64,000 nt of DNA from IMG/VR virus record IMGVR_UViG_3300042868_006787, positions 1 to 64,000 of that record; one strand, given 5' to 3'. Below the pieces are notes generated by a model, which made no database searches, had not been told where the DNA came from, and saw only the letters and a list, made by a program, of their open reading frames with translations. The position numbers and the translations under genes were made by a program. Shown here in pieces: positions 1-64,000 of the stretch. Origin of the DNA: a virus. The first letter of the stretch is position 1, and each line of letters begins with the position of its first letter.

Positions 1-1615
1 TAACAGTATCAGTATATTGACTTACAGGTCCAGACCAGTTAGCAACTCTAACAGTATAGGTAGCGCCTTCTGTCAAACCACTTAACTGAATAGATGCAGG
101 AGCACCATCTGTATTATATGTTCCACCTTCGTATGGATTTTCTGCATCTGGATCATCTGTTACTACTTGATAAAACCAAGTGTTTGCTGTATATCCTTCA
201 GGTAGGGATGGTGTAACAGTTGCGGTAGTTCCTGCAACAATTGGAGTTGAAATTATTGGGGCAGGGGTTGGAATGTTGTTATTAATTGCAGTAACTAGTT
301 GACTTGATTTAGTATTTAATGTTGACTCAAGAGATGTCTTTGTTGATACCGCTGAGTTTACCGTATTGGTTAAAGATGTAGTATTGATTGCATTTATATT
401 AGAAGTATTTGTTGTATTTTGTGCAACAACTGGGGTAAGGCTTGAGTTTAATTGTGCAATCGTTGCATTTGCTGCGTCAACCGATGCCTGAACTGTTTCT
501 GTGTTTAAATCTACATATGGAGTGAATGCTGCACCTTGACTTATTTGTCCAGCAAAACCTGCTCCAACATTAGTATCTGTAATTGGAATAAGTGCACCGT
601 TGGTTGTTTCTCTATAATTAAACCTTGCTTGATCTGGTATTGGTCCATTAGCAGTTACACTTGCTATCCATGCACCGTCATTTGGATTTACATCAGCATT
701 AAATCTTACTTGAACCATTTGCGTAGAGGCATCTTGTTGTGGGTATGGACGAAGGTCCCAAGCAATATCTAAACTTGTACCAGTTGTTGCATAGGTAATA
801 CCTGTTCCTGTGCTCCAGGTTGTCCAGTCCCATCCCGCTATAGATACGGATGGGGCACTTGGAGTTGTATGGTATACGCCACCCTCATTTACACCAAATG
901 TTATCGTTGCATTAGACCCAACATAAACGTTATTATAAACAGTTCCGCCCATTTGCATTCCGAACGGAAGATTCATTTGAACCCCAGCATCATCTACTCC
1001 AGCCAAAACATTTGTGCTAGTTCCAATAGTGGCTTGTAAATTGTTGACTGCTGTTTGGGCAGCATCAATAGCAAGGTTTGCTTGAGTTAATTCGGTTTGA
1101 GCAGTTGCCTGTGCTGTAGAGGCTTCTGTTTTTGCAGTGACTACTTCAGATATTGCTGTCTGAGCCTCTGTTATTTGTGTTGTTATATTATTTATGGCGG
1201 TAGTTGCAACAGTTACTGTAGCCTTTGCATCTTGAACTACCTGAGAACTTTGATCTATTGGGGTAACAGATAAGTCAACACCGCTAATAGTATTAATAGC
1301 GACTTGAACATTATTTATTTCTGTGTTAGCCAAAGATATTTTTGATGCCACCTCAGCCGTGACCCCTTGGGCTTGGGAATATTCGGTTTGTGCTTGTGTT
1401 ACCTCTACTAGAGCATTGTTCGTGGCTGTAATAGCCTGTTGAACCTCTGTAGTAGCCGTCTCAAGGGCTGTGTTAACTGCCTGTTGAGCAGGGCTAACAA
1501 TAACCTGCTCTTGATTATCTGCAGCATAAGCCTCGTTGGGTGCCAAAAAAGCAAAAACGGTTATGCATAAGGCAGAACCGAATATAATAAAAATTTTACG
1601 CTTTATATTATTCAA
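1..1615 (-). CDS. Secreted coiled-coil / Fn3-like protein, 3' end cut by window edge
   Basis: The frame is open from a TTG at 1615 to the left edge (538 codons). TTG is chosen because GGAG lies 10 bases upstream (1626-1629) and a signal peptide follows at once: a Lys/Arg start, a hydrophobic run to about residue 30, and an AYA-type cleavage site. Then come a long Ala/Thr/Gln-rich helical or coiled-coil stretch (about residues 40-200), a beta-rich region with an SIAGWDWTTW segment, a second helical stretch, and a fibronectin-III-like domain ending YTVRVANWSGPVSQYTDTV. It is last in the minus-strand order, after another secreted protein. A surface or virion-associated role is inferred. Its open end is in frame with the Hint segment at the right edge if the window is circular. 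Confidence 0.8.
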   Translation of the reverse strand, partial: MNNIKRKIFIIFGSALCITVFAFLAPNEAYAADNQEQVIVSPAQQAVNTALETATTEVQQAITATNNALVEVTQAQTEYSQAQGVTAEVASKISLANTEINNVQVAINTISGVDLSVTPIDQSSQVVQDAKATVTVATTAINNITTQITEAQTAISEVVTAKTEASTAQATAQTELTQANLAIDAAQTAVNNLQATIGTSTNVLAGVDDAGVQMNLPFGMQMGGTVYNNVYVGSNATITFGVNEGGVYHTTPSAPSVSIAGWDWTTWSTGTGITYATTGTSLDIAWDLRPYPQQDASTQMVQVRFNADVNPNDGAWIASVTANGPIPDQARFNYRETTNGALIPITDTNVGAGFAGQISQGAAFTPYVDLNTETVQASVDAANATIAQLNSSLTPVVAQNTTNTSNINAINTTSLTNTVNSAVSTKTSLESTLNTKSSQLVTAINNNIPTPAPIISTPIVAGTTATVTPSLPEGYTANTWFYQVVTDDPDAENPYEGGTYNTDGAPASIQLSGLTEGATYTVRVANWSGPVSQYTDTV

Positions 1616-1649
1616 TTGGGTGGGTCTCCAATGTATCTCTACATTGCCA

Positions 1650-1658
1650 ATTATATCA
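1650..1658 (-). promoter_or_regulatory. Extended -10 promoter for the leftmost secreted gene
   Basis: The minus strand reads TGATATAAT, 34 bases before the TTG start at 1615, leaving room for a leader with a GGAG ribosome site. It matches the extended -10 pattern found elsewhere in the window and lies after the terminator of the preceding gene. Confidence 0.6.
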
Positions 1659-1689
1659 TTTATTAATTAATTAATGATAACAAACAATA

Positions 1690-1720
1690 AAAAAAAGGGC
1701 TAGCGTTTGGCTAACCCTTT
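1690..1720 (-). terminator. Rho-independent terminator after the 335-residue secreted gene
   Basis: On the minus strand AAGGGTTAGC and GCTAGCCCTT pair with one mismatch around a short loop, followed by a run of eight T. It lies about a dozen bases past the stop at 1732, separating this gene from the next promoter. Confidence 0.8.
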
Positions 1721-1731
1721 AATTTATTTAA

Positions 1732-2739
1732 TTACTTAATCCAATTTACCTTTAACTTAGGGAACTTTGCATTCCACTTTTTAGCCAAAGCATTGAATTT
1801 TGCTTTTAGATCTGCAATAGTGTTCTTTAAAGTTTCGTTTTCTGCCTTTAAAGTTGCTGTTGCTGAATCTGATGCTACCTTATCGGCTGCACGTCCAGCA
1901 CGTTCTGCTGCAAGTGCTGAGTTAGCAATTGCTAATTCTGCATTCTTTGCTGCTAGTTCTGACAGAACATCACGTACTACAATTGTAGCGCTTACAGAAC
2001 CGACTGGTGTTGCTAAGCCTGTTACGGCTGTTGCTACTGTTGCATACGCAACTACTGTTACTGAACCAGTTGCAGGAATTGTTACTGTCTGCTCTTTTGT
2101 TCCTACAGTTGCAGTTGCTGTGTCAGTTGTTAATGCTGTTGCTAATGCTGATCCAGAACTTGAAACCAAAGTATTAATTGTGGCTCCACCTTTTAGATTT
2201 CCGAATACATCGTATCCAGATACCTTAAGAACTTGTGATGTACCTGCTGCTGCTGAGGCAGGAGCGGTTAGTGTAATTGAGTTCAGTGCACCTGCGGTAC
2301 CTTGAACATAATAAACTGTTGTAGTTCCAGCACGAGTAATAGAAACTGATCCTACTGCTGTACTTTTAGTATATACATAAAAGTCTGCTGATGTTCCAGT
2401 TCCTGTTGCAATCGAAAGTGTTGATGTTCCGTTTGACGCAGTTACTACTGCTGTTCCAGTAAGTGCAGGAACAATTGTTGCATTAACTGCAACTGCTGTT
2501 ACTACTGTGCCTGTATCTACTGCTGTTACAGCAATTTTCAATGCATCCGCTGCATCAATACTGTTATCTGCTGGCACTGGTAGTGATACAGGAGTTGTTA
2601 CTACTGTTCCACCTGTTGCTGCAGTTCCCGCCACCGTTAGTGTGACAGTTCCAGCGTTTGCTTGCGCTGCTGGCGTTACGAGCATTGTGCTAGTCAGGGC
2701 TGCAGCGATGATTAGCGATACTTTCTTGATATTTTTCAT
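1732..2739 (-). CDS. Secreted Ala/Thr/Val-rich surface-like protein
   Basis: This 335-residue protein starts with a textbook signal peptide: KNIKK, a hydrophobic core to about residue 22, and a cleavage region at AAQANA. The body (about 30-255) is Val/Thr/Ala-rich and beta-like, resembling repeated Ig-type bacterial surface domains. The end (about 258-335) is a Glu/Ala/Lys coiled coil running into a basic tail, LAKKWNAKFPKLKVNWIK. AGGAG precedes the ATG. Such architecture is known from bacterial cell-surface proteins and is odd in a phage. It follows the large terminase and has its own terminator. A decoy, receptor-blocking or surface-modifying role is possible; none is shown. Confidence 0.85.
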   Translation of the reverse strand: MKNIKKVSLIIAAALTSTMLVTPAAQANAGTVTLTVAGTAATGGTVVTTPVSLPVPADNSIDAADALKIAVTAVDTGTVVTAVAVNATIVPALTGTAVVTASNGTSTLSIATGTGTSADFYVYTKSTAVGSVSITRAGTTTVYYVQGTAGALNSITLTAPASAAAGTSQVLKVSGYDVFGNLKGGATINTLVSSSGSALATALTTDTATATVGTKEQTVTIPATGSVTVVAYATVATAVTGLATPVGSVSATIVVRDVLSELAAKNAELAIANSALAAERAGRAADKVASDSATATLKAENETLKNTIADLKAKFNALAKKWNAKFPKLKVNWIK

Positions 2740-2755
2740 TTTTCTCCTATTTCTT

Positions 2756-2761
2756 ATTATA
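2756..2761 (-). promoter_or_regulatory. Possible -10 box (TATAAT) for the 335-residue secreted gene
   Basis: TATAAT on the minus strand overlaps the end of the large terminase gene, 16 bases before the ATG at 2739, with AGGAG between. It lacks the TGN extension of most other sites here, so it is less certain. Confidence 0.4.
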
Positions 2762-4538
2762 ATAAGTTAAATCTATCTAGATAATCTTTTACATCATCAG
2801 GGATAGGTTTATATTGTATCACGTTCTCAGGTAGGTCGTCAACTTGCCTTGGCCTATCTTTGAATGTGTGAACCTCTATTTCTTGATTTACATTTTTAGG
2901 CGTAAAACTTATGGCACCAAATACTGCACCACAAACTGCGTCTGCTAAGTCTTTAGATTTTTTACGTGGGTGATCTACCTTCTTATCATTAATAATCTTA
3001 AGTTCTCCCATTTCTTCTAACAAAAGGGGGATTAAGGGCATAGCAACTCTCTCTTCATAAATCAACATAGCAAAATCTTCATAATGTTTCTTAGCAACAG
3101 AAACAGTATCAGTTCTAATACCAACAGACTTTAGTTCTTGTTGAATATCAAAAGATTGCCATCTATCGAATGTAACCATTCCAATATTAAACCCTTGCCT
3201 TCTAAGATTAATAATCCAATTTTTTACATCGCTAAGATTAACTGGGCCCTCAACTTTTGGTTCCCACCAGGCAACAGCGTCAACAATAACAACTGGAGAA
3301 ATTTGTTCATAGTCTTTTAAAACTTGAACATTTACCCATTTATCAACATGGGCGATTGCTACAGCACACTTGTCATGTTTTTGTGCAAGGTCAGCATGAA
3401 TGTAATAAGTCTTTTCTGGATCTGGTTTAAAAGAAGAATCAAACCTCTTATTATTATCTATTGGATTTCTTAAAGACATACATTTTTCTAGTTTATCTCT
3501 TTGTTTAAAAAAGGCATCAGATGAATACGTTGGCTTACATGCAAAACGCATTAAGGCATCTCCAGGATCTGTAAAAAATGATAACTTAAAGTCTTCAATT
3601 TTTCTTGTTGGATTTACTTCCCATGTTGGTCTTTTAATTGCTAAAACTCCCGGAAATTTATATGATTTAATGTGGTCTTCTTCCCAATTTATTTCAAAAG
3701 TGTTGTCTGGATTATCTTCTGGTAATGCTGGATTAATTATAAACGTATGTTTTTTTTCAAGAATTTCTTTTTCTGCAATTACATCTTCATATCTTTTAGA
3801 AATAAAGTCTCCAACATATCTTGGAAAAGATAGAAGTGCAACTTTTCCTAAATCTGGAAAACGAGAATCTACCGATCCACGAAATGCTTTATAAATATTT
3901 TCTGCAGTTTTCCCCTGCTCATTTGCGGTTCCAACTTCTGATGCAAAACCAGAAATTTCATCAAGGACGGCAAGTATTAGGTTTAAACCTTCATGAGATT
4001 CTCTTTCTGAGTGCCCAGAGTAAACAGTTATTGCCTTATTAAACTCTATGCTGTCCGCTTTAGCATAAAACTTTCCAGCAAACCATGGGGAAGATTCTAT
4101 TTTTGTTTTAAAACCTTTAAAGAAAACGTTTTTTGCTTGTTGGGCATTTATGGCAACGTTAATTAAATCTATGGCGTCTCCACTTGGTTTGCCAAAATAT
4201 TTTGCTGGATCTTTAAGACATAAAAGTTTATATACTAAGTATGCACATCCTACCGTAGATGTAAAATCTTTTCCGCTACCCTTGCCAAGTTGTAGAATGA
4301 TTTCATTTTTTGTATATTTATCATAATATGCGCTTCCATCATTTGTTCCCATTAAATTTTCAAGATCTTTTTTATAATAAATTTGACTCATTGCTTCGAC
4401 AATATTATATTGTATTTCTGATAGTGGGGGCTGACCAAGATAATTTGACGACTCAACAAATGTTTTTACGTCTACTGGGTTTTCTTCAAAGATATTGTCT
4501 TTTAATACTTCAAGAAAATCATTGAATGTCGTGGACAA
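2757..4538 (-). CDS. terL: Terminase large subunit
   Basis: This is the 593-residue packaging motor and nuclease that cuts concatemeric DNA and pumps it into the prohead. The ATPase half shows a Walker A GKGSGKD (about 85-91) and Walker B ILAVLDE (about 188-194). The C-terminal RNase-H-like nuclease shows acidic positions in YIHADLAQKHDK, VTFDRW and SKDLADAV. The start is a TTG at 4538: GAGGTG lies 7 bases upstream and no ATG fits. It overlaps the small-subunit gene by 20 bases, so translation is probably coupled. Length is normal for the family. Confidence 0.95.
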   Translation of the reverse strand: MSTTFNDFLEVLKDNIFEENPVDVKTFVESSNYLGQPPLSEIQYNIVEAMSQIYYKKDLENLMGTNDGSAYYDKYTKNEIILQLGKGSGKDFTSTVGCAYLVYKLLCLKDPAKYFGKPSGDAIDLINVAINAQQAKNVFFKGFKTKIESSPWFAGKFYAKADSIEFNKAITVYSGHSERESHEGLNLILAVLDEISGFASEVGTANEQGKTAENIYKAFRGSVDSRFPDLGKVALLSFPRYVGDFISKRYEDVIAEKEILEKKHTFIINPALPEDNPDNTFEINWEEDHIKSYKFPGVLAIKRPTWEVNPTRKIEDFKLSFFTDPGDALMRFACKPTYSSDAFFKQRDKLEKCMSLRNPIDNNKRFDSSFKPDPEKTYYIHADLAQKHDKCAVAIAHVDKWVNVQVLKDYEQISPVVIVDAVAWWEPKVEGPVNLSDVKNWIINLRRQGFNIGMVTFDRWQSFDIQQELKSVGIRTDTVSVAKKHYEDFAMLIYEERVAMPLIPLLLEEMGELKIINDKKVDHPRKKSKDLADAVCGAVFGAISFTPKNVNQEIEVHTFKDRPRQVDDLPENVIQYKPIPDDVKDYLDRFNLL

Positions 4539-5058
4539 TCGTAATCACCTCATTTTCTTTGGCAATATCAGATAGTCTTCTCATTACCTTATCTCTTATT
4601 TCTGGGTGTTCGGCTGCTATATCTCTTAATATTTCAACAAGGATTTCCTGTCTTTTTTCTATTTCAACCATCTCTTCAGCCAATTCTTTATTTTCTAGCA
4701 GGCCTGCCTTTTGTAACATTTCAATTCTAGACTTTTCAATATCTACAACAAGTTTAATTGCTTGAGTTTTTGCTGAAAGATTATTTGTTAAACTAGCCTC
4801 ATCAATAACTTCATATGCCTTTGTAATTAATTTACCATAATGAGCATCCATTGATGCCATTGCTTCTTTTGCACGGGCACGAATAGCATCATTAGCAGAA
4901 GCCATAACTTTCCATTCATTAATTAAAGTAACAACACGGGTTCTTGGAATATCTAACTCTTTGGATATTTTTGTTGGATCACTACCTTTTAGGTATTCTT
5001 CAACTACTTGATTAACTTGATCCAAATGTTTTATTATTTCTTGTTCTTGTGACATCAT
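4519..5058 (-). CDS. terS: Terminase small subunit
   Basis: This 179-residue protein has an N-terminal helix-turn-helix (about 25-50: DPTKISKELDIPRTRVVTLI) followed by long charged helices to the end. That is the usual layout of a small terminase: DNA recognition, then oligomerisation and contact with the large subunit. The assignment rests on this architecture and on its place directly upstream of, and overlapping, terL. It starts in an ATGA overlap with the preceding hydrolase-like gene, with a second ATG right after. Confidence 0.85.
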   Translation of the reverse strand: MMSQEQEIIKHLDQVNQVVEEYLKGSDPTKISKELDIPRTRVVTLINEWKVMASANDAIRARAKEAMASMDAHYGKLITKAYEVIDEASLTNNLSAKTQAIKLVVDIEKSRIEMLQKAGLLENKELAEEMVEIEKRQEILVEILRDIAAEHPEIRDKVMRRLSDIAKENEVITIVHDIQ

Positions 5059-5888
5059 TTATTTTGTCCTTTAGCGTACATTTCGTGACAAAAATTTGCC
5101 CAATACTCGTGATATGCTTCTCCAAAATGATCCCCGTCTCTGGCGGATAAAGAAAATTGGTTGTCAGGGTTTTTTATACAAAATTCTGCTAAAGTTCTGA
5201 TAAAATCCCTTCTGTCTATCTGAGCAAAATTGTCAAGTTCCATTGATGCAAACATAGTATTGTATGAAAAGTAAAACAAGTTAACATTGTTTGATTTGCA
5301 AAACATTTCTAAAAACATTAAATAATGAAATGAATGAATTTGAATAATATCGGAAAATTCATCTCTTCCTTTATCGTCATACACAGCGTGATGAATTTTT
5401 TTATCATGTATTTTTTTAGAATCTTTTGAATAAAGAGCATACCTTCGTTGTACATTTGGCAAACAAATAAAAATTGATTCTGGCTTGCCGTAGTTATTAA
5501 TATATTTAAAAATATTAGCAACAATATCACAAATACCAGTGCCTGGCAACGCTAAATTAAAAAATCCAGAAAGATGAACTTCTTTATTTATTTTATTATA
5601 TAGTTTTTTAGCCCAAGTTTCGTTTTCTAAAAGTCCCAAACCATACGTAACCGAGCATCCAGAAAATAATATATGTTTTTCTTCATGATTTTTTTTAAAC
5701 TCGTCAGACCTAAATCCATCACTATTGAGTTTTAAATCTGGAGTGATAGGGTTTGGCTGGTAATAAGAAAATCCGGTCAACCCTTTTCCAAGTAAATTTA
5801 AGACTGGCTCACCAATGTGTAAGACATCGGGATTTGAGTAGCCATCAAAATTATTGTTTTCAAGTTTTGTTTCAAAATCATTAATCAT
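5055..5888 (-). CDS. SGNH/GDSL-like hydrolase protein
   Basis: This 277-residue protein shows the order of SGNH-hydrolase blocks: ILFSGCSVTYGLG (about 91-103) where the family has GDS(L), a Gly/Asn-containing FNLALPGTGICD (block II-like), and a C-terminal DGDHFGEAYHEYW that can supply the Asp-His pair. The nucleophile block reads GCS rather than GDS, so activity is uncertain, although Ser is kept. Known family members remove acyl groups from sugars and lipids; a glycan target would fit the rest of this phage. It shares ATGATTAA with the gene before and ATGA with terS. Confidence 0.6.
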   Translation of the reverse strand: MINDFETKLENNNFDGYSNPDVLHIGEPVLNLLGKGLTGFSYYQPNPITPDLKLNSDGFRSDEFKKNHEEKHILFSGCSVTYGLGLLENETWAKKLYNKINKEVHLSGFFNLALPGTGICDIVANIFKYINNYGKPESIFICLPNVQRRYALYSKDSKKIHDKKIHHAVYDDKGRDEFSDIIQIHSFHYLMFLEMFCKSNNVNLFYFSYNTMFASMELDNFAQIDRRDFIRTLAEFCIKNPDNQFSLSARDGDHFGEAYHEYWANFCHEMYAKGQNK

Positions 5889-6213
5889 TTTTTTCTTTTG
5901 CCACCTTTAATAAAATCAAATATCCAATTAAATCATCAATATCGTTATCTCCAACCATCTCCGTACCCTTCATCAAGCGACTTAACTTGTCGTCTATTCT
6001 TACATGAAGTTGTTCTATTGAGTTGGCCTTGCTAAAAATTCTTACTGGATCTAAAGCAGAATTTCCATAAGATATATTTTTTTCAATTAACATTTGGGCT
6101 ATTCCCATACAGTTCATTAAAATATCATTTCCAGATGGAGCGGATAGTGAATGCAAGTATAAGTCATTATAAACAAAATGGTCAACATCTTGATAGACTG
6201 GAACTGGTTTCAT
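5881..6213 (-). CDS. Small all-alpha protein, possibly DUF1599/NTP-pyrophosphatase-like
   Basis: This 110-residue, mainly helical protein contains EKNISYGNSALDP, VRIDDKLSRL and DNDIDDLIGYLILLKVA. Those segments resemble the DUF1599 (nucleotide-modification-associated) and MazG-like all-alpha families, where acidic residues on two helices bind Mg-nucleotide. The similarity is recognised by eye only. It overlaps neighbours on both sides (ATGA with the HTH gene, 8 bases with the SGNH gene), so it is part of one translated string with the terminase genes. Confidence 0.5.
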   Translation of the reverse strand: MKPVPVYQDVDHFVYNDLYLHSLSAPSGNDILMNCMGIAQMLIEKNISYGNSALDPVRIFSKANSIEQLHVRIDDKLSRLMKGTEMVGDNDIDDLIGYLILLKVAKEKND

Positions 6214-6365
6214 CTTTTAGATCTCCTTAATCCAAACTTGGCAAGATATACGTAAATGGTTTCTACGCTAGCCCCGCACTCTTTTGCAATTTCTTGTGGA
6301 GACTTTTTATCCATAACGTATCGTTTACGAAGCCAAGTCTCACTTGTATATAGTTTAGCAGGCAT
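6210..6365 (-). CDS. Small helix-turn-helix protein
   Basis: This 51-residue protein is almost all one helix-turn-helix: SPQEIAKECGASVETIYVYLAKFGLRR, with a basic C-terminus. The start is placed at the ATG at 6365 (MPAKLYTS), 4 bases after the previous stop. An in-frame ATG at 6401 would overlap the preceding gene by 32 bases and add residues that do not belong to the fold. It may be a DNA-binding regulator or a stray DNA-recognition module. It overlaps the next gene by ATGA. Confidence 0.65.
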   Translation of the reverse strand: MPAKLYTSETWLRKRYVMDKKSPQEIAKECGASVETIYVYLAKFGLRRSKR

Positions 6366-6369
6366 CAGA

Positions 6370-7014
6370 TTATTTGTCAACTTCTGCTTCAGAAATGTCA
6401 TAGTTAAACCTATGAGAATCTTCCAAAGTCCATTTATCTTGGTTTTCTACATCCCACTTATAATCATTAATTATTCTATCAATAACATAGTCCTTTTTTA
6501 AAGTAAAGGAAGGTTCATAAATACGAACCCTATTGTTAGGCTGAATAGCAAAGTTACCGTCATCTCTTTGTATAACATGGCCACATTTATGTTCCGCTGG
6601 ATTTTCTGAATAACCATCATCTAAAACATTAGAATCTGGGTTGTGCCAGTCAAGCGTGAACAAATATGTTCCTTTGTTTGTAGTTTTTGTTCTGTCAATA
6701 TATGACATTCTAAGATTTGTAAGGTTTTCAAATTTAGTCACAGATATGTGATGGCTAAAGGCATTCCATAAAACTAAATTATGTAAGTCTACTTCAGGAA
6801 CTCCAGGCTTTGTACAAAATGCACTAATTGGCAATCTCCACCACAGCCCACCGTCTTCCATCATTATGTGAAATAAAGGACTTCTGTTTTTTATACTAGC
6901 AACACCAAATATAACACATGGAAAATATTTGTCATGACTATCTAATTGATTCCTTAAATAGTTTCCACGAACATAGCATTCTATGGGTGGGATGTTTGCA
7001 TTTAACTCTGGCAT
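6370..7014 (-). CDS. Hypothetical protein, 214 residues
   Basis: I do not recognise this protein. It is soluble, mixed alpha/beta, rich in aromatic residues (LWWRLPISAF, LDWHNPDS) and has scattered His/Cys (HKCGHVIQRDDGNF, ending in an Asn/Arg-rich RVRIYEP). No membrane segment or signal peptide is seen. It starts with a TAATG overlap on the 57-residue gene. It sits between the recombination nucleases and the terminase genes, so a DNA-metabolism role is possible but unsupported. Confidence 0.7.
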   Translation of the reverse strand: MPELNANIPPIECYVRGNYLRNQLDSHDKYFPCVIFGVASIKNRSPLFHIMMEDGGLWWRLPISAFCTKPGVPEVDLHNLVLWNAFSHHISVTKFENLTNLRMSYIDRTKTTNKGTYLFTLDWHNPDSNVLDDGYSENPAEHKCGHVIQRDDGNFAIQPNNRVRIYEPSFTLKKDYVIDRIINDYKWDVENQDKWTLEDSHRFNYDISEAEVDK

Positions 7015-7187
7015 TATTTTTTATTCCTTTTTATAGTAGTAAGTTTATCCCAATACCCGCCAGGATTTCCCTGATAAGTTTGTCCAGTTTCACGATCTAT
7101 CAATAACCATTTTTCTGGAGACAAAGTCTTCACAACTAAAGAGACTTCATTTTCTTCTTCTTTAAAAACAAAACTATCTCTGTTCAT
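7014..7187 (-). CDS. Small hypothetical protein, 57 residues
   Basis: A short beta-type protein (MNRDSFVFKEEENEVSLVVK ... IDRETGQTYQGNPGGYWDKL). The start is set at the ATG at 7187, which overlaps the RuvC-like gene by 14 bases and has GGGA a few bases upstream. A longer in-frame start at 7253 would lie deep inside that gene and add residues read out of its frame. The partner and role are unknown. Confidence 0.6.
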   Translation of the reverse strand: MNRDSFVFKEEENEVSLVVKTLSPEKWLLIDRETGQTYQGNPGGYWDKLTTIKRNKK

Positions 7188-7770
7188 AAGTTCCCATCGC
7201 TTTGTTCCAATTGTTGATAGCCCAATGGCCAATGCCACAAGCATCGGCAACATCGTTATCTGTTATTGTTTTATCATACTGCATATTAACAAACCTAATT
7301 GTTTTTTCTTTTCTAACTTCTCTTTCTTGAGTTTTATACCAAGACTCTGATTTATTAGGAATTTCTTTTCTCATTGATATTTTTTCTTCTTTACTAAATC
7401 TTTTATTTCCAATATAGTTTTGCCAGGTAATAGGAGAAACAGATCCCATATCTTTTACTCCACAAGACCACATCGCAGCAAGAACTCCGCCTTGTACTAA
7501 TGCTAAATCTGATACTGTTTTAGGGCTATTCATGAAAACTGTGTGTTCGATTACTACCGCATCAATTTTATATAAATCAAATAGTGCTTTTGTTTTTGCA
7601 TAAGCGTCTCCTATTTTTTTATACACTGTGCTGCCAGTAAAATTTAATTTGCCAAAATATTTTATCTCTTTGTTATTAAAAACTGCAAACGCAATGTTGT
7701 TAGTGCTAGCATCAATAGCACAAATATTTTCAGGTATGACATTGTTAATACTAAGTATCTTTGCTATCAC
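7174..7770 (-). CDS. RuvC-like Holliday junction resolvase
   Basis: A 198-residue RNase-H-fold nuclease. The three acidic motif regions of the RuvC family are present: CAIDASTNNIAFAVF near residue 20, AVVIEHTVF near 75, and DNDVADACGIGHWA near 173-176. The GTG at 7770 is chosen because AAGGA lies 6 bases upstream; a TTG at 7776 would touch that site. It probably resolves four-way junctions formed in replication, recombination and packaging. It sits among other recombination genes and overlaps the zinc-finger gene before it by 20 bases. Confidence 0.85.
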   Translation of the reverse strand: MIAKILSINNVIPENICAIDASTNNIAFAVFNNKEIKYFGKLNFTGSTVYKKIGDAYAKTKALFDLYKIDAVVIEHTVFMNSPKTVSDLALVQGGVLAAMWSCGVKDMGSVSPITWQNYIGNKRFSKEEKISMRKEIPNKSESWYKTQEREVRKEKTIRFVNMQYDKTITDNDVADACGIGHWAINNWNKAMGTYEQR

Positions 7771-8044
7771 GAACAATCCTTTTTATTTTTTTTAAAACTC
7801 TAAAAACGTCTTTATTGTTAATCCTGCAAGTATTACATAGACTGTCATCATTATAAATAGACAAAGTTATGCCACAACCTCCTGAGCATTTTCTTGTTTT
7901 GTTTTTTCTTTTTTGTCTTTTTGCAACAGAATATCTTGCTACAATTTTTTCTTTTGTGGCAAGGTCTCTACAATCAGCGCTGCAGTAAATTTGATAAGTT
8001 ACTTTAGCCTTAAAGTCTTGGTTGCACCAACTACACTGCTTCAC
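7751..8044 (-). CDS. Double zinc-finger protein
   Basis: This 97-residue basic protein has two four-cysteine clusters: CSWCNQDFKA...YCSADCRD (about 4-26) and CSGGCGITLS...LCNTC (about 53-73), followed by a lysine/arginine-rich helix. The first looks like the short zinc finger often found next to endonucleases; DNA binding is likely. It starts at GTG 8044 with AAGGA 5 bases upstream, overlapping the 3' end of the Cas4/RecB-like gene by 14 bases. It may act with that nuclease or with the RuvC-like enzyme downstream. Confidence 0.75.
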   Translation of the reverse strand: MKQCSWCNQDFKAKVTYQIYCSADCRDLATKEKIVARYSVAKRQKRKNKTRKCSGGCGITLSIYNDDSLCNTCRINNKDVFRVLKKIKRIVRDSKDT

Positions 8045-8852
8045 TTAATTCCTTTAGGGAGGCTATCTTAATTATTCCATCTCCAGCCTCGTCACAAGTT
8101 TTCTTGACTGGACAATTTTTGCAAACCTTGGAATTGTTTCTGTAGTTTTTAATTGGTAACTGTTTATTCTTCCAGGAATTATGCACTTCATTCATCCATT
8201 CAAATGTGTTGTCAATCCACTGTCTATAGTGATCATTAACTTCAACAGGAAACAGTAATAACTCATGATTATTTTTATTTTCATAAATAACAATGCCTTT
8301 AGATTTTTTAAGAATCTTCATGTATATAAGAGTTTGTTCTATATGGTCTAATTTGGCTTTACCAACTTTTTTCCTATATTCAAATGCTTCTTGGCTTGTT
8401 GTTTTTATTTCTCCAACAATCTCCTCATCATTCCAAACTATCATACAATCCCCGTACCCAAAAATTGGTGGCTGAGAATTTATTACTTTAAACTCTGTTG
8501 TATCATTGTTGTCGTCGTCTTTAAAAGATTTTGCAATTCCAGAATCAAGCATTACTTTCTGAATTCTACTATGAGACAAAACTCCATTGCTCATATTGGC
8601 TATACTTGTAGCAGTGTTATTACTTTCAAAAGTTGTACCCTCAAAAGCAAGATACCAGTATCTTGGGCACGCTCCGTTGCCATCACTATAAGATATTGTT
8701 GATGGGGCAAAAGTTTTTTTCTTGGTAAATTTTGGAGTTTGCCCAATCAAATATCCATCATTAATTTTTTCAATCATACCAGAAACATCAAAGTCTGGCT
8801 TTGGAATGCTGTCTGTTTTAATCATAATTTGTTGTAATAAGTTTTTACTCAT
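8031..8852 (-). CDS. Cas4/RecB-like PD-(D/E)XK exonuclease with Fe-S cysteines
   Basis: A 273-residue nuclease. The PD-(D/E)XK core reads GDCMIVWNDEEIVGEIK (D135, E148, K150), preceded by a His in VLSHSRIQ (H94) and followed by a Gln helix (HIEQTLIYMKI). Four cysteines match the 4Fe-4S layout of Cas4/AddB-type nucleases: one in ACPRYWYLAF (C62) and three in VCKNCPVKKTC (C244, C247, C253). Known relatives digest DNA ends to make single strands for a recombinase, which fits the RecA-like gene nearby. Its own promoter lies upstream. No cas genes accompany it. Confidence 0.85.
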   Translation of the reverse strand: MSKNLLQQIMIKTDSIPKPDFDVSGMIEKINDGYLIGQTPKFTKKKTFAPSTISYSDGNGACPRYWYLAFEGTTFESNNTATSIANMSNGVLSHSRIQKVMLDSGIAKSFKDDDNNDTTEFKVINSQPPIFGYGDCMIVWNDEEIVGEIKTTSQEAFEYRKKVGKAKLDHIEQTLIYMKILKKSKGIVIYENKNNHELLLFPVEVNDHYRQWIDNTFEWMNEVHNSWKNKQLPIKNYRNNSKVCKNCPVKKTCDEAGDGIIKIASLKELSEAV

Positions 8853-8874
8853 ATATCTCTTTTCGTTAACATTC

Positions 8875-8883
8875 AGTATACCA
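8875..8883 (-). promoter_or_regulatory. Extended -10 promoter before the Cas4/RecB-like gene
   Basis: The minus strand reads TGGTATACT, 22 bases before the ATG at 8852. It fits the TGN-TATA(A/C)T pattern of this genome and falls in the small gap after the 101-residue gene, so it may restart transcription for the nuclease-to-terminase string. Confidence 0.5.
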
Positions 8884-8887
8884 GTTA

Positions 8888-9193
8888 TCAGCGTGCTATG
8901 TATTTGAGAGCAGAGACTAAATTGTTTACTGATTCTGCTGCAGTGTAGTATATGTTTTTCTTAGCCCTGTTGCTTTTATCCACATTGGCCATCCAGGTTG
9001 CTTTTAAAGATAATTTTCCCGCAATTGCTTGTAATCTAACTATTTCTATAGTGGCAACTGCAATTGGAATATCTGGTCTGGTAATTAGTTTAGCAATCAT
9101 TTCTAATGAAGTTGTAAGTTCTTCATCTTCCATATATTCTGCAATTTCTGCTAAACCATTTATGCTTTCAAGCGTTGTTTTGACTGGCTCCAT
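8888..9193 (-). CDS. Hypothetical helical protein, 101 residues
   Basis: An all-helical small protein (INGLAEIAEYMEDEELTTSLEMI ... ESVNNLVSALKYIA) with no recognisable domain, signal or membrane segment. GAGG lies 5 bases before the ATG, and it overlaps the oxygenase-like gene before it by 26 bases. Helical proteins of this size in such positions are often nuclease partners or inhibitors; nothing in the sequence decides this. Confidence 0.65.
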   Translation of the reverse strand: MEPVKTTLESINGLAEIAEYMEDEELTTSLEMIAKLITRPDIPIAVATIEIVRLQAIAGKLSLKATWMANVDKSNRAKKNIYYTAAESVNNLVSALKYIAR

Positions 9194-9857
9194 CTTTGCC
9201 TCTTTTCAGTTTTTCTAGTTGTTCTAGTTGTTCAAAAAATTGCTTTCTGTATTTAATCATTCTTGGCATATTATTGTGTTTTTCTCTGATAAACTCTTTT
9301 TCTACTGACGTCATTTGTTTTTCTGCATATGGCCTATGATCATCTTTGTTAGAAAAATGGAACACAATTACTTCACACCTGTCGTTTTCTTTTAAAATAA
9401 CTGGTGCCCTCCAATGTATTTTTTCTGCTGCTTCAAAAACTAATACTTCATTATTTTTTAAGAAAAATTCTTCTTCTTCTATAACTACTGCCCAATCAAT
9501 ATTACTTGACATTTGGTAATCAATGCTTACTTTTGTATAATAATTTTCTGTATCAAGATGTGGGGGTAAATTTGGAGAACTTCCATTACCATATTTGCCA
9601 AAATAATCTAAATATTGATAATGAGTTAACTCAAGGTCTGGATCATTAACATATTGCATTGCAAGTAATTTTAATTTTTCTAAGATTTTTTTTGGTACCT
9701 CAAATTCAATCTGTACCCTAGACATGCTTTCAATTGTCATTGGGGCGTAGCGACTTGTGCCTGGGGGAAGAATTCTATTCTCTTCAACCAGGTCTCTAAG
9801 TTTTTGCTCTTCTTCTTTGGTAAAAAAGTTTTTTACAATGCCGCAATTAATATCCAT
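9168..9857 (-). CDS. 2OG-Fe(II) oxygenase-like protein (first triplet, copy C)
   Basis: This 229-residue protein has the iron-binding facial triad of the double-stranded beta-helix dioxygenases: H100 and D102 in PPHLDTENYY and H148 in KIHWRAP. R160 (NDRCEVIVFHFS) may hold 2-oxoglutarate. It is a paralogue of the genes at 10148 and 10851, sharing the HWRAP and VFHFS-type segments. Known relatives hydroxylate protein side chains, nucleobases or small molecules; the target here is unknown. No ribosome site is seen, but TATAAT lies just 6 bases before the ATG, suggesting a leaderless transcript. Confidence 0.8.
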   Translation of the reverse strand: MDINCGIVKNFFTKEEEQKLRDLVEENRILPPGTSRYAPMTIESMSRVQIEFEVPKKILEKLKLLAMQYVNDPDLELTHYQYLDYFGKYGNGSSPNLPPHLDTENYYTKVSIDYQMSSNIDWAVVIEEEEFFLKNNEVLVFEAAEKIHWRAPVILKENDRCEVIVFHFSNKDDHRPYAEKQMTSVEKEFIREKHNNMPRMIKYRKQFFEQLEQLEKLKRGKDGASQNNA

Positions 9858-9863
9858 AGTAAA

Positions 9864-9869
9864 ATTATA
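9864..9869 (-). promoter_or_regulatory. -10 box for a leaderless transcript of the oxygenase at 9857
   Basis: TATAAT on the minus strand, preceded by GGG, ends 6 bases before the ATG. With a normal -10 to start distance, transcription would begin at or next to the A of ATG. It overlaps the 3' end of the nuclease gene upstream. An almost identical box precedes the related oxygenase at 11519. Confidence 0.65.
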
Positions 9870-10155
9870 CCCTATCTACTAGATCTTCAATAACCGATAG
9901 TTCAGCAACCAGAAGTCGTGTTTTTTTTGGCCCATCACCTAAAACTATTATTAATGCTGGAGATTTATCAATTCCAGATTTAATAGCATCTGTTGTTATT
10001 TTTGCCCAAACTTTTTCATTTAGTGTAAAAGATTTTTTTGCTTCTTTTATATCAATTACAAAAGATTTCCAAGTGGCATCCCCCTTTTTGTTTCCTCTTC
10101 CAGAATTTTTATGGGCAGTGGCATTTATTCTTTTTATTTCACCTTTTTCACTCAT
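9865..10155 (-). CDS. Hjc-like / phage Holliday junction nuclease-like protein
   Basis: This 96-residue basic protein has a compact PD-(D/E)XK-like core: a GRGNKKGD segment, then FVIDIKEAKKSFTL (Asp...Asp-x-Lys), then VWAKITTDAIKSG and ALIIVLGDG. That order resembles small phage and archaeal junction-resolving nucleases, and the segments are familiar from other phage nucleases of this kind. The ATG at 10155 is preferred (8-base overlap with the gene before); a TTG at 10173 is possible. With the RuvC-like gene it would give this phage two junction-type nucleases. Confidence 0.6.
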   Translation of the reverse strand: MSEKGEIKRINATAHKNSGRGNKKGDATWKSFVIDIKEAKKSFTLNEKVWAKITTDAIKSGIDKSPALIIVLGDGPKKTRLLVAELSVIEDLVDRV

Positions 10156-10843
10156 TAGTATATTTTCTAACAAGTTGCTTTAAGTATGTATTTTCTCTCA
10201 TTAATCTAGAGGCAAACTCGCTTGAGAATCTCATCATTTTACTTTCTATCTTTTCTTTTTCATTTAAAGTTATTGGCATACTATCTTTTAAAGAAAAATG
10301 ACAAAACAGCATATCTATAAAGTCTCCATCTTTAAATTCTAGTGGCGCTCTCCAGTGAATCTGATGAGTTCCAGAAAAAGTAACGGCATCATTGTCTCCA
10401 AGTTGTATTTCTTTTCCTTCTACAACAATTGGCCAATTAATATTTGATTTTAATTGAACGTCCAATGTAACTCTTGGTTGTCTAAATGCGTTATCATAGT
10501 GTGGAGTTAGGATTGGAGTATTTGAGTATTTATTAGAATATCTCGCAAAGGAAATTTCTTCTAATTTTAAATCCTGATTATGAATAATTTTCATTTGTTG
10601 TGCAACTCTATTTTTAATTTCTTCTGGAAGATTTGTAAACCAAGCCTTTTGCCCATAAATTCTAACCTCTGTTGTATTTTCGTTAGAGGTTAAATCTATT
10701 GTATTGTAAATTAAATCGATTTCGTTTTTTGTAAAAATATTTTCATATTTTCTCACATGCGTTAGTAAAGTATTTTTTGCATGATCAATATTTACATCCT
10801 TTTCTAAATTTTTTGGCTCTTGGTTTGCTGGGAAATTATTCAT
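10148..10843 (-). CDS. 2OG-Fe(II) oxygenase-like protein (first triplet, copy B)
   Basis: This 231-residue protein is a paralogue of the genes on either side. The metal triad is H115 and D117 in TPHYDNAF and H163 in QIHWRAP. DVQLKSNINWPIVVEGK aligns with the same region of the gene at 10851, and the end of the fold reads MLFCHFSLKDS. GAGGA lies about 9 bases before the ATG, so it is probably translated from the transcript of copy A. The substrate is unknown. Three copies side by side point to duplication followed by divergence. Confidence 0.8.
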   Translation of the reverse strand: MNNFPANQEPKNLEKDVNIDHAKNTLLTHVRKYENIFTKNEIDLIYNTIDLTSNENTTEVRIYGQKAWFTNLPEEIKNRVAQQMKIIHNQDLKLEEISFARYSNKYSNTPILTPHYDNAFRQPRVTLDVQLKSNINWPIVVEGKEIQLGDNDAVTFSGTHQIHWRAPLEFKDGDFIDMLFCHFSLKDSMPITLNEKEKIESKMMRFSSEFASRLMRENTYLKQLVRKYTNE

Positions 10844-10850
10844 CCTAGGA

Positions 10851-11519
10851 TTATCCTCTTTTCCTTAAAGTTTCGTCACTCAAGATATTTGTTTCTTTTT
10901 GAAGAACTGTTTGTCTTTCAAGCATAATTGTTGAAATAGTTTCAGATATGGGCTTTGAAATTTTATGCTTAAGCCAGAAAAACATCATTAGTATTTCTGA
11001 GTTATCTTGCAATTTTTTATTTTCTCTCCAGTGCATCTGTTGAGTCCCAGAAAATAGTAAGGCCTGATTGTCTAAAATATTAAATTGTTTGCCTTCAACA
11101 ATTATTCCCCAATCCTCATTTGTTTGCAATTGAACATCAAAAACAAACATCTCGTACGGCCTTGTGTCATAATGTGGAAACAATTTAACTTCATATCCGT
11201 ACTCAGGAGAATATCTAACAACAGAATATTCTGCAACAACCAAATCTTTATTGCATACTTCTGATGCTAAGTTTTGTATTTTTGCAATTATATTATCTGA
11301 AATTTTTATATGATCTAGAACTCCTTGCCCACCCCATTTTTGAACTCTAACCTTTTTTAAAGGAAATTCCCTGGCTGCTTGCAATATAGCCTTTAGTTCT
11401 TTATCAGTAAAAATATTATCTACTAAGATTGGAATAAAATCTTGATCAGACACATAGTCTTGAGATTCTCTCAATTTTTTATACTTTGGAAATTTATCTA
11501 GCAATGGGAAAGTAGTCAT
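10851..11519 (-). CDS. 2OG-Fe(II) oxygenase-like protein (first triplet, copy A)
   Basis: This 222-residue protein has H116 and D118 in FPHYDTRPYE and H163 in QMHWREN, the iron-binding residues of the dioxygenase fold. Its middle, DVQLQTNEDWGIIVEGKQF, closely matches copy B. The N-terminal part (to about 90) carries the helical lid typical of the family. No ribosome site precedes the ATG, while TATAAT lies 6 bases upstream; a leaderless mRNA starting here and covering copies A and B is likely. Target unknown. Confidence 0.8.
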   Translation of the reverse strand: MTTFPLLDKFPKYKKLRESQDYVSDQDFIPILVDNIFTDKELKAILQAAREFPLKKVRVQKWGGQGVLDHIKISDNIIAKIQNLASEVCNKDLVVAEYSVVRYSPEYGYEVKLFPHYDTRPYEMFVFDVQLQTNEDWGIIVEGKQFNILDNQALLFSGTQQMHWRENKKLQDNSEILMMFFWLKHKISKPISETISTIMLERQTVLQKETNILSDETLRKRG

Positions 11520-11525
11520 ACTAAT

Positions 11526-11531
11526 ATTATA
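11526..11531 (-). promoter_or_regulatory. -10 box for a leaderless transcript of the oxygenase at 11519
   Basis: TATAAT on the minus strand, preceded by GGG, ends 6 bases before the ATG. Its TAA is also the stop codon of the small zinc-finger gene upstream. The surrounding bases closely match those before the oxygenase at 9857. Confidence 0.65.
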
Positions 11532-11706
11532 CCCTACCTCTCTTTGTATAACTTGTTTGCCTTACTAAAGTTATTTTTGATAAATGCTTTTTACTGCACA
11601 TCCAAGTACATTCTGTTGTATCTGGAAATAGCCTCATAGATTTTACTTCTTCATTGCAAGTCTGACATAAAAATTTGCCAGGGTATACGGAATACTGTTT
11701 ATCCAA
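11527..11706 (-). CDS. Small zinc-finger protein, 59 residues
   Basis: The frame starts at a TTG that overlaps the RecA stop by 8 bases, with AGG 9 bases upstream. The product begins MDKQYSVYPGKFLCQTC and carries C14-x2-C17 and C33-x3-C37 (ECTWMCSKKH), a four-cysteine zinc site, followed by a basic tail ending TKRGRV. It fills an otherwise empty gap between RecA and the oxygenases. DNA binding is likely; a role as an accessory to RecA is a guess from position. Confidence 0.65.
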   Translation of the reverse strand: MDKQYSVYPGKFLCQTCNEEVKSMRLFPDTTECTWMCSKKHLSKITLVRQTSYTKRGRV

Positions 11707-12718
11707 ACTGTTTGACCTTATTTAAAATGTCTGCAAACAATTCTTTGTCCTCTCTAACTTTATTAATAAAACCTTCTCTTCCCTGCACCTTTGATCCATC
11801 TGGTAATAGATACCAGGCCCCTGTGCGTTCTACTATACCCATTAATTCAGCAGTATCGATAAGATCAGCAATGCTGTCAACCCCAACCAAATTTCCCCTA
11901 AAGTAAAAATCATATTCTCCAGATTGAAATCCTGGACTTGTTTTTGAAAACTGTAAATCCCATCTAATCTTGCGACCAATTTTTTCTTCAATTAATTTAT
12001 CACCTACAGGAATCTTTCCTTTAATTGCTTGATTGTCTGATTCTGAAGAAAATAACTTAACAACTGTTGAAGAATAAAATTTAGTAGCCTGACCACCAGT
12101 AGGCTGCTGGCTAGTATACATAGCAGAAATATTATTACGACTTTGACTAATAAGAATAAAGAGAGTTGGCTTAACTTTGTTATTAGCATAGTTGATCATT
12201 TTCCAAGCATTAGAAAAGTCTCTTGATTCTGCTCCAATTTGTTTTGTATTTTCAAGTTGCTTAAGTTCATCTGAATCTTTTTCAAAATATATTGCTGGAA
12301 GAAGTGATGTAATTGAGTCAACAACAATTAAATCAACTCCAGCATTCATTAAATTTGTTCCAATATCTACCATTTCATTTATTGTTCGGCACTGAGAAAC
12401 AATAAGTTTTGAAGAGTCTACACCAAGTAATTCAGCCCAATCTTTATCATATGACATTTCTGCATCAATCCAAGCACAGATTTTTCCTTCTTTTTGTGCA
12501 AGCGCTACTGTTTGTAAACATAGTGATGACTTGGCGCTTGATTTGCTTCCCCAGATTAAAACTTGACGCCCATAAGGCAGACCACCATTTAATGCTTTAT
12601 TCAACCCATAACTTGGTGTTGCAGCATATTGTGTTGCTGGAATAGTGTCTCCAGACATTACAGTTTTTCTTAACTTTGGATTAAGTTGTGCCAATACATC
12701 TTCTATGGTCATTGTCAT
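11699..12718 (-). CDS. recA: RecA-like recombinase
   Basis: This 339-residue strand-exchange ATPase begins MTMTIEDVLAQL. The P-loop reads GSKSSAKSS (57-65), with Ala where RecA has the last Gly of GPESSGKTT. Walker B is VDLIVVDSITS, and QSRNNI plus SQQPTGGQATKF match the DNA-loop region. The start at 12718 is chosen because GGAGAAGGA lies about 10 bases before it; an ATG at 12739 has no ribosome site and merely contains that purine run. It should load on single strands made by the Cas4/RecB-like nuclease. It follows dnaE directly. Confidence 0.9.
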   Translation of the reverse strand: MTMTIEDVLAQLNPKLRKTVMSGDTIPATQYAATPSYGLNKALNGGLPYGRQVLIWGSKSSAKSSLCLQTVALAQKEGKICAWIDAEMSYDKDWAELLGVDSSKLIVSQCRTINEMVDIGTNLMNAGVDLIVVDSITSLLPAIYFEKDSDELKQLENTKQIGAESRDFSNAWKMINYANNKVKPTLFILISQSRNNISAMYTSQQPTGGQATKFYSSTVVKLFSSESDNQAIKGKIPVGDKLIEEKIGRKIRWDLQFSKTSPGFQSGEYDFYFRGNLVGVDSIADLIDTAELMGIVERTGAWYLLPDGSKVQGREGFINKVREDKELFADILNKVKQFG

Positions 12719-12742
12719 TTTTATTTTTTCCTTCTCCATGGT

Positions 12743-15700
12743 TTAAATAAGTACATCATCTAACGTAACAGTTCCATCTTTTGTTTTTCCAAAAACAAAC
12801 CTATAAGAATTTCCTTCTTTAATATTCATATAGGCTTTAGCAAAAGATGTAGGAAACACAAGAATAGATTTTAATTCTCTAGATGTATTTGCTAATGTCA
12901 TTGAAGCCATTTTTTTTCCCTGCTTAGTTGTCCTTGATTTAAATGCAACAACAAACATTTCTTCATCTTTAAATGGCAACTGTTTATAACTTAAAAATTT
13001 AACAAGAGCACTAGAAGATTGCTTTATTTCATCAATAGGAACTGAAGATATAATCCTATTATCATTAGTAAGAACCAAGTAAGTGCGACCCGTCTCAATA
13101 GTCGTTCCTTCTTCATCAAATATGCCAACACTCCCAGTTTTGTCAAGAATTTCAACTCGTGACCATCCCTTTCCTCTTTTAATTGATTTTATCATACCCA
13201 TTAAAATAAAAGAGCCCTTTTCTTCAAATTCGTCAACTTGCTGGATAAAGGCATGATAATGAGATGGAATATTAATATTAAACTCTGGCAAATTTAAATA
13301 TTCGTATAAATTTTCTTTTATTTGATTATCGTTACGGGGATTGTCTAAAAATGTCAATGATCCAACGGCGTTCATTGCTGCTAATGCACGACTGTTTACC
13401 CCGTTACCTTTAGTAAAAGTGAAGTCTTCTACATCTTTATAGGTTTTAAAAGGTCTTGCAGCAATATATTTGTCTGCTATTTTATCTGATATATATTTAA
13501 TTGCAGTTAACCCAAATCGAATTCCTTTTCCTTCAATTTGAAAGTCTTTACCAGAATCATTAATATGTGGAAGTTTAATAGGAATACCCATGCGTTTTGC
13601 TTCAATTAAATATTCAGTTCTGTTGTCAGGATTTTTTTCATTTTTTAATAATGCAAACATAAACTCAAGAGGGTAGTAATATTTTAGCCACGCCGTCCAA
13701 TACGAGAGAGTAGAGTAAGCGACTGCATGGCTCTTATTGAACGAGTATCCCGCATGCGCCTCAAAATCATGCCATAAATCACGAGCCTGATTAGGAGTAA
13801 TATAGGCAGAAGCGCCAGTAATAAAACGTTCTTTATAAATGTCGAACTCTTTGGCGTCTTTCTTTTTTCCAATAATTTTTCTGACTTTGTCGGCTTCAGA
13901 CATTGACATTTGTCCAAGGTGTACGCATGCTTGCATAACTTGCTCTTGATAAAGAATGCAGCCATAAGTATCCTCCGTGTAAGGTTTTAATATCTGATGT
14001 AAATATGATACAGCCTGTTTTCCATGTTTTCTTGCAACATAGTCTTTTCCGATAGTGTTCATTGCTCCTGGCCTAACAAGAGCATTTGATGCTGCTAATT
14101 CATTAAGATTTTTTACCCCCATTTTAACAATTAAATTAGTGTAGGGTGTTGCTTCGCATTGAAAAATTCCTTTAGTGTGTCCATCTGAAATCATTTCATA
14201 CACCTTGGAATCTTCCATGTCTATCTCAAGTGGATTAATTTTAACAAAATGATTTTTTTCAATCATCTTAATAGTGTCATCTAAAACACTTAAAGTTTTT
14301 AATCCTAGGGCATCGATTTTAATTAAACCTATCTTTTCTGCTTCTTCCATATCTACCCCAACAACTGGTATGCGATTTTCTGATCCTGGAGAAGATCTTG
14401 TTTCTAATGGAGCATGTTTAAAAATTGGCTCTTTACTAGTAACAATTCCAGCAGCATGAATTCCAGTGCCCCTAATGCGCCCACGCAATTGTTCTCCATA
14501 AACCTCTACTTCTGGATACTTTTCTCTAAACTCTAATGTAGACCTAGAGTTACAAAAATCATCCCAGGTATCTACTGTTTTTAAAATTTTGTTTACATCT
14601 GATAATGGAATATTAAGAACTCTAGAAACATCACGAACAATTCCTTTTCCTGTAAATTCTAAAAATGTTGCAATAGAAGCCACATGCCTGTATTGTCTAA
14701 CAAGATAATCTTTCACTTCTTCTCTTCTAGAATCTTGAATATCTGTGTCAATATCTGGAAAGTCATTACGTTCTGGATTGATAAATCGAAAGAATAAAAG
14801 CCCATGCTCTATTGGATCAATTTCTGTAATTCCAATTAAATAACAAAGTAAAGAGCCAGCAGAAGATCCACGACCTGGACCAACTCTAATACTTTCTTTT
14901 TTTGCCCAATTAATCATGTTGCTTACAACAAGAAAATAGGGAGCAAATTTTTTATCTCTAATAATTGATAGTTCTTCATCAAGTCTTTGTTCGTATATAT
15001 CATTGCCTAGCCAACTACTAGTTAAACGTTTTTCTTCTAATCCAGCAAATGCCAAATTTGCCAACTCCTGATCTGGATTTTTATATTGAACTGGCAATAA
15101 ATTTAAATGTTCTTTAATGTCATAGTCTTCTATTTTATTCATAATTTCAATAGTTGAACTAAATATGTCTGTTCTTGTAAACATTTGTTTTTGCATTTCT
15201 TCTAACATTTCTGGTCCGCTTAGTAAGTGAATATTAAACTTATTAAAACTCATTTGTCTATCTTTGCCATATAAATAATCAAGTTTTGTCATCATGTCGT
15301 TATACTTTTTAGATTTTTCGTAAGTAACATTTTTCTCTAATTTTGCATGAGTATTTAAAATTAATTTTAACTCTTGTATTTCTTTTTGACTTTTATCCGA
15401 ATGATGACAATCTGGGGTAACAACAATCTTAATGCCAAACTCATCTGCCAAATCCATTAAATGCATATTTACTTGTTGCGGGTTATGTGGCATTACCTCA
15501 ATATAATAGTCATCTTTAAATGTATCTTTAAACCATTTTATATATTTTTTGGCTTTTGCAAATTCTTCAAGTTCTACTGCCTTGGTAACAATTCCACTTA
15601 AACATCCTGACGTAACAATAATTCCTTCTTTGTATTTTTCCAATGTTTCAAAATCAAACCTTGGTTTTCTAAAGTAACCTTCAGTCCATGCAATTTCGTT

Positions 15701-16027
15701 AATTTTGTTAAGATTTTCTAAACCTTGCTTATTCTTGGCTAGAAGAACTATATGGTTGTATACATTATCTAGTGGATCTTTTCTTTCCGCCCTGTCTCTT
15801 TTGTCAAAGCGGTCAGCACACATATAGCCTTCTATGCCAAGAATTGGTTTTATCCCTTTTTCTTTTGCAATGCGATAGAACTCACGATGCCCAGATAGAG
15901 TGCCATGATCCGTAATTGCCAGTGCTGGCATACCAAGAGTCACGGCACGTTCTAAATATTCTTCTGGCGTAGCAACACCATCCATTAACGAATAGTGTGT
16001 ATGTACGTGTAGTCCTACGTAATTCAT
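12743..16027 (-). CDS. dnaE: DNA polymerase III alpha subunit (DnaE type)
   Basis: This 1094-residue replicative polymerase starts with a PHP domain (HVHTHYSLMDG, ITDHGTLSGH, and further His/Asp motifs to about 260). The C-family palm has catalytic aspartates in FPDIDTDIQDSRREE (about 420) and in IKIDALGLKTL. YGCILYQEQVMQ and HAGYSFNKSHAVAYS are classic DnaE segments, and the C-terminus has an OB-fold-like region. It probably replicates the whole phage genome. The ATG follows the preceding stop by one base (TAG-T-ATG), so translation is coupled. Size is close to bacterial DnaE. Confidence 0.97.
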   Translation of the reverse strand: MNYVGLHVHTHYSLMDGVATPEEYLERAVTLGMPALAITDHGTLSGHREFYRIAKEKGIKPILGIEGYMCADRFDKRDRAERKDPLDNVYNHIVLLAKNKQGLENLNKINEIAWTEGYFRKPRFDFETLEKYKEGIIVTSGCLSGIVTKAVELEEFAKAKKYIKWFKDTFKDDYYIEVMPHNPQQVNMHLMDLADEFGIKIVVTPDCHHSDKSQKEIQELKLILNTHAKLEKNVTYEKSKKYNDMMTKLDYLYGKDRQMSFNKFNIHLLSGPEMLEEMQKQMFTRTDIFSSTIEIMNKIEDYDIKEHLNLLPVQYKNPDQELANLAFAGLEEKRLTSSWLGNDIYEQRLDEELSIIRDKKFAPYFLVVSNMINWAKKESIRVGPGRGSSAGSLLCYLIGITEIDPIEHGLLFFRFINPERNDFPDIDTDIQDSRREEVKDYLVRQYRHVASIATFLEFTGKGIVRDVSRVLNIPLSDVNKILKTVDTWDDFCNSRSTLEFREKYPEVEVYGEQLRGRIRGTGIHAAGIVTSKEPIFKHAPLETRSSPGSENRIPVVGVDMEEAEKIGLIKIDALGLKTLSVLDDTIKMIEKNHFVKINPLEIDMEDSKVYEMISDGHTKGIFQCEATPYTNLIVKMGVKNLNELAASNALVRPGAMNTIGKDYVARKHGKQAVSYLHQILKPYTEDTYGCILYQEQVMQACVHLGQMSMSEADKVRKIIGKKKDAKEFDIYKERFITGASAYITPNQARDLWHDFEAHAGYSFNKSHAVAYSTLSYWTAWLKYYYPLEFMFALLKNEKNPDNRTEYLIEAKRMGIPIKLPHINDSGKDFQIEGKGIRFGLTAIKYISDKIADKYIAARPFKTYKDVEDFTFTKGNGVNSRALAAMNAVGSLTFLDNPRNDNQIKENLYEYLNLPEFNINIPSHYHAFIQQVDEFEEKGSFILMGMIKSIKRGKGWSRVEILDKTGSVGIFDEEGTTIETGRTYLVLTNDNRIISSVPIDEIKQSSSALVKFLSYKQLPFKDEEMFVVAFKSRTTKQGKKMASMTLANTSRELKSILVFPTSFAKAYMNIKEGNSYRFVFGKTKDGTVTLDDVLI

Positions 16028-16028
16028 A

Positions 16029-16679
16029 CTACCAATCAGTATTTGTTGCTGAAGTTACTGATGGTGAATCAAAGCCAAGATAAAAACTTTCTTGCTCTGC
16101 ATATGGAATCCGACGCAAAGCCATCTCAAGTGGATAAGGTGCTAGCCCTTCCCAATTAAATGGTTCTTTATCTGGAGCAGACGGAATCATAGTATAACTA
16201 GTTTCTGTACTTTGTCCATTACGCTTAAGTTTCCAAGTTAGGTTTGAGATGCTTCCTGTTTCTAAAGCAAACTCACGAATTGTATTAAATGATGACTGCT
16301 TGCTAACACCCATTGACCAGATTGCTACGTATGGTGGTTCAATACCATCATCTACTAAAACGTTGCAATAAAAACGAAGGCGTGCTCTCCAGCCAGCCTT
16401 TGGATCTTTTCTGTGCATCTCTTCTGCCCAGTCACGGCCTTCGGAATCCATCGTGTCTACAGCCTTGCGCTTATAATCTTTTGGATTAACATGTTCTTTT
16501 ACAACAAGAGCAAGACCACGATCTGCATTATAACTTGCAGAATCCTCATCTAGTTCTTCTATAAAACGAATTTTAACTGATTGTCCATCAGCCAATTTAA
16601 GCCAACGAACTTTTGGTGTATCTGATTTTGGTTTGTCGAGCAGGGCGTTGATATTTTTTAGTCCCTTAATAACGCTCAT
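16029..16679 (-). CDS. Putative single-stranded DNA-binding protein
   Basis: This 216-residue protein has a beta-rich middle starting KVRWLKLADGQSVKIRFIEEL and continuing ALVVKEHVNPKDYKRKAVDT, which recalls the gp32-like ssDNA-binding proteins of phages. The C-terminus, however, is not strongly acidic. It sits between primase and polymerase, exactly where such a protein is expected. GGAG precedes the ATG. Function is inferred from fold impression and place, without an exact family match. Confidence 0.6.
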   Translation of the reverse strand: MSVIKGLKNINALLDKPKSDTPKVRWLKLADGQSVKIRFIEELDEDSASYNADRGLALVVKEHVNPKDYKRKAVDTMDSEGRDWAEEMHRKDPKAGWRARLRFYCNVLVDDGIEPPYVAIWSMGVSKQSSFNTIREFALETGSISNLTWKLKRNGQSTETSYTMIPSAPDKEPFNWEGLAPYPLEMALRRIPYAEQESFYLGFDSPSVTSATNTDW

Positions 16680-16705
16680 ATGTTTCTCCTTTGTGTTTTG
16701 TGTAT

Positions 16706-17638
16706 TTAGTTTAGCATAAGCGATATAGATTTGTCAAACTGAAATTCTAAATTTCTGATTGCATTATCATCCATATCGCCTATGTCTTTATATTCTATAT
16801 TAAGTTGTATTACGGAGACACGAGATTTTAATTTTTCAACTATTCTCTCTTTCATGTTCCCCCCTGCTTCATCATTATCTGCAATAACAATAATGTTATT
16901 GAAATATTTTTGAAGCAAATCTATTTGTGTATTTGATACATTAGCCCCTAGGGTAGCAACTGCAGCAAAGCCAACTTGGTCTAGTCTAATCGCATCAAAA
17001 GAAGATTCTACCACATAAACTTTTTCTGATGCTTTTACTTTATGAAGATTAAAAAGTGTCTTTGCTTTTGGAAGTTTTGGGGTATTTTTAAAATCTTTGC
17101 CTTCAATAGATCTTCCAACAAAACCAACTGCTAATCCATCTGGTGAATGAACTGGAACAGTAACCATATCTTGTTTTTCCGAATAGCCTAAGTTAAATTT
17201 AACAATTGATTCTTTTGTTATTTTTCTACTTTCATAATAAGACATAGCCCTTGGTGAAATCAATGCATGATTATTCAATCTTTTAATAATTAATTCATCA
17301 AAAGCAACATAGTCTGGAACATCTACAAGGGCTTTATTAACAAATTGTTCAATGTTTGTTTCTTTCCCTTTGCTTGCAATAAATCTAACCGTTTCAAAAT
17401 AAGTTCTATTTGTGGCAGTCATTACTAATTCAACTAAGTCTTTGGTTTCTTGACAAGAAAAGCAAAAAAAGGTTCCTCTTGTTTTTGACACTTCCCCTGC
17501 AGGAGTCCTAAAGTTGTTATGATATGGACAAAATATCATAAAGTCATTATCCATTTCTGACTCTATATTAATGCCAGATCCGTCTAACACTCTTTTTACT
17601 TGGTCTTCGCTATATAAATCTATTTTATTATTTGCCAC
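16706..17638 (-). CDS. dnaG: DnaG-type primase
   Basis: This 310-residue protein makes RNA primers for the phage fork. An N-terminal zinc site of CHC2 type is seen: C37-x2-H40 in FCPYHNNF and C59-x2-C62 in FFCFSCQE. The TOPRIM core shows VYVVESSFDAIRL (Glu) and IIVIADNDEAGG (Asp-x-Asp). It is shorter than bacterial DnaG and lacks the C-terminal helicase-binding domain. It starts at GTG 17638 with GAGG 6 bases upstream, overlapping dnaB by 11 bases, so the two are probably made together. Confidence 0.92.
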   Translation of the reverse strand: MANNKIDLYSEDQVKRVLDGSGINIESEMDNDFMIFCPYHNNFRTPAGEVSKTRGTFFCFSCQETKDLVELVMTATNRTYFETVRFIASKGKETNIEQFVNKALVDVPDYVAFDELIIKRLNNHALISPRAMSYYESRKITKESIVKFNLGYSEKQDMVTVPVHSPDGLAVGFVGRSIEGKDFKNTPKLPKAKTLFNLHKVKASEKVYVVESSFDAIRLDQVGFAAVATLGANVSNTQIDLLQKYFNNIIVIADNDEAGGNMKERIVEKLKSRVSVIQLNIEYKDIGDMDDNAIRNLEFQFDKSISLMLN

Positions 17639-18857
17639 TTAAATCCTCAAAATCTTTATACTTATAGTATCCTTTGTCAAAATCTGCTTGAACTAAAAAC
17701 TCTCCCATAAAACCATTTCTATTTTTTCTAAAAGCACATTCAATAATATCACTATTTGCTGCTCGGCCTAGCGCTAGCACCCAATCTGCATCATAAGCAA
17801 TCTGTCTAGACCAAGCAGTCTGGCCTAATGTTGGTACTGTATTGAGGTTTGTAACATCATCAGGAGTGGCTGATGAGATAGCAATAATAGGGACCTCTTC
17901 ACCAATTGCCATAAGTTTTAACTCTCTTGAAAGATTTTTCATTCTCACTGTTTCATTATCAGATTTTTGATTTGGAGACATTAATTGCAAATAATCCACA
18001 ATAACAAAATCTGGCTTATACTGATCAATCTTTCCACGAACAACTGAAGGATTTACTTCTCCCCCGCTATCATTTGAAATAATGTGAAACTCTGGTTTTC
18101 CAACTAAGTTTTTTTCATGCCATGACTTTAGCATGTCTAATTCAATTTCACCATTGCTTATTTTTCTGTGTGACCAAACACCTTGGCCCATAATGGTGTA
18201 TACACGATTTCTAACCTCTACTTCTGACATTTCTAAACTTATTACTAATGGAGACTTTCCTTGTTTCCATGCTTGTACCGCAAAATAAAGAGCAAGCCAA
18301 GATTTGCCAATTCCTGGATACGCAAGGAAAACACCAAGTTGGCCTGGCATAATTCCAGATGGAAGGTAGTTGTCAAATCCTGGCAAACCTGTTTTAATTC
18401 CAACCGATCCTAGTTCTTTCATTTTTTGCACATTGGTAAAATAGGCAACGGCAGAATCTAAATCTGTGGCATCAATATCTCTAATTGCAGCAACATTCTT
18501 TTTTAACTCTGATGTTTTATTAATCAATCCTGTTAGGGCTATGTCTCCATTCCCACTCTGAACATCAGTTGCAGCAGATCTTAAAATATCTTTTAGACTA
18601 TCGGTTAGATATTCTGCCTGCAATTCTTCTAAATGATATTTAGTTGCACCAACATTCTCTATTGTTTGAAAATCTCTAAATTTTTCAACGACTAGTGATT
18701 CAGGGGGGACTGCATTATTTGCTTCATAATACTTTCTTATAAACAACCAAAGGTCAGTATGTGTTTTTAAAAGATTTTCAACATTAGCCTGCAAAAGAAC
18801 ATGCATTTGTTTATCTTTAAGTAGCGCCGTTATAAGTTTAGACTCTGTGTTATTCAC
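17628..18857 (-). CDS. dnaB: DnaB-like replicative helicase
   Basis: This 409-residue hexameric helicase unwinds the fork. Walker A is LAYPGIGKSW (about 178-187) and Walker B DFVIVDYLQLM, followed by the RecA-fold segment LSRELKLMAIGEEVPIIAISS. The N-terminal 130 residues match the helical DnaB domain, though shortened. The start is GTG 18857 with AAGGA upstream, overlapping the small gene before by 8 bases. It forms the core replication string with primase, ssDNA-binding protein and polymerase. Confidence 0.93.
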   Translation of the reverse strand: MNNTESKLITALLKDKQMHVLLQANVENLLKTHTDLWLFIRKYYEANNAVPPESLVVEKFRDFQTIENVGATKYHLEELQAEYLTDSLKDILRSAATDVQSGNGDIALTGLINKTSELKKNVAAIRDIDATDLDSAVAYFTNVQKMKELGSVGIKTGLPGFDNYLPSGIMPGQLGVFLAYPGIGKSWLALYFAVQAWKQGKSPLVISLEMSEVEVRNRVYTIMGQGVWSHRKISNGEIELDMLKSWHEKNLVGKPEFHIISNDSGGEVNPSVVRGKIDQYKPDFVIVDYLQLMSPNQKSDNETVRMKNLSRELKLMAIGEEVPIIAISSATPDDVTNLNTVPTLGQTAWSRQIAYDADWVLALGRAANSDIIECAFRKNRNGFMGEFLVQADFDKGYYKYKDFEDLSGK

Positions 18858-19158
18858 TTAGCCATTCCTTTCCTTTTTTCCTACGCTCTGCACGCTCTTC
18901 ATCATCTTTAATTTTATTTAGTCTTGTCTGAAATATTTTTTCTGCATTATAAGCAAAGTAACTCCAAGAAGGGGACAAGGAAACGCTAAAGTAGTAATCA
19001 AGTAGGTCATAACATTTTCCTATCCCATAAGACTCTATTAGCGCATCAGAAGCCCACTGTTCAACATTTAAGTTCAACGATGGCTTTTCTTCGTACTTTA
19101 TAGTATGTAGTTTACTATATCTACTTAGCAAAGCCATTCGGTCTTTGCGTTCAGCCAC
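18850..19158 (-). CDS. Hypothetical protein, 102 residues, before dnaB
   Basis: A helical, charged protein (LNVEQWASDALIESYGIGKC ... LNKIKDDEERAERRKKGKE) without a recognisable domain. It starts at a GTG within TAGTG, overlapping the previous stop, and overlaps dnaB by 8 bases. Small basic helical proteins directly upstream of phage dnaB genes often act as helicase loaders; that is the best guess here, from position alone. Confidence 0.65.
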   Translation of the reverse strand: MAERKDRMALLSRYSKLHTIKYEEKPSLNLNVEQWASDALIESYGIGKCYDLLDYYFSVSLSPSWSYFAYNAEKIFQTRLNKIKDDEERAERRKKGKEWLSE

Positions 19159-19364
19159 TATTCGTCTATTTCTACTTTGGCTTCGTTAATTTTTTCGGTA
19201 AGTTTATCTTCAACAAACTTATAAACTCTTTCAAAAGCATCATTAATGTTTTCGCCTTCACGTCGACTATCAGTAATGCCAAGATCTAATCTTAGTGATT
19301 GAAAATTACCAAGATTTAATGTATAACCTAGCGTAACGTTTACTTTTGTTTCTTCGTTATTCAT
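19158..19364 (-). CDS. Hypothetical protein, 68 residues
   Basis: A small acidic protein: a beta-type N-terminus (VNVTLGYTLNLGNFQSLRLD) and a helical Glu/Lys-rich end (FERVYKFVEDKLTEKINEAK). GGGAGGG just before the ATG is a strong ribosome site. Not recognised. It opens the replication string together with the 102-residue gene it touches. Confidence 0.65.
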   Translation of the reverse strand: MNNEETKVNVTLGYTLNLGNFQSLRLDLGITDSRREGENINDAFERVYKFVEDKLTEKINEAKVEIDE

Positions 19365-19381
19365 TGTCCCTCCCAGGGAAA

Positions 19382-19927
19382 TTATTTTATTGATTCATTC
19401 CAAACAGGAATAAATCTTCCATCTTCAGTTTTTGTATATGTAAGTATACCATCGCCCATCTTTCTTGTCAATTCTTGTTTGGTTGGCGTCATATTGTTTG
19501 TAATTAATCCATCCTTTCTAGGTTGGCCAATATGTATACTTGCAAGTATATCACGTATCTCTTTTACTTGCGATTCAGAATAATATGCTCTTATCTGATA
19601 TCCACGTTTTCCATTTTCAGAACAACCAAGTGGGACGGGAATGACTCCTCGTTTTATTAAACTTGGCATGTACTTTCTATGTCTATTGACAAGTTTAGCA
19701 GTTTCTGCTATAGTATATGCCCTTTCTCTATTTTTTTTAAAATCTAAAATAAAACAAAGTTCAAGTTTATTTTTTACAATATTATAAATAGCAACAGTAC
19801 CATCTGATCTGTTATAGTGGTGAACTCTTACTAAGTCTTTATTTAAAAACCAAACAGCCCCACTACCTTTTATTACAGATGACTGATTGTACTCTTGGCC
19901 CTCAATTTTTCCTTTTGCAGTAGCCAT
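19382..19927 (-). CDS. MerR/excisionase-like winged-helix protein
   Basis: This 181-residue protein has, in its middle (about 73-140), a winged-helix pattern typical of MerR/Xis-type DNA binders: YTIAETAKLVNRHRKYMPSLIKRGVIPVP, then GKRGYQIRAYYSESQVKEIRD. The N-terminal part is beta-rich. It lies at the boundary between tail genes and the replication string, the usual place for a switch regulator. No effector-binding domain is visible. GCGAGG precedes the ATG; it overlaps the zinc-ribbon gene by 55 bases. Confidence 0.65.
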   Translation of the reverse strand: MATAKGKIEGQEYNQSSVIKGSGAVWFLNKDLVRVHHYNRSDGTVAIYNIVKNKLELCFILDFKKNRERAYTIAETAKLVNRHRKYMPSLIKRGVIPVPLGCSENGKRGYQIRAYYSESQVKEIRDILASIHIGQPRKDGLITNNMTPTKQELTRKMGDGILTYTKTEDGRFIPVWNESIK

Positions 19928-20064
19928 AGCCCCTCGCTTGACGTTGATGGTGGATTATAAAACTTTCTGTTGCCACATTTTAAACAAAATGTTTCAAGAT
20001 GTTCAGGATTAGTGTATTGCCTATCAATAAACATTCTTGATTTACATTTTAAGCATTTAATCAT
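19873..20064 (-). CDS. Small zinc-ribbon protein, 63 residues
   Basis: MIKCLKCKSRMFID ... TFCLKCGNRKFYN gives two CxxC knuckles about 25 residues apart, a zinc ribbon. The ATG at 20064 forms a TAATG overlap with the structural gene before it. An upstream ATG at 20100 would overlap that gene by 37 bases and is not used. Its C-terminal 20 residues are read through the start region of the next gene. Nucleic-acid binding is likely; the role is unknown. Confidence 0.65.
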   Translation of the reverse strand: MIKCLKCKSRMFIDRQYTNPEHLETFCLKCGNRKFYNPPSTSSEGLWLLQKEKLRAKSTISHL

Positions 20065-20507
20065 TAATTTGGAATGCCTACAATAATAAGATTTACCCAT
20101 ACAGATAAATCTCCAGAGGCTCCAAATTTAACGCTACCCTCCACACGAGAGGTCGTAATGTTTTTTAAAATTACAGACACATTTTTACCCGCTGGAGTGT
20201 TGCCTACGTTAACTGGAGTTGCAGTAACAATTGGTGCATATTTAAAGTTTGTAGTAAAATTATAAAAGAAATCTTTTTCTGTTGTTGGCGTTACAGTTGT
20301 ATTATTAAAAATTTCAACTCTGCCAGCAACAACTCTTAGTTCTGAAGTTTTTACATTTGCTTTATCGGACCCCGTAGTATCTACAGTTGCATAATTAGAG
20401 GTGGTTGAAGAAACCTCTGTTGCAACATCATTTATTGCCTCGGCTAACTGATAGATATACGTTACATCTAAAGGTTGCCCTCTTTCTGGTAATGGTATCT
20501 TTGACAT
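20064..20507 (-). CDS. Putative tail fibre / tail tip protein, 147 residues
   Basis: The N-terminus (IPLPERGQPLDVTYIYQLAEAINDVATEV) is a short helix like those that attach phage fibres. The rest is beta-rich (VVAGRVEIFNNTTVTPTTEK ... APIVTATPVNVGNTPAGKNV) and looks like a small trimeric fibre or receptor-binding head. It is the last virion gene of the tail block. An AAGGAG and an extended -10 lie upstream. Confidence 0.6.
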   Translation of the reverse strand: MSKIPLPERGQPLDVTYIYQLAEAINDVATEVSSTTSNYATVDTTGSDKANVKTSELRVVAGRVEIFNNTTVTPTTEKDFFYNFTTNFKYAPIVTATPVNVGNTPAGKNVSVILKNITTSRVEGSVKFGASGDLSVWVNLIIVGIPN

Positions 20508-20522
20508 TTTTCTCCTTTTATT

Positions 20523-20531
20523 ATTATATCA
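20523..20531 (-). promoter_or_regulatory. Extended -10 promoter before the 147-residue tail gene
   Basis: The minus strand reads TGATATAAT in the short gap between two tail genes, 15 bases before the ATG at 20507, with AAGGAG between. It could give extra transcription of the zinc-ribbon, regulator and replication genes downstream. Confidence 0.55.
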
Positions 20532-21083
20532 GTTTATGTTTTCTAAGTCACTAATTAGATATGTTGCTGCATCAAATGGTCCCTTTACTATGGTCACCTT
20601 TTGTATTCTAATCTTTATCTGATCTGGCGCCCCTGACCCATGTGGGTAAGAAAGAGAATAATTAGTGCTTGTAGATTTTCCAACCCAAATCCAATTACTT
20701 ACAACTTCACCTGTTTTCCATTGAACATAAACATCAAACTCTGTAATTGCAGCCTGCTTTTCCTGTAATATTTTTTCTTCTTCTGTTGGGTTTACAATTA
20801 ATAATGCAGGCATTGTCCATGAAATGTTAACTATATTTGCTTGACTATCAACGTTAATGCTATATGGAATATTTGTAGTTGCTAAATTATTTGGATCAAA
20901 GCCAGTTTCATCAAATGTATTATTTATTGTTATTTCTTTTATTGGAGACCAGTGCGAAAACCTATTCTTATCTTCTGACAATATACGATATCTTAATGTG
21001 TAAGTTAGGGTTTGATTGTCTCCTAGTGTTGGGGGAAGATCTGATGATTTTATTATAGTTCTTTTAATTCCAGCGTCTGCCAT
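20529..21083 (-). CDS. Fibronectin-III-like tail protein, 184 residues
   Basis: The sequence reads as one or two Fn3-type beta-sandwiches: TYTLRYRILSEDKNRFSHWS at the start and ISWTMPALL ... EFDVYVQWKTGEVVSNWIWVG later. Fn3 domains are common on phage tail tips and fibres and bind surface sugars or simply space domains. The ATG follows directly after the stop of the gene before, and no signal peptide is present, so a virion role is likely. Confidence 0.6.
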   Translation of the reverse strand: MADAGIKRTIIKSSDLPPTLGDNQTLTYTLRYRILSEDKNRFSHWSPIKEITINNTFDETGFDPNNLATTNIPYSINVDSQANIVNISWTMPALLIVNPTEEEKILQEKQAAITEFDVYVQWKTGEVVSNWIWVGKSTSTNYSLSYPHGSGAPDQIKIRIQKVTIVKGPFDAATYLISDLENIN

Positions 21084-22207
21084 TATCCGACACCAATAGC
21101 AAATTTAAATTCTACATAATTGCTTGTATTTGGAGATTTAATAATTGCTGAAGCAGTATCATTTTGAACTACCGAGTATCCAACCATTCCATAAAGTGGG
21201 TTAGGCGTGTTTAAATTTTCAAATCTTAGTGCATCTAAAACAACATAAAAATCATCTGACGCAGTTCCACCATCTACAACTGAAGCATAAATGTTAATAG
21301 TATCGGCAGATGTCCATGTAAAATTTGATGTGGTATAAAGTTCTTGTCTTTCTTTTGTTACAACACAATATCTATTGGTTGAAAAATCATGTTGTCCAAA
21401 GCCAGTACCATTTGCTAAAGTTGTTTCAAATCTAGAAAATTTAGTTGCATCAATACTGCTAGTAAACTCAACAATAATTTTTACTGTATCTGGAACAGAT
21501 AAAGAATCTCCATCTTTATTAATTACAGAAAAAGCAAATCTTAGTTCATCTGATGGAGCATTTTTAGAAAAATCTAAAGAGATTCCAGTTGCCCTAATAT
21601 ATTCTGGACCTGTTGCTACAACTAAATGTTCGCCAGAAGTTGTCATTGTAGAGGAATCTCCACGCAAGGCAATAATATTGTTATAATATCGGCAGCGCTC
21701 ATATCGTGCTGCTCTGTTTGTATTGTAAAATATTTTATTGTCTGCATTGGTTTCGAAAACTTTTGACGTAGTTTCAATAATATTATCTGACAATGATCCG
21801 TCTAATGGCTGAGTAATTCTTAAAATATCCGTAGTAGCACTTGGGGATATATGTTGCCAATTTTCTCCCTGAGTAAATGTTAAAATAGTTCGACTGTCAT
21901 ATGATGCAGCGTACGGGTTTGATCCAGCAGAATATATAGCCACTTCAGAAATTTCATATCTTTCTTCCGTTGGCAGTTCTGCGGTTAGTACTAGTTTTGA
22001 TTGACCGTCTTCTACAATATACCCCCTAGAACTTATTGGTATACGAAACATTTCAAAATCTAAATTTTGTTTTGCGGAGTAGTCCAAAGGTGTATCGGAT
22101 GTGTCTAAAGGCTTAGCACCGCATCCCAGGGCCATATAAGAGGCATAGGCTGGGGTTTGACCAAGCAAGTACTTTGCAATAATATACTTCCCAGTATTAG
22201 TTATCAT
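21083..22207 (-). CDS. Putative baseplate / tail fibre protein, 374 residues
   Basis: The N-terminus (MITNTGKYIIAKYLLGQTPAYASYMALGCG) followed by RYEISEVAIYSAG is typical of phage proteins that connect the baseplate to fibres. The second half is beta-rich and may hold a carbohydrate-binding sandwich (about 150-330). It begins with an ATGA overlap on the 274-residue gene, within a string of tail-tip genes. Confidence 0.6.
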   Translation of the reverse strand: MITNTGKYIIAKYLLGQTPAYASYMALGCGAKPLDTSDTPLDYSAKQNLDFEMFRIPISSRGYIVEDGQSKLVLTAELPTEERYEISEVAIYSAGSNPYAASYDSRTILTFTQGENWQHISPSATTDILRITQPLDGSLSDNIIETTSKVFETNADNKIFYNTNRAARYERCRYYNNIIALRGDSSTMTTSGEHLVVATGPEYIRATGISLDFSKNAPSDELRFAFSVINKDGDSLSVPDTVKIIVEFTSSIDATKFSRFETTLANGTGFGQHDFSTNRYCVVTKERQELYTTSNFTWTSADTINIYASVVDGGTASDDFYVVLDALRFENLNTPNPLYGMVGYSVVQNDTASAIIKSPNTSNYVEFKFAIGVG

Positions 22208-23028
22208 GATTCCACTACTCCAAGCATTATAGTATACATTGTACCACCTATGCTTAATTGAACTTCTACCTGCTCATCTATATCTAAATTAACTAACTCA
22301 ATAATAACATTTTGAGATTCATCTAGGTATATATTTTCTCCGTTTAGACCGTTACCAACAAATGGTATCTTATTCTCTAATTTAATACCAAAATTAGAAA
22401 AATATTTGTCTGAGGTATTTTGAAGGCTTAGCAAACGTTTTGAAGAAAATTCCTGATTTAAGGATGTAAGATTTTTAATTAATTGGTTTGGAATATAGTT
22501 GCCACTGACTATGTCATGCCTAGACATAGATAAGAGTTCTTGACCGCCTATATCTTCAAATAAGATATCTGTTAATGTTTCTATAGGCAAAGTTTCATCA
22601 TCAAATAAAATTATTTCTGGGGTGGCAACTTTTACTTTATAAGTAGTGGCTGGCGGTGGAGGAGGGGGTGGCAGTGTTACTGGAATTGCTGCAACAGTTG
22701 GCGTAAAAATAACTTCAGGAGATCCTGAAAATGGAATAGGATTAAATATTGGTTCTGGAACTTTCTTAGGTGGATCTTCTCTTTCTCCTTCTCTATAAGT
22801 AACCCGCTCTTTATTTATAGTTTGTGACTTGGGGGTTTCTTTTTGCTTTTGTTCTTCTTGTCTCCAACCCGCTAAATCTTTAGCAACTTGAGCACGGTTA
22901 TTTTCTCTTCTGGTTTCTGAATCCATTGAATTTTGGTAAGCCAAATCCCTAGCAATCTGAGCACGATTGTTTTCTCTTCTAGTTTCTGAATCAATGGTTT
23001 TGCCATGACCTGAATTTTCTCCTGGCAT
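22204..23028 (-). CDS. Tail-associated protein with N-terminal repeat and Pro-rich linker
   Basis: A 274-residue protein with three parts: a duplicated charged helix (DSETRRENNRAQIARDLA and DSETRRENNRAQVAKDLA, about 10-50), a Pro-rich middle (NPIPFSGSPEVIF ... LPPPPPPPATTY), and a beta-rich end (about 200-274). This is the architecture of a linker protein rather than an enzyme. GGAGG lies before the ATG. It sits between the large minor tail protein and the fibre genes, so a tail-tip role is inferred. Confidence 0.6.
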   Translation of the reverse strand: MPGENSGHGKTIDSETRRENNRAQIARDLAYQNSMDSETRRENNRAQVAKDLAGWRQEEQKQKETPKSQTINKERVTYREGEREDPPKKVPEPIFNPIPFSGSPEVIFTPTVAAIPVTLPPPPPPPATTYKVKVATPEIILFDDETLPIETLTDILFEDIGGQELLSMSRHDIVSGNYIPNQLIKNLTSLNQEFSSKRLLSLQNTSDKYFSNFGIKLENKIPFVGNGLNGENIYLDESQNVIIELVNLDIDEQVEVQLSIGGTMYTIMLGVVES

Positions 23029-23029
23029 T

Positions 23030-26000
23030 TTACACCTCCGCCAAATATACTGTCATGCTTGGTCCGTTTGAATTTCTCTGATAGTCCATGTTATAAATAA
23101 CAAACTGTTTGGCTGGACTGCAGATTAAATCTACTCCATCTTTATTATAGTCAATTTGTACAAGATCCCCTAATTGAAGTATTGGTAAAGAAAATATTTG
23201 TGCTCCGACAAGTTTTTTAGGTTTCATTGATTTTTTAACAATCCATCCTAAAATATTTTCAGCATCGGACAATGTTTGAATATATGGAGTCTCTAAAGTA
23301 AAACTACTAATACCATGATTTAATCTACTTTGTTTTATATAGTTGTAATCTTGAATGCTTACCAGATTAGATCTAATTGTATTATTATCTAAATTATCCA
23401 ATTCAGCAAAATTTGATTTTTTATTAAAATAATCATCTACGGATACGGTATATGTAGTATCTTGTGTAAATGTTATTCCTTGAATTTTTAAATAGTTTCC
23501 GCCAGTTTCATCTAAATTAAGTGCAGAATCTGTTGCATTAAATACTAAAAATTCTGCTCCGTAAGAGTCTGCCTGAAATCCAGAAACAACATATCCCTTT
23601 GTTGTGTTTGGTGTTGGAGATATTTTTGCATATAGCGCTGGATAGGCTTTATCATATTTAACATTAAAGTATGCAACTTCTCTAAAAATAGAACCAAACT
23701 CATCATAATACATGTTGTATTTTGGTGGCTGCAAACTAGATATACCCTCTAAATATGTAGATTGAACAACCCCACTCATTGCATATTTTCTTAATGCTGA
23801 GTTTGCATTAATTTCATTTGCTCCAAACACAGAAGATATAGAGTCAGCAACATTAAAAACTGTGTTTTGAGAATAGTTTTCGTTTAAAGCATAAATATTT
23901 TCAAACATACATTTTGATGATCCTCTAACAAAAAGAGAAACATTGTTATACACCGGAAGTGGATCTGTGTCATCAACTATGCCAATTAGTTTGTTATTAA
24001 TATATAAATAAAATTTTCTTGTTGTTCCAACATTAGAATACTCTACTGCTAAATCATAAACTGTCGGGTTTTCTTCTCCAGACATTCTGTATTGACCAGT
24101 AAATTTACCATCATCTACTAAAATATTAGTTAGTCCTGACCAAAGTTTTATTGGAATAGCATTGCCAGCACTGTCTTTTTTAATTTTATAAAAAACGATA
24201 TTTGAAATATTATTTTCAGATGAACCATCAGACTTAATCTTTAAGTATGATTCAATATTTTTTTCTGATAACGCAATTATCTCAAAATAATATCCATTGT
24301 TTGTTTCTGGGTTAATCATAATTCCTAAGCCACCAGAACCACCACCAATGTTTGTACTTTGGTTTGGTTGTGTTGTTGGCACTTGGTAATATGTTGTGCT
24401 TCCGATTGGAGTCTGAAGTCTATCTTCGCTTGTATTTACGCTACCAACAATTCTCATTCTAGTTCCAAAATGTTTGTAAGAACTATCTAACGGTTTATAT
24501 ACATAAGATATAAAATCAACTGGAGTATCTGTAGAACTAAAAGATGGGCCAGACATTACTAATGCCGATGATTGAATTGTTCCAGTTTGAGTTGATTGCA
24601 AACTATTTAATTCTGTTTCGGTTAAGTAATTGCTTGTCATAAAGTTTTTAATTATGCCAGTTCTTGAACATTTTTTAGCCAGCGTATTATTAACTCCAGC
24701 AGCACCAACTGTAAGATCTATAGGGTATTCAATTTCTGGACTAGTTGTAAATAAATAATTAGACTTCATATTGCAACCACGAAGGTATGTGTCTTCTGTC
24801 CAATTGTTTGATATGCCTGCTGTATGGCTGGCAACCAATGTTCCAAACTGTCCTCTTCCATGTTCAAAAACTGGACCATTTTTTATTTTTGTGTCGCCAT
24901 CAATTGTTTCGTAGTAGGGGTTTGCTAAAATTCTAATTAATCCTGTTGGATATATTTTTCCATTAAACGGAAGCGATCCCATATATTCCTGATACTCCTG
25001 ATTGTTTGATATCCAGATATTACCAATTCCTGTTATGTTAAATTGAACAGCGTCATATCTTATAACCTCCCCGCTAGAATAAAAATATCCTTTATATTTG
25101 GTTAACCAATAAACATTTTCTCCTAAATCAACGGTATTATCAATAATAAATCCATTAGATACTGAAGGAATAGATATTGGTAAATCAGAATTAATGGGGA
25201 CCGCACCTAAAACAAAACTTGATTGTTTGTCTACTTGGGAGTTTATTGTTTTTAATACATCTTCTCCAGATGCTTCCCATAACAATGATGGTTTATAGAT
25301 CCAGGTTTTTTCTTTGTCTACTAAAGTGCTTTGTTTAATTGACCCATAAGATCTTTGTATATATCTTGAGGTATAGTTAATTTTTCCATCATTATATATT
25401 TTTTTATCTTGTGAAGATATAGAAATAATATTTGGCAGGTCTGAAGACAATGGTTTGTTTTTGATTACATCTAAATTTTCTTGATTATTCATTATGCCTT
25501 TTAATTCTTGTTGGTTATTTGTGCCAACTAAAGTAAATGATGACTCTCTTTCTCCAGCCTCTGGCATTATATAATTTTTGCTCATGATAGTAAAATTATT
25601 ATATTCATCAAAAAACATTGCAGTCTGAGTTGACACTGCTAACTCATTTAAAACCTGAGCCAAACTCTGATCTGGTGCAATAAAAAAATAAGGGATAATT
25701 GGATCTTTTTCTAATCCAATTCTTTTAAATGTATAATTTGAAAATCCTACAGAATCTAATAATGTTGATATTGCAAAACTTAAAGATACGTCAGTCAAAA
25801 GCATCCTTGGTGCTGTTTGAGATTCAAAATAAAAATAAAAATCACGAAGACTAATTGATATTGTAGATCCATCGTCAGTTGCCTGCGGAAAATTGTCCGA
25901 ATATAAAGTTTTAATTGGAACAAAATAGTTTATTGTTAAATTATCATTGTATATATTTTCATAAAAAACAAACTTAATATTTTTGTTTAAATAATTTTTT

Positions 26001-27190
26001 ATAATACTATTTTCATTATTTTCATTAAAGGCCAACTCTTCATCAAAAATAGTAACGGTGCCATTAGAGGCAAGTAATTGGCCTACCGGAATAGCACCTT
26101 GGGACATATCAGACATTGTTTTTGTTATTTGAAAGTCTAAAACATTATTTGAAATATTTACAGAAAGTCTTGGAGACATTTCAATTAAATCAAAAACCGA
26201 ATCAAATTTATTCATTGATAAAACTACTATTCTTATTCCATCAATATAATCAAATTCATTATAAAAAAATGTATTATCTATCTTAGTAGTTTTTATCGGA
26301 TCAGAAATTTTTGTAACAAATGAAGTATTGTAGTCAACTGACTCAGATTTTAAAAACCATTCATTGTTTAAATATGACAATTCTAAATATCCATCTGGCC
26401 CAATGATATCAGAGTCGTCCAATCTTCTGCTATTTTGATCAACATTTAAAATATCTATCCAGTTATTATTTTTTAAAATTTGTACCTTAAATTTATTTGG
26501 AATGGTTTTATTTTGATTGCCATAAAATGGGCTAGAGTCTGTGCCAACAATGTCTTGAAAATTTCCAGGATCATTCTGCCCAACATTCGTTTGCATTTTT
26601 ACAACAATTCTATTGCACGGGACGCTTTCTTTGTATACGACAAAAGGACATGAGTCTTCTATATAGTTAATACCATTAATTGTTTTATTTGCGATACCTC
26701 TTTCAGTTCCATTTTCTTTTCTATAGGATGACCAGTATTTAAAAATATCGTTTCGTGATGACATGTAATATCTTGGAGCATTGTTTCCAAACATAACATT
26801 TGTTGGTATATATTTTTTATCAAAAAATGACATCTTGTTAATGCCAGATCTTGGCCTAAATGGTTTAAGACAATCCTCCAAAGAATAATATAAAGATTTT
26901 TTTTGATCTAAAGATTGAAATAGTTGTAGTGTGTCGTTGGTATTATATGTATTTTGTATTTGTTCATAAGATAATTCAGCATTTGTATAGTAATCTCCGC
27001 TGTCCTCTAAATCAAAAGTGTTAGGAATATTTTTATAAATACTAGAAATATCATTTGGTCTATATCTATAATTTCCTACCTTTTTAATGTTGCCAGGCAC
27101 GTTCATATTCCATTCAGCAATAACGACTGACTGCAAAGATATATCGTTGGATGTTTTTAAATATTCTACAAGGTCACTATTGCTAAACAC
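23030..27190 (-). CDS. Large minor tail protein (tail tip / tail-associated, LamG-like insert)
   Basis: A 1386-residue protein directly after the distal-tail-like gene, where siphoviruses encode the protein that builds the tail tip. The first half is beta-rich with the tail-hub style (MSDMSQGAIPVGQLLASNGTV, LAQVLNELAVSTQTAMFFDE). The region around 880-1120 has the jelly-roll pattern of a LamG/concanavalin sugar-binding domain (FYLYINNKLIGIVDD, NVSLFVRGSSKCMFENIYA). The end (KMKPKKL-like, LVQIDYNKDGVDLI) returns to hub style. The start is GTG 27190 with GAGG 6 bases upstream. Confidence 0.75.
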   Translation of the reverse strand: MFSNSDLVEYLKTSNDISLQSVVIAEWNMNVPGNIKKVGNYRYRPNDISSIYKNIPNTFDLEDSGDYYTNAELSYEQIQNTYNTNDTLQLFQSLDQKKSLYYSLEDCLKPFRPRSGINKMSFFDKKYIPTNVMFGNNAPRYYMSSRNDIFKYWSSYRKENGTERGIANKTINGINYIEDSCPFVVYKESVPCNRIVVKMQTNVGQNDPGNFQDIVGTDSSPFYGNQNKTIPNKFKVQILKNNNWIDILNVDQNSRRLDDSDIIGPDGYLELSYLNNEWFLKSESVDYNTSFVTKISDPIKTTKIDNTFFYNEFDYIDGIRIVVLSMNKFDSVFDLIEMSPRLSVNISNNVLDFQITKTMSDMSQGAIPVGQLLASNGTVTIFDEELAFNENNENSIIKNYLNKNIKFVFYENIYNDNLTINYFVPIKTLYSDNFPQATDDGSTISISLRDFYFYFESQTAPRMLLTDVSLSFAISTLLDSVGFSNYTFKRIGLEKDPIIPYFFIAPDQSLAQVLNELAVSTQTAMFFDEYNNFTIMSKNYIMPEAGERESSFTLVGTNNQQELKGIMNNQENLDVIKNKPLSSDLPNIISISSQDKKIYNDGKINYTSRYIQRSYGSIKQSTLVDKEKTWIYKPSLLWEASGEDVLKTINSQVDKQSSFVLGAVPINSDLPISIPSVSNGFIIDNTVDLGENVYWLTKYKGYFYSSGEVIRYDAVQFNITGIGNIWISNNQEYQEYMGSLPFNGKIYPTGLIRILANPYYETIDGDTKIKNGPVFEHGRGQFGTLVASHTAGISNNWTEDTYLRGCNMKSNYLFTTSPEIEYPIDLTVGAAGVNNTLAKKCSRTGIIKNFMTSNYLTETELNSLQSTQTGTIQSSALVMSGPSFSSTDTPVDFISYVYKPLDSSYKHFGTRMRIVGSVNTSEDRLQTPIGSTTYYQVPTTQPNQSTNIGGGSGGLGIMINPETNNGYYFEIIALSEKNIESYLKIKSDGSSENNISNIVFYKIKKDSAGNAIPIKLWSGLTNILVDDGKFTGQYRMSGEENPTVYDLAVEYSNVGTTRKFYLYINNKLIGIVDDTDPLPVYNNVSLFVRGSSKCMFENIYALNENYSQNTVFNVADSISSVFGANEINANSALRKYAMSGVVQSTYLEGISSLQPPKYNMYYDEFGSIFREVAYFNVKYDKAYPALYAKISPTPNTTKGYVVSGFQADSYGAEFLVFNATDSALNLDETGGNYLKIQGITFTQDTTYTVSVDDYFNKKSNFAELDNLDNNTIRSNLVSIQDYNYIKQSRLNHGISSFTLETPYIQTLSDAENILGWIVKKSMKPKKLVGAQIFSLPILQLGDLVQIDYNKDGVDLICSPAKQFVIYNMDYQRNSNGPSMTVYLAEV

Positions 27191-27191
27191 T

Positions 27192-27794
27192 TTAGACCTC
27201 TTCTAGCGTTATATTAATATTCCATAGGTCATGATTAGTAAATCCTCTTTTTACTACAGAATAAGAAAAATCTCTAAAATACATTTGAACAATTTGATTA
27301 TATTTTGTTTTATCATCATATCTATCATATGCTAAATAAACCCAAAATGGTCCTTTGTGATTTTCATACCATCCTAATAATTCTAATCCCCCTGCACCAC
27401 CATCAACAGTAAATTCGCCTAAGCCTCCACGAAGATTTGTCAATCCATTAGAATCAAAAGATGGGTTATCTATGTATGACTTTGATGGCAACAATTGCCA
27501 AGAAGTTGATAAATTAATTTTATCTGCTATGTTATAGGCTCTCATGTTTCCGTTAATCATTCTTTCTCTTTTTTGAATTCTTTCTTGGCCAAAAGACAGT
27601 TCATTCCTATTGTGATCTGATAAAATTAAAAATGTATTTTTCTCATTTTCTGATACGCCAGTCAAATTTGATCCAATTTCGTATCCATCAGGATAATAGA
27701 ATCCGTTAGATAGGGTTCCTGGATTTTCAGACCAAAGCATAGCCTGTGGCAGTACATATCTACGTCTACCTGCTAAATACGCTGCACTAGCCAT
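27192..27794 (-). CDS. Distal-tail-like protein, 200 residues
   Basis: A 200-residue protein placed between tape measure and tail-tip protein, the position of the distal tail protein. Features fit a structural protein: RRRYVLPQAMLWSENPG near the start and an aromatic, beta-rich end (GPFWVYLAYDRYDD ... QMYFRDFSYSVVKRGF). The ATG overlaps the tape measure stop as TGATG. The call rests on gene order more than on sequence. Confidence 0.65.
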   Translation of the reverse strand: MASAAYLAGRRRYVLPQAMLWSENPGTLSNGFYYPDGYEIGSNLTGVSENEKNTFLILSDHNRNELSFGQERIQKRERMINGNMRAYNIADKINLSTSWQLLPSKSYIDNPSFDSNGLTNLRGGLGEFTVDGGAGGLELLGWYENHKGPFWVYLAYDRYDDKTKYNQIVQMYFRDFSYSVVKRGFTNHDLWNINITLEEV

Positions 27795-30700
27795 CAGTAT
27801 CTATTCCCCCTCAATCTTTGAGCATCCATATTTCTAATTTGTGTAATTACTGTTCTTGCAATGTCGTCTGGGCTTGCAGAAGTTCCGTTTACCCCAACAC
27901 TTAAACTATAATTATACACTGAAGTGTTGCTATTTTTTGCTGAGTTATTGCTAACCACATTTACTGCAGGAGTTCCTCCAAGTGATAAACTTCCTGGATA
28001 TTTAGACTCATTCATCCTTTCTAGTAATGGTCCAAATTTTTGTGAAGCAGCCCTATTCATGACAAATTCTCCTGGAGTAAGCATGGTAGGAACTTTATCT
28101 AGCATTCCACTTCCAGAAACAACGCCTCCATACATTTTTCCTGGAACTTTAACTGTTGTTCCGTTAAAGATTGTATTTCCATTATTATATTTAGGATTGC
28201 TGGTTAATACTGGGTTTATGGCAAGCAATTCTTTTACGGTTGTATTGTTTGCCTTAGCAATACTAGATAATGTTTGTCCGTTTTTGGCTGTAACGCTTAT
28301 AAGGTTTGTTTTGGCTGGGGGTTTGTCTTTCTCTTCGTCATTTTTAATTTTATCCTTTGGGTCTTCAACTGCTCCTGTAATGCCTCCTAGATCTGCTGAT
28401 GTTTTACTGCCTAGAGTCGCCCATAAAATTGCCATTCTCTTTAAAACGTTTTCTGCGCTTTCTAATGCTTTAATATAATCTTTAGTTTTAACTTCTGCAC
28501 TTTTAATAGCAAGTTCTGCTTCTGCATATTTTAGTCTTTGTTGTTCAATAAGTTTTATTTCGTTATCAAGTAGTCCTTGTGCTTTTGCTAACTCCCCAAC
28601 TTTTAAGTTATAGTTTTTATCTTGAAGCACAACAATTTCTGCTGCAACAACTGCCTGCTTTTGTTCTAGAGAGTATATTTCTTCTCCCAAGGTATAAATT
28701 TTTTGTTCAATTTGAAGTTTAGATAATCCGCCTGCTGATCTTAAAGCATTTATTTCATTGGTTTGGGCAATCTCTAAAGCATTTAAACTTTGCTCTTTTG
28801 CATAAACCTGTTCTTGATTTCTAATATCTTGTACTATTTGTGCTGCCTGAGAAATATCTCCAGTTGTTAATGCATCAGCAAGGGAAATTTTAGACTTTTG
28901 TTGATCGGCAATTCTTTGGTTAATTGAATAAACTTGCTCTAAAGCGTCCCTCTGTTTGCCATATTTTTCAGTTATTGTTGAGGCTGTTTTTTCTATTAAG
29001 GAAAGATCGTGGTTTAGTTCTGTGATTTCAGACTGACGTTGTTGAATTGGTCTGTCATAAGTGATCTCAGAGTAGCGTTGTTTGGCCTCTATTGCTTTTT
29101 CGTTTGCTTCAATTAAACCATTTACTCTATCAATTTCTGGTTGATATTTAGCCCTAGCCTGCTGTTCTTGAACATCTAGCATTTCACTAACTTTGGCCAT
29201 ATCATTTCTAAATGCTGTAATTGGGTCATTTTGTCTTGCTGTTTTATCAATTAAATCTTTTGCAGTTTTATATGTTTCTATCCACTTTTCTAACTCTTTA
29301 ATATCTTTTATACGTGAAATAGCAATTGCCAAGTTTGCATCAGCAACTAACTCTAAGGCCTGTGCTTGATTTACTCCTGCTGCAGTTAACCTTACAAATG
29401 CAGTTCTTTGTGCTTGCGCTCCATTAATTGCATTTATTTGTTCAGCATTAAATAAACCAAGTGCCTTTTCGTCAAATGCTTTTTGAGCAGCCTTTCCCAA
29501 AGCAGTTATTGTAACTATGCCATCTTTTGCCACTTTAATTAACTTATTTTGAATTGCTTTTTCTGCTCCGCCGACCCAATCAATAAAATCTGTATTTGCA
29601 CCAAGGCTTGCTAATTGTTGATCAATGCCATTAAATATTTTAATGTCTTTGGCTCCACCAAGAACTCTTAGAAGTTCTCCTGCGCCTTTAGTTGCATTTA
29701 TTGTGGCATCTCTTGTTCTCTTAAGATTAATTAAAATATCGTCAAATGTGGTATCTCTATTGCCACTTTGTACATTTTTATTACCACCTGGGATTGTGTT
29801 ATCTATACTAATCTTTGTTACTTTTTGTGCAAGTTCGGCCAAATAATCTAATACAGTTTTGTCTGGATTTTGTGTTAGCCAATTTTGAATTGCTTCTGCA
29901 TTATTGCCCTCAATGTTTGCTACTGTCGTAAGTGTCTGCAAATATACCTTTTGTTGTTCTGGTGGAAGGTTGCTAAAATATTCTTGATCTTTTCTTAAAA
30001 CCTCCATCTCTTTTGCCCCTAATATTTTTGTTGCAATTTCTAAATCAATTTTTCCTTTTTGCTCATTAATTTTATCTATTGTTGATTGTAGGTTTGCTGC
30101 TTCAATTGGATTATTACTATAATATGTTAATGCAACTTCAATATCCATAACATTTCCAACCCTACTTATATCTGCAAAAAGTTTTAGATATTTTTCTGCT
30201 TCTTCTGAAGTTTTACCACTAATGTCCGCAATAAATTTTGTCTGCTGTTCTTTAAGCGGATTTCCATTTTTATCCTGGAATAGGTTAACAACTGACATGG
30301 CTTGATTAGCAAAAGCACCACCAAACTTTGTAACAATATTCATAACTTTGGTTAAAGTTTCTGAATCTTGTCCAAATGTTTCCATTAAATTAACAATTTG
30401 CATTGGGTCCATTTGACCAGATGCTAGTTGCATTTTTAAAGTAAATTGTGCTTCTTTAGACAAAGACGAACCACCTAATAAATCTGTAGCAAGCGGTGCT
30501 ATATCTGCCATAGCAGTATCTTTATATTTACTTGTAATCTGTTTGTCTAATCCAGTTTCAAGCGCTCCACGAACTGCTCCAGATGAATTTTTATATGTGT
30601 TTTGTATATCTGTAACTAATTTTCCATTTTGCTCAAGCAGTGTAGTGTTTGCTCGTTGATATTCATTTTGCAATTGAATTGCTTTTACAGTGTCTCCAGC

Positions 30701-33700
30701 AGCCTTAGCGTTAGCAATTCTTTGTTCATACTCAAGTCTTAAAGAGTCTTGCATTTGTTGGCTTTGTTCTAAAGCCATTTTTTGCATAGCAACATTTGCT
30801 CCAGATGCCCTGCCAAGTTTTTCTTGTTGTCCTTTTTGACTATACCATAATGCTCCAGCACCAATTGCTGCACCGATTGCTGCGCCAATTGCAGTTCCAA
30901 CAACTGGAACAACTGATCCAGCAGTGGCACCAACTGCTGTAGCCCCTAACACTCCACCGCCAATCGCACCCATTGCACCTAAACCTATTGCGCCAACCTT
31001 TGTTTGTGTTTTTGTCATTGCTCCTGCTCCAGCAGATGATAAAAGTTTTGATTGTTTTGCCAAACCTTGACGTGATTCTTCCATCAGCGTTACTCTTAAC
31101 TTTAATGGGTCTTTCATTAGATTTTCTCCATTAACGCCAATCAAATCTATAAGTTTTGCATTAACACTAATTCCAAATGAATAGTCTCCTATTTCTGATG
31201 CTATGTTGGCAGCAATACTTCTGGCTTGTGCTGGATTAATTGCGCCCGCAGCAATTCCGGTTGCTAACTGATTTAATAATTGCCCCTGTGCAGATTGAGT
31301 CCCCCCAGTTTTAATAGATTCAGAAACACCAGACACCATAGATTTGCCTGTTTCAGACTTAACAAAGTTTTCGCCAAATGTTGTTTTACCAGTTTGGACT
31401 GCAAAAGGATTAAGAAGATTCCCCCTTCTTCTATCCATAATTTCTCCAGCACTTACCCTGTTTGAAAATATAGCAAGATCTTGTATTGCCTTATCTCCAC
31501 TTCCCATCGCCTCAGACATTTTCATAGCACTATCTTGTGCGCTATCAAATGCCCTTCTAATAAGAACAACAGATGCTGCTAACGCTGTTAATCCTGCTGC
31601 TGCTGCACCTAGTGGATTTGCAAGCATTGGAGCAATCATTGCTAACCCAGAAACTCCCATAGCAACATTTCCTAAACCAGTATTTCCTGTGGCATAACCA
31701 GCCATTGCAGCAGTTCCTGCAACCATAGACATTGGACCTGCTATGCTGGTCATACGGTTCATTCTTTGTGCTTTTGCTTCTCTTTTTGATTGTTTATCAT
31801 TTTGTGTATTTTCTTTAGATGAATCAGTATTTTTTTCTATTGCATCAATAAGTTTAGATTCTGGAACATATAGGCCACTTGCAGTTTGTGAAAATGATTT
31901 TCCAGTCATTAAGGATGAATCTTCTGCTCCACCCATTGCACCAGAAAATCTTGGACCCTTGACGCCGTATGGAAAAATTCTTGCCAAATTAGATGTAGGC
32001 ATAAGTCTTGTATCTCTTGGATTTGCTGTTATTGTTTTACCACTTGGTTTTGGTTCTCCAGTTTGTCCACCAACTACGCCAGTTTTTCCATCTTTAGTTT
32101 GATAAATTTCTCCTTTGGCTACTGCCAGAGTAGATGCTGTAGATTGGTAGCCTTTTGCTAAAGATTTATCTGAAAAATAAATTCTATTGGCCTTTGACCC
32201 ACGACCAAGACTTACCTCTTTTCCATCATTAGTTGTAACAATAAGACTCTTTGTTCCAGTTGCTCCAGATTGTCTTTGTCTTGTTTCAACTCTAAAATCT
32301 TTAATAATCCCAGCACGTTTTGCTTGCTCTAAAACTTGAGCGCTAGTTTGAGGGGTAGACCCTAATCCTTTTCCTAAAGAGTATCCGCCAATTCTGTCAT
32401 ACTGACTTAGCATTTTTTGATATGCTGGAGTAGATTTAATATTGTCAGGAACATTCTTAAAAGCATTTTCTATAACAGCATCAGTAACCCTTGGAGATCT
32501 TCTTATTTGATCCATCATTGCTGAATCAATTGCTTGAGTTTGTGATGAAGTTAGTCCTGAAGGTGCCCACTTGTTTGGGCGACTTGCCCATTCTCTTTCA
32601 AAATCGCCTAACGACACACCATTTCTTGTTGCCAAACCTTTATTTAGGTTAGGATCAAATGAAAGTGCTAAAGAACCATATGCTCTTGCTTCTGGAGATT
32701 TTCCTGTTGCTTTTAACACATCTCTATATACTTGGGCTTGAAGTTTTTCATTTTCTGTTAGTCTTCCTTGTGCAATTATGTCATCTATATTTGTTAATCT
32801 TCCCCCGCCTACGTGAGTATAGTCATCTCCTGCAGAAACAGTTCCCTTTCCGTATTTTTTAATTTTTCCAGTAACAAGCGCTGCCACAAGTGGTTTATAT
32901 CTATTATCTTGTGCAGTATCTGTAGGAATAACAGCCTCTCCTGGCATTAATAAAGATGGGACAGAATCTTTTCCTGGAGTTCCACCGACAACGCCAGTTG
33001 TGCCTGATGCAAATTTCTTAGGGCCAAGATTTCTAAATCCTGGATTCATCATTCCTGGATTTGTTCTGGCAAAATTTGCTGCTGCTACTGTTGCGTCAAT
33101 ATATGCTTTTCTTAATGCTTGAACTGCTACTGCTTCTATTGTAAATGATTGAGTAAGTCTGTTGTGCGCCTGATCCAATGAAGTTGCAACTGTTGCTGCT
33201 TCTAGTTGTTCTGAATTTAAATAATTTGTTTGATCAGCCAAAACTTTGGTACTAGCCCCAGATTTTAAAAATCCAGCCCTTAGTGTTCCAAACAATTTAA
33301 CAATATTTGCCGTAGCATTTAAAACTAAACCAAATGTCATTAACAACACAGGGCCAATAACTCCAACTAAAGTTCCTGCTACAACAATAAACTTTTTAGT
33401 ACCTTCACTCAAATTATCAAATTTATCTAATAAGGATCCTATAACCTTTACCATAGGAGTTACGGCTTGCAAAAATGTTTTTCCTATTGGCGCAATTGCA
33501 ACTTTTAATTTTTCAACAGATTCTCTAAAGTCAGTTCCTATAGCATTTTCTACAGTCTTTAATTCTCGTTCAGATAAAATTGCAAGTTCTTCAATTGACG
33601 CTGAGGCAAGGCCTAAGACCTTAGAAGCCTGAGTGCCTTCTTTTGTTATGTTCTGAAATAGTGTTGATAAACGTGAAAATTGAAACTTGCCGAATAGTTG

Positions 33701-35017
33701 TTCAATTGCACGGGAGCGATTTAGCGGATCTAGTGTGTCTAATGCCTGAGCAAAATCTACAACTGTTTCTCTAATATTGCCTTGGTTGCCCTCAACAATT
33801 GCTTTAATGTTAACTCCAAAACCAGCCAACATTTCGCTAGCCTTTTTGCTTGGATTAATTAATGATGCAAGACCAGACTTAAGTGCGTTAGCGCCTTCTG
33901 ATGCATTAATTCCTCCTTCTTTCATTGCGGTTAAGAAAAATGCTAAATCTTCAACAGATCCGCCAAGTTGTTTTATTACTGGGCCTGCTTTGGGGATTGC
34001 AACAGTTAAATCTTCAATAGATACTACAGTTTGGTTTTCTACTGCGTTAAGGAAGTTAATTTTACTTGCTAGGTCTTCTGCTGCTATTCCAAAAGCGTTT
34101 GTTACTGATATGGTCGTTTCTAGTGCTTGTTCTTGTTCTACCCCGCCAAGAACTGCAAGACGAGTTGCTTGTGCTACTTGTGCTGTAAGGTCTGCTCCAG
34201 TTTTACCCATTGCTGCTGCTTTGGCAGCCATTTCCATAGTTTCAGTAACTGCGACACCATATTTAGTAAACCCTTCAGCAAGAAGTTGTATTTCTTTTAA
34301 TGCTTTATTAGTTTCATCTGCAGTTGTAAAAATATCTCCATAGACACGTTTAAATTTAATGGCTTGTGCTTCAAGATCCATAAATGTTTTTGATGCTGCT
34401 GTTCCAAAATATGCAAGTGGTATTGTAAAACCTACCATTAATTGACGACCTGCCCACTGAGTGTTTTTACCAAAATTTAAAAGATTTGTAGATCCTTGCT
34501 TTAATAGTTGATTAAATAATGCTTGTTTCTGTGCTGCTAGCGCTGTTTTAGTTGCATAGTCATTCATGTCCAATGTTCTTGGAGTAATTGACATTGCCTT
34601 AATTGCTCCAGATGCATCACGACCCATTTTAATATATTGAGTCTGCATCTTTTTAACACGTTCTTCAGCAACTTTCCCGATAGTGTTAAATTCTTGTTTA
34701 AATAATTTTCCAAAAGTTCTGGTAGATCCGCCTGCATAACGGAAATACTCACGCATTGAAAGTTTGTTTGTTTCAAGTGAGTGAGTAAAGGATTCTGTAG
34801 AACTTCTTACTAATCCCATTTGGGCAGTAAATTTGCCCGTAGCATTAATTGAATTTAAAAGATTAGTAGATAGATTTTTTTGCGCTGCGACAGAGGCTGC
34901 GCTGCCTTTTGATAGAGATGAATGAAAGGCTGCTAGTTGCCTCTGTAAACTTTTTAATTCTGCTAAAGCGGCGGATGCATCTATACTTACGCCAATTTTA
35001 GCGTTTACATCAGCCAT
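27794..35017 (-). CDS. Tail tape measure protein with LysM domain
   Basis: At 2407 residues this is the longest gene and fixes tail length; at about 1.5 angstrom per residue it predicts a tail near 360 nm. It begins with the tape-measure core (ADVNAKIGVSIDASAALAEL), has long coiled coils, and hydrophobic stretches near 545, 1100-1150 and 1330-1380. Two VP.LL.PGE.V motifs are seen (VPSLLMPGEAVIP and VPTMLTPGEFVMN). A LysM peptidoglycan-binding domain lies near residues 2240-2292 (AKNGQTLSSIAKANNTTVKE), which may help the tape protein engage the cell wall. GGGGTG lies upstream of the ATG. Confidence 0.95.
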   Translation of the reverse strand: MADVNAKIGVSIDASAALAELKSLQRQLAAFHSSLSKGSAASVAAQKNLSTNLLNSINATGKFTAQMGLVRSSTESFTHSLETNKLSMREYFRYAGGSTRTFGKLFKQEFNTIGKVAEERVKKMQTQYIKMGRDASGAIKAMSITPRTLDMNDYATKTALAAQKQALFNQLLKQGSTNLLNFGKNTQWAGRQLMVGFTIPLAYFGTAASKTFMDLEAQAIKFKRVYGDIFTTADETNKALKEIQLLAEGFTKYGVAVTETMEMAAKAAAMGKTGADLTAQVAQATRLAVLGGVEQEQALETTISVTNAFGIAAEDLASKINFLNAVENQTVVSIEDLTVAIPKAGPVIKQLGGSVEDLAFFLTAMKEGGINASEGANALKSGLASLINPSKKASEMLAGFGVNIKAIVEGNQGNIRETVVDFAQALDTLDPLNRSRAIEQLFGKFQFSRLSTLFQNITKEGTQASKVLGLASASIEELAILSERELKTVENAIGTDFRESVEKLKVAIAPIGKTFLQAVTPMVKVIGSLLDKFDNLSEGTKKFIVVAGTLVGVIGPVLLMTFGLVLNATANIVKLFGTLRAGFLKSGASTKVLADQTNYLNSEQLEAATVATSLDQAHNRLTQSFTIEAVAVQALRKAYIDATVAAANFARTNPGMMNPGFRNLGPKKFASGTTGVVGGTPGKDSVPSLLMPGEAVIPTDTAQDNRYKPLVAALVTGKIKKYGKGTVSAGDDYTHVGGGRLTNIDDIIAQGRLTENEKLQAQVYRDVLKATGKSPEARAYGSLALSFDPNLNKGLATRNGVSLGDFEREWASRPNKWAPSGLTSSQTQAIDSAMMDQIRRSPRVTDAVIENAFKNVPDNIKSTPAYQKMLSQYDRIGGYSLGKGLGSTPQTSAQVLEQAKRAGIIKDFRVETRQRQSGATGTKSLIVTTNDGKEVSLGRGSKANRIYFSDKSLAKGYQSTASTLAVAKGEIYQTKDGKTGVVGGQTGEPKPSGKTITANPRDTRLMPTSNLARIFPYGVKGPRFSGAMGGAEDSSLMTGKSFSQTASGLYVPESKLIDAIEKNTDSSKENTQNDKQSKREAKAQRMNRMTSIAGPMSMVAGTAAMAGYATGNTGLGNVAMGVSGLAMIAPMLANPLGAAAAGLTALAASVVLIRRAFDSAQDSAMKMSEAMGSGDKAIQDLAIFSNRVSAGEIMDRRRGNLLNPFAVQTGKTTFGENFVKSETGKSMVSGVSESIKTGGTQSAQGQLLNQLATGIAAGAINPAQARSIAANIASEIGDYSFGISVNAKLIDLIGVNGENLMKDPLKLRVTLMEESRQGLAKQSKLLSSAGAGAMTKTQTKVGAIGLGAMGAIGGGVLGATAVGATAGSVVPVVGTAIGAAIGAAIGAGALWYSQKGQQEKLGRASGANVAMQKMALEQSQQMQDSLRLEYEQRIANAKAAGDTVKAIQLQNEYQRANTTLLEQNGKLVTDIQNTYKNSSGAVRGALETGLDKQITSKYKDTAMADIAPLATDLLGGSSLSKEAQFTLKMQLASGQMDPMQIVNLMETFGQDSETLTKVMNIVTKFGGAFANQAMSVVNLFQDKNGNPLKEQQTKFIADISGKTSEEAEKYLKLFADISRVGNVMDIEVALTYYSNNPIEAANLQSTIDKINEQKGKIDLEIATKILGAKEMEVLRKDQEYFSNLPPEQQKVYLQTLTTVANIEGNNAEAIQNWLTQNPDKTVLDYLAELAQKVTKISIDNTIPGGNKNVQSGNRDTTFDDILINLKRTRDATINATKGAGELLRVLGGAKDIKIFNGIDQQLASLGANTDFIDWVGGAEKAIQNKLIKVAKDGIVTITALGKAAQKAFDEKALGLFNAEQINAINGAQAQRTAFVRLTAAGVNQAQALELVADANLAIAISRIKDIKELEKWIETYKTAKDLIDKTARQNDPITAFRNDMAKVSEMLDVQEQQARAKYQPEIDRVNGLIEANEKAIEAKQRYSEITYDRPIQQRQSEITELNHDLSLIEKTASTITEKYGKQRDALEQVYSINQRIADQQKSKISLADALTTGDISQAAQIVQDIRNQEQVYAKEQSLNALEIAQTNEINALRSAGGLSKLQIEQKIYTLGEEIYSLEQKQAVVAAEIVVLQDKNYNLKVGELAKAQGLLDNEIKLIEQQRLKYAEAELAIKSAEVKTKDYIKALESAENVLKRMAILWATLGSKTSADLGGITGAVEDPKDKIKNDEEKDKPPAKTNLISVTAKNGQTLSSIAKANNTTVKELLAINPVLTSNPKYNNGNTIFNGTTVKVPGKMYGGVVSGSGMLDKVPTMLTPGEFVMNRAASQKFGPLLERMNESKYPGSLSLGGTPAVNVVSNNSAKNSNTSVYNYSLSVGVNGTSASPDDIARTVITQIRNMDAQRLRGNRY

Positions 35018-35036
35018 TCATTTACACCCCGTTTAT

Positions 35037-35372
35037 TTATTCGTTATTTGCAAGTACTGTATTTAAAAGAGCATTTGCATCTGCTAATTTAATTCCAGAG
35101 GCTGCTTCAATAATTTTATAAGTTGTTGGAAGATCTAATATTTCTTCTAACTTATCAATGTCTTTAGATAATTCAGGACTAAATTGCTCCATAGCAATTT
35201 GAGCACATTCTACGAGTAATGTCATAGACTTATCATTATCTTCGGCTACTGCTGCGACCTGCTCAAACTTCTTCATAAATGGTCTTAACAACGAAAGTTT
35301 TAGTGGTCTAACACTAATCTTTGTTCCATCCATCAAGACGAGTTCTGTTCCTTCTGATTTTACTGTTGGCAT
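35037..35372 (-). CDS. Tail assembly chaperone, short form
   Basis: A 111-residue protein homologous over its full length to the first half of the 226-residue gene upstream (ISVRPLKLSLLRPFMKKFEQ against IEVSPLKIKYLREFMDTFQL; LVECAQIAMEQFSPELSK against LIECIRICMKQFHPEWSK). Position just before the tape measure gene defines tail chaperones, which coat the tape protein during tube assembly. It has its own ribosome site (GGAAGGGAAG) and promoter. It corresponds to the short product that most phages make from one gene by frameshifting. Confidence 0.8.
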   Translation of the reverse strand: MPTVKSEGTELVLMDGTKISVRPLKLSLLRPFMKKFEQVAAVAEDNDKSMTLLVECAQIAMEQFSPELSKDIDKLEEILDLPTTYKIIEAASGIKLADANALLNTVLANNE

Positions 35373-35402
35373 ATACTTCCCTTCCTGTTTAGGTTGAACT
35401 TA

Positions 35403-35411
35403 ATTATATCA
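35403..35411 (-). promoter_or_regulatory. Extended -10 promoter before the short tail chaperone
   Basis: The minus strand reads TGATATAAT, 30 bases before the ATG at 35372, with GGAAGGGAAG between. It would allow the short chaperone and the tape measure gene to be expressed apart from the long chaperone. Confidence 0.6.
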
Positions 35412-35433
35412 CAAAACCTTGTTTTTTTATACA

Positions 35434-36114
35434 TTAATTTAGATTTTCATAATCTAACCCCATGCCAATGCCAAAGCCTGCTCTCCTCGCTTTGTCGCCT
35501 TTATAGGTAAGAATGTCATTATCTTGTCTTCCGCCATTAAATACTTTATTTTTTAACTTAGTCCAGGGGTCTTCTTCTTGTGGTTTATTCTTATCTAAAT
35601 CAATACCCTGGATAGCAGCAAGAAATTTTTTCTCTTCATTATCAACTTCTCTTTTTGATTTAAGAATGGCCATTAGTTCTGGCATAGATATAGAAGTTTC
35701 TAATTCATTGTAGTCTTTCCATATTCCCAGCAAAAATGCTTCTGATTCTAATTTTACTAAATCTAGATCTGCCCAAACCGATTTGTCCTCTGTAACGTTT
35801 TTTGCCACGGAATCTTTTGAGTCTTTATTGACTTTGATCCCTGCTGCTACATCTAATATTTCAAATATTGTCGGCATGTCAAAATTGTCCTCTACATCTT
35901 TTTTATTTTTAGACCATTCTGGATGAAACTGTTTCATGCATATTCTAATGCACTCAATCAAAACATCTGTGGCTTCATCATCGCCATTAGTATCTTTGAC
36001 TAATTGAAAGGTATCCATAAATTCCCTTAAATATTTAATTTTTAAAGGACTAACTTCTATTTCAAAATTATCAACAGAGTATACATTTTTAATATCATAA
36101 ACAGTGTTTGCCAT
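35434..36114 (-). CDS. Tail assembly chaperone, long form
   Basis: A 226-residue protein. Residues 1-95 are a paralogue of the short chaperone; residues 100-226 add a second part (LDLVKLESEAFLLGIWKDYN, MPELMAILKSKREVDNEEKK, FLAAIQGIDLDKNKP) like the downstream half of the frameshifted chaperone of other siphoviruses. No slippery overlap with the short gene is seen, and the two are separated by 61 bases. TATAAT sits 6 bases before the ATG and no ribosome site is visible, so the mRNA is probably leaderless. A terminator lies directly upstream. Confidence 0.8.
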   Translation of the reverse strand: MANTVYDIKNVYSVDNFEIEVSPLKIKYLREFMDTFQLVKDTNGDDEATDVLIECIRICMKQFHPEWSKNKKDVEDNFDMPTIFEILDVAAGIKVNKDSKDSVAKNVTEDKSVWADLDLVKLESEAFLLGIWKDYNELETSISMPELMAILKSKREVDNEEKKFLAAIQGIDLDKNKPQEEDPWTKLKNKVFNGGRQDNDILTYKGDKARRAGFGIGMGLDYENLN

Positions 36115-36120
36115 AATTCC

Positions 36121-36129
36121 ATTATATCA
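36121..36129 (-). promoter_or_regulatory. Extended -10 for a leaderless transcript of the long tail chaperone
   Basis: The minus strand reads TGATATAAT and ends 6 bases before the ATG at 36114. It directly follows the T-run of the terminator of the tail tube gene, so one transcript ends and the next begins within about 20 bases. Confidence 0.7.
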
Positions 36130-36161
36130 AAAAAAAGACCCACCAGTTTGACTAGTGGGCC
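36129..36161 (-). terminator. Rho-independent terminator after the tail tube gene
   Basis: On the minus strand GGCCCACTAGT pairs with ACTGGTGGGTC (11 pairs, two of them G-T) around a 3-base loop, followed by eight T. It lies 22 bases past the tail tube stop and isolates that highly expressed gene from the chaperones. Confidence 0.88.
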
Positions 36162-36183
36162 CTTCTTTTCTTTATTAAGTTTT

Positions 36184-36828
36184 TTATGAACCTTGGATTG
36201 TACGGTCAATAATTTTTCCGTAAGATCCTGTTGAGTCTTCTGGTAGAAGACGGAAAGTAACATCAAACATTGTTGCTGTGTCACGCTTTGCTGATACTGT
36301 AACATTTTCAATAGAAAGTGCACGGTATGCAACATAAACACGCTCAACGCTAGATGACTCGTCACAATCACCTGTTCCTGGACCTACTGCAATCAAAGCA
36401 CGCTCTACTGGACATTCACCGATATCGCCAGAAGCGAGGTTGAGTGTGCGTCCTGCAGATGTTGTTTTGCTGCCTGAAAGATCATCGCCTTGTCCTGCGA
36501 TTGAGAACAATAGATTTTCTAGAGTTGCTTCTGCAAAAGAAGTAGCAAGTGTTACTTGCATACCTTGTTTGTAAAGTTTTGCAACGTCAAGAATTTGGTC
36601 TACTTGAACTTCGCCGAAATCAGGTTGGAATGTGATTTCAATACCATTACTTGTATATCCTACGTTTTCAATTCCGCCAGCGATATTAGCGCTATTAGAT
36701 AGAGTCGTTTTGTAAGACTCAGTTGAAACGAAAGCAGGGACAGTTCCTGGTGTTAATGTACTATCTGCTGTAAACAGTGCAGCAGCGCCAACGATAATAT
36801 CGCTAGATGTACCTCTTGTATATGCCAT
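36184..36828 (-). CDS. Major tail tube protein
   Basis: A 214-residue beta-rich protein in the place of the tail tube protein: after the connector genes, before the chaperones and tape measure. It shows the tube-fold style of repeated strands (GIEITFQPDFGEVQVDQILD, YVAYRALSIENVTVSAKRDTATMFDVTFRLLPE). Its 3' end is closed by a strong terminator and its 5' end has GAGGTG, as expected for a protein needed in many copies. No sheath gene follows. Confidence 0.85.
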   Translation of the reverse strand: MAYTRGTSSDIIVGAAALFTADSTLTPGTVPAFVSTESYKTTLSNSANIAGGIENVGYTSNGIEITFQPDFGEVQVDQILDVAKLYKQGMQVTLATSFAEATLENLLFSIAGQGDDLSGSKTTSAGRTLNLASGDIGECPVERALIAVGPGTGDCDESSSVERVYVAYRALSIENVTVSAKRDTATMFDVTFRLLPEDSTGSYGKIIDRTIQGS

Positions 36829-36897
36829 TTATTCACCTCTTTTTGTGGTTAGTATATGGACGATTTGTTTCCTCATCCATAATTATACAGCCTTTTA

Positions 36898-37512
36898 TTA
36901 TGATTCTTCTTGTGGCCATTGTGGATGTAATGGCCTATCAAATTCAAGAAAGTCTATATTGTCTTTTAGATGATAGTCGTATTCTACTATGTACTTGTGA
37001 ACACTTCCCCTTCTGTATCCGTCCAACTCAACCAAGTCTTGAGACTCGTCTGCTTGAAAGACCCTGATGCTTCTAAAAAATACTTTCATGGGTAACTCTT
37101 TTGCAACAAGGCTTGCTTTGTTATCGGTCATCCATTTATTTAAATCTTGAGCAGAGTAGTCTTCTCGATCTAGGACCGCTAGCATTACATTTCCAATATT
37201 AGTACAACTTTCAATATCTCCGTATACTGTATACAAAACTTGCTCTCTTTTGCCTACTGGAAAAGCGCTAGATCTTAGGCGCATCATTCGGTCATAAAAT
37301 AAAACAGCAGGAAGTTTTTCATTTGCCGATGTCTGTAAATCCTGATAAATGTCTGAAATATTAACTGCTTGTGCTGCAGGCAAAAATGGAATATATGATG
37401 GTACATTTGGATTTATAGCCATGTTTATATCTTCATATTTACTAAATTGCTCATGCAAATACTCATTGATATATGATGCTGGAAAATCAAAGTTTGCTCT
37501 GGCGAGTACCAT
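36898..37512 (-). CDS. Tail terminator / completion-like protein
   Basis: A 204-residue protein just before the tail tube gene. Gene order in siphoviruses (adaptor, head closure, neck, tail terminator, tube) makes this the likely tail terminator, which caps the tube and joins it to the head. Mixed alpha/beta composition (VKHYDY-like ends: SVHKYIVEYDYHLKDNIDFL) fits. GAGG lies in the end of the gene before it, near the ATG. Confidence 0.6.
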   Translation of the reverse strand: MVLARANFDFPASYINEYLHEQFSKYEDINMAINPNVPSYIPFLPAAQAVNISDIYQDLQTSANEKLPAVLFYDRMMRLRSSAFPVGKREQVLYTVYGDIESCTNIGNVMLAVLDREDYSAQDLNKWMTDNKASLVAKELPMKVFFRSIRVFQADESQDLVELDGYRRGSVHKYIVEYDYHLKDNIDFLEFDRPLHPQWPQEES

Positions 37513-37516
37513 ATTA

Positions 37517-38194
37517 CTATTCTACCTCAACTTTTGCATTAACCATCCATTTAAATCCCGTTGCTTTTCCTACTGACCTACCGCCTTTAATTCCTGCTGT
37601 AAAATTCTTTTTATATATCTTAGGATTATCTAGGTATTGATAAAGGCCTGTTGAGGTTAAAAATGATTGAGCAAAGTATGTGTTCATAAATCCATCAAAT
37701 ACTTTTTCGTAAGACCCTTTAACCTCTCTTCCTCCAGGGGAGTTATTAACTATTGTTTTTTTAGTAAATACTGTGACTCCGTCGTCCTCAAAAACAAGGA
37801 CATTGCTATTCTTTGGCTTTATAACAACAGGAACTCCTTCTTCCATAATTTTTGCCTTATTATAAAATGGTTCATAAGATCCAGATTGAATAGATTGAGA
37901 TTGTCTAAATTTAGAAGTAATAGATATTCCTAGACTTGTTACTCTATATTCAATGTCAAACAATCTTTGTCCCCTATTGCCTGTTTGGTACCATTCATAT
38001 ACGTGGTGCAATGCTTGTGGGTTACCTCTTGCCATAGCGTCTATGTATAATTTTAATCCCTCAATAGTTCCCCTTGCAAGATTATCTAAAAATATTTTTT
38101 TGCCATCTTCGGCTCCTTCTAAAAATCCAAAGGAGTACTCAACCATATTGTCTAGTTGTTTTTGAAAAAGTTTAGTATTTAACCTAACTAACAT
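37517..38194 (-). CDS. HK97 gp10-like neck / tail-component protein
   Basis: A 225-residue protein whose N-terminal helical part (LFQKQLDNMVEYSFGFLEGA, then IFLDNLARGTIEGLKLYIDAM) and later VFTKKTIVNN resemble the HK97 gp10-type neck proteins. The start is placed at ATG 38194, a TAATG overlap with the head-closure-like gene; an ATG at 38230 would overlap by 37 bases. It probably links the head connector to the tail. Confidence 0.65.
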   Translation of the reverse strand: MLVRLNTKLFQKQLDNMVEYSFGFLEGAEDGKKIFLDNLARGTIEGLKLYIDAMARGNPQALHHVYEWYQTGNRGQRLFDIEYRVTSLGISITSKFRQSQSIQSGSYEPFYNKAKIMEEGVPVVIKPKNSNVLVFEDDGVTVFTKKTIVNNSPGGREVKGSYEKVFDGFMNTYFAQSFLTSTGLYQYLDNPKIYKKNFTAGIKGGRSVGKATGFKWMVNAKVEVE

Positions 38195-38640
38195 TAATCT
38201 ACCGACGCTTGGCTTTCGGTACGTCTCCAAACCATCTGATATGACTCTACGTTTCCAAAAGGGCCGACAAAGGGCTGTATTGTTGCAATTTCATAGATTG
38301 TACCTTTTCCAGAACGAATACCAGATGTTTCTTTATATATCATATTTCCATGCATATCTCTTACGTTTGTAATCAATATGTCAGTAATTGCATATGGCTT
38401 ATCAAGAGATGAAATTCTTAGATCTGTTGAGGATCTTGCAATTAGTTTGTTGTTAAGTTGAGAAATCATTTTTGGATCTAATTCTTCAATATTTTTTCTA
38501 GTAGAAGGGGCAGCATTGCAGGCAATTGTTCTATCGACTAGCCATTCTTTTTTTATTTCTCCATAACCACCTTGGGTAGATATTGCATAATAAATATCTG
38601 CACACATTGGATGTATAAAGTCATTTGGTTCGCATAACAT
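38194..38640 (-). CDS. Head closure-like protein, 148 residues
   Basis: A small beta-rich protein in the head-closure (stopper) position, flanked by TAATG overlaps on both sides. KPYAITDILITNVRDMHGNM and IATIQPFVGPFGNVESYQMVWRR fit a small beta-barrel connector ring. It starts with MLCEPNDFIHPMC, and no domain is named with certainty. It would seal DNA in the filled head. Confidence 0.6.
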   Translation of the reverse strand: MLCEPNDFIHPMCADIYYAISTQGGYGEIKKEWLVDRTIACNAAPSTRKNIEELDPKMISQLNNKLIARSSTDLRISSLDKPYAITDILITNVRDMHGNMIYKETSGIRSGKGTIYEIATIQPFVGPFGNVESYQMVWRRTESQASVD

Positions 38641-39548
38641 TAAATCACTCCAGGTTTGACAATATTGGTTACATATTTGTCTAAAATTTTATCAACTATC
38701 ATGTTTCCAGTACCTTCTAAAATTTTCTTATTAAATTGAATTTTATATTGATCTGTGTCGTATGAAGTAACATATCTTTTGTAGTAATCTAATTTTCCAC
38801 ATTTTAAATCTTCTATTAATAAAGTAGTGGCATATTTTACATCTTCGGGAACTGTTTTATATCCTGCGTCTAAAACAAAAATATAATCATATCCTCTTGG
38901 GAAGTCTACAATTCTTCCACTTCCAACAGACCCCAAATCTCCGTATGCTGGTGGTAACACAATTGAACCTTGTTCAACACGGTTATACTGTGAATCAAAA
39001 TAACGTTGTATTCCTGAGTTGTCGGCTGTAATATTAAATGTGTATATGTTGTCATCTGGAGTTTCAAAATCATAAATTAAAATATTATTTTCGTATACTT
39101 TTAAAATTTTGTTAAACCTTTTCCAAATACTAAAATAATCAGAGCCTTGACCGACTCCTTGAATTATTTCTTTTGAATTATAAAAACCACCCTGGACAAC
39201 TGTATCTATAATTGATCTAGCAATCATCTCTAACTGTGTGTATTCTGATACTTCAGATGCGGTTGATCCAAGCAGGTTTGGGTCAATGTATGGTCTTTTT
39301 ATTTCTATTGTGTCCTCTATAACAATGTTTTCATCTTCGTCTAATACTTGAAACAAAAAATTTCTATCCAATAATAAATCTGACTGGGGAAATGCATATG
39401 TAACTTTAGAGCCTGTCGTAGATGTTACATTTGAACTCTGTAACACATGATCTGCCAAATCTTCAACGTAAATTGTATAGTCACTATTTGCATCTGGAAC
39501 ATCCCAGGTAGTTACTTTAGGGTATGTAGGAACTCTTAATATATCCAT
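38640..39548 (-). CDS. Head-tail adaptor-like protein with N-terminal beta-sandwich
   Basis: A 302-residue protein. Residues about 1-90 look like an Ig/Fn3-type sandwich (KVTTWDVPDANSDYTIYVED ... NFLFQVLDEDENIVIED). The rest has the helical style of phage adaptor proteins (EYTQLEMIARSIIDTVVQGG, VPEDVKYATTLLIEDLKCG). In the order of head genes this is the first connector ring after the capsid protein. The sandwich fusion is unusual for adaptors and may decorate the neck. Confidence 0.65.
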   Translation of the reverse strand: MDILRVPTYPKVTTWDVPDANSDYTIYVEDLADHVLQSSNVTSTTGSKVTYAFPQSDLLLDRNFLFQVLDEDENIVIEDTIEIKRPYIDPNLLGSTASEVSEYTQLEMIARSIIDTVVQGGFYNSKEIIQGVGQGSDYFSIWKRFNKILKVYENNILIYDFETPDDNIYTFNITADNSGIQRYFDSQYNRVEQGSIVLPPAYGDLGSVGSGRIVDFPRGYDYIFVLDAGYKTVPEDVKYATTLLIEDLKCGKLDYYKRYVTSYDTDQYKIQFNKKILEGTGNMIVDKILDKYVTNIVKPGVI

Positions 39549-39549
39549 G

Positions 39550-39840
39550 TTATAGACCGTACTCCTTTGCTACCTCTTCTGGACTTGCAATTCTAATCCC
39601 TGGCCTTGTAAGCCATTTTTCAGCATTAATTCTTTCTACTATGTTGTAGCCTTTTAATATTTTTCCAAAACCTGAAGAGTATATGTTTTTGTTAGAATAT
39701 ATGGCTACGTTGTCTTTTACGGGCTTTTCTTTTTTTTCTTTGATTTCTGAGAATGACTCTGAAGATGCAACAACAGTACCAAATACATTATCAGCAATTG
39801 GTCCAAGGGATTGTATATTTTTTTGTTTAACATCAGACAT
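39550..39840 (-). CDS. Hypothetical head-region protein, 96 residues
   Basis: A small protein between major capsid and adaptor genes. The N-terminal half is charged and low in structure; the end reads KGYNIVERINAEKWLTRPGIRIASPEEVAKEYGL, a short folded motif often seen in this position in phages of Gram-positive hosts. AGGAGG precedes the ATG and an extended -10 lies 17 bases upstream. Role unknown; it may be a capsid accessory or part of the connector. Confidence 0.6.
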   Translation of the reverse strand: MSDVKQKNIQSLGPIADNVFGTVVASSESFSEIKEKKEKPVKDNVAIYSNKNIYSSGFGKILKGYNIVERINAEKWLTRPGIRIASPEEVAKEYGL

Positions 39841-39857
39841 AGTATCCTCCTTCTTGT

Positions 39858-39866
39858 ATTATATCA
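39858..39866 (-). promoter_or_regulatory. Extended -10 promoter after the capsid terminator
   Basis: The minus strand reads TGATATAAT 17 bases before the ATG at 39840, with AGGAGG between. A second TATAAT lies 8 bases further upstream (39866-39871). The site restarts transcription directly after the capsid gene terminator. Confidence 0.65.
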
Positions 39867-39876
39867 TTATAAATAG

Positions 39877-39910
39877 AAAAGGGGGACAAGAGAATTAACT
39901 CTCATCCCCC
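39877..39910 (-). terminator. Rho-independent terminator after the major capsid gene
   Basis: On the minus strand GGGGGATGAGAG pairs with CTCTTGTCCCCC (12 pairs, two G-T) around a 6-base loop, followed by TTTTCTATTT. It lies 16 bases past the capsid stop. Confidence 0.88.
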
Positions 39911-39926
39911 AAAAACTGTTTACAGA

Positions 39927-41072
39927 TTAAGAATCTGAAGCAGCGTCAGCGAACGCAATTGCATCCTGCTCTTCCCATTGAATACCAAAGCGAACAAATA
40001 CTGTATATTCTACAGTGTCTTTCTTTGCCTTGTACTCACGGTTAACAGTGATATCACGTTGGAAACCCCATACACGGTTTGCTGGGAATGTAAGATCTAC
40101 ATAGCCTGCAGGGTAGTAAGGAACTTCTTGAACCGCAACACCAAGAACACGAGTTGTACGTGCTCCACCGAATGTTTGGCCCATTCCATCTAGGTAGTCT
40201 TGACGATTTGCTTGAGTGCTTCCTGGTACTTGACCAGCAAAAGCCTCTGCAACAGCATCTGCAAGAGTACCATTATTCTTAACAATACCTTGGAAAGCAT
40301 CTGTACCAGCATAGAACTTTAGGTTCTGCTTGATAGCACGATACTTACGTGGCATTGCTAGGATGATATCTTGCATAACGCCTGTTGTCCAAGCATTATC
40401 TACTACGGTCACTTCTGACTCGTGAGCATCTCCATCTGTCTTGACCTTATTAACGAAACCATCCATAATTGAAAGGAATGATCCTGTTGATCCGTCACCA
40501 TTAATGGCTAGATCTTCAATGTCATTACCAAATGCGTTTGTCATAAGACGAACGATGTGGTCTTCTAGTTGTGCACCTTCGATGTTATCTTCTAGTGCTT
40601 CTGCTGCAACTTCCCAATCTAGACGAATCTTCTTGGTTGTAAGTTCTACCTTACTGAATGTTGCTCCTGCGTTAGTGTAGTCACCAACTGCTTGTGAAGC
40701 AGCACGGATTACACGCTCACCAACGTTAACTTTTTCAAGTTCCATGGTGTTAGCCTTCATTGTTACACGACGACCATCTTGAGCAAGTACTGTTGCGTCC
40801 CAAACATAGTCAATAAAACGACGTGCTTGTTCTGGACGAAGAATACCGCTTCCGACATCACCTGAAGGGTTTACTGCGTTTGCGCCTGTTGTTACGCCTG
40901 CTAGTGCGACTGGAATATTTCCAAGTTCTCCACCATCACCGTAATTTCCCGGTACGTTTGCTGCTGCGTCTGAACCTGATGCGAATGCACCCTGACCTTG
41001 GTAAAGGCCTGGAGTTGTTCCGCCCAGTTGTCCGCTTGTACCTGGCTGGTTTTTCTTAATTTCTTCCGACAT
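39927..41072 (-). CDS. Major capsid protein
   Basis: A 381-residue HK97-fold capsid protein. After a Gly-rich N-terminal arm (about 1-75) come IRAASQAVGDYTNAGATFSK, LTTKKIRLDWEVAAEALEDN, a long spine-helix region, and the C-terminal VNREYKAKKDTVEYTVFVRFGIQW, all familiar from actinophage capsid proteins. AGGAGG precedes the ATG. It follows protease and scaffold, and a strong terminator closes it. Codon choice is visibly less AT-rich than in neighbouring genes, as expected for a highly expressed gene. Confidence 0.93.
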   Translation of the reverse strand: MSEEIKKNQPGTSGQLGGTTPGLYQGQGAFASGSDAAANVPGNYGDGGELGNIPVALAGVTTGANAVNPSGDVGSGILRPEQARRFIDYVWDATVLAQDGRRVTMKANTMELEKVNVGERVIRAASQAVGDYTNAGATFSKVELTTKKIRLDWEVAAEALEDNIEGAQLEDHIVRLMTNAFGNDIEDLAINGDGSTGSFLSIMDGFVNKVKTDGDAHESEVTVVDNAWTTGVMQDIILAMPRKYRAIKQNLKFYAGTDAFQGIVKNNGTLADAVAEAFAGQVPGSTQANRQDYLDGMGQTFGGARTTRVLGVAVQEVPYYPAGYVDLTFPANRVWGFQRDITVNREYKAKKDTVEYTVFVRFGIQWEEQDAIAFADAASDS

Positions 41073-41092
41073 TATTACACCTCCTAAGTGAT

Positions 41093-41674
41093 TTATCTAA
41101 ATAGATCGGCTGTTTTGAGGAAACGTCCGCCCCATAGGGATTTCTCAACCATTTCTGGTTGTTCCTGAACAATCTCACCGAGATCGCCAGATTTTCGGAA
41201 TGCTGTATCTGCTTCAACGGCATCTACACGCTTTCCAAATTCATTAAACTCATCTCTTGTTGCAGAAACATCTTGTGCTACTGCTCCAATTGATTTTGTA
41301 ATTGCATTAACCTGCTCTTGCAGAGACTTAACGGTTGCAACTAGATCGCCAAAGGCTGATGTGAGAGTATTGTTGATTTCTGTAACTGCTTCTGCAATTA
41401 CTACATCAGACTTAGATACTTCTTCAGTCTTAACTTCAGAAACTACCTCTTCAGACTTAGTAACTTCTGAAACTGTTGGCTCTTCTGCCTTAGTTACTTC
41501 TGCTACCACAGCCTGCTCGGTTGTTAAAATTGTTTCTGCTACAACATCTTCTGATTTTGTAACTTCAGCAACTTCAACTACGGCATCTTCTTGTGGAGCG
41601 ACCTGAACATCTTCAACAGTAGCAATAGATTTCTCAACAATTTCTGTTGCTTCTTTTTTTGTTGTTTTTGCCAT
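41093..41674 (-). CDS. Nested scaffold protein (internal start in the protease-scaffold gene)
   Basis: Inside the protease gene, in the same frame, the minus strand has AAGGAGG (41683-41689) 8 bases before an ATG at 41674. This is one of the best ribosome sites in the window and has no other gene to serve. The 193-residue product starts MAKTTKKEATEIVEK and is the whole coiled-coil scaffold without the protease. Phage lambda makes its scaffold Nu3 from within the protease gene in the same way. Protein evidence would be needed to be sure. Confidence 0.65.
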   Translation of the reverse strand: MAKTTKKEATEIVEKSIATVEDVQVAPQEDAVVEVAEVTKSEDVVAETILTTEQAVVAEVTKAEEPTVSEVTKSEEVVSEVKTEEVSKSDVVIAEAVTEINNTLTSAFGDLVATVKSLQEQVNAITKSIGAVAQDVSATRDEFNEFGKRVDAVEADTAFRKSGDLGEIVQEQPEMVEKSLWGGRFLKTADLFR

Positions 41675-42427
41675 AGGATTTTCCTCCTTGTCTATCTTAG
41701 AAATACTTGTGCCATTAGCACTTTCAACTAAGAACTTGATCATGCTTGTTTTCTCGTTGTCTGTTTTTTCAACGAAACCTATGTTTTGCATTTGAATACC
41801 AGAGGTAGGGCTTAATTCTGATTCATTTTCTGAAACCATAACAATTCCAGATTCTTTATCCCAAAAAACATTTTCAATTGGTGTATCCATACCTTTTACA
41901 ATATCTACACCATCTACTTTTTCTACAGAAACAATATTTGCAAATTGGTTTGCTGGACTATCAACTAGTGACAATTCTACTAAATCATAATCTTTAATAA
42001 CTCTAATTTGTTTTTGTACTTGATCGTCATATGCTTCGTCCCATTTATTCATTTTTCCACCTATTGAAAATCCTGTGTATGTTCCATCTAAAACTTTTTC
42101 CCATGCATTTTGTGCACCCTTTGAAATATATGCAGAAACTAAAACTCCGTTGTACATTTTTTCTGATTTTGTATCATAATATTTATCTTCTTTAAACGAA
42201 ACCATTTTTCCAACAGCAGATGGCTGATGCATTTCACGAATGTTTCCACGAAATTTTTTAAATGCTTTTAAACTTGCTTCTGTTGTAACAATGTCATCTT
42301 GTTTGTCAACGTTATCTAATGTGGCAAAGCCTGAAACTGTGCGTCTTTCTTTATCTACCTTACTAAAAGGCATTGAAAGTCGAAGTTGCTCGCCCTCAGT
42401 GTTCCATTGGGCCTTAGTTATAATCAT
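41093..42427 (-). CDS. Prohead protease fused to scaffold
   Basis: A 444-residue protein. Residues 1-240 are a prohead serine protease of the HK97/XkdF type: FSKVDKERRTVSGFATLDNV, REMHQPS (H67), TYTGFSIGGK (S121) and ELSLVDSPAN. Residues 250-444 are a Glu/Val/Lys-rich coiled coil with repeated EVTKSE-type units, the scaffold on which capsid protein assembles and which the protease later removes. A second, internal ribosome site and start lie at codon 252 (separate entry). TATACT-like boxes (TTATACT at 42438-42444) lie close before the ATG and may give a nearly leaderless mRNA. Confidence 0.88.
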   Translation of the reverse strand: MIITKAQWNTEGEQLRLSMPFSKVDKERRTVSGFATLDNVDKQDDIVTTEASLKAFKKFRGNIREMHQPSAVGKMVSFKEDKYYDTKSEKMYNGVLVSAYISKGAQNAWEKVLDGTYTGFSIGGKMNKWDEAYDDQVQKQIRVIKDYDLVELSLVDSPANQFANIVSVEKVDGVDIVKGMDTPIENVFWDKESGIVMVSENESELSPTSGIQMQNIGFVEKTDNEKTSMIKFLVESANGTSISKIDKEENPMAKTTKKEATEIVEKSIATVEDVQVAPQEDAVVEVAEVTKSEDVVAETILTTEQAVVAEVTKAEEPTVSEVTKSEEVVSEVKTEEVSKSDVVIAEAVTEINNTLTSAFGDLVATVKSLQEQVNAITKSIGAVAQDVSATRDEFNEFGKRVDAVEADTAFRKSGDLGEIVQEQPEMVEKSLWGGRFLKTADLFR

Positions 42428-42468
42428 CTTACTGTATAGTATAAGGCACTTTTTTTACAATATCTCAA

Positions 42469-44058
42469 TTATTGAGACGCTCTGCCAGAACCCTTTGGAT
42501 TTCTACCAGAAACTGTTGCTGCCCCGTCAGATTGAGTATTTGTTCTTTCAGAATCTCTTTGTCGATTTGCAGTGTCATTTGCTGCGTCTTGTGGTTTTAA
42601 TTGAAATGGTTCATCTCCATGTGGCGCTTGAGGGAGTCCAAGTTGCTGTCTTGCTTCGTTTGGAAGCATAACTTGAGTCTTTACGTATCTTTCAAGAATT
42701 TGAGATTGAGCAATTTCATCTGTAAGTGTTAGTTCGTTAAATTTAAATTCTAAAATATCAGTTTTTTCACGAATAACTTTATTAATCATTTTTTCTATTT
42801 GGCGCTGTGCTGGTCTTGCAACTTGCTCTTTAAATGTACGATCTTGGGATAGGGCTGCTGCAATTGCAGAAGAATCAGATCCCCCTAATTTTGATAATGG
42901 AACTTGATGAGCAATCAAAATATCATCACGATTTTGTTTTCTGTATTCTTTAAAAGAACCATCTTGAATACCATTTTCAATTGGCTCCATTTTAAACTCA
43001 ACCTTATTGTTATCGCTATCTCCGGGAAGAGGAATATAAAGAGTTCTATGAGATTGTCCTTTTAAATTTGTCTGCAAAAATCTAAACATCTTATCTTCAG
43101 CATCTGAAGAAAGTTTTGCTCCTTTTAATGTAACAACATATCTTGGAACAGCCTTGTTAGAAAAATAATCTATATTGTATTGAGATGCCAACTGATCTCC
43201 ATGTAATGAAGAAATGGCAGAAATAATATCTGGCACTCCATAAAATGTGTTTAATGGAGAGTATTGTTTTAAATGAATAATTTCATTTGGACGATTGTCT
43301 AGTGTGACTGGATTAGGATTTTTAGCCCCAAAATTTCTAAAATAAACTACCTTGTTTGCAATAATTTGAACAAAACCATCACGCATGCGACGCACACGCA
43401 TTGTTGTTGCAGGAATATGTCCAACATACCCAATTTCTCCTCTTGTAGTTCTTCCAATTTCTAGGTAACCATTTCCTGTTGCTTGCACGTCTGTATAAAC
43501 TTTTTCCATAGTTGTTGTAAATGAATCATCTGTATTTAAACTTTCTAGCCAGTCTGTAAGTTCAATTTTTGATCTTTCAATTCTTTTACGAGCACGGTCG
43601 GTTGATGCAGTATCCATAGATGCTTCTAGTTTTAACATTGTTCTGGGAGAAATTTCAAATTTGTAACCAAGTCCAACAATATTCTCTACTTTTGCATCGA
43701 TTGCTGCATGGTTAGCAAAAGATGTATCGTAATAATTTGCCAATTCATAAACGTTCCATGGTGGGGTAATAACATCAAATAAACCATAAGCATTTCTATA
43801 CAAAACTCCTGGATTAATTTCTTTAGATTTTGCGTCATCACGTCCTGAACTAATTGCAAGAGCACTATTCATGTATGCTGGACTTGCTTCTACTTTGGAC
43901 ATTCTTGCAGCACGTCTTTTAAAATTATTATCTAAACCAGTTAAATTTTTTAATTCATCCCAAGTTTTATTAAAAGGATCGCTTTTTTTAAATTGATCAT
44001 TTATATCAACTAACTCATCAATGCTTGCACCAATATTGTATTGCGTTTCTTCACTCAT
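42469..44058 (-). CDS. Portal protein
   Basis: A 529-residue portal that forms the DNA gate at one head vertex. Family segments include FDVITPPWNVYELANYYDTSFANHAAIDAK, IPATTMRVRRMRDGF, LKQYSPLNTFYGVPDI and DILIAHQVPLSKLGG (written here as separate motifs under the length limit: PPWNVYELA; HAAIDAKVENIVG). The start at 44058 makes a TAATG overlap with the gene before; an in-frame ATG at 44076 would overlap more. The end is Gln/Asn-rich. It is followed by protease and capsid genes in standard order. Confidence 0.9.
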   Translation of the reverse strand: MSEETQYNIGASIDELVDINDQFKKSDPFNKTWDELKNLTGLDNNFKRRAARMSKVEASPAYMNSALAISSGRDDAKSKEINPGVLYRNAYGLFDVITPPWNVYELANYYDTSFANHAAIDAKVENIVGLGYKFEISPRTMLKLEASMDTASTDRARKRIERSKIELTDWLESLNTDDSFTTTMEKVYTDVQATGNGYLEIGRTTRGEIGYVGHIPATTMRVRRMRDGFVQIIANKVVYFRNFGAKNPNPVTLDNRPNEIIHLKQYSPLNTFYGVPDIISAISSLHGDQLASQYNIDYFSNKAVPRYVVTLKGAKLSSDAEDKMFRFLQTNLKGQSHRTLYIPLPGDSDNNKVEFKMEPIENGIQDGSFKEYRKQNRDDILIAHQVPLSKLGGSDSSAIAAALSQDRTFKEQVARPAQRQIEKMINKVIREKTDILEFKFNELTLTDEIAQSQILERYVKTQVMLPNEARQQLGLPQAPHGDEPFQLKPQDAANDTANRQRDSERTNTQSDGAATVSGRNPKGSGRASQ

Positions 44059-44462
44059 TAGTCGTCTGATCCCCATTTCTTTACTGTTTGCTGCGCTGCG
44101 TGCACTGCTCCTAAATCGTTCATATTTGGTATTAGCCCTTGAGACATTCTGTCTTTTTGTTCTGAATATTCTTCTTCTGAAATTCTATTTAAACCTGGAA
44201 CAAAAATGCACTCACCGTCTCCTGGGTCTCCATAGTGTTTTGCGGCATTTTTTAATTCTGATATTTTTGATATGTCCCCTTTCATAGCGGGAATATTTAA
44301 AACAGATCCAGTTCCATCGGTAAACCATTTTCCATTTGATTTCTTATAAACATAAAGGCCCCAATCATAGTATTTATCAATTACTTTTATACGAGACTCT
44401 CCAACTTGGCCCTTCATTTTAGGCAAGGCTTTACTCTTTTTAGGCTTATTATTTAAATTCAT
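44058..44462 (-). CDS. Hypothetical protein before portal, 134 residues
   Basis: A small protein with a basic start (NLNNKPKKSKALPKMKG), a beta-rich middle (DWGLYVYKKSNGKWFTDGTG) and a charged helical end. Not recognised. Of two in-frame ATGs (44468 and 44462), the second is chosen: TATACT ends only 1 base before the first but 7 bases before the second, so the first would not be on the mRNA if that box is used. No ribosome site is seen, consistent with a leaderless message. It shares TAATG with the portal gene. Confidence 0.65.
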   Translation of the reverse strand: MNLNNKPKKSKALPKMKGQVGESRIKVIDKYYDWGLYVYKKSNGKWFTDGTGSVLNIPAMKGDISKISELKNAAKHYGDPGDGECIFVPGLNRISEEEYSEQKDRMSQGLIPNMNDLGAVHAAQQTVKKWGSDD

Positions 44463-44469
44463 AACCATC

Positions 44470-44478
44470 AGTATACCA
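44470..44478 (-). promoter_or_regulatory. Extended -10 promoter for the head operon (leaderless)
   Basis: The minus strand reads TGGTATACT, ending 7 bases before the ATG at 44462. It could drive the gene before portal, portal, protease-scaffold and capsid. Confidence 0.6.
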
Positions 44479-44480
44479 TA

Positions 44481-47400
44481 TTAGACTGGTGTTACGGTTT
44501 GTGTTTGCCAAGACATTTCAGAATATATTTTAACAGAATCTGCAATAAAATTCAAACTTTCAGAAGTATTGCTATCGATGACAAATTTATTTCTGCCAAT
44601 ATATGCTTCATATACGCTTGCTGGGTTTACTCCATATAATTCTGAAGAGGACAAAACCAACACCCCGTCCCAATTATAAGATGTATACCAATATGTCCAA
44701 TATAAGTCTGAGGACCCACTATTTTTTACTCTAAGCCACGGCCTGTAGACTTTGCTCTGAATCTCTTGCAAAGCAGTAGATTGATAACTGGCAATGTTAT
44801 TAAATACAAAGGGCCCATTTAAATTTATATGCCCCAAAAAGTTATCCATATTAATGCTACTTGCAAAAGAAACACCAATAACAGACCACTCTTTTGCTTC
44901 TAAAATTGGATCTTTTACTAAGTTTCCATTAATATAAAATGCAAGCCCATTTACTTGTTGCCCAGTTGCCTTATTGACTGCAAACAATTTTCCTCTATTT
45001 CCCCTTTGACTGGAGGCAGAAACAAAAAATTGAATTATGTCATTTTTATGTTCTAACTCAAAAACTTGCGTTGCACCATAAGGAAACTTATCAAAATCAT
45101 ATCTTAGCCACATTTGTAAGGCAGTTACTCGATAATTATTTGAAAGGCTGCTATTTATTGGAATTCCAATACCTCTATTTACGTATGGGTGAAACGATCC
45201 TCTTACCTCTATTCCACTTTTTCTTGTTGAGTATAAGTACGGAACACTTTCTTTAAAAATACTAATTGGGTTTTTTGCTTTATAGTCATAATAAATTCCA
45301 GATTTTTTGTATGGGTATATTGGAGTTCCAAACCTTGTTCCAATTTTAGTTGCACTGTTATGGTCAAATGCTTGTGATGCAATTTCTAATTTTTTTAAAC
45401 CTAGATTTTTGTTTTGAGTTCCTTTTAAATTAAAAACTAAATGAACAACAACCGCTAATAAATTAAAATCTACACCTGTTGGCGGATAAATAATTGTGTT
45501 ATCTGCAACCTCAAAAACTGTATTTTGCCAATTTGAATAATTAGATATATCTAATATTTTATCATTTCTTAATGCTTGGACAATAGAAAACTCATTTAAG
45601 TTCTTATTAGCCCCTGCCGTAATATATTGAATACTTATATAACTTTTGACTGCAGAGTTGTCTGTATTATAAAAATATGATTTAATAGACTGTTGCTCAA
45701 TGTCCTCATAGTTTTCCCAGCCAGAAAAAAGAGCATTATCTAATTGGTTGTAAGATTGTTGAACAGTATGATCATATCTGAGTTCTAAATCATTATAATC
45801 CCATGGCGCTTGTTGCTCTGTAGAATAAATAACTGTAGGGGATGGATAATCAATATTGAACTGTAACAAATCAAGATCGTAATGGTTTTTTCCTTCTAGG
45901 TCATCAATATAAGAACCAAAATATGATAAAGGTATGTAGTCTTCCCAATACCCAGCAGATGCTGTGTCTAAATAAAATTTGTTGTATCTTAATTCAGGAA
46001 TTAAAGTATACGTAGATGTGTGGGCCATAAAACTATTTCCGGCTTCTACATCTGCTAAGCCGTTTATTTCAAATAGGCTAGAAACCAAACTTGAGTTATA
46101 ATTGCTAAAAATATGAAATTTATAAAATTTGCCTTTAAAATTTTCAAGACCACTATGATTTGCCCCCAAATAAACTCTTAACCTATTTTTACTTCCAAAA
46201 AATGTTGATAGGTTAGAGCCAAAATATTCAATCATTTTTGCTAACTTAAAACCTATTGGTAAATATGCATTTGGCAATACCGAAGCACTTTCATTTAGCA
46301 CTATAACGTTATTGTTATATGAAAAATAATATTTTATTACGTCATCTTCGAGTGTTGCTTTAAAATAATTTCCATTGTCAATATTGTAGATTTCAAAAAT
46401 TGTTTGTATATCTTCCGATGCCTCTTCAAACTTTATGACTCCGACAAGGCCATGAATGTCTTCTTTTATGATAGAAAAATTATCAAAATATGCATATGTT
46501 TTTTTATTATTCCAGTCTTCATTTGGCCTAAATGTAAAATAATTAACGGACTCGTTTTGAACTAAAGAGTTGTCATTTAAAAATTTTTCATTTGTATAAT
46601 CATCTAAAAACATTGTTGGCAGATTGTATTTTGCAAGAGACATAGTTTTTGCTGTAATAGAAAGATTGTCGGTTGTTGCCTGTGACCACTTTCCTATATC
46701 TGGATATGTATAGTTTGCCGCATATTCTGCAAACGGATAATCAATATATGCTGACGTTGCTCCATATGCCGAATTGATACTTTCGGGAGAGGTTACTGCT
46801 TGACCATAAACCCATCTTTTTTTTGCCACAAGGTCTGCAACTAGGTACGAATAAATAGCAATACAATCTATCTCATAGGGATAAACATTTTCATAAGAAT
46901 AAAAGCCTAGCCAGTCTAATTCTTTGTTAGACTCATTAAACTCTAATGGCAAATCTATATTTGACATATCAATATTTAAAGCAATAACTTGTTCTCCATT
47001 TATTAATAATGAAGCATTATTTGAAGAAAGTTTTATTTGAACAAGCATTGGCCTGTACCATTCTCCAACATAGTGAGATGCAAAATGTTTTCCAATGACA
47101 AGAGTTATAAAGCCATCTTCTACATATAAGCCATCTGTTGACCCAATTGGTCCAAAAATTCTTAATGCGGTATTTGAGTCAGGGCTAATTTTTATCCACA
47201 TCTCTATTGTGTATTCTTTATATCTTCCAGTTTCATTTAGAAAGCCAAAACCTGGAATAATTAGTGATGGATTATTTTCATTTGGAATAATTTTTGTAAT
47301 ACTGTCAGATCCATAGACCATCGGAATGCTTGAGTTTTTTGCAGTTAAACTATTATTATTTACTAAATAATATCCATTTTTTATACCTAAAGCATAAGAA

Positions 47401-48071
47401 TTTAAGTCTACAACGCCATCTATCCCAGTTAATCCAATGTTGGATGGAAATGGAGAAACTGTCTGTCCTAAAGAAGTTGTATTAAAATTTTCAGAACATT
47501 GTGCAACAGTTATTCCATTAGTAAAAATTTGATAACTATCTGTAGAAGCAGCCCCTCCCTCAAATTTTATTTTTAATATTGGTCTAAAGGATGTAACTTG
47601 ATCTGGAAATATTGAGGTGTGAGAAATAAAAATCCATTTTCCAAAAATACCAGAAGAGTACTGAGTAACCTTTTCAATAGTTTCAGCAGAAGAAGTATCA
47701 TTATATTCAAACCCAATTGATACTGATTTCAAGTATGGGCTATCTGTATAGATATAACATCCTGTAGTTAGAGTTTCTAAATCAAAGTTTAGTTCATTTA
47801 AGTTTTCTAAATCATCCCCGACAAATTTAATTTCTTTTTCTGTGCCAACAAAATCGTCAAATTCAACTAAGTTCAGTATGCTGTTTGCAAAAGGCTTGTT
47901 TAAATCTTGGCTACTAGATATGACATTCGCACCAACAAAGTCCCAGTTTATTAAATTTCTTTGTGTATTGGAAATTAAAGATAGATAATCGACGTCATCG
48001 TCTAATGACCAAAGACCTATGGGGTGCTCTGCAAAAATTTTTTCTGCATATAAATTAGATTTAATAGACAT
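44481..48071 (-). CDS. Large LamG-type structural / fibre protein, 1196 residues
   Basis: A beta-rich 1196-residue protein with at least one clear LamG/concanavalin-type sandwich around residues 285-420 (YTIEMWIKISPDSNTALRIF, WYRPMLVQIKLSSNNASLLI, INGEQVIALNI), and a probable second near 1000-1130 (VTALQMWLRYDFDKFPYGAT, NGLAFYINGNLV). LamG domains bind sugars. It is encoded just before the head genes, so it may be a head fibre or a host-binding appendage. TAAAAT lies 9 bases before the ATG without a ribosome site, so this gene too may be leaderless. Confidence 0.75.
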   Translation of the reverse strand: MSIKSNLYAEKIFAEHPIGLWSLDDDVDYLSLISNTQRNLINWDFVGANVISSSQDLNKPFANSILNLVEFDDFVGTEKEIKFVGDDLENLNELNFDLETLTTGCYIYTDSPYLKSVSIGFEYNDTSSAETIEKVTQYSSGIFGKWIFISHTSIFPDQVTSFRPILKIKFEGGAASTDSYQIFTNGITVAQCSENFNTTSLGQTVSPFPSNIGLTGIDGVVDLNSYALGIKNGYYLVNNNSLTAKNSSIPMVYGSDSITKIIPNENNPSLIIPGFGFLNETGRYKEYTIEMWIKISPDSNTALRIFGPIGSTDGLYVEDGFITLVIGKHFASHYVGEWYRPMLVQIKLSSNNASLLINGEQVIALNIDMSNIDLPLEFNESNKELDWLGFYSYENVYPYEIDCIAIYSYLVADLVAKKRWVYGQAVTSPESINSAYGATSAYIDYPFAEYAANYTYPDIGKWSQATTDNLSITAKTMSLAKYNLPTMFLDDYTNEKFLNDNSLVQNESVNYFTFRPNEDWNNKKTYAYFDNFSIIKEDIHGLVGVIKFEEASEDIQTIFEIYNIDNGNYFKATLEDDVIKYYFSYNNNVIVLNESASVLPNAYLPIGFKLAKMIEYFGSNLSTFFGSKNRLRVYLGANHSGLENFKGKFYKFHIFSNYNSSLVSSLFEINGLADVEAGNSFMAHTSTYTLIPELRYNKFYLDTASAGYWEDYIPLSYFGSYIDDLEGKNHYDLDLLQFNIDYPSPTVIYSTEQQAPWDYNDLELRYDHTVQQSYNQLDNALFSGWENYEDIEQQSIKSYFYNTDNSAVKSYISIQYITAGANKNLNEFSIVQALRNDKILDISNYSNWQNTVFEVADNTIIYPPTGVDFNLLAVVVHLVFNLKGTQNKNLGLKKLEIASQAFDHNSATKIGTRFGTPIYPYKKSGIYYDYKAKNPISIFKESVPYLYSTRKSGIEVRGSFHPYVNRGIGIPINSSLSNNYRVTALQMWLRYDFDKFPYGATQVFELEHKNDIIQFFVSASSQRGNRGKLFAVNKATGQQVNGLAFYINGNLVKDPILEAKEWSVIGVSFASSINMDNFLGHINLNGPFVFNNIASYQSTALQEIQSKVYRPWLRVKNSGSSDLYWTYWYTSYNWDGVLVLSSSELYGVNPASVYEAYIGRNKFVIDSNTSESLNFIADSVKIYSEMSWQTQTVTPV

Positions 48072-48091
48072 TGTTAGTCTATTTTATCATA

Positions 48092-48691
48092 TTAACGGTT
48101 TTCCCAAAGAGGATTTCCCCAATAGATGTCCTCATACTTTAAACCTGGATAGGGAGACTGTCCAGTTGGAGCATTCCAAAAATCAGATATAAACATTGGT
48201 TTTTTTTCAACAGTAGTAATCTCTCTTGAAAATTCCTCAGTTTCTGGGAAAATTATACAATCTCCAGCAATCAAATTTTTTGCAATTTTATAGTTATTAA
48301 ATTTAAAGATTCCTCCATCATGGCAATCATTCCACTTTATAATTGACCTAAACACATTTTCAGGCCTATCTGCTGAATGACCTGCTGAAATATTTTTTCC
48401 TGGGGCATATCTCATAATATAACTCTTTCCTAAAATAGGTGGGTCATATTTAATTCCAGACATTTGAGAAACGGCTTCCTGTATTGCATTACAATATTTT
48501 TCAAAGATAGAAACAACCTCTCTTGGCATATCTCCATAAGTGGTTATGTCAAAGTTTATTCCTTCTTGGCTAAATAGAGGGTCATGTAATGGGATATGAT
48601 CTTCTTTAGTATTAAATTTAACTGAATCAACAAATTTGCCAATTAGTTCTAAGTTTTCTGCTGTTGCTACATTTATTATTTGATAATTCAT
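48092..48691 (-). CDS. 2OG-Fe(II) oxygenase-like protein, metal site altered
   Basis: A 199-residue protein with the dioxygenase frame: YIMRYAPGKNISAGHSAD, FRSIIKWNDCHDGGIFKFNN, LIAGDCIIFPETEEFSREI and KPMFISDFW. These match the conserved strands, but the HxD motif reads HSAD (H105, D108, one residue too long) and the distal His position is Arg156 in FSREITTV. It may have lost iron binding or use another residue. AAGGAG precedes the ATG. It follows ribonucleotide reductase directly. Confidence 0.65.
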   Translation of the reverse strand: MNYQIINVATAENLELIGKFVDSVKFNTKEDHIPLHDPLFSQEGINFDITTYGDMPREVVSIFEKYCNAIQEAVSQMSGIKYDPPILGKSYIMRYAPGKNISAGHSADRPENVFRSIIKWNDCHDGGIFKFNNYKIAKNLIAGDCIIFPETEEFSREITTVEKKPMFISDFWNAPTGQSPYPGLKYEDIYWGNPLWENR

Positions 48692-48700
48692 TTTATCTCC

Positions 48701-50731
48701 TTAGTAAAACTTAATTTCGCAGGCATCTGTACTACAATAAGCCTCGCCCTGTGCTTCTAAATTTTTTACGCCATCGTAAATAGCAGACCAATCAATCTTT
48801 CCAATTTTTCCAACATAAGAATTATATTCTTCTTTGGTTATTTGAGTATAAGGTTGCTGTGGATATGTTTTATTTCCCATGGGCAAGAATGATACTGCTT
48901 TTAATTGCCCCTCGTACATGTGTAAGGCGGGAGCAATAAACTTAGACTCTGTTTCTTTATCAAATGAAAGTGTTACAGATACCCCATTGTCTGACCAATA
49001 TTTTTGAGCAGTTGCTGCTAGACCAATTTTTTCAAAAAGACTTACATCTTTTTCAGATCTTGGGTGCCCAGATGCTACTGGGAAATATACTACTGAAGTG
49101 TTTGCTGATACTACATCATCTTCAATTTTATATCCTGCTGCTTTAAATAAATGCATCATTGGATCTGTATTGCCAAACCTTATAGCACGAAGATAAAATT
49201 CTCCTCCTGGACCCCAATGAACTCCTGGAGTAGCACCAGAAAGCAATGAAACAGAGCCAGAAGGTTTGACGGTAGTTACACGAATTGACTCTCTAACGCA
49301 TAGCCATTCCGAATAACTATGGTCATATGAGCGAATCTTTCGATACCCTTCATCCATCCATTGTCGTACCGTTGGCATACCTTTAGTGTCTGCAAAAGAT
49401 GCAATTCCAGTTAAAGATGTTCCAATACGACGATTACGTTGCATAATTCCATTTGTGGTTTGCCAGTGTGTTGGCATGAGTGTTACAGTTTTGCCATATA
49501 GATATGCAAACTTCAATGTGCGTAAAAAATCTTCTTTGTCTTCATGTCTATTAAGATGAACTTCTACTAATGTGCAAAGTTCGTAAGACTCTAGTGGTTG
49601 TTCAGCGCAAGGATTAAATCCCATGATACGAGAATCTTTTCCATCTGCAGGATCTGCAAGGCGTCCATAGTTACGAGCAACATCTAGCCAAATAAAACCT
49701 GGCTCTCCGTTATCTACAATTAGGTCAACATAGTCTTCATATTTTGTTCCAACTTCTGCTGAAATAGAATTATTAGACATCCAGGCCCATCCTGGATTTT
49801 CTGAATCAAAAGAATTTCTATCTGGAAAAACCTCTGCATTTTTTAAATTAATAAAATCTTTATCTTCTGGTAACCCTAAAGCCAATGTAGCAGAACGACG
49901 AACATTTCCAGAAACAACACATGTGCCAATAAGGTTTACAATATCTACTATTGCACGAGAATCAAGTGTTTCTCCTGCTCTACCACCAATTACTTTATCT
50001 ATCTTATTGTGTAATGCAATAAGTGGTCCTGGGCCGCTGGCAACCCCTCCAAAGCCTTTTATAGGGGCTCCTAGAGGACGGATAAGGTCATAGTTAAACT
50101 TTTGTATAGCCTGATTAGGGCGCAGGTATGAATTTAAAAGCATTCTTACAGAATCTACCCAGCCTTCACGAGTATCTGGAATATCCCAGATATTTTCTGG
50201 TTCTGTTGGAGAGTAAATAGACATTTCTTTATCTTGTCCAAGAGTATCGAACCCTACTCCTATGCCTAACATTAATGCATCCATAACCCAAGCGAACAAT
50301 GCTCCTGGATCGTTTCTGTCAATATCACGGGTAGAGACCATTGCACAATTTTGAAGAGATGCAGAGTTACGGCTTTCCATAGTCATTGGAGTTCCAAAAG
50401 CCCAAAGACCACGACCAGGTGGTGTCCATTTTAATGTAAATAAACGGTCGTATGCTTCTTGAGCAGATTTTTGAGCCTTATAATCATTCCACGGGAGTCT
50501 ATTTTCTTTAGCATGATTTTTTTGTACTGAATACATTCCTTCAACTACACGTTTGCAAACTTCATGCCATCTTTCTTTAGTCCCATCTTCTTTCATCCTA
50601 GAATAAGTACGAATAAAAGTGATTTCTCCTAAAGAGTTAGTAGCAGCATCTTTAAATCCAAAAGGAGGTTCTGTTTGTTTATAACTCTCTAGGAATTCTG
50701 GCGATAATTTAAAAGAAAAAAAGTCTAACAT
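48701..50731 (-). CDS. nrdJ: Class II (B12-dependent) ribonucleotide reductase
   Basis: A 676-residue enzyme making deoxynucleotides with adenosylcobalamin as radical source. It matches the monomeric RTPR type: C129 (LQNCAMVST), C375 and E377 in FNPCAEQ, C386 (YELCTLVEV), and the C-terminal redox pair C666 and C671 in YCSTDACEIKFY. No NrdB or NrdG gene is present, as expected for class II. GGAGGA lies before the ATG, and a promoter and palindrome sit upstream. It frees the phage from host reductase limits and needs host or environmental B12. Confidence 0.95.
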   Translation of the reverse strand: MLDFFSFKLSPEFLESYKQTEPPFGFKDAATNSLGEITFIRTYSRMKEDGTKERWHEVCKRVVEGMYSVQKNHAKENRLPWNDYKAQKSAQEAYDRLFTLKWTPPGRGLWAFGTPMTMESRNSASLQNCAMVSTRDIDRNDPGALFAWVMDALMLGIGVGFDTLGQDKEMSIYSPTEPENIWDIPDTREGWVDSVRMLLNSYLRPNQAIQKFNYDLIRPLGAPIKGFGGVASGPGPLIALHNKIDKVIGGRAGETLDSRAIVDIVNLIGTCVVSGNVRRSATLALGLPEDKDFINLKNAEVFPDRNSFDSENPGWAWMSNNSISAEVGTKYEDYVDLIVDNGEPGFIWLDVARNYGRLADPADGKDSRIMGFNPCAEQPLESYELCTLVEVHLNRHEDKEDFLRTLKFAYLYGKTVTLMPTHWQTTNGIMQRNRRIGTSLTGIASFADTKGMPTVRQWMDEGYRKIRSYDHSYSEWLCVRESIRVTTVKPSGSVSLLSGATPGVHWGPGGEFYLRAIRFGNTDPMMHLFKAAGYKIEDDVVSANTSVVYFPVASGHPRSEKDVSLFEKIGLAATAQKYWSDNGVSVTLSFDKETESKFIAPALHMYEGQLKAVSFLPMGNKTYPQQPYTQITKEEYNSYVGKIGKIDWSAIYDGVKNLEAQGEAYCSTDACEIKFY

Positions 50732-50773
50732 AGGCGTAAATCCTCCGAATTTATTTGAATAATTAGTAGTGTA

Positions 50774-50782
50774 AGTATAGCA
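50774..50782 (-). promoter_or_regulatory. Extended -10 promoter before the ribonucleotide reductase gene
   Basis: The minus strand reads TGCTATACT, 42 bases before the ATG at 50731. Its TGC overlaps the end of an inverted repeat. The gap of 124 bases between this gene and the oxygenase triplet holds only these two elements. Confidence 0.6.
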
Positions 50783-50807
50783 GAGTTTTTTAAATTATAA
50801 AACTCTG
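50781..50807. repeat. Inverted repeat upstream of ribonucleotide reductase
   Basis: CAGAGTTTT and AAAACTCTG are perfect 9-base arms around a 9-base AT loop. No T-run follows in the minus direction, so it is not a standard terminator. It touches the extended -10 of the reductase gene and could be an operator or a weak terminator of the oxygenase transcript. Confidence 0.6.
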
Positions 50808-50855
50808 TCTAAAGTTAAAGTATAGAGTTTTAAAGTTTAACAAACTGTCCAGATT

Positions 50856-51551
50856 TTATAATAACACAAAACTATTATCATTATAGGTTTCTATAGGATC
50901 TATATTTTTATTAATAGGAAAAATATCGTATGCAATTGTAATCCTATCCTTTGAAAGATTCCAAGGAGCCATAGCATGTGCGTGGCCTGTTTCTGAAAGA
51001 ATTGCAACATTGTTTTTATTATTAATAATTACATCTTTACCAAAAATTTTATAATATGTTTTAGAAGGCTCTGCTGAAACCGAATAATAGCCATGAAGAA
51101 ATGGGAAGCCTTCTCCTCCATGATCGTGCCAAGGCATTTTTTCTATCATCTCTTCAGTTATCTCAATATCCTCATTTGTACTATTTTTTACACTATATAA
51201 ATTAAACCATCCATGAATAGAAAAGTCTTGATCTTCAAAATTTACACCATAATACTCGCAAGCCTCAATAGTCATAGATCTTATAGATTTTAATAAATTA
51301 ATTAATGCTGGATGTTTAAAATTAAATATATTGTAATACTCGGTTGTCATTGATGGAATTCCATCTTTTTTATCAATAAACATTTCCTTTGGAAATTTAG
51401 TCATTGTATGATCTGTAACCTCATTAATCTTAAAAAATTGCTCGGCATATATTAAGTAATTAACTTTATGCAGAAATGAGTATAAATCTTCTAAGTCATT
51501 ATCTAATTCCCTAGAAAAAAATTTATGCTGTTTTTTCAAATGATTTTTCAT
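50856..51551 (-). CDS. 2OG-Fe(II) oxygenase-like protein (second triplet, copy C)
   Basis: A 231-residue paralogue of the two genes before it. The metal motif is WHDHGGEGFPFLHGYYS, with HxH in place of HxD; the distal His is in ILSETGHAHAMAPW, and an Arg in DRITIAYDIF can bind 2-oxoglutarate. This is the style of the PF13759-like oxygenases. The start at 51551 is an ATGA overlap with copy B; an ATG at 51566 would overlap more. Substrate unknown. Only the arrangement of three copies is clear evidence of selection for several related activities. Confidence 0.75.
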   Translation of the reverse strand: MKNHLKKQHKFFSRELDNDLEDLYSFLHKVNYLIYAEQFFKINEVTDHTMTKFPKEMFIDKKDGIPSMTTEYYNIFNFKHPALINLLKSIRSMTIEACEYYGVNFEDQDFSIHGWFNLYSVKNSTNEDIEITEEMIEKMPWHDHGGEGFPFLHGYYSVSAEPSKTYYKIFGKDVIINNKNNVAILSETGHAHAMAPWNLSKDRITIAYDIFPINKNIDPIETYNDNSFVLL

Positions 51552-52207
51552 GATAATGGAATCCATTTTCCTGGTTTGCCACCAGACATCATAGCAGATG
51601 GAACTATATCATAGGCAATTGTTATTCTTGGGTTTTTTTGAAACCAATCATCTCTTCCATGTGGGTGACCAGTTTCTGAAATAATTGCTCTATTGTTTTT
51701 ATTTACATTTTCAAAAATTTTATCTTCATTTCTGTCTATTTTATAAAAAGTAGAAGATGGCTCTGCATCTACACAGTAATATCCATGAAATGCTGGTGCG
51801 CCAATTCCATTCATATGATCATGAAAATGATTTGGATACTTTAATGGATTAACTCCCCCATTTTTTCCTTCATTTGGAGTTTCCTGGTCTAAATTGAACC
51901 ATCCGTGAATTAAATATTTTTCTTTATCCATATCTATTTCATAATATTCACAAACATCTTTCATTAATTTTCCAAGAGACTTGTAGAGTTGATAAATGCC
52001 TGGATGAATAAAAGTAAAAATATTATAATGATCAATGCCTAACTTTGTTAAAGATCCCATCCCTTTTCCATGCTTAAGCATTTCTTCTTTTGAAACATTT
52101 AGAATATTTTCATCTAAAATTAAAGATTCCATATCAACTAGATAAGACTTAAGACTATTTAAATCATTATCTAAAACAACATTAAAAAATTTTTGTGGTT
52201 TACTCAT
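51548..52207 (-). CDS. 2OG-Fe(II) oxygenase-like protein (second triplet, copy B)
   Basis: A 219-residue protein with HFHDHMNGIGAPAFHGYYC, IISETGHPHGRDDW and PRITIAYDIVPS, the same three motif blocks as its neighbours. It has a short insert before the HxH motif. The start at 52207 (MSKPQKFF) is an ATGA overlap with copy A; an upstream ATG at 52234 lies inside copy A. As in the other copies, a KFF(x)RxLDxDL-like N-terminus leads into helices that cover the barrel. Confidence 0.75.
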   Translation of the reverse strand: MSKPQKFFNVVLDNDLNSLKSYLVDMESLILDENILNVSKEEMLKHGKGMGSLTKLGIDHYNIFTFIHPGIYQLYKSLGKLMKDVCEYYEIDMDKEKYLIHGWFNLDQETPNEGKNGGVNPLKYPNHFHDHMNGIGAPAFHGYYCVDAEPSSTFYKIDRNEDKIFENVNKNNRAIISETGHPHGRDDWFQKNPRITIAYDIVPSAMMSGGKPGKWIPLS

Positions 52208-52851
52208 GCCAGTGGAATCCAGTGCTGTTCCCAATTATGCATAATTCCTTTAAAAGGAATAACATCATAGGCAATTGTTATTCTTGGACCTTCCCAGTCC
52301 CAATCAGCCATGGCATGGGGATGGCCAGTTTCAGAAAGAATGGCTCTATTATTTTTATTTATATTTTCAAATTCTTTATCAAATACTTTGTAGTGAGTTG
52401 TTGATGGTTCTGCTTTTACAGAATAATAACCGTGAAACCACGGAGCGCCAGAGCCACCATGTTCGTGCCAATCAAGTTTTCCGGTGTGATTGTAATTAAC
52501 ATTAAACCAACCTTGTACCCAAAAATCCTCTTTTTCAAAATCAAGATCATAATGTTTACAGGCTTCAATAGTCATAGACCTTACAGATCTAAACAATTTA
52601 TGAATTGCTGGATGATAAAATTGAAAAACATTATATTTATTCCATTTGCTTGTAGTTATACTTCCAGAAGAGTCCCAAAGCGTCTTTTCATCTTTATCAT
52701 TTTTTAATATTTCGCCTTTTTTAATACGTTCAGATTGTATAATTAAAAAATTTGATAAATTATCTAGGTCAGAATCTAAAGTTCTTTCAAAAAATTTATG
52801 AGGAACGTTTTTATTTTGACTAGTGCTGTTTAAAGAAATATTTTCGTACAT
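52204..52851 (-). CDS. 2OG-Fe(II) oxygenase-like protein (second triplet, copy A)
   Basis: A 215-residue protein, first of three tandem copies. Motifs: LDWHEHGGSGAPWFHGYYS (H129, H131), ILSETGHPHAMADW (H177 or H179) and GPRITIAYDVIPF (R190). SMTIEACKHYDLDFEKEDFW, a conserved helix-strand, is shared with the others. GGAG precedes the ATG and an extended -10 promoter lies upstream, so one mRNA probably carries all three copies. Known members of this fold hydroxylate proteins or small molecules; no target is evident. Confidence 0.75.
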   Translation of the reverse strand: MYENISLNSTSQNKNVPHKFFERTLDSDLDNLSNFLIIQSERIKKGEILKNDKDEKTLWDSSGSITTSKWNKYNVFQFYHPAIHKLFRSVRSMTIEACKHYDLDFEKEDFWVQGWFNVNYNHTGKLDWHEHGGSGAPWFHGYYSVKAEPSTTHYKVFDKEFENINKNNRAILSETGHPHAMADWDWEGPRITIAYDVIPFKGIMHNWEQHWIPLA

Positions 52852-52872
52852 TTAGTCTCCATTTCTTTATAT

Positions 52873-52881
52873 AGTATATCA
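52873..52881 (-). promoter_or_regulatory. Extended -10 promoter for the second oxygenase triplet
   Basis: The minus strand reads TGATATACT in the 48-base gap after the Hint-tail gene, 21 bases before the ATG at 52851, with GGAG between. Confidence 0.55.
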
Positions 52882-52899
52882 TAAAGATAAATGAGATTT

Positions 52900-54180
52900 T
52901 TACTTATTATGTACTAGATAATCTCCAGCAATAAACCAGTCTTGTGGCTCACAGTTAAACTGATAGACTACGGACTCTGAAATATCAGTTGTTATAGATA
53001 CAATTTCTATTTCTGAAAAAGATCCATCTTGTTCAACTTTTATTAAAATATCTCCTTCTTCTATTTCAGAAGCATTTTTAACAACATAGGATGACCCCAC
53101 TTTAGCAAAAAATGGCTGTGTCATTGAATATTTGCTATGGGATTCTCCATTAAAATATACAACTGAATACTTTGTTGATGGAACAATATTTACAACAGTT
53201 GTTGAAACTATTCCATTTGAAGTTAATGCTGAACTAGAAAATTCTGAGTAGTCATAATCTCCAGCATCCCCTTCAGTTGACAATTCTGACAAACCTACTG
53301 AGTATACAGCATCTCCAACCTGAATATCTTTTGCTGCAACCAAACCAGTTGGCGTTCTAATTAGTGTGTCTGCTTCAATACAAGCACGTCCTCCTGGTGA
53401 AAAACCAAACGGTGTAAATCCAAATGGTGTAAATCCAAATGCGCCAAATGGTGTAAATCCAAATGCGCCAAATGGTGTAAATCCAAATGGTGTAAATCCA
53501 AATGCGCCAAATGGTGTAAATGAAAATGCATCAAACGGTACAAAACCAAATGCACCGAATGGTGCAAAACCAAATGGTGTAAATGAGAATGATGTTACTG
53601 ATCCTGAAGCAGCAGATGTGCCTGAATTACCGTTAGCGTTAGTTGCATAAACGGTGTATGTTTGTGCTGTTCCCGCTTCTTGCCCTACAGAAACAGATGT
53701 TCCCGCCTGTGTTGCTCCCTTGCCATCGCTAGAAGCCCAAGTGTAAGAAGTAATAGCACTTCCACCAGTTGCTGGTGCTGACCAAGAAACGTCGTCGTTT
53801 GCCGCTCCACCTTGTGCAGTTGCGCTAGGTGCTGATGGAGTTGCAGGAACTGTTGTTGCAGTTACTGAGCCGCTTGCTGCACTTGCTGCCGATGTTCCAT
53901 AAGTATTAGTTGCAGTTACTGTAAATGTATAAGCAGTATCACTTGATAAACCTGTAACCCGAATTGGAGAACTCGAGCCAGAAGCGGTGTAACTTCCTGG
54001 GGTTGATAAAACTGTATAAGAGGTTGCAGCATTTCTTGGGTCTGCAGTGAAGGAAACATCTACAGCACCATCATTATATGGACGAGCAGTTCCAACATTG
54101 GATGCAGAATCAATTGTTGGTGCATATGGCATTAAAAAGTCATTAGCACCTTGCGATTTACGACCACTTCTTTTACTCAT
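52900..54180 (-). CDS. Fn3 / GFTPFG-repeat / Hint-domain virion protein
   Basis: A 426-residue protein in four parts: two Fn3 domains (about 20-110 and 112-197), a low-complexity stretch of GFTPFG and GAFGF units (198-262), and a C-terminal intein-like Hint domain (267-426). The Hint part starts with C267 in ACIEADTLIRTPTG and ends with WFIAGDYLVHNK, the usual VHN end, here followed by one Lys and the stop. The block-B His of inteins appears to be Gln355 (YSMTQPFF). There is no homing endonuclease. Hint domains cleave or rearrange the peptide bond at their first residue, so the Fn3-repeat part may be released or attached to something. It is flanked by fibre genes. Confidence 0.8.
   Translation of the reverse strand: MSKRSGRKSQGANDFLMPYAPTIDSASNVGTARPYNDGAVDVSFTADPRNAATSYTVLSTPGSYTASGSSSPIRVTGLSSDTAYTFTVTATNTYGTSAASAASGSVTATTVPATPSAPSATAQGGAANDDVSWSAPATGGSAITSYTWASSDGKGATQAGTSVSVGQEAGTAQTYTVYATNANGNSGTSAASGSVTSFSFTPFGFAPFGAFGFVPFDAFSFTPFGAFGFTPFGFTPFGAFGFTPFGAFGFTPFGFTPFGFSPGGRACIEADTLIRTPTGLVAAKDIQVGDAVYSVGLSELSTEGDAGDYDYSEFSSSALTSNGIVSTTVVNIVPSTKYSVVYFNGESHSKYSMTQPFFAKVGSSYVVKNASEIEEGDILIKVEQDGSFSEIEIVSITTDISESVVYQFNCEPQDWFIAGDYLVHNK
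53395..53589. repeat. Short tandem repeats coding for GFTPFG/GAF units
   Basis: About 200 bases of repeated 9-, 15- and 24-base blocks, read on the minus strand as alternating F-G-F-T-P-F-G and G-A-F. Copies differ by single bases. The same stretch keeps other frames open by its periodicity. Slippage or unequal exchange here would change linker length without breaking the frame. Confidence 0.85.
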
Positions 54181-54224
54181 AAACTCTTCTCCCCTTATTT
54201 ATTAATTTTTTTCCTGTCTAACAA

Positions 54225-55964
54225 TTACGCTGAAAGATCTCCAAAGACTACCCAAGAGTTTTCTGCTCTCTTAAATAATGTTGCAGATGACCAACGTGTA
54301 CGAAGTTTAAGTCCAGGAGTAGCATTTACTGTTACTCCAGCATCGCCAGCAATTGTAACCTGTCCAGTGTTAGTCTGTAGAATATCCAATGTGGTTCCTA
54401 CTGGATAAGCAACTGCGCTATTTAGTGGGATGGTGATTGTTGTTCCTGATTCTGAACTTACTTCAATTAATGAGTCTCTTTCTGATTCTGCTGAAAGAGT
54501 ATAAGAAGCAGTCTTTGAAATAATTGGTGTTCGTGAAGGAACGCCTTCTTTTGTTTGTGTTCCGTCTGGGAATACTACTCCAGATGAGGGGGTTACTGTT
54601 GTAGCCTCAAGTGCAGCAACTTTAATGTCATCAAGTGACCCTTCTGTAAAATCAATGGTAGTTGTTGGCTCTGTTGTTACGCCTTTAAACAGTTTCCACT
54701 TAGCATCAGATGCGTCTCTTACTAATCCTGAGTGTTTTGCTGTTCCATCATTGTATGCAACTACAAGGCCAAGGTCAATCGTATTTGCTGGATTTTCGTG
54801 AGCAAGTTGAAGAATATTGTCTTCAACTGTAATACTCGTTGATGATACTGCAAAGGTATTTCCATTTACTGTTAAATTTCCATCTACAGTAAGAGCGTCA
54901 ACTGTTGTTGTTCCTGTAAATGTTGGTCCTGCAAGATTAGCCTTAAGATCAAGGGCTGTCTGTGTAGCACTTGATACTGGCTTATTTGCATCTGATGTAT
55001 TGTCAACATCTGAAAGCCCTACCATAGTCTTTGTAACTGCTCCTTCTGCAATTTTTGCAGTAGTTACTGCTGCATTAGCAAGTTTTTCTGTTGTAACAGA
55101 AAGGCCACCAAGTTCATTAGTTCCAACTGAGTCATCACTTAAATGTGATTGTGAAATTGCATTGTCTGCAATCTTAGGTCCAGTTACTGCTGCATTTGCA
55201 ATTTTTGCTGTTGTGACAGAATCAGAAACTGGAGTTCTTTCATCTGAAAGACGTGAATCGTTTGTGTAAACAAGGTTTAGTGTATTTGAAATACCATGTA
55301 CGCTTGTATTTCCTGATTCATGGTCTGCTAATGAATTAGAAACTGCAACAAGATCTTCGTCATAGACTAGACTAAATACGTTTGAGATACCATGGACATT
55401 TGAGGTTGCTGATTCATGACCTGCTAATGAATTAGAAACTACATCAAGATCTTCATCATAGACTAAGGTAAAAGCGTTTATAATACCATGGACATTTGAG
55501 GTTGCGTTAGCATGATTTTCAACTGAAGTTTTGACTGCATAATGATCTTGATCAAGTACTGACAAGGCATTATTTGTGCTTGCAATAGAGTTGCTAAGGC
55601 TAGAATTAGTATTACTTTGCTGTGTTAAAACATTTTGGATGTTTGCAAGATTTTGAGTAATCGAATTTGCAAATCCTGCGTCATCTCCAATTGCTGCTGC
55701 AATCTCATTAAGAGTATTTAGTGTGTTTGGTGCTGCGTCGATAACCGCATCAATTGCATTATTTATAGCAGTAGTAACCTCTGATGAATCAAATACAATG
55801 GAGGCATCTACGAAATATTGTAGGCTTGCAAATGCAGTACTTCCATTACCTACTTTAAACTTGTTGGTATCTGTTTCAAAGCCAATTTCTCCTGCGCCCA
55901 GTACTGGATTTGCTGCAGCCCATTGTGCTGCTGTACCTCTGCGCTGTTGCATTCTAGTTGCCAT
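54225..55964 (-). CDS. Tail fibre protein with RRGTAAQW attachment motif
   Basis: A 579-residue fibre. The N-terminus TRMQQRRGTAAQWAAANPVL followed by AGEIGFETDTNKFKVGNG is a widespread attachment motif of phage fibres. Then come helical TTAINNAIDAVIDAAPNTLN and LNEIAAAIGDD segments, a 32-residue tandem repeat (156-235), runs of TTAKIANAAVT-type units, then GNLTVNGN and a beta-rich tip. AGGAGG precedes the ATG. Repeats of this kind form trimeric rods; the tip is the likely receptor contact. Confidence 0.88.
   Translation of the reverse strand: MATRMQQRRGTAAQWAAANPVLGAGEIGFETDTNKFKVGNGSTAFASLQYFVDASIVFDSSEVTTAINNAIDAVIDAAPNTLNTLNEIAAAIGDDAGFANSITQNLANIQNVLTQQSNTNSSLSNSIASTNNALSVLDQDHYAVKTSVENHANATSNVHGIINAFTLVYDEDLDVVSNSLAGHESATSNVHGISNVFSLVYDEDLVAVSNSLADHESGNTSVHGISNTLNLVYTNDSRLSDERTPVSDSVTTAKIANAAVTGPKIADNAISQSHLSDDSVGTNELGGLSVTTEKLANAAVTTAKIAEGAVTKTMVGLSDVDNTSDANKPVSSATQTALDLKANLAGPTFTGTTTVDALTVDGNLTVNGNTFAVSSTSITVEDNILQLAHENPANTIDLGLVVAYNDGTAKHSGLVRDASDAKWKLFKGVTTEPTTTIDFTEGSLDDIKVAALEATTVTPSSGVVFPDGTQTKEGVPSRTPIISKTASYTLSAESERDSLIEVSSESGTTITIPLNSAVAYPVGTTLDILQTNTGQVTIAGDAGVTVNATPGLKLRTRWSSATLFKRAENSWVVFGDLSA
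55308..55499. repeat. 96-base tandem repeat inside the tail fibre gene
   Basis: Two nearly full copies and a partial third of a 96-base unit code for the 32-residue block SNVHGIxNxFxLVYDEDL followed by xxVSNSLAxHES. Most differences are at third codon positions. The length fits one rod segment of a trimeric fibre. Confidence 0.8.
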
Positions 55965-55995
55965 TTTTTATTTCCTCCTGGGGGTTATGGGTATA

Positions 55996-56004
55996 ATTAT
56001 AACA
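55996..56004 (-). promoter_or_regulatory. Extended -10 promoter before the main tail fibre gene
   Basis: The minus strand reads TGTTATAAT, 31 bases before the ATG at 55964, with AGGAGG between. Its upstream side overlaps an inverted repeat. Confidence 0.6.
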
Positions 56005-56030
56005 GATTATTTTAGTTAAAATTATCTGTT
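56001..56030. repeat. 30-base inverted repeat at a fibre gene junction
   Basis: AACAGATTATTTTA and TAAAATTATCTGTT are 14-base arms with one mismatch. The repeat covers the stop codon of the 151-residue gene and touches the -10 of the next promoter. It lacks a T-run, so it may be a weak terminator, an RNA stabiliser or an operator. Confidence 0.6.
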
Positions 56031-56467
56031 GCTGTTCCGCCATCATACGTTAATGTCCAAGATGATGTTGATGGTAATCCTGCATCTTGTGGTGTTCCTT
56101 GTGGTGCATTATAAAATCCACTACTTATAAATTGGCTGACTATAAAACCAGTTCCATCTATTGCTGTATCGTGAATGTGATCTGGTAGTGTTTGTGTATC
56201 ATCAATTGTTGCAATTGTAATCCAAGAACCATTGTAATAAACGTTGACTCGAGATGTTAACGTATCAAACCATAGTTGTCCATTTGTTGGAGAAACGGGG
56301 GCAGTTGATGATGCTGGCATTGCGCCAGTTACTGAATCAACATATGCTTTAGTGGTTGCATGGGTGCTTTCAGTTGGAGTTCCAACTACTACAGCATTTC
56401 CAAAACTACCGCCAGCAGTAACAATAAGGCCATTTTTGATCTTAAAGTCTTTTTCTACTGTTGCCAT
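56012..56467 (-). CDS. Tail fibre-like protein, 151 residues
   Basis: A small fibre-family protein. The N-terminus VEKDFKIKNGLIVTAGGSFG resembles that of the 491-residue protein upstream (VTKDFKVKYGLIVEGATATV), so both probably attach to the same site. ESTHATTKAYVDSVTG and SPTNGQLWFDTLTSRVNVYYNGSW are standard fibre segments. It ends with a short beta tip (STSSWTLTYDGGTATDNFN). GGGGGAG precedes the ATG. It may be a short alternative or accessory fibre. Confidence 0.8.
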   Translation of the reverse strand: MATVEKDFKIKNGLIVTAGGSFGNAVVVGTPTESTHATTKAYVDSVTGAMPASSTAPVSPTNGQLWFDTLTSRVNVYYNGSWITIATIDDTQTLPDHIHDTAIDGTGFIVSQFISSGFYNAPQGTPQDAGLPSTSSWTLTYDGGTATDNFN

Positions 56468-56496
56468 TTATCTCCCCCGTTTTTAGTTATTTTTTA

Positions 56497-57972
56497 TTAC
56501 GCTACTAGTGTTCCGACAACTGTTACTGTTGAACTGTTATTAGCAGTTGTTACATTGAGTCGGACATCTGCTCCTGAAATACTTGCTGAAATTGTTGATG
56601 CTGAACCATTGGTTCCAACAATTGCGTATTCAGTGATTGCAATGTTATCTGAAGTATCAAGTGTCAAAAGGACCTTTGAAATTTCAGTGTGTGCTCCGTA
56701 AGCAACCTTTACAAGGTATTCTGCTGAACGATATTCAGCCTTTGCAAAAGAATGTGCTACTTGAATTCCTGCTGTTGGTGCTGATAGTTGTGCTGCAACC
56801 TGCTTAGCAACTGAGGATAACTCAACTGCTACAAAGTTTGGAACAACTGCTTCAAGAGCAGATACTGCACGAGCATTTGAGAAGTAAAGGTTTGAAGTTC
56901 CTTCTACTAAATCATCAGTATCAGAATCTCCTACACCGTTTTCAGCGGTAATAGTAAGTCCTGCGCCTGAGCCTGTTATTGTAATGTTTGAAAGTGTTGC
57001 ACCAGTTAAAAGATCTGCTGCTGCTGACTTTGAACGAGCATTTGAGAAATAAAGGTTACTTGCTCCTTCTTCAATATCGTCTGTGTCAAGTGCTGCGATT
57101 GCATTTGCTGCGGTTCCTGCTGCGTCATATGATGCTGCAGTTGCTGCTTGTGCACGAGCATTTGAGAAGTAAAGATTAGAAGCACCTTCTGAAACATCAT
57201 CTGTGTCAAGGCTAGTTACAGAAATTGTATTTCCTGTAATATCAATGTTTGACCCTGCAGTTAAAATGTTTTGCTTTAATGCAACTGAGTTAGCAAGTGT
57301 TACAGCAAAGTTTGCGTCATCACCAATTGCGTTTGCTAATTCATTAAGAGTATTAAGCAAATCTGGTGCTGAATCAACAATTGCTGCTACAGCGTTGGCT
57401 GCTGCTTCATCTGCATAATCTTGTGCATCTGATAATGCATTTGCTGCTGCGCCTGCAAGATCGTATGATCCAGCAAGTGCTGCTTGGGCACGTGCATTTG
57501 TAAAGTAAAGGTTTGTTGTACCTTCTGTTAGGTCGTCAGTATCAGAATCTGCTACACCGTTTTCTGCAGAGATAGTAAGTCCTGAACCTGATCCTGTAAT
57601 TGTAATGTTTGTTAGAGTTGCACCAGTTAAAAGATCTGCTGTTGCAGACTTTGAACGTGCATTTGTAAAGTAAAGGTTTGAAGTTCCTTCTGATAAATCA
57701 TCAGTATCAAAGTTTGAAATGTCTGATACTTGACCAGTTACATCTCCAACAAGATCTGCTGTAATTACGTTTGCAGCAAAGTTTTTGTTGCCATCACGAA
57801 GTACAATAGCATTTGCTACTGATGCTGAGTTTGCTACTCCACCAATAAGTCCCTGTATGTAAGTTGTGTCTCCTGCTGATTTTGTAAGAACGTCATTTCC
57901 GTTAACGGTTGCTGTCGCACCTTCAACGATTAGACCATATTTAACTTTAAAATCTTTTGTTACTGTTGCCAT
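56497..57972 (-). CDS. Tail fibre protein with NLYFTNAR repeats, 491 residues
   Basis: Begins with the shared VTKDFKVKYGLIVEG attachment region. Five copies of a DTDDLSEGTSNLYFTNAR-type motif alternate with TGATLTNITITGSGSGL and ADEAAANAVAAIVDSAPDLL-type helices (about 90-370). The C-terminal 110 residues form a beta-rich tip (FAKAEYRSAEYLVKVAYGAH, VLLTLDTSDNIAITEYAIVG). The same repeat motif is known from tail fibres of aquatic phages. AGGAG precedes the ATG. Confidence 0.85.
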   Translation of the reverse strand: MATVTKDFKVKYGLIVEGATATVNGNDVLTKSAGDTTYIQGLIGGVANSASVANAIVLRDGNKNFAANVITADLVGDVTGQVSDISNFDTDDLSEGTSNLYFTNARSKSATADLLTGATLTNITITGSGSGLTISAENGVADSDTDDLTEGTTNLYFTNARAQAALAGSYDLAGAAANALSDAQDYADEAAANAVAAIVDSAPDLLNTLNELANAIGDDANFAVTLANSVALKQNILTAGSNIDITGNTISVTSLDTDDVSEGASNLYFSNARAQAATAASYDAAGTAANAIAALDTDDIEEGASNLYFSNARSKSAAADLLTGATLSNITITGSGAGLTITAENGVGDSDTDDLVEGTSNLYFSNARAVSALEAVVPNFVAVELSSVAKQVAAQLSAPTAGIQVAHSFAKAEYRSAEYLVKVAYGAHTEISKVLLTLDTSDNIAITEYAIVGTNGSASTISASISGADVRLNVTTANNSSTVTVVGTLVA

Positions 57973-57987
57973 TTTGTATCTCCTAGG

Positions 57988-58434
57988 TTATGCCTTAAGT
58001 CCCATACGTGCGTAACGTACGGTGATCGGGCGGATTGATATGTCTGGGTCTACTGTTAAATAAACAGTGTTTCCACTTCTAGAGACGCTTATGGTGCCAA
58101 TATTCCCATCATTGTCTATCGTGCCGTACTCGCTTACGGAAATGTCGCTTCCATCTACAAGTATTGTCATCTCTGTGGCATAAAATTTATTATCGCCAGC
58201 AGAAGTCTTTGAAATTGCTATCAGATATTTAACCATTCGCCATTCAGTTGCACTGAAACTGTCTATTGTGGTTAAATTTTCAATACCATTAATAGTATTA
58301 TCATTGTTACCCGCAGACCCTAAACTTGTTGCTTGGGATGCAGTAGTATCAATAAGATTTATGTAATCGGCCTGTGTAGGGCGGTCACCTGTTTGGAACA
58401 AATTCTTTACATTTGGGATTGATATGATTGCCAT
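57988..58434 (-). CDS. Putative fibre-tip / tail protein, 148 residues
   Basis: A beta-rich protein whose second half (AAISKTSAGDNKFYATEMTIL, VSEYGTIDNDGNIGTISVSR) resembles the tip domain of the 491-residue fibre (EYRSAEYLVKVAYGAHTEIS ... ITEYAIVGTNGSASTISASI). It may be a free copy of that tip. The helical start is FQTGDRPTQADYINLIDTTA. TATAAT ends 6 bases before the ATG and no ribosome site is seen, so a leaderless mRNA is likely. Confidence 0.7.
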   Translation of the reverse strand: MAIISIPNVKNLFQTGDRPTQADYINLIDTTASQATSLGSAGNNDNTINGIENLTTIDSFSATEWRMVKYLIAISKTSAGDNKFYATEMTILVDGSDISVSEYGTIDNDGNIGTISVSRSGNTVYLTVDPDISIRPITVRYARMGLKA

Positions 58435-58440
58435 GGCATT

Positions 58441-58449
58441 ATTATAACA
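58441..58449 (-). promoter_or_regulatory. Extended -10 for a leaderless fibre-tip transcript
   Basis: The minus strand reads TGTTATAAT, ending 6 bases before the ATG at 58434. It lies in the 23-base gap after the methyltransferase gene and would start transcription of the fibre genes. Confidence 0.65.
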
Positions 58450-58457
58450 TTATTTTA

Positions 58458-59021
58458 TTACAGTTTTTCAATCCAAACTTGATACCCTTTTTGTAAAATT
58501 TTAATTCTAAGTTCGTTGTTTTTTAAAAACCTATCAATACCATTTAAAGGTTTTAAGTCAACATTTCGACTTGGGTGCTCCCATCCGTAATCATCAAACG
58601 CAAGGATTCCTCCTGATTTTAAAAGCGGGAATGCTAAAATTGCATCATTGTAAACACCTTCTGCTGAATGATCTCCATCTATATATATAAAGTCAAACTC
58701 TGCATCAGAAGAAGATAGGTATTCTTTGCTATCTTTTTTGATCTTTATAGAATTCGGGAACTGGCTCATTTTTTCATCATACATTGACTCAATTTCATCC
58801 CAGTCAAATTCTGTGTGAATTTTTTCTTTTGAGCCTTTCCAAGTATCTATGTCTGTAAGGCTTGATGTTTTGTCTGTTAATATATTTTTTAACAGCCATT
58901 CAGAGCCATGACCAAGGTATACGCCAATTTGTAAAAAATTAACATTTGGAAGGTCTTTATACTTGTTTAAAAATTTTTCAAATATTTGAATGTTGCTAGA
59001 AAACCAGTTTGGGTATTTCAT
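58458..59021 (-). CDS. Class I SAM-dependent methyltransferase-like protein
   Basis: A 187-residue protein with the Rossmann motifs: NFLQIGVYLGHGSEWLLK (motif I, glycine loop), SLTDIDTW, then FDFIYIDGDHSAEGVYNDA and LKSGGILAFDDYGW. This is the style of Methyltransf_24 and sugar O-methyltransferases. The start at 59021 has GGAG 5 bases upstream and overlaps the glycosyltransferase before it by 26 bases; a longer in-frame start would reach far into that gene. Being coupled to two glycosyltransferases, it may methylate a glycan. Confidence 0.75.
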   Translation of the reverse strand: MKYPNWFSSNIQIFEKFLNKYKDLPNVNFLQIGVYLGHGSEWLLKNILTDKTSSLTDIDTWKGSKEKIHTEFDWDEIESMYDEKMSQFPNSIKIKKDSKEYLSSSDAEFDFIYIDGDHSAEGVYNDAILAFPLLKSGGILAFDDYGWEHPSRNVDLKPLNGIDRFLKNNELRIKILQKGYQVWIEKL

Positions 59022-59745
59022 GGTTTCTCCAATAGTCCAAGGTTTGTTCTTTTGATGTTGTGTGAATAGAGAACTTGCCAGTTTCTTCTGCGGTCTTATC
59101 AAACTCCAAATTAATTGAAGAGCCATAATCCATTGTGTAAGTAAAAAGTGGAATAGATAAGGTTTTGCAACCTTCGTATATCAAAATATCTGCTAATGCT
59201 GCTCGTGAACTTGGCAAAACATATTTTCCATCAATAAAATATTTCTTTAATAAGGCTTCTGCCCTATTTCTTTTAATTAAATAGCATGCTGCAGACCAGT
59301 CTCTTTTTTCTTTCATATGTAAGGATGGATTGACCCTATAGTTATGAATAATGCAAAGTTGTAACATGTCGTATGGTTTTTTTATTGATTCTACAAAATT
59401 AGAAAATTCAAAATTCCAAAAATCTACAGTCTCTAAACTTAAATCGTCTTCAGTAATAATTGCATATTCAGAATCTGAAGTCTCTAGCCAATGTTTGATT
59501 GTTTCAAGATGCGAGATAGTTGCCCCTAATTCATTTTTTGCCAACTGAAGTTTATCTTTTTCAAAAACAATTTTATCAAAATCAAAAGTGTCACCATCAT
59601 AGGCTGTAATAATTTTATAATCTTTTATTTCATACTTTTCAAAATGATTTTTTATATAGTCTAGCCTGTCTGTCTTAGACTCAAGATTAATCACATATAT
59701 TGGGGAGAACCCCTTTAATTTATTTAAACCAGTATGTTCCAGCAT
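58996..59745 (-). CDS. Glycosyltransferase family 25-like protein
   Basis: A 249-residue protein with the GT25 start FSPIYVINLESKTDRLDYIK, then DYKIITAYDGDTFDFDK, NELGATISHLETIKHWLETS and ITEDDLSLE (the acidic metal-binding motif), later AACYLIKRNRAEALLKKYF. GT25 includes LPS galactosyltransferases and the galactosyltransferases that modify hydroxylysine of collagen-like proteins. It overlaps the glycosyltransferase gene before it by 26 bases and the methyltransferase after it by 26. A virion glycoprotein or a host-surface glycan is the likely target. Confidence 0.8.
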   Translation of the reverse strand: MLEHTGLNKLKGFSPIYVINLESKTDRLDYIKNHFEKYEIKDYKIITAYDGDTFDFDKIVFEKDKLQLAKNELGATISHLETIKHWLETSDSEYAIITEDDLSLETVDFWNFEFSNFVESIKKPYDMLQLCIIHNYRVNPSLHMKEKRDWSAACYLIKRNRAEALLKKYFIDGKYVLPSSRAALADILIYEGCKTLSIPLFTYTMDYGSSINLEFDKTAEETGKFSIHTTSKEQTLDYWRNHEIPKLVF

Positions 59746-60433
59746 GGGACACCCTCACGTATGGCGCAAGATAAATTTTTCCACCACTTTCTTTCCATAG
59801 TTTACAAAATTGATAATCTTCAGATAGCAGTCTTTCGCTTTCGTCATCAATTGTTGTTTGCCAAAAATCATATATTGGGTCTCCAAAAACAATGCTACCA
59901 ATCTGTGGTTGATCGCACCTATATTGTTTAATGTCTTTTTTAATTGTTTCAAAAACATTCCTGGATATTAGCATTAAGCCAGTGCCCATGTAATCAACCT
60001 CTGCTATGGTATTTGGATTTTCTTTTAACATTTTTCTTTGTTCTTTGTTCATATTTACATTAAATATTGCAGTGTGCTCATCTAAGTTTTCTTTACCATC
60101 TAGAACGGCCTTTTTAACTCTTGCCCAATTAATGGCCTTCATTGGTACTGCTGCGCCAATAAGGTCTACATTTTCATCTATCATTCTTACGACAGCCTGT
60201 GCGTCAAACCCTTGATCCGCATCTATAAATAAAAGATAATCGCTCATACTTCTTAAAAACATTTCTGTCAAAGTATTTCTTGCTCTAGTAATTAAAGATT
60301 CATTAGAAAGATCAATAAAATTAAGTTGGTGCCCTGAATTAGAAACTGCCTGAGCCAATTGTAAAACACTTTTCATAAAAGCACCACTACAGACACCACC
60401 ATACATTGGTGTGGCTAACGTAATATGAGCCAT
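59720..60433 (-). CDS. GT-A-type glycosyltransferase-like protein
   Basis: A 237-residue protein with a GT-A fold pattern: HITLATPMYGGVCSGAFMKS, ITRARNTLTEMFLRS, then YLLFIDADQGFDAQAVVRMI with a D-x-D motif, VDLIGAAVPMKAINW, and MGTGLMLISRNVFE. Such proteins occur in phages near fibre genes. AGGAG precedes the ATG. It starts the glycan set that continues with the GT25-like enzyme and methyltransferase. Confidence 0.8.
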   Translation of the reverse strand: MAHITLATPMYGGVCSGAFMKSVLQLAQAVSNSGHQLNFIDLSNESLITRARNTLTEMFLRSMSDYLLFIDADQGFDAQAVVRMIDENVDLIGAAVPMKAINWARVKKAVLDGKENLDEHTAIFNVNMNKEQRKMLKENPNTIAEVDYMGTGLMLISRNVFETIKKDIKQYRCDQPQIGSIVFGDPIYDFWQTTIDDESERLLSEDYQFCKLWKESGGKIYLAPYVRVSHAGTYWFK

Positions 60434-60444
60434 AATTCTCCTAT

Positions 60445-60669
60445 CTATAAAATGTAGTTACTGTATCCAATTACTTGCAGTGGAATTGGAGGGGGGTTAG
60501 TAGAACTATACCCCTCAATCCCAATGTTAATAAACTTTATGCGAAACGGTAAAACATCATTAATTTTTACAACTCTTGTTTCTGGAACAATCTTTGTAAT
60601 TGAATAATTTTCTAAAGTTATACTTTTTGTTTTATTGGCGCCCTTGTTGGACAGGACTGCTTTTGCCAT
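60445..60669 (-). CDS. Hypothetical small virion-region protein, 74 residues
   Basis: A small beta-type protein (SITLENYSITKIVPETRVVK ... PFRIKFINIGIEGYSSTN) ending in a Pro-rich strand, with TAATG coupling to the gene before it. Not recognised. A small tail or decoration subunit is plausible from place and composition. Confidence 0.6.
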   Translation of the reverse strand: MAKAVLSNKGANKTKSITLENYSITKIVPETRVVKINDVLPFRIKFINIGIEGYSSTNPPPIPLQVIGYSNYIL

Positions 60670-61079
60670 TAATCTGTTACGTCTTCTAGGATAACCATAC
60701 TACCCTGGGCAACTGTCCAGACCTGAAGATTACCAGCAGAAGAAAGTTGTATGTCGAAGATGTCTCCTGTTTGAAGAGATACTGATTCTGATGCCTCTAG
60801 AGAAACTGTAAATTCGCCATCGCCATCATCTGCATCATGAATTGGTGTTAATGCCATAATTGTAGTTGCATCATCTGTAATGACACCTTTATTTTGTGCA
60901 AGAGTTGGACGTTTAATTTTCATTGTAATTGTCCAATCTGGAATATTTAATGGCTCTTTGGCGTCATCGGTTACGTAAACACGAAACGCAGATGTGTCTC
61001 CACGAACTACTGTCCAAGTTACTGTTGGAGGTTTGTTCCCAACTTCATATTGACCGCTACTGCTTCTTGTTGTTGCCAT
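60669..61079 (-). CDS. Beta-rich tail/baseplate protein, 136 residues (BppU-like impression)
   Basis: VTWTVVRGDTSAFRVYVTDD, IPDWTITMKIKRP, GEFTVSLEASESVSLQTGD and FDIQLSSAGNLQVWTVAQGS recall the N-terminal fold of phage upper-baseplate (BppU-type) proteins. Similarity is by eye. TATAAT ends 6 bases before the ATG and no ribosome site is visible, so it is probably leaderless. Confidence 0.55.
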   Translation of the reverse strand: MATTRSSSGQYEVGNKPPTVTWTVVRGDTSAFRVYVTDDAKEPLNIPDWTITMKIKRPTLAQNKGVITDDATTIMALTPIHDADDGDGEFTVSLEASESVSLQTGDIFDIQLSSAGNLQVWTVAQGSMVILEDVTD

Positions 61080-61085
61080 GATTTA

Positions 61086-61094
61086 ATTATAACA
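61086..61094 (-). promoter_or_regulatory. Extended -10 for a leaderless transcript at 61079
   Basis: The minus strand reads TGTTATAAT, ending 6 bases before the ATG. It lies in the 16-base gap after the 176-residue gene and would lead into the glycosyltransferase genes. Confidence 0.65.
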
Positions 61095-61095
61095 C

Positions 61096-61626
61096 TTAAA
61101 GTCCGTTTTTAACAGCACCCCAGGTGGCATTTCCTCCCTTAATTGGCGAAACTAATATTTTTCCACTTGTTGCATGTGAATATGAAACAACACCAATAAC
61201 ACCAGAGCCATTTGTTGGTCGGGCATTGACTAGCCCACCAGAAGCCCCTATATATAACTTATCTCCATTAGAATATGTAGAAGTATTAATGTCATCTAAA
61301 ACTCCAACCGTTACTACAACACCTTCTTGTCCATCTAATATTTGAGCCTTGACCAAACCAACACATGGGAATGTATTAATATCATCAGACTCACATTTAT
61401 CGATAGTTGCTCTGCCACTAGAGTATCCAGTTATGTATACAGGAGTTCCTTTTATTAATGTTGCCCCGCTTATATTTTTTACATCAAGAGATAAATAAGG
61501 GACTTGTAGGGCAGTTAATATATCATTTACCTTTTCTGCCATTTCTTGCATGTCAGAATGAACGTTTACAGGATCATCTGCTAACGGATATGGTATTAAT
61601 TGCGGATTTGTTGAACCTGATGCCAT
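61096..61626 (-). CDS. Putative virion protein with DUF2190-like beta domain, 176 residues
   Basis: A short helix (VHSDMQEMAEKVNDILTAL) is followed by a beta domain: LSLDVKNISGATLIKGTPVY, FPCVGLVKAQILDGQEGVVV, GDKLYIGASGGLVN and GVIGVVSYSHATSGKILVSP. That pattern resembles DUF2190-type phage capsid decoration or fibre proteins. TATAAT lies 9 bases before the ATG and no ribosome site is seen. Confidence 0.6.
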   Translation of the reverse strand: MASGSTNPQLIPYPLADDPVNVHSDMQEMAEKVNDILTALQVPYLSLDVKNISGATLIKGTPVYITGYSSGRATIDKCESDDINTFPCVGLVKAQILDGQEGVVVTVGVLDDINTSTYSNGDKLYIGASGGLVNARPTNGSGVIGVVSYSHATSGKILVSPIKGGNATWGAVKNGL

Positions 61627-61635
61627 AATTTTATT

Positions 61636-61644
61636 ATTATACCA
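61636..61644 (-). promoter_or_regulatory. Extended -10 promoter for the minus-strand fibre genes
   Basis: The minus strand reads TGGTATAAT, 9 bases before the ATG at 61626. It is divergent from the lysin promoter, with the -10 boxes about 45 bases apart; TTGTCA lies 20 bases upstream. Confidence 0.6.
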
Positions 61645-61660
61645 CTAAAAGCATTGGTAG

Positions 61661-61690
61661 TTGACAAAATTGATTTGGGGTTGATATAAT
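61661..61690 (+). promoter_or_regulatory. Consensus sigma-70-type promoter of the lysin gene
   Basis: TTGACA (61661-61666) and TATAAT (61685-61690) are both perfect, separated by 18 bases, with TGA forming an extended -10. It is the only full two-box consensus promoter seen and the only one serving the plus strand. Confidence 0.85.
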
Positions 61691-61700
61691 TAAGGTATTG

Positions 61701-61714
61701 ACACCGAAAGGTGT
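61701..61714 (+). promoter_or_regulatory. Small GAAA-tetraloop hairpin in the lysin leader
   Basis: ACACC-GAAA-GGTGT forms a 5-pair stem with a GNRA loop, followed by TATTTT. It starts close to the expected mRNA 5' end and ends 13 bases before AGGAGG. It may stabilise the message or act as a weak attenuator. Confidence 0.5.
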
Positions 61715-61736
61715 TATTTTACTTATAGGAGGATCT

Positions 61737-62267
61737 ATGAATAAAGAAGATTTTATTACTGGAATTGCCGGAAGTTTTATTGCTGCCGTAGTTGGTTTAA
61801 CTGGGGCTAACGCAAATCTAGAAGAAATTGTACCTATAGAAACTGCAAATGAAAAAGTTGAGTCGGGGACTCCGTCCGCAATAAAAGCAAAATATTCTAA
61901 CGTTACAACCCTGTCAGATAAAGAGTTAAAGGTTTTATTGAAAGCGGTTGGCTTTGACGGACAAGGTTTAAAAATGGCATGGGCAGTTGCTAAAAAAGAA
62001 AGCAATGGCAGGCCTCTGGCCTTTAACGGCAACAAGGACACTGGCGACCACTCGTTTGGAATATTTCAGATTAATATGAATGGAAGATTAATGGAGGATA
62101 GACTAGAAAAATTTAATCTTAACTCGGTCTCTGATCTTTTTAATCCAGTAACCAATGCAGAGATTGCTTTCTACATGACAAAAGGCGGAAAAGATTGGTC
62201 ATCTTGGACTTATCTTGAGGGACAAAGAATTAAAGAATTTTTAACTAAATATCCGACAATTAATTAA
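61737..62267 (+). CDS. Lysozyme/transglycosylase-like lysin with N-terminal export signal
   Basis: A 176-residue protein, the only gene on the plus strand. AGGAGG lies 6 bases before the ATG at 61737, which excludes an ATG at 61698. The N-terminus (MNKEDFITGIAGSFIAAVVG then LTGANAN) looks like a weak signal peptide or signal anchor. The C-terminal domain (about 70-176) has the lysozyme-fold pattern AWAVAKKESNGRPLAFNGN (catalytic Glu), then DHSFGIFQINMNG and NPVTNAEIAFYMTKGGKDWS-W. It should cut peptidoglycan. No separate holin is seen, so export by the host Sec system is possible. Its stop overlaps that of the oxygenase on the other strand. Confidence 0.8.
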   Translation: MNKEDFITGIAGSFIAAVVGLTGANANLEEIVPIETANEKVESGTPSAIKAKYSNVTTLSDKELKVLLKAVGFDGQGLKMAWAVAKKESNGRPLAFNGNKDTGDHSFGIFQINMNGRLMEDRLEKFNLNSVSDLFNPVTNAEIAFYMTKGGKDWSSWTYLEGQRIKEFLTKYPTIN

Positions 62268-62887
62268 AAATAGGCAATAGCCGTATATTTTGTTCCAGAA
62301 GTAACTCTAAGTTCTCTGTGTCTATAGTTTTTGTTTGCTGGATATATCAAAACATCTCCTGCAGATAAACTTATAATTTCGTTGCCAACTCTATTTTCAA
62401 ATTGAAATTCACCACCAGCATAGTTGTCGTTTAATGCTATAACAATTGTATAAAAATGTTTTTGTCCATCTCTATCTAAATCATCGTGAAAATCAGAACT
62501 TTCAATTTGTTCGTAAATTGTAAAATTTTTTATTTTTTTTATTGACAGTTCGTATTCTTTTATATAATCATACAGAAAGGGAAAGGCATAGTCAATTAAT
62601 TCAGATTTTAAATTACTTTTTTTAATAGATTGCCCTAAATTGTTTGCCACTAAGTTAATTTCTGAAATTACTAAATTAGGAACCAATAAAAAATTATCTT
62701 CGCTTGGCAAGTTAATAACTTTTTGATTGACAATATGATCAGTATCTCTAATATTTTTTAAAGAAGAAATGCTCCATACATTTTTTGTTGATGGCTCATT
62801 GTTTACTGTCTGTAACAATTCTATAAAATTTTTATTTTTATTCTCAGAATAAAGGATAACAAAGTTATCTAAAAAAGTTTTATTCAT
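62264..62887 (-). CDS. Prolyl-4-hydroxylase-like 2OG-Fe(II) oxygenase
   Basis: A 207-residue enzyme-like protein with a complete site: H134 and D136 in SDFHDDLDRDGQKHFYT, ALNDNYAGGEFQFEN, the SLSAGDVLIYPANKNYRH distal His (H190), and K200 in SGTKYTAIAYF for 2-oxoglutarate. This is the arrangement of P4H-type hydroxylases, known to act on proline or lysine of proteins. It is encoded directly after two Hint-type proteins and ends tail-to-tail with the lysin gene (TTAATTAA shared). Confidence 0.85.
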   Translation of the reverse strand: MNKTFLDNFVILYSENKNKNFIELLQTVNNEPSTKNVWSISSLKNIRDTDHIVNQKVINLPSEDNFLLVPNLVISEINLVANNLGQSIKKSNLKSELIDYAFPFLYDYIKEYELSIKKIKNFTIYEQIESSDFHDDLDRDGQKHFYTIVIALNDNYAGGEFQFENRVGNEIISLSAGDVLIYPANKNYRHRELRVTSGTKYTAIAYF

Positions 62888-62889
62888 AA

Positions 62890-63501
62890 TTAATTTTCTT
62901 CCATTATTAAATGACTAAGACATATAAAGTTTTCGGTTAAAAAAAAGTAATTATCTAAAAGTACTAAAGAAACTGAAATTTGGTTAGAAATTTTTGATTC
63001 AAAATCTTCAATTTTTGTTTTTAAAAATGGTTGATCTGGGTTAACAAAAATATTGTCATCTAAAGTTTCTACATTTAGATTAAAAGGCTTAGAATCTAAA
63101 GATTGAATAAAATAGTTTTCTTCATTTTCACTAGATATCATTTTACCAATAATACTATCTGCATTTTTTAAATACATGTGATCTACCTCTAAATCTTTCT
63201 GTATTAATATTGGATCTATTCCTGACAATATATTGTTGTTTAAACTTTTAAAATTTCCAAAATTTTTATGAACAAAAACAGAATATACTGTTGCAGAACA
63301 CAAAACAGTATCTCCTGTTTGAATAAAAAATCCTTCTCTTTTGTTATTTAATTTTATGTATCGATGATAAAATTCTGAATGAGTTAAAATTTCTGAATCT
63401 TTTGTTTTAATAGATAAAATTTTATCACCAAACTGTAAATCTTCAATGTTTTTTAAAGTTTTATCCTCAAGATATACTTTTGTTCCAATTGGGAATCCCA
63501 T
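62890..63501 (-). CDS. Degenerate Hint-like protein, 203 residues
   Basis: The start MGFPIGTKVYLEDKTLKN and IEDLQFGDKILSIKTK match the first Hint strand block (GTxVxLxDGTxKxIEDIxxGD) but Gly stands where Cys/Ser would be. VNPDQPFLKTK (Q157) matches block B, again with Gln for His. The end (LLDNYFFLTENFICLSHLIM) resembles the last Hint strands but lacks the terminal His-Asn. A domain without cleaving residues could bind or guide the neighbouring Hint protein. It follows that gene by 5 bases. Homology is inferred by eye. Confidence 0.6.
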   Translation of the reverse strand: MGFPIGTKVYLEDKTLKNIEDLQFGDKILSIKTKDSEILTHSEFYHRYIKLNNKREGFFIQTGDTVLCSATVYSVFVHKNFGNFKSLNNNILSGIDPILIQKDLEVDHMYLKNADSIIGKMISSENEENYFIQSLDSKPFNLNVETLDDNIFVNPDQPFLKTKIEDFESKISNQISVSLVLLDNYFFLTENFICLSHLIMEEN

Positions 63502-63506
63502 AAGGC

Positions 63507-64000
63507 CTACTTATTATGCACTAAATAATTACCCGCAATAAACCAATCTGCTGGCTCACAACTAAATTGATAAACAGTTGTGTCTTTTATTAATGGAGTT
63601 ATAGTTTCAATTAAAACTTCTGTAAAACTTCCATCTTCATTTACTTGTATCAAATAATCTCCGACCTGTAGAGCCCCTGTTGGAACTACTTGATAAAAGT
63701 CATTTGATTTTGTAAACATTGGCTGACTAATTGAAAATAATTTTTCTAAATCATCATTAAAATATATTACTTCGTTTTTTGCAAAAGGCTCTATAGCAAC
63801 AATGCGTGTGGTTGTTTTGTTTAATGGTGTAAGAGTTTTTGAAATCATTCCTACATAATCAAAATCATATTGCCCTGTAATATCGCTTTGTGGAATTTCT
63901 AATAAATTAACGCTGTCAATTTCATCATCAACTTTTAGGTCTTTGGCTGCAATTGGGCCATTAGGTGTGCTAATTAAAGTGTTTTCATCTATGCAGTTTG
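63507..64000 (-). CDS. C-terminal Hint domain protein, 5' end cut by window edge
   Basis: The frame is open to the right edge; the visible 164 codons start N-C-I-D-E-N-T-L and are a full Hint domain. They parallel the one at 52900: CIDENTLISTPNGPIAAKDL against CIEADTLIRTPTGLVAAKDI, FSISQPMF for block B, and WFIAGNYLVHNK against WFIAGDYLVHNK at the end. The block-B His is again Gln. An internal ATG at 63848 exists, but the open frame and the Cys show that the true start is further right. If the window is circular the frame continues into the secreted Fn3 protein at 1-1615. Confidence 0.85.
   Translation of the reverse strand, partial: NCIDENTLISTPNGPIAAKDLKVDDEIDSVNLLEIPQSDITGQYDFDYVGMISKTLTPLNKTTTRIVAIEPFAKNEVIYFNDDLEKLFSISQPMFTKSNDFYQVVPTGALQVGDYLIQVNEDGSFTEVLIETITPLIKDTTVYQFSCEPADWFIAGNYLVHNK

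Follow-up and report, generated by a model that had tools for sequence, protein, structure and literature searches.

The window, which is the whole stretch of 64,000 nucleotides analysed here (positions 1 to 64,000 of an 82,053-base IMG/VR virus record), contains eight oxygenase-like genes, all of them complete open reading frames in the ORF list of this 64-kb stretch (Table 1). Judged from sequence, seven of the encoded enzymes appear to be intact and one, C, is degenerate. The eight genes belong to three sequence families: A, with three members in the window and a fourth, A4, outside it (69335-70105 of the record); B, with three members; and a family that joins C and D. Since one 80,741-base IMG/VR record holds B1, C and D jointly, and two further contigs carry A1-A3, in all cases with 100% identity, an assembly artefact is excluded, and the count of eight given in the initial annotation stands.

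The same annotation had described the members of each triplet as paralogues, the two triplets as different from each other, and the sets as kept apart in different operons. Pairwise identities of 29-39% among the A genes and 40-45% among the B genes agree with the first point, and families A and B were unrelated at the profile level (hhalign probability 0.7%). A1-A3 are located in a polymerase/UvsX/nuclease module, B1-B3 in the tail region. The number of oxygenases, which had been called unusual, is high but not unique: cyanophages S-SZBM1 and S-SCSM1 are reported to carry nine (PMC9146016) and 24 (PMC9602691) 2OG oxygenases, respectively. These T4-like cyanophages likewise possess many divergent paralogues per phage; they represent, however, a different phage type, whereas in the present phage the genes form tandem arrays in conserved neighbourhoods.

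Table 1. Oxygenase genes of the window and features adjoining them (counts of A loci refer to 63 non-redundant loci)
Feature	Position	Strand	Evidence
Cas4/PDDEXK-like nuclease, A array neighbour	8031..8852	-	phrog_1706, phrog_1990; 48/63 A loci
A3, family A 2OG oxygenase	9168..9857	-	ORF, paralogy, conserved motif
Small conserved gene inside A array	9865..10173	-	relative in 44/63 A loci
A2, family A 2OG oxygenase; H115, D117, H163, R165	10148..10843	-	AlphaFold2 model
A1, family A 2OG oxygenase (HxD...HWR)	10851..11519	-	paralogue of A2/A3; motif invariant in alignment
UvsX-like recombinase, adjoins A array	11699..12739	-	phrog_97 E 9.9e-57; 49/63 A loci
DNA polymerase, A array neighbour	12743..16027	-	phrog_405; 42/63 A loci
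C, degenerate relative of D, lacking HxD and distal His	48092..48691	-	iterated profiles; residue alignment
Adenosylcobalamin-dependent (class II) ribonucleotide reductase (RNR), often downstream of B	48701..50731	-	TIGR02505 over cut-off
B3, family B 2OG oxygenase	50856..51566	-	ORF, paralogy, conserved motif
B2, family B 2OG oxygenase	51548..52234	-	ORF, paralogy, conserved motif
B1, family B 2OG oxygenase; H129, H131, H179, R190	52204..52851	-	AlphaFold2 model, fold matches
Tail-region protein with Fn3, aromatic FTPFG/AFG repeats and a HINT-like segment at the C-terminus; putative substrate of B	52900..54180	-	homologues upstream of B
D, PF13640 prolyl-hydroxylase-like oxygenase	62264..62887	-	PF13640 E 1.1e-6; phrog_61 E 4.4e-15
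HINT-like protein between D and second repeat protein	62890..63501	-	PF01079 E 0.0018, below cut-off
Second FTPFG-repeat protein (PASTA + repeats)	63507..64000, on to 64481 beyond window	-	L039:508-1482; PASTA E 6.5e-6

Folds and metal-binding motifs

AlphaFold2 models were built for one protein per triplet, and the double-stranded beta-helix expected of 2OG oxygenases was found in both A2 (pLDDT 90.2, pTM 0.83) and B1 (pLDDT 92.5, pTM 0.90). On re-alignment of A2, 708 of 1000 chains reached a Z score of at least 8, and the matches listed were 2OG oxygenases or uncharacterised proteins. The HxD...H triad (H115, D117 and H163) is invariant in 68/68 family A members, as is an Arg two residues after the distal His, and no other Arg or Lys is invariant. 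The folds nearest to B1 were two uncharacterised proteins, 3bvc from Roseovarius (Z 16.6 over 173 residues) and 2rg4 from Oceanicola (Z 16.3 over 172 residues), which share 13-14% identity with B1 and gave no sequence-profile match; PHD2 and P4H followed. The B1 model also matched a 2OG oxygenase of S-SCSM1 and further proteins from cyanophages (10-20% identity among the matches listed). HxH, a distal His and an Arg are all present in 115 of 138 B members, consistent with the HxH metal motifs noticed earlier in the second triplet; of the rest, three have Asp in place of one His, four are truncated at the motif and 16 lack it. The third motif position of family B is occupied by His and not by Asp/Glu, and the iron ligands are predicted. 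In both families the motif His/Asp/Arg are among the most conserved alignment columns.

PHD2, the P. putida EF-Tu P4H and the Chlamydomonas P4H share their fold with A2 and B1. Prolyl hydroxylases differ in having HxD where B has HxH, and from A in its invariant Arg at His+2 as the sole invariant Arg/Lys. Fold and motif together, HxD...H in one family and HxH...H...R in the other, support the assignment of A and B to the 2OG-Fe(II) oxygenases, with catalysis as a prediction.

Of the three Pfam profiles named for these genes, PF13640, PF13759 and PF13661, the first matched D (29.9 bits; curated cut-off 27), in keeping with the description of D as prolyl-hydroxylase-like, but none matched the 68 A members at E 0.01 or the 76 B members at E 0.1, and the A and B genes of this phage match no Pfam family. 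C gave no Pfam match; its HxD and distal His are replaced, so that the metal triad is lost, and iterated profiles group it with D. The view of C as an altered triplet copy was thus rejected, and the oxygenase reading, which the A2 and B1 models and the PF13640 match of D bear out, does not extend to this gene. The B profile yielded 11 pattern matches in genome_contigs, none confirmed as a relative; no match came from a search at the nucleotide level, or from the phage collection when its proteins were queried with A2, B1, the repeat protein, a distant relative of A and another of B.

Family A in a replication neighbourhood

In view of the genes flanking the A array (Table 1), it seems more likely that A1-A4 act on nucleic acid or on a replication protein than that they hydroxylate a virion protein. 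A more specific reading is that family A modifies or repairs DNA (or RNA) during replication in the manner of AlkB, and we consider this close to an even call. The array sits between the recombinase and the Cas4-like nuclease, AlkB-type NMAD-1 and AlkB itself (Z 12.9 on re-alignment) were among the best Foldseek matches of A2, and one of the 68 members touched PF13532 (AlkB; E 0.0027). Prolyl hydroxylases and SnoN, however, reached the same scores, A2 itself had no AlkB profile match in the Pfam search, and the best PDB sequence match of the family profile, a weak one, was the Chlamydomonas prolyl 4-hydroxylase 2jig (E 0.013). In AlkB the distal His is followed by RxxxxxR, whereas the second Arg is absent from the conserved columns of the A alignment. 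A4, moreover, is located outside the replication/recombination module. DNA repair has been proposed for phage oxygenases from a uvsX/uvsY/uvsW neighbourhood (PMC9146016).

Family B and an aromatic-repeat protein

The gene preceding B1 lies on the same strand at a distance of 48 bases, and the two may be co-transcribed. Its product matches PF00041 (Fn3; E 4.8e-7) and ends in a segment with a Cys start and an HN end that resembles Hint_2 (E 0.049) and Intein_splicing (E 0.067), both below cut-off. In IMG/VR contigs B mostly has, upstream of it, the gene for a tail-region protein in which Fn3 or PASTA domains are combined with an aromatic low-complexity repeat (FTPFG, FYHGF or FYNF) and, in many cases, with a HINT-like end.

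The linkage was counted from both sides. Starting from the repeats, with the oxygenases unused, B was at most five genes away, among the matches listed, from 46 of 72 non-redundant repeat genes (both of the present phage's included); all 71 B copies were downstream on the same strand and none upstream (0/72). Starting from B, with the repeats unused, an aromatic-repeat protein was upstream in 58 of 63 loci having at least 4.5 kb of upstream sequence each, and in 30 of 33 after dereplication at 90%, again among the matches listed; these 30 were checked by eye. ORFs of at least 150 aa on the B strand with at least three repeat motifs made up 70/411 of those upstream and 0/317 of those downstream in 80 B-first loci (among the matches listed), and 0/713 in 77 A-first control loci; this motif count is specific, yet its motifs were taken from the repeats observed, and replication genes make up most of the control. 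It was used because a composition filter proved unspecific, passing 21/317 ORFs downstream of B and 56/149 B genes, with 0/713 A-first ORFs. A less strict aromatic filter had no discriminating power (62/517 A-first ORFs passed).

The set of B genes varies with the repeat. At least two motif-bearing B genes were present in 32/42 FTPFG-type loci versus 0/15 proline-free loci (among the matches listed): extra copies go with proline-containing repeats, a lone B1 with proline-free ones. On the tree this correlation amounts to two changes, with one independent pair on well-supported branches (two on all), too few for a sign test to reach significance. Of 23 sulfotransferase genes (not dereplicated), 21 were located precisely between the repeat-protein gene and B.

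The position of B beside an aromatic-repeat gene suggests a chemical modification of the tail by the phage itself. We tentatively propose that B1-B3 form a post-translational modification cassette which hydroxylates the aromatic low-complexity repeat of the preceding, presumably virion-borne, protein, the roles of D and A being separate; we stop somewhat short of calling this probable, and the linkage itself falls short of substrate proof. Hydroxylation of a virion protein, one of the activities suggested in the initial annotation, is the best-supported guess for B. The target of B1 would be a feature common to all repeat types, and Phe is the only residue that FTPFG, FYHGF and FYNF obviously share; B2 and B3 would act on whatever sets the FTPFG repeats apart, in the simplest case Pro. 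Since B1 also occurs with the proline-free repeats of the HY and YN loci, proline hydroxylation alone is insufficient for it, and a proline-only activity was rejected. In an extended form, which we regard as unlikely, the cassette of these aquatic phages would comprise an aromatic tail protein, in some a sulfotransferase, and between one and four oxygenases, with proline oxidised by B2-B4 and phenylalanine or a different aromatic residue by B1, the set tracking repeat chemistry; the product would be an analogue of modified collagen or adhesive proteins serving adsorption.

Alternatively, B may be accessory cargo of a conserved tail/accessory region and may act elsewhere, on host proteins, other phage proteins or small molecules, the repeat proteins being mere neighbours. 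Tail fibres, E genes (DUF6065-like) and RNR occupy the same region; among the matches listed, 53 FTPFG-type loci extend 4 kb or more downstream, and of these 11 lack B and one has a motif-less B only; and no repeat protein is visible with the B genes of L442/L443, L464/L466 and L471, the first two carrying an E-B pair in another gene context. The one-way order described above argues against cargo, as do the variation of the B complement with repeat type and the persistence of the pairing with differing intervening genes and irrespective of RNR among the ten downstream genes. On balance we rate the cargo explanation as rather doubtful. That the copies act through metabolism, consuming 2-oxoglutarate and thereby steering the nitrogen/carbon state of the host, an idea put forward for cyanophages (PMC3037559), is very improbable, as interchangeable 2OG consumers would not be expected to show family-specific synteny. 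For the set as a whole, the explanation we favour is a division into separate 2OG-Fe(II) oxygenase modules, each with its own role.

Two other roles were rejected: supply of iron to the neighbouring RNR, which is of the B12-dependent class, and collagen hydroxylation, the 14-triplet GXY protein (66614-67336 of the record) not adjoining B.

2OG oxygenases are numerous in phages yet functional orphans, published proposals being DNA repair (PMC9146016) and, in two papers, host metabolism (PMC3037559 among them), and the open-access literature yielded nothing on phage tail hydroxylation, a tail sulfotransferase or aromatic-repeat tails. The conserved, unidirectional linkage of B with a single repetitive protein offers a concrete candidate substrate. 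If correct, the proposal would extend phage biology by an enzymatic hydroxylation of tail proteins, perhaps also their sulfation, and would account for oxygenases coming in tandem sets.

D may act on the second repeat protein as B on the first. The end of this protein resembles that of the first, with no Hint match in Pfam, and in four loci it is followed by D or a decayed D relative; the relatives in L147 and L119 have lost the ligands.

An exchange of aromatic repeat chemistry at a single locus is unusual in itself. When genome_contigs was scanned for the repeat pattern, at least three F[STAV]PF per frame occurred, among the matches listed (115 loci), only in L305 (three) and L340 (eight). 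The latter, a 3,179-base contig binned with Chitinophagaceae, appears to encode the same kind of protein.

Three families of oxygenase-like genes

PHROG matches identified genes for terminase, portal, head protease, major head protein and tail proteins, by which the virus is classified as a tailed phage, together with DNA polymerase, a DnaB-like helicase, a UvsX-like recombinase and ribonucleotide reductase. Mycobacterium phage Gaia and the lake-water Actinomycetia phage DSL-LC01 have the ribonucleotide reductases closest to its own (60-61%), which makes an actinobacterial host possible.

All eight oxygenase-like ORFs of the initial annotation are present in the window, which covers bases 1-64000 of an 82,053-base virus record (Table). 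As stated there, the members of each triplet (A1-A3 and B1-B3) are paralogous and the two triplets differ, profiles of families A and B having no match to each other. In iterated profile searches covering the loci fetched to that point A, B and C/D stayed separate, and gene C, previously taken for an altered triplet copy, was joined to D instead. The prolyl-hydroxylase-like character of D was borne out by its match to PF13640, but the other seven genes were not recognised by Pfam. PF13640 was also matched by 10/14 C/D relatives, and phrog_2696 (function unknown) by 18/76 family B members. Family A matches PHROGs annotated as 'ferrochelatase', probably a mislabel. Among public viral proteins B1 has an uncharacterised relative, A0A6J5P531 (45% identity).

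Features of the phage, in positions of the virus record
Feature	Position	Strand	Remarks
A1, family A	10851-11519	-
A2, family A	10148-10843	-
A3, family A	9168-9857	-
A4, fourth family A gene	69335-70105		outside the window
B1, family B	52204-52851	-
B2, family B	51548-52234	-
B3, family B	50856-51566	-
C	48092-48691	-
D	62264-62887	-
First repeat protein	52900-54180	-	426 aa; immediately upstream of B1; Fn3, FTPFG/AFG aromatic repeat, C-terminal HINT-like segment
Second repeat protein	63507-64481	-	partly outside the window; upstream of D, HINT-like gene in between; PASTA instead of Fn3
Tail-fibre-like protein	54225-55964		Mtd_N (major tropism determinant) domain at start (PF18454, E 1.7e-15)
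Methyltransf_24 protein	58458-59126		tail region
GT25 glycosyltransferase	58996-59745		tail region (PF01755, E 1.1e-12)
Collagen-repeat protein	66614-67336

The number of oxygenases, described earlier as unusual, is high without being unique: most cultured T4-like cyanophages have one to five, S-SZBM1 has nine and S-SCSM1 24 (PMC9602691, PMC9146016; table in PMC3037559); a table of PMC2984593 has one oxygenase entry. In the portions of the literature covered by our search, no description of families A and B and no tie to aromatic-repeat tail proteins was found. We rate the superfamily as known, and families A and B and the genomic partnership of B with repeat proteins as new.

Folds and active-site motifs

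The AlphaFold2 model of B1 (76 B sequences; pLDDT 92.5, pTM 0.90) is nearest to two solved but uncharacterised proteins, 3bvc (Z 16.6) and 2rg4 (Z 16.3), followed by PHD2 (Z 13.7) and P. putida prolyl 4-hydroxylase (Z 13.5). For A2 (68 A sequences; pLDDT 90.2, pTM 0.83) the scores lie near one another: SnoN 14.8, 6n1f 14.4, prolyl hydroxylases up to 13.7 and AlkB 12.9.

In the 76 family B sequences, which were pre-selected for H129 and H179, residues H129, H140, H179 and R190 never vary, and at least 90% have H131. Before selection H129, H131, H179 and R190 were found in 115 of 138 hits, in agreement with the HxH metal motifs reported for the B triplet; three hits have Asp in place of one of H129/H131, four are truncated at the motif, and the other 16 are shorter paralogues that lack it and group together in one clade. 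These motif-less relatives (L107, L102, L148, L211 and others; about 185 aa) are a separate clade located near repeat proteins, and are possible pseudo-oxygenases.

The invariant residues of family A (68 sequences) are Y102, L112, H115, D117, W137, H163 and R165. In A2, R165 stands two residues past the distal His (HWR) and there is no further invariant Arg or Lys; for predicted 2OG binding this position would be unusual. Gene C has lost both HxD and the distal His. Seven of the eight oxygenases thus look catalytically competent. In two related loci (L147 and L119) D relatives adjoining the second repeat protein have lost their ligands (FHNN, FIDD), a decay of the D-type oxygenase in related phages.

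Family B and the aromatic-repeat proteins

Scanning IMG/VR with a DNA pattern for FGF[S/T]PFGF yielded at least 107 repeat genes, including the two of this phage, at least 72 of them non-redundant. Among the matches listed, a B gene was present within the five downstream genes in 46 of the 72 and among the five upstream genes in none, and a tail-fibre-like gene, mostly the next one upstream, stood beside 65. In the reciprocal scan starting from B, 80 of 425 loci were kept; 17 were dropped for short flanks, and 58 of the 63 with at least 4.5 kb upstream (30/33 after 90% dereplication) encoded an aromatic-repeat protein upstream of B. When ORFs of at least 150 aa on the strand of B were counted for at least three repeat motifs in these 80 loci, 70/411 upstream but 0/317 downstream ORFs scored, as did 0/713 in the control loci collected with family A; an earlier composition filter was less specific. 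At the DNA level the repeat is not a simple one, since it draws on two Phe, two Pro and three Gly codons.

In 21 of 23 hits, counted without dereplication, a sulfotransferase gene stands exactly between the repeat gene and B; one member matches PF03567. Family E, a DUF6065-like family (E 0.0016, below cut-off) whose C-terminal part may resemble dUTPase-type motifs, repeatedly adjoins B genes (L021-L036; L202:2373-3104) and also accompanies B where the surrounding genes differ (L442/L443). Eight F[STAV]PF units occur in a repeat protein encoded on a 3,179-base contig of a Chitinophagaceae bin (L340), possibly a phage contig inside a bacterial bin.

Besides the FTPFG type, two other repeat types were found: in one group the corresponding protein has FSHYAGFYHGF repeats without proline (HY), and L472 encodes two adjoining Fn3-type proteins with FYNFYNYSNF repeats (YN). 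We took 149 loci that had a motif-bearing B gene, a repeat protein no more than 8 kb upstream of it, and a downstream flank of at least 1.5 kb. After dereplication (57 loci) FTPFG loci had two or more motif-bearing B genes in 32/42 cases and one in 10/42, while all 14 HY loci and the sole YN locus had one. A broader table comprised 86 repeat loci from part of the scans, 61 of them with 4 kb downstream. There B1 was alone in 8/8 HY loci; in the 53 FTPFG loci it was accompanied by B2, B3 or B4 (a further B copy) in 31 and lacked them in 10, no B was present in 11, and a motif-less copy stood alone in one. As the tree requires just two changes of repeat type, this correlation is a lead, not a statistical result.

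From the genes, folds, motifs and gene order we infer that B enzymes would hydroxylate the aromatic repeat of the neighbouring repeat protein. Since B1 is kept where the repeats lack proline, it would be expected to act on a residue that all repeat types share, Phe being the one obviously common to the three; for Pro the stronger candidates would be B2-B4, which occur with FTPFG repeats. The HINT-like segment, whose HINT match is below cut-off, and the sulfotransferase suggest additional processing, and the GT25 glycosyltransferase and methyltransferase nearby in the record make other modifications possible.

Neighbourhood of family A

Family A profiles gave 235 hits across 93 loci, 68 of which had 2-5 hits; the scan used the best 80 of 296 relatives, and the 93 loci include others from different scans. 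Of the 63 non-redundant loci, 49 encode a UvsX/RadA-like recombinase, 48 a Cas4-like nuclease, 44 a relative of gene 9865-10173 and 42 a DNA polymerase. Thus tandem family A sets are common in phages of this type. Their location resembles that of phage oxygenases found by uvsX/uvsY/uvsW, for which PMC9146016 considers a possible role in DNA repair.
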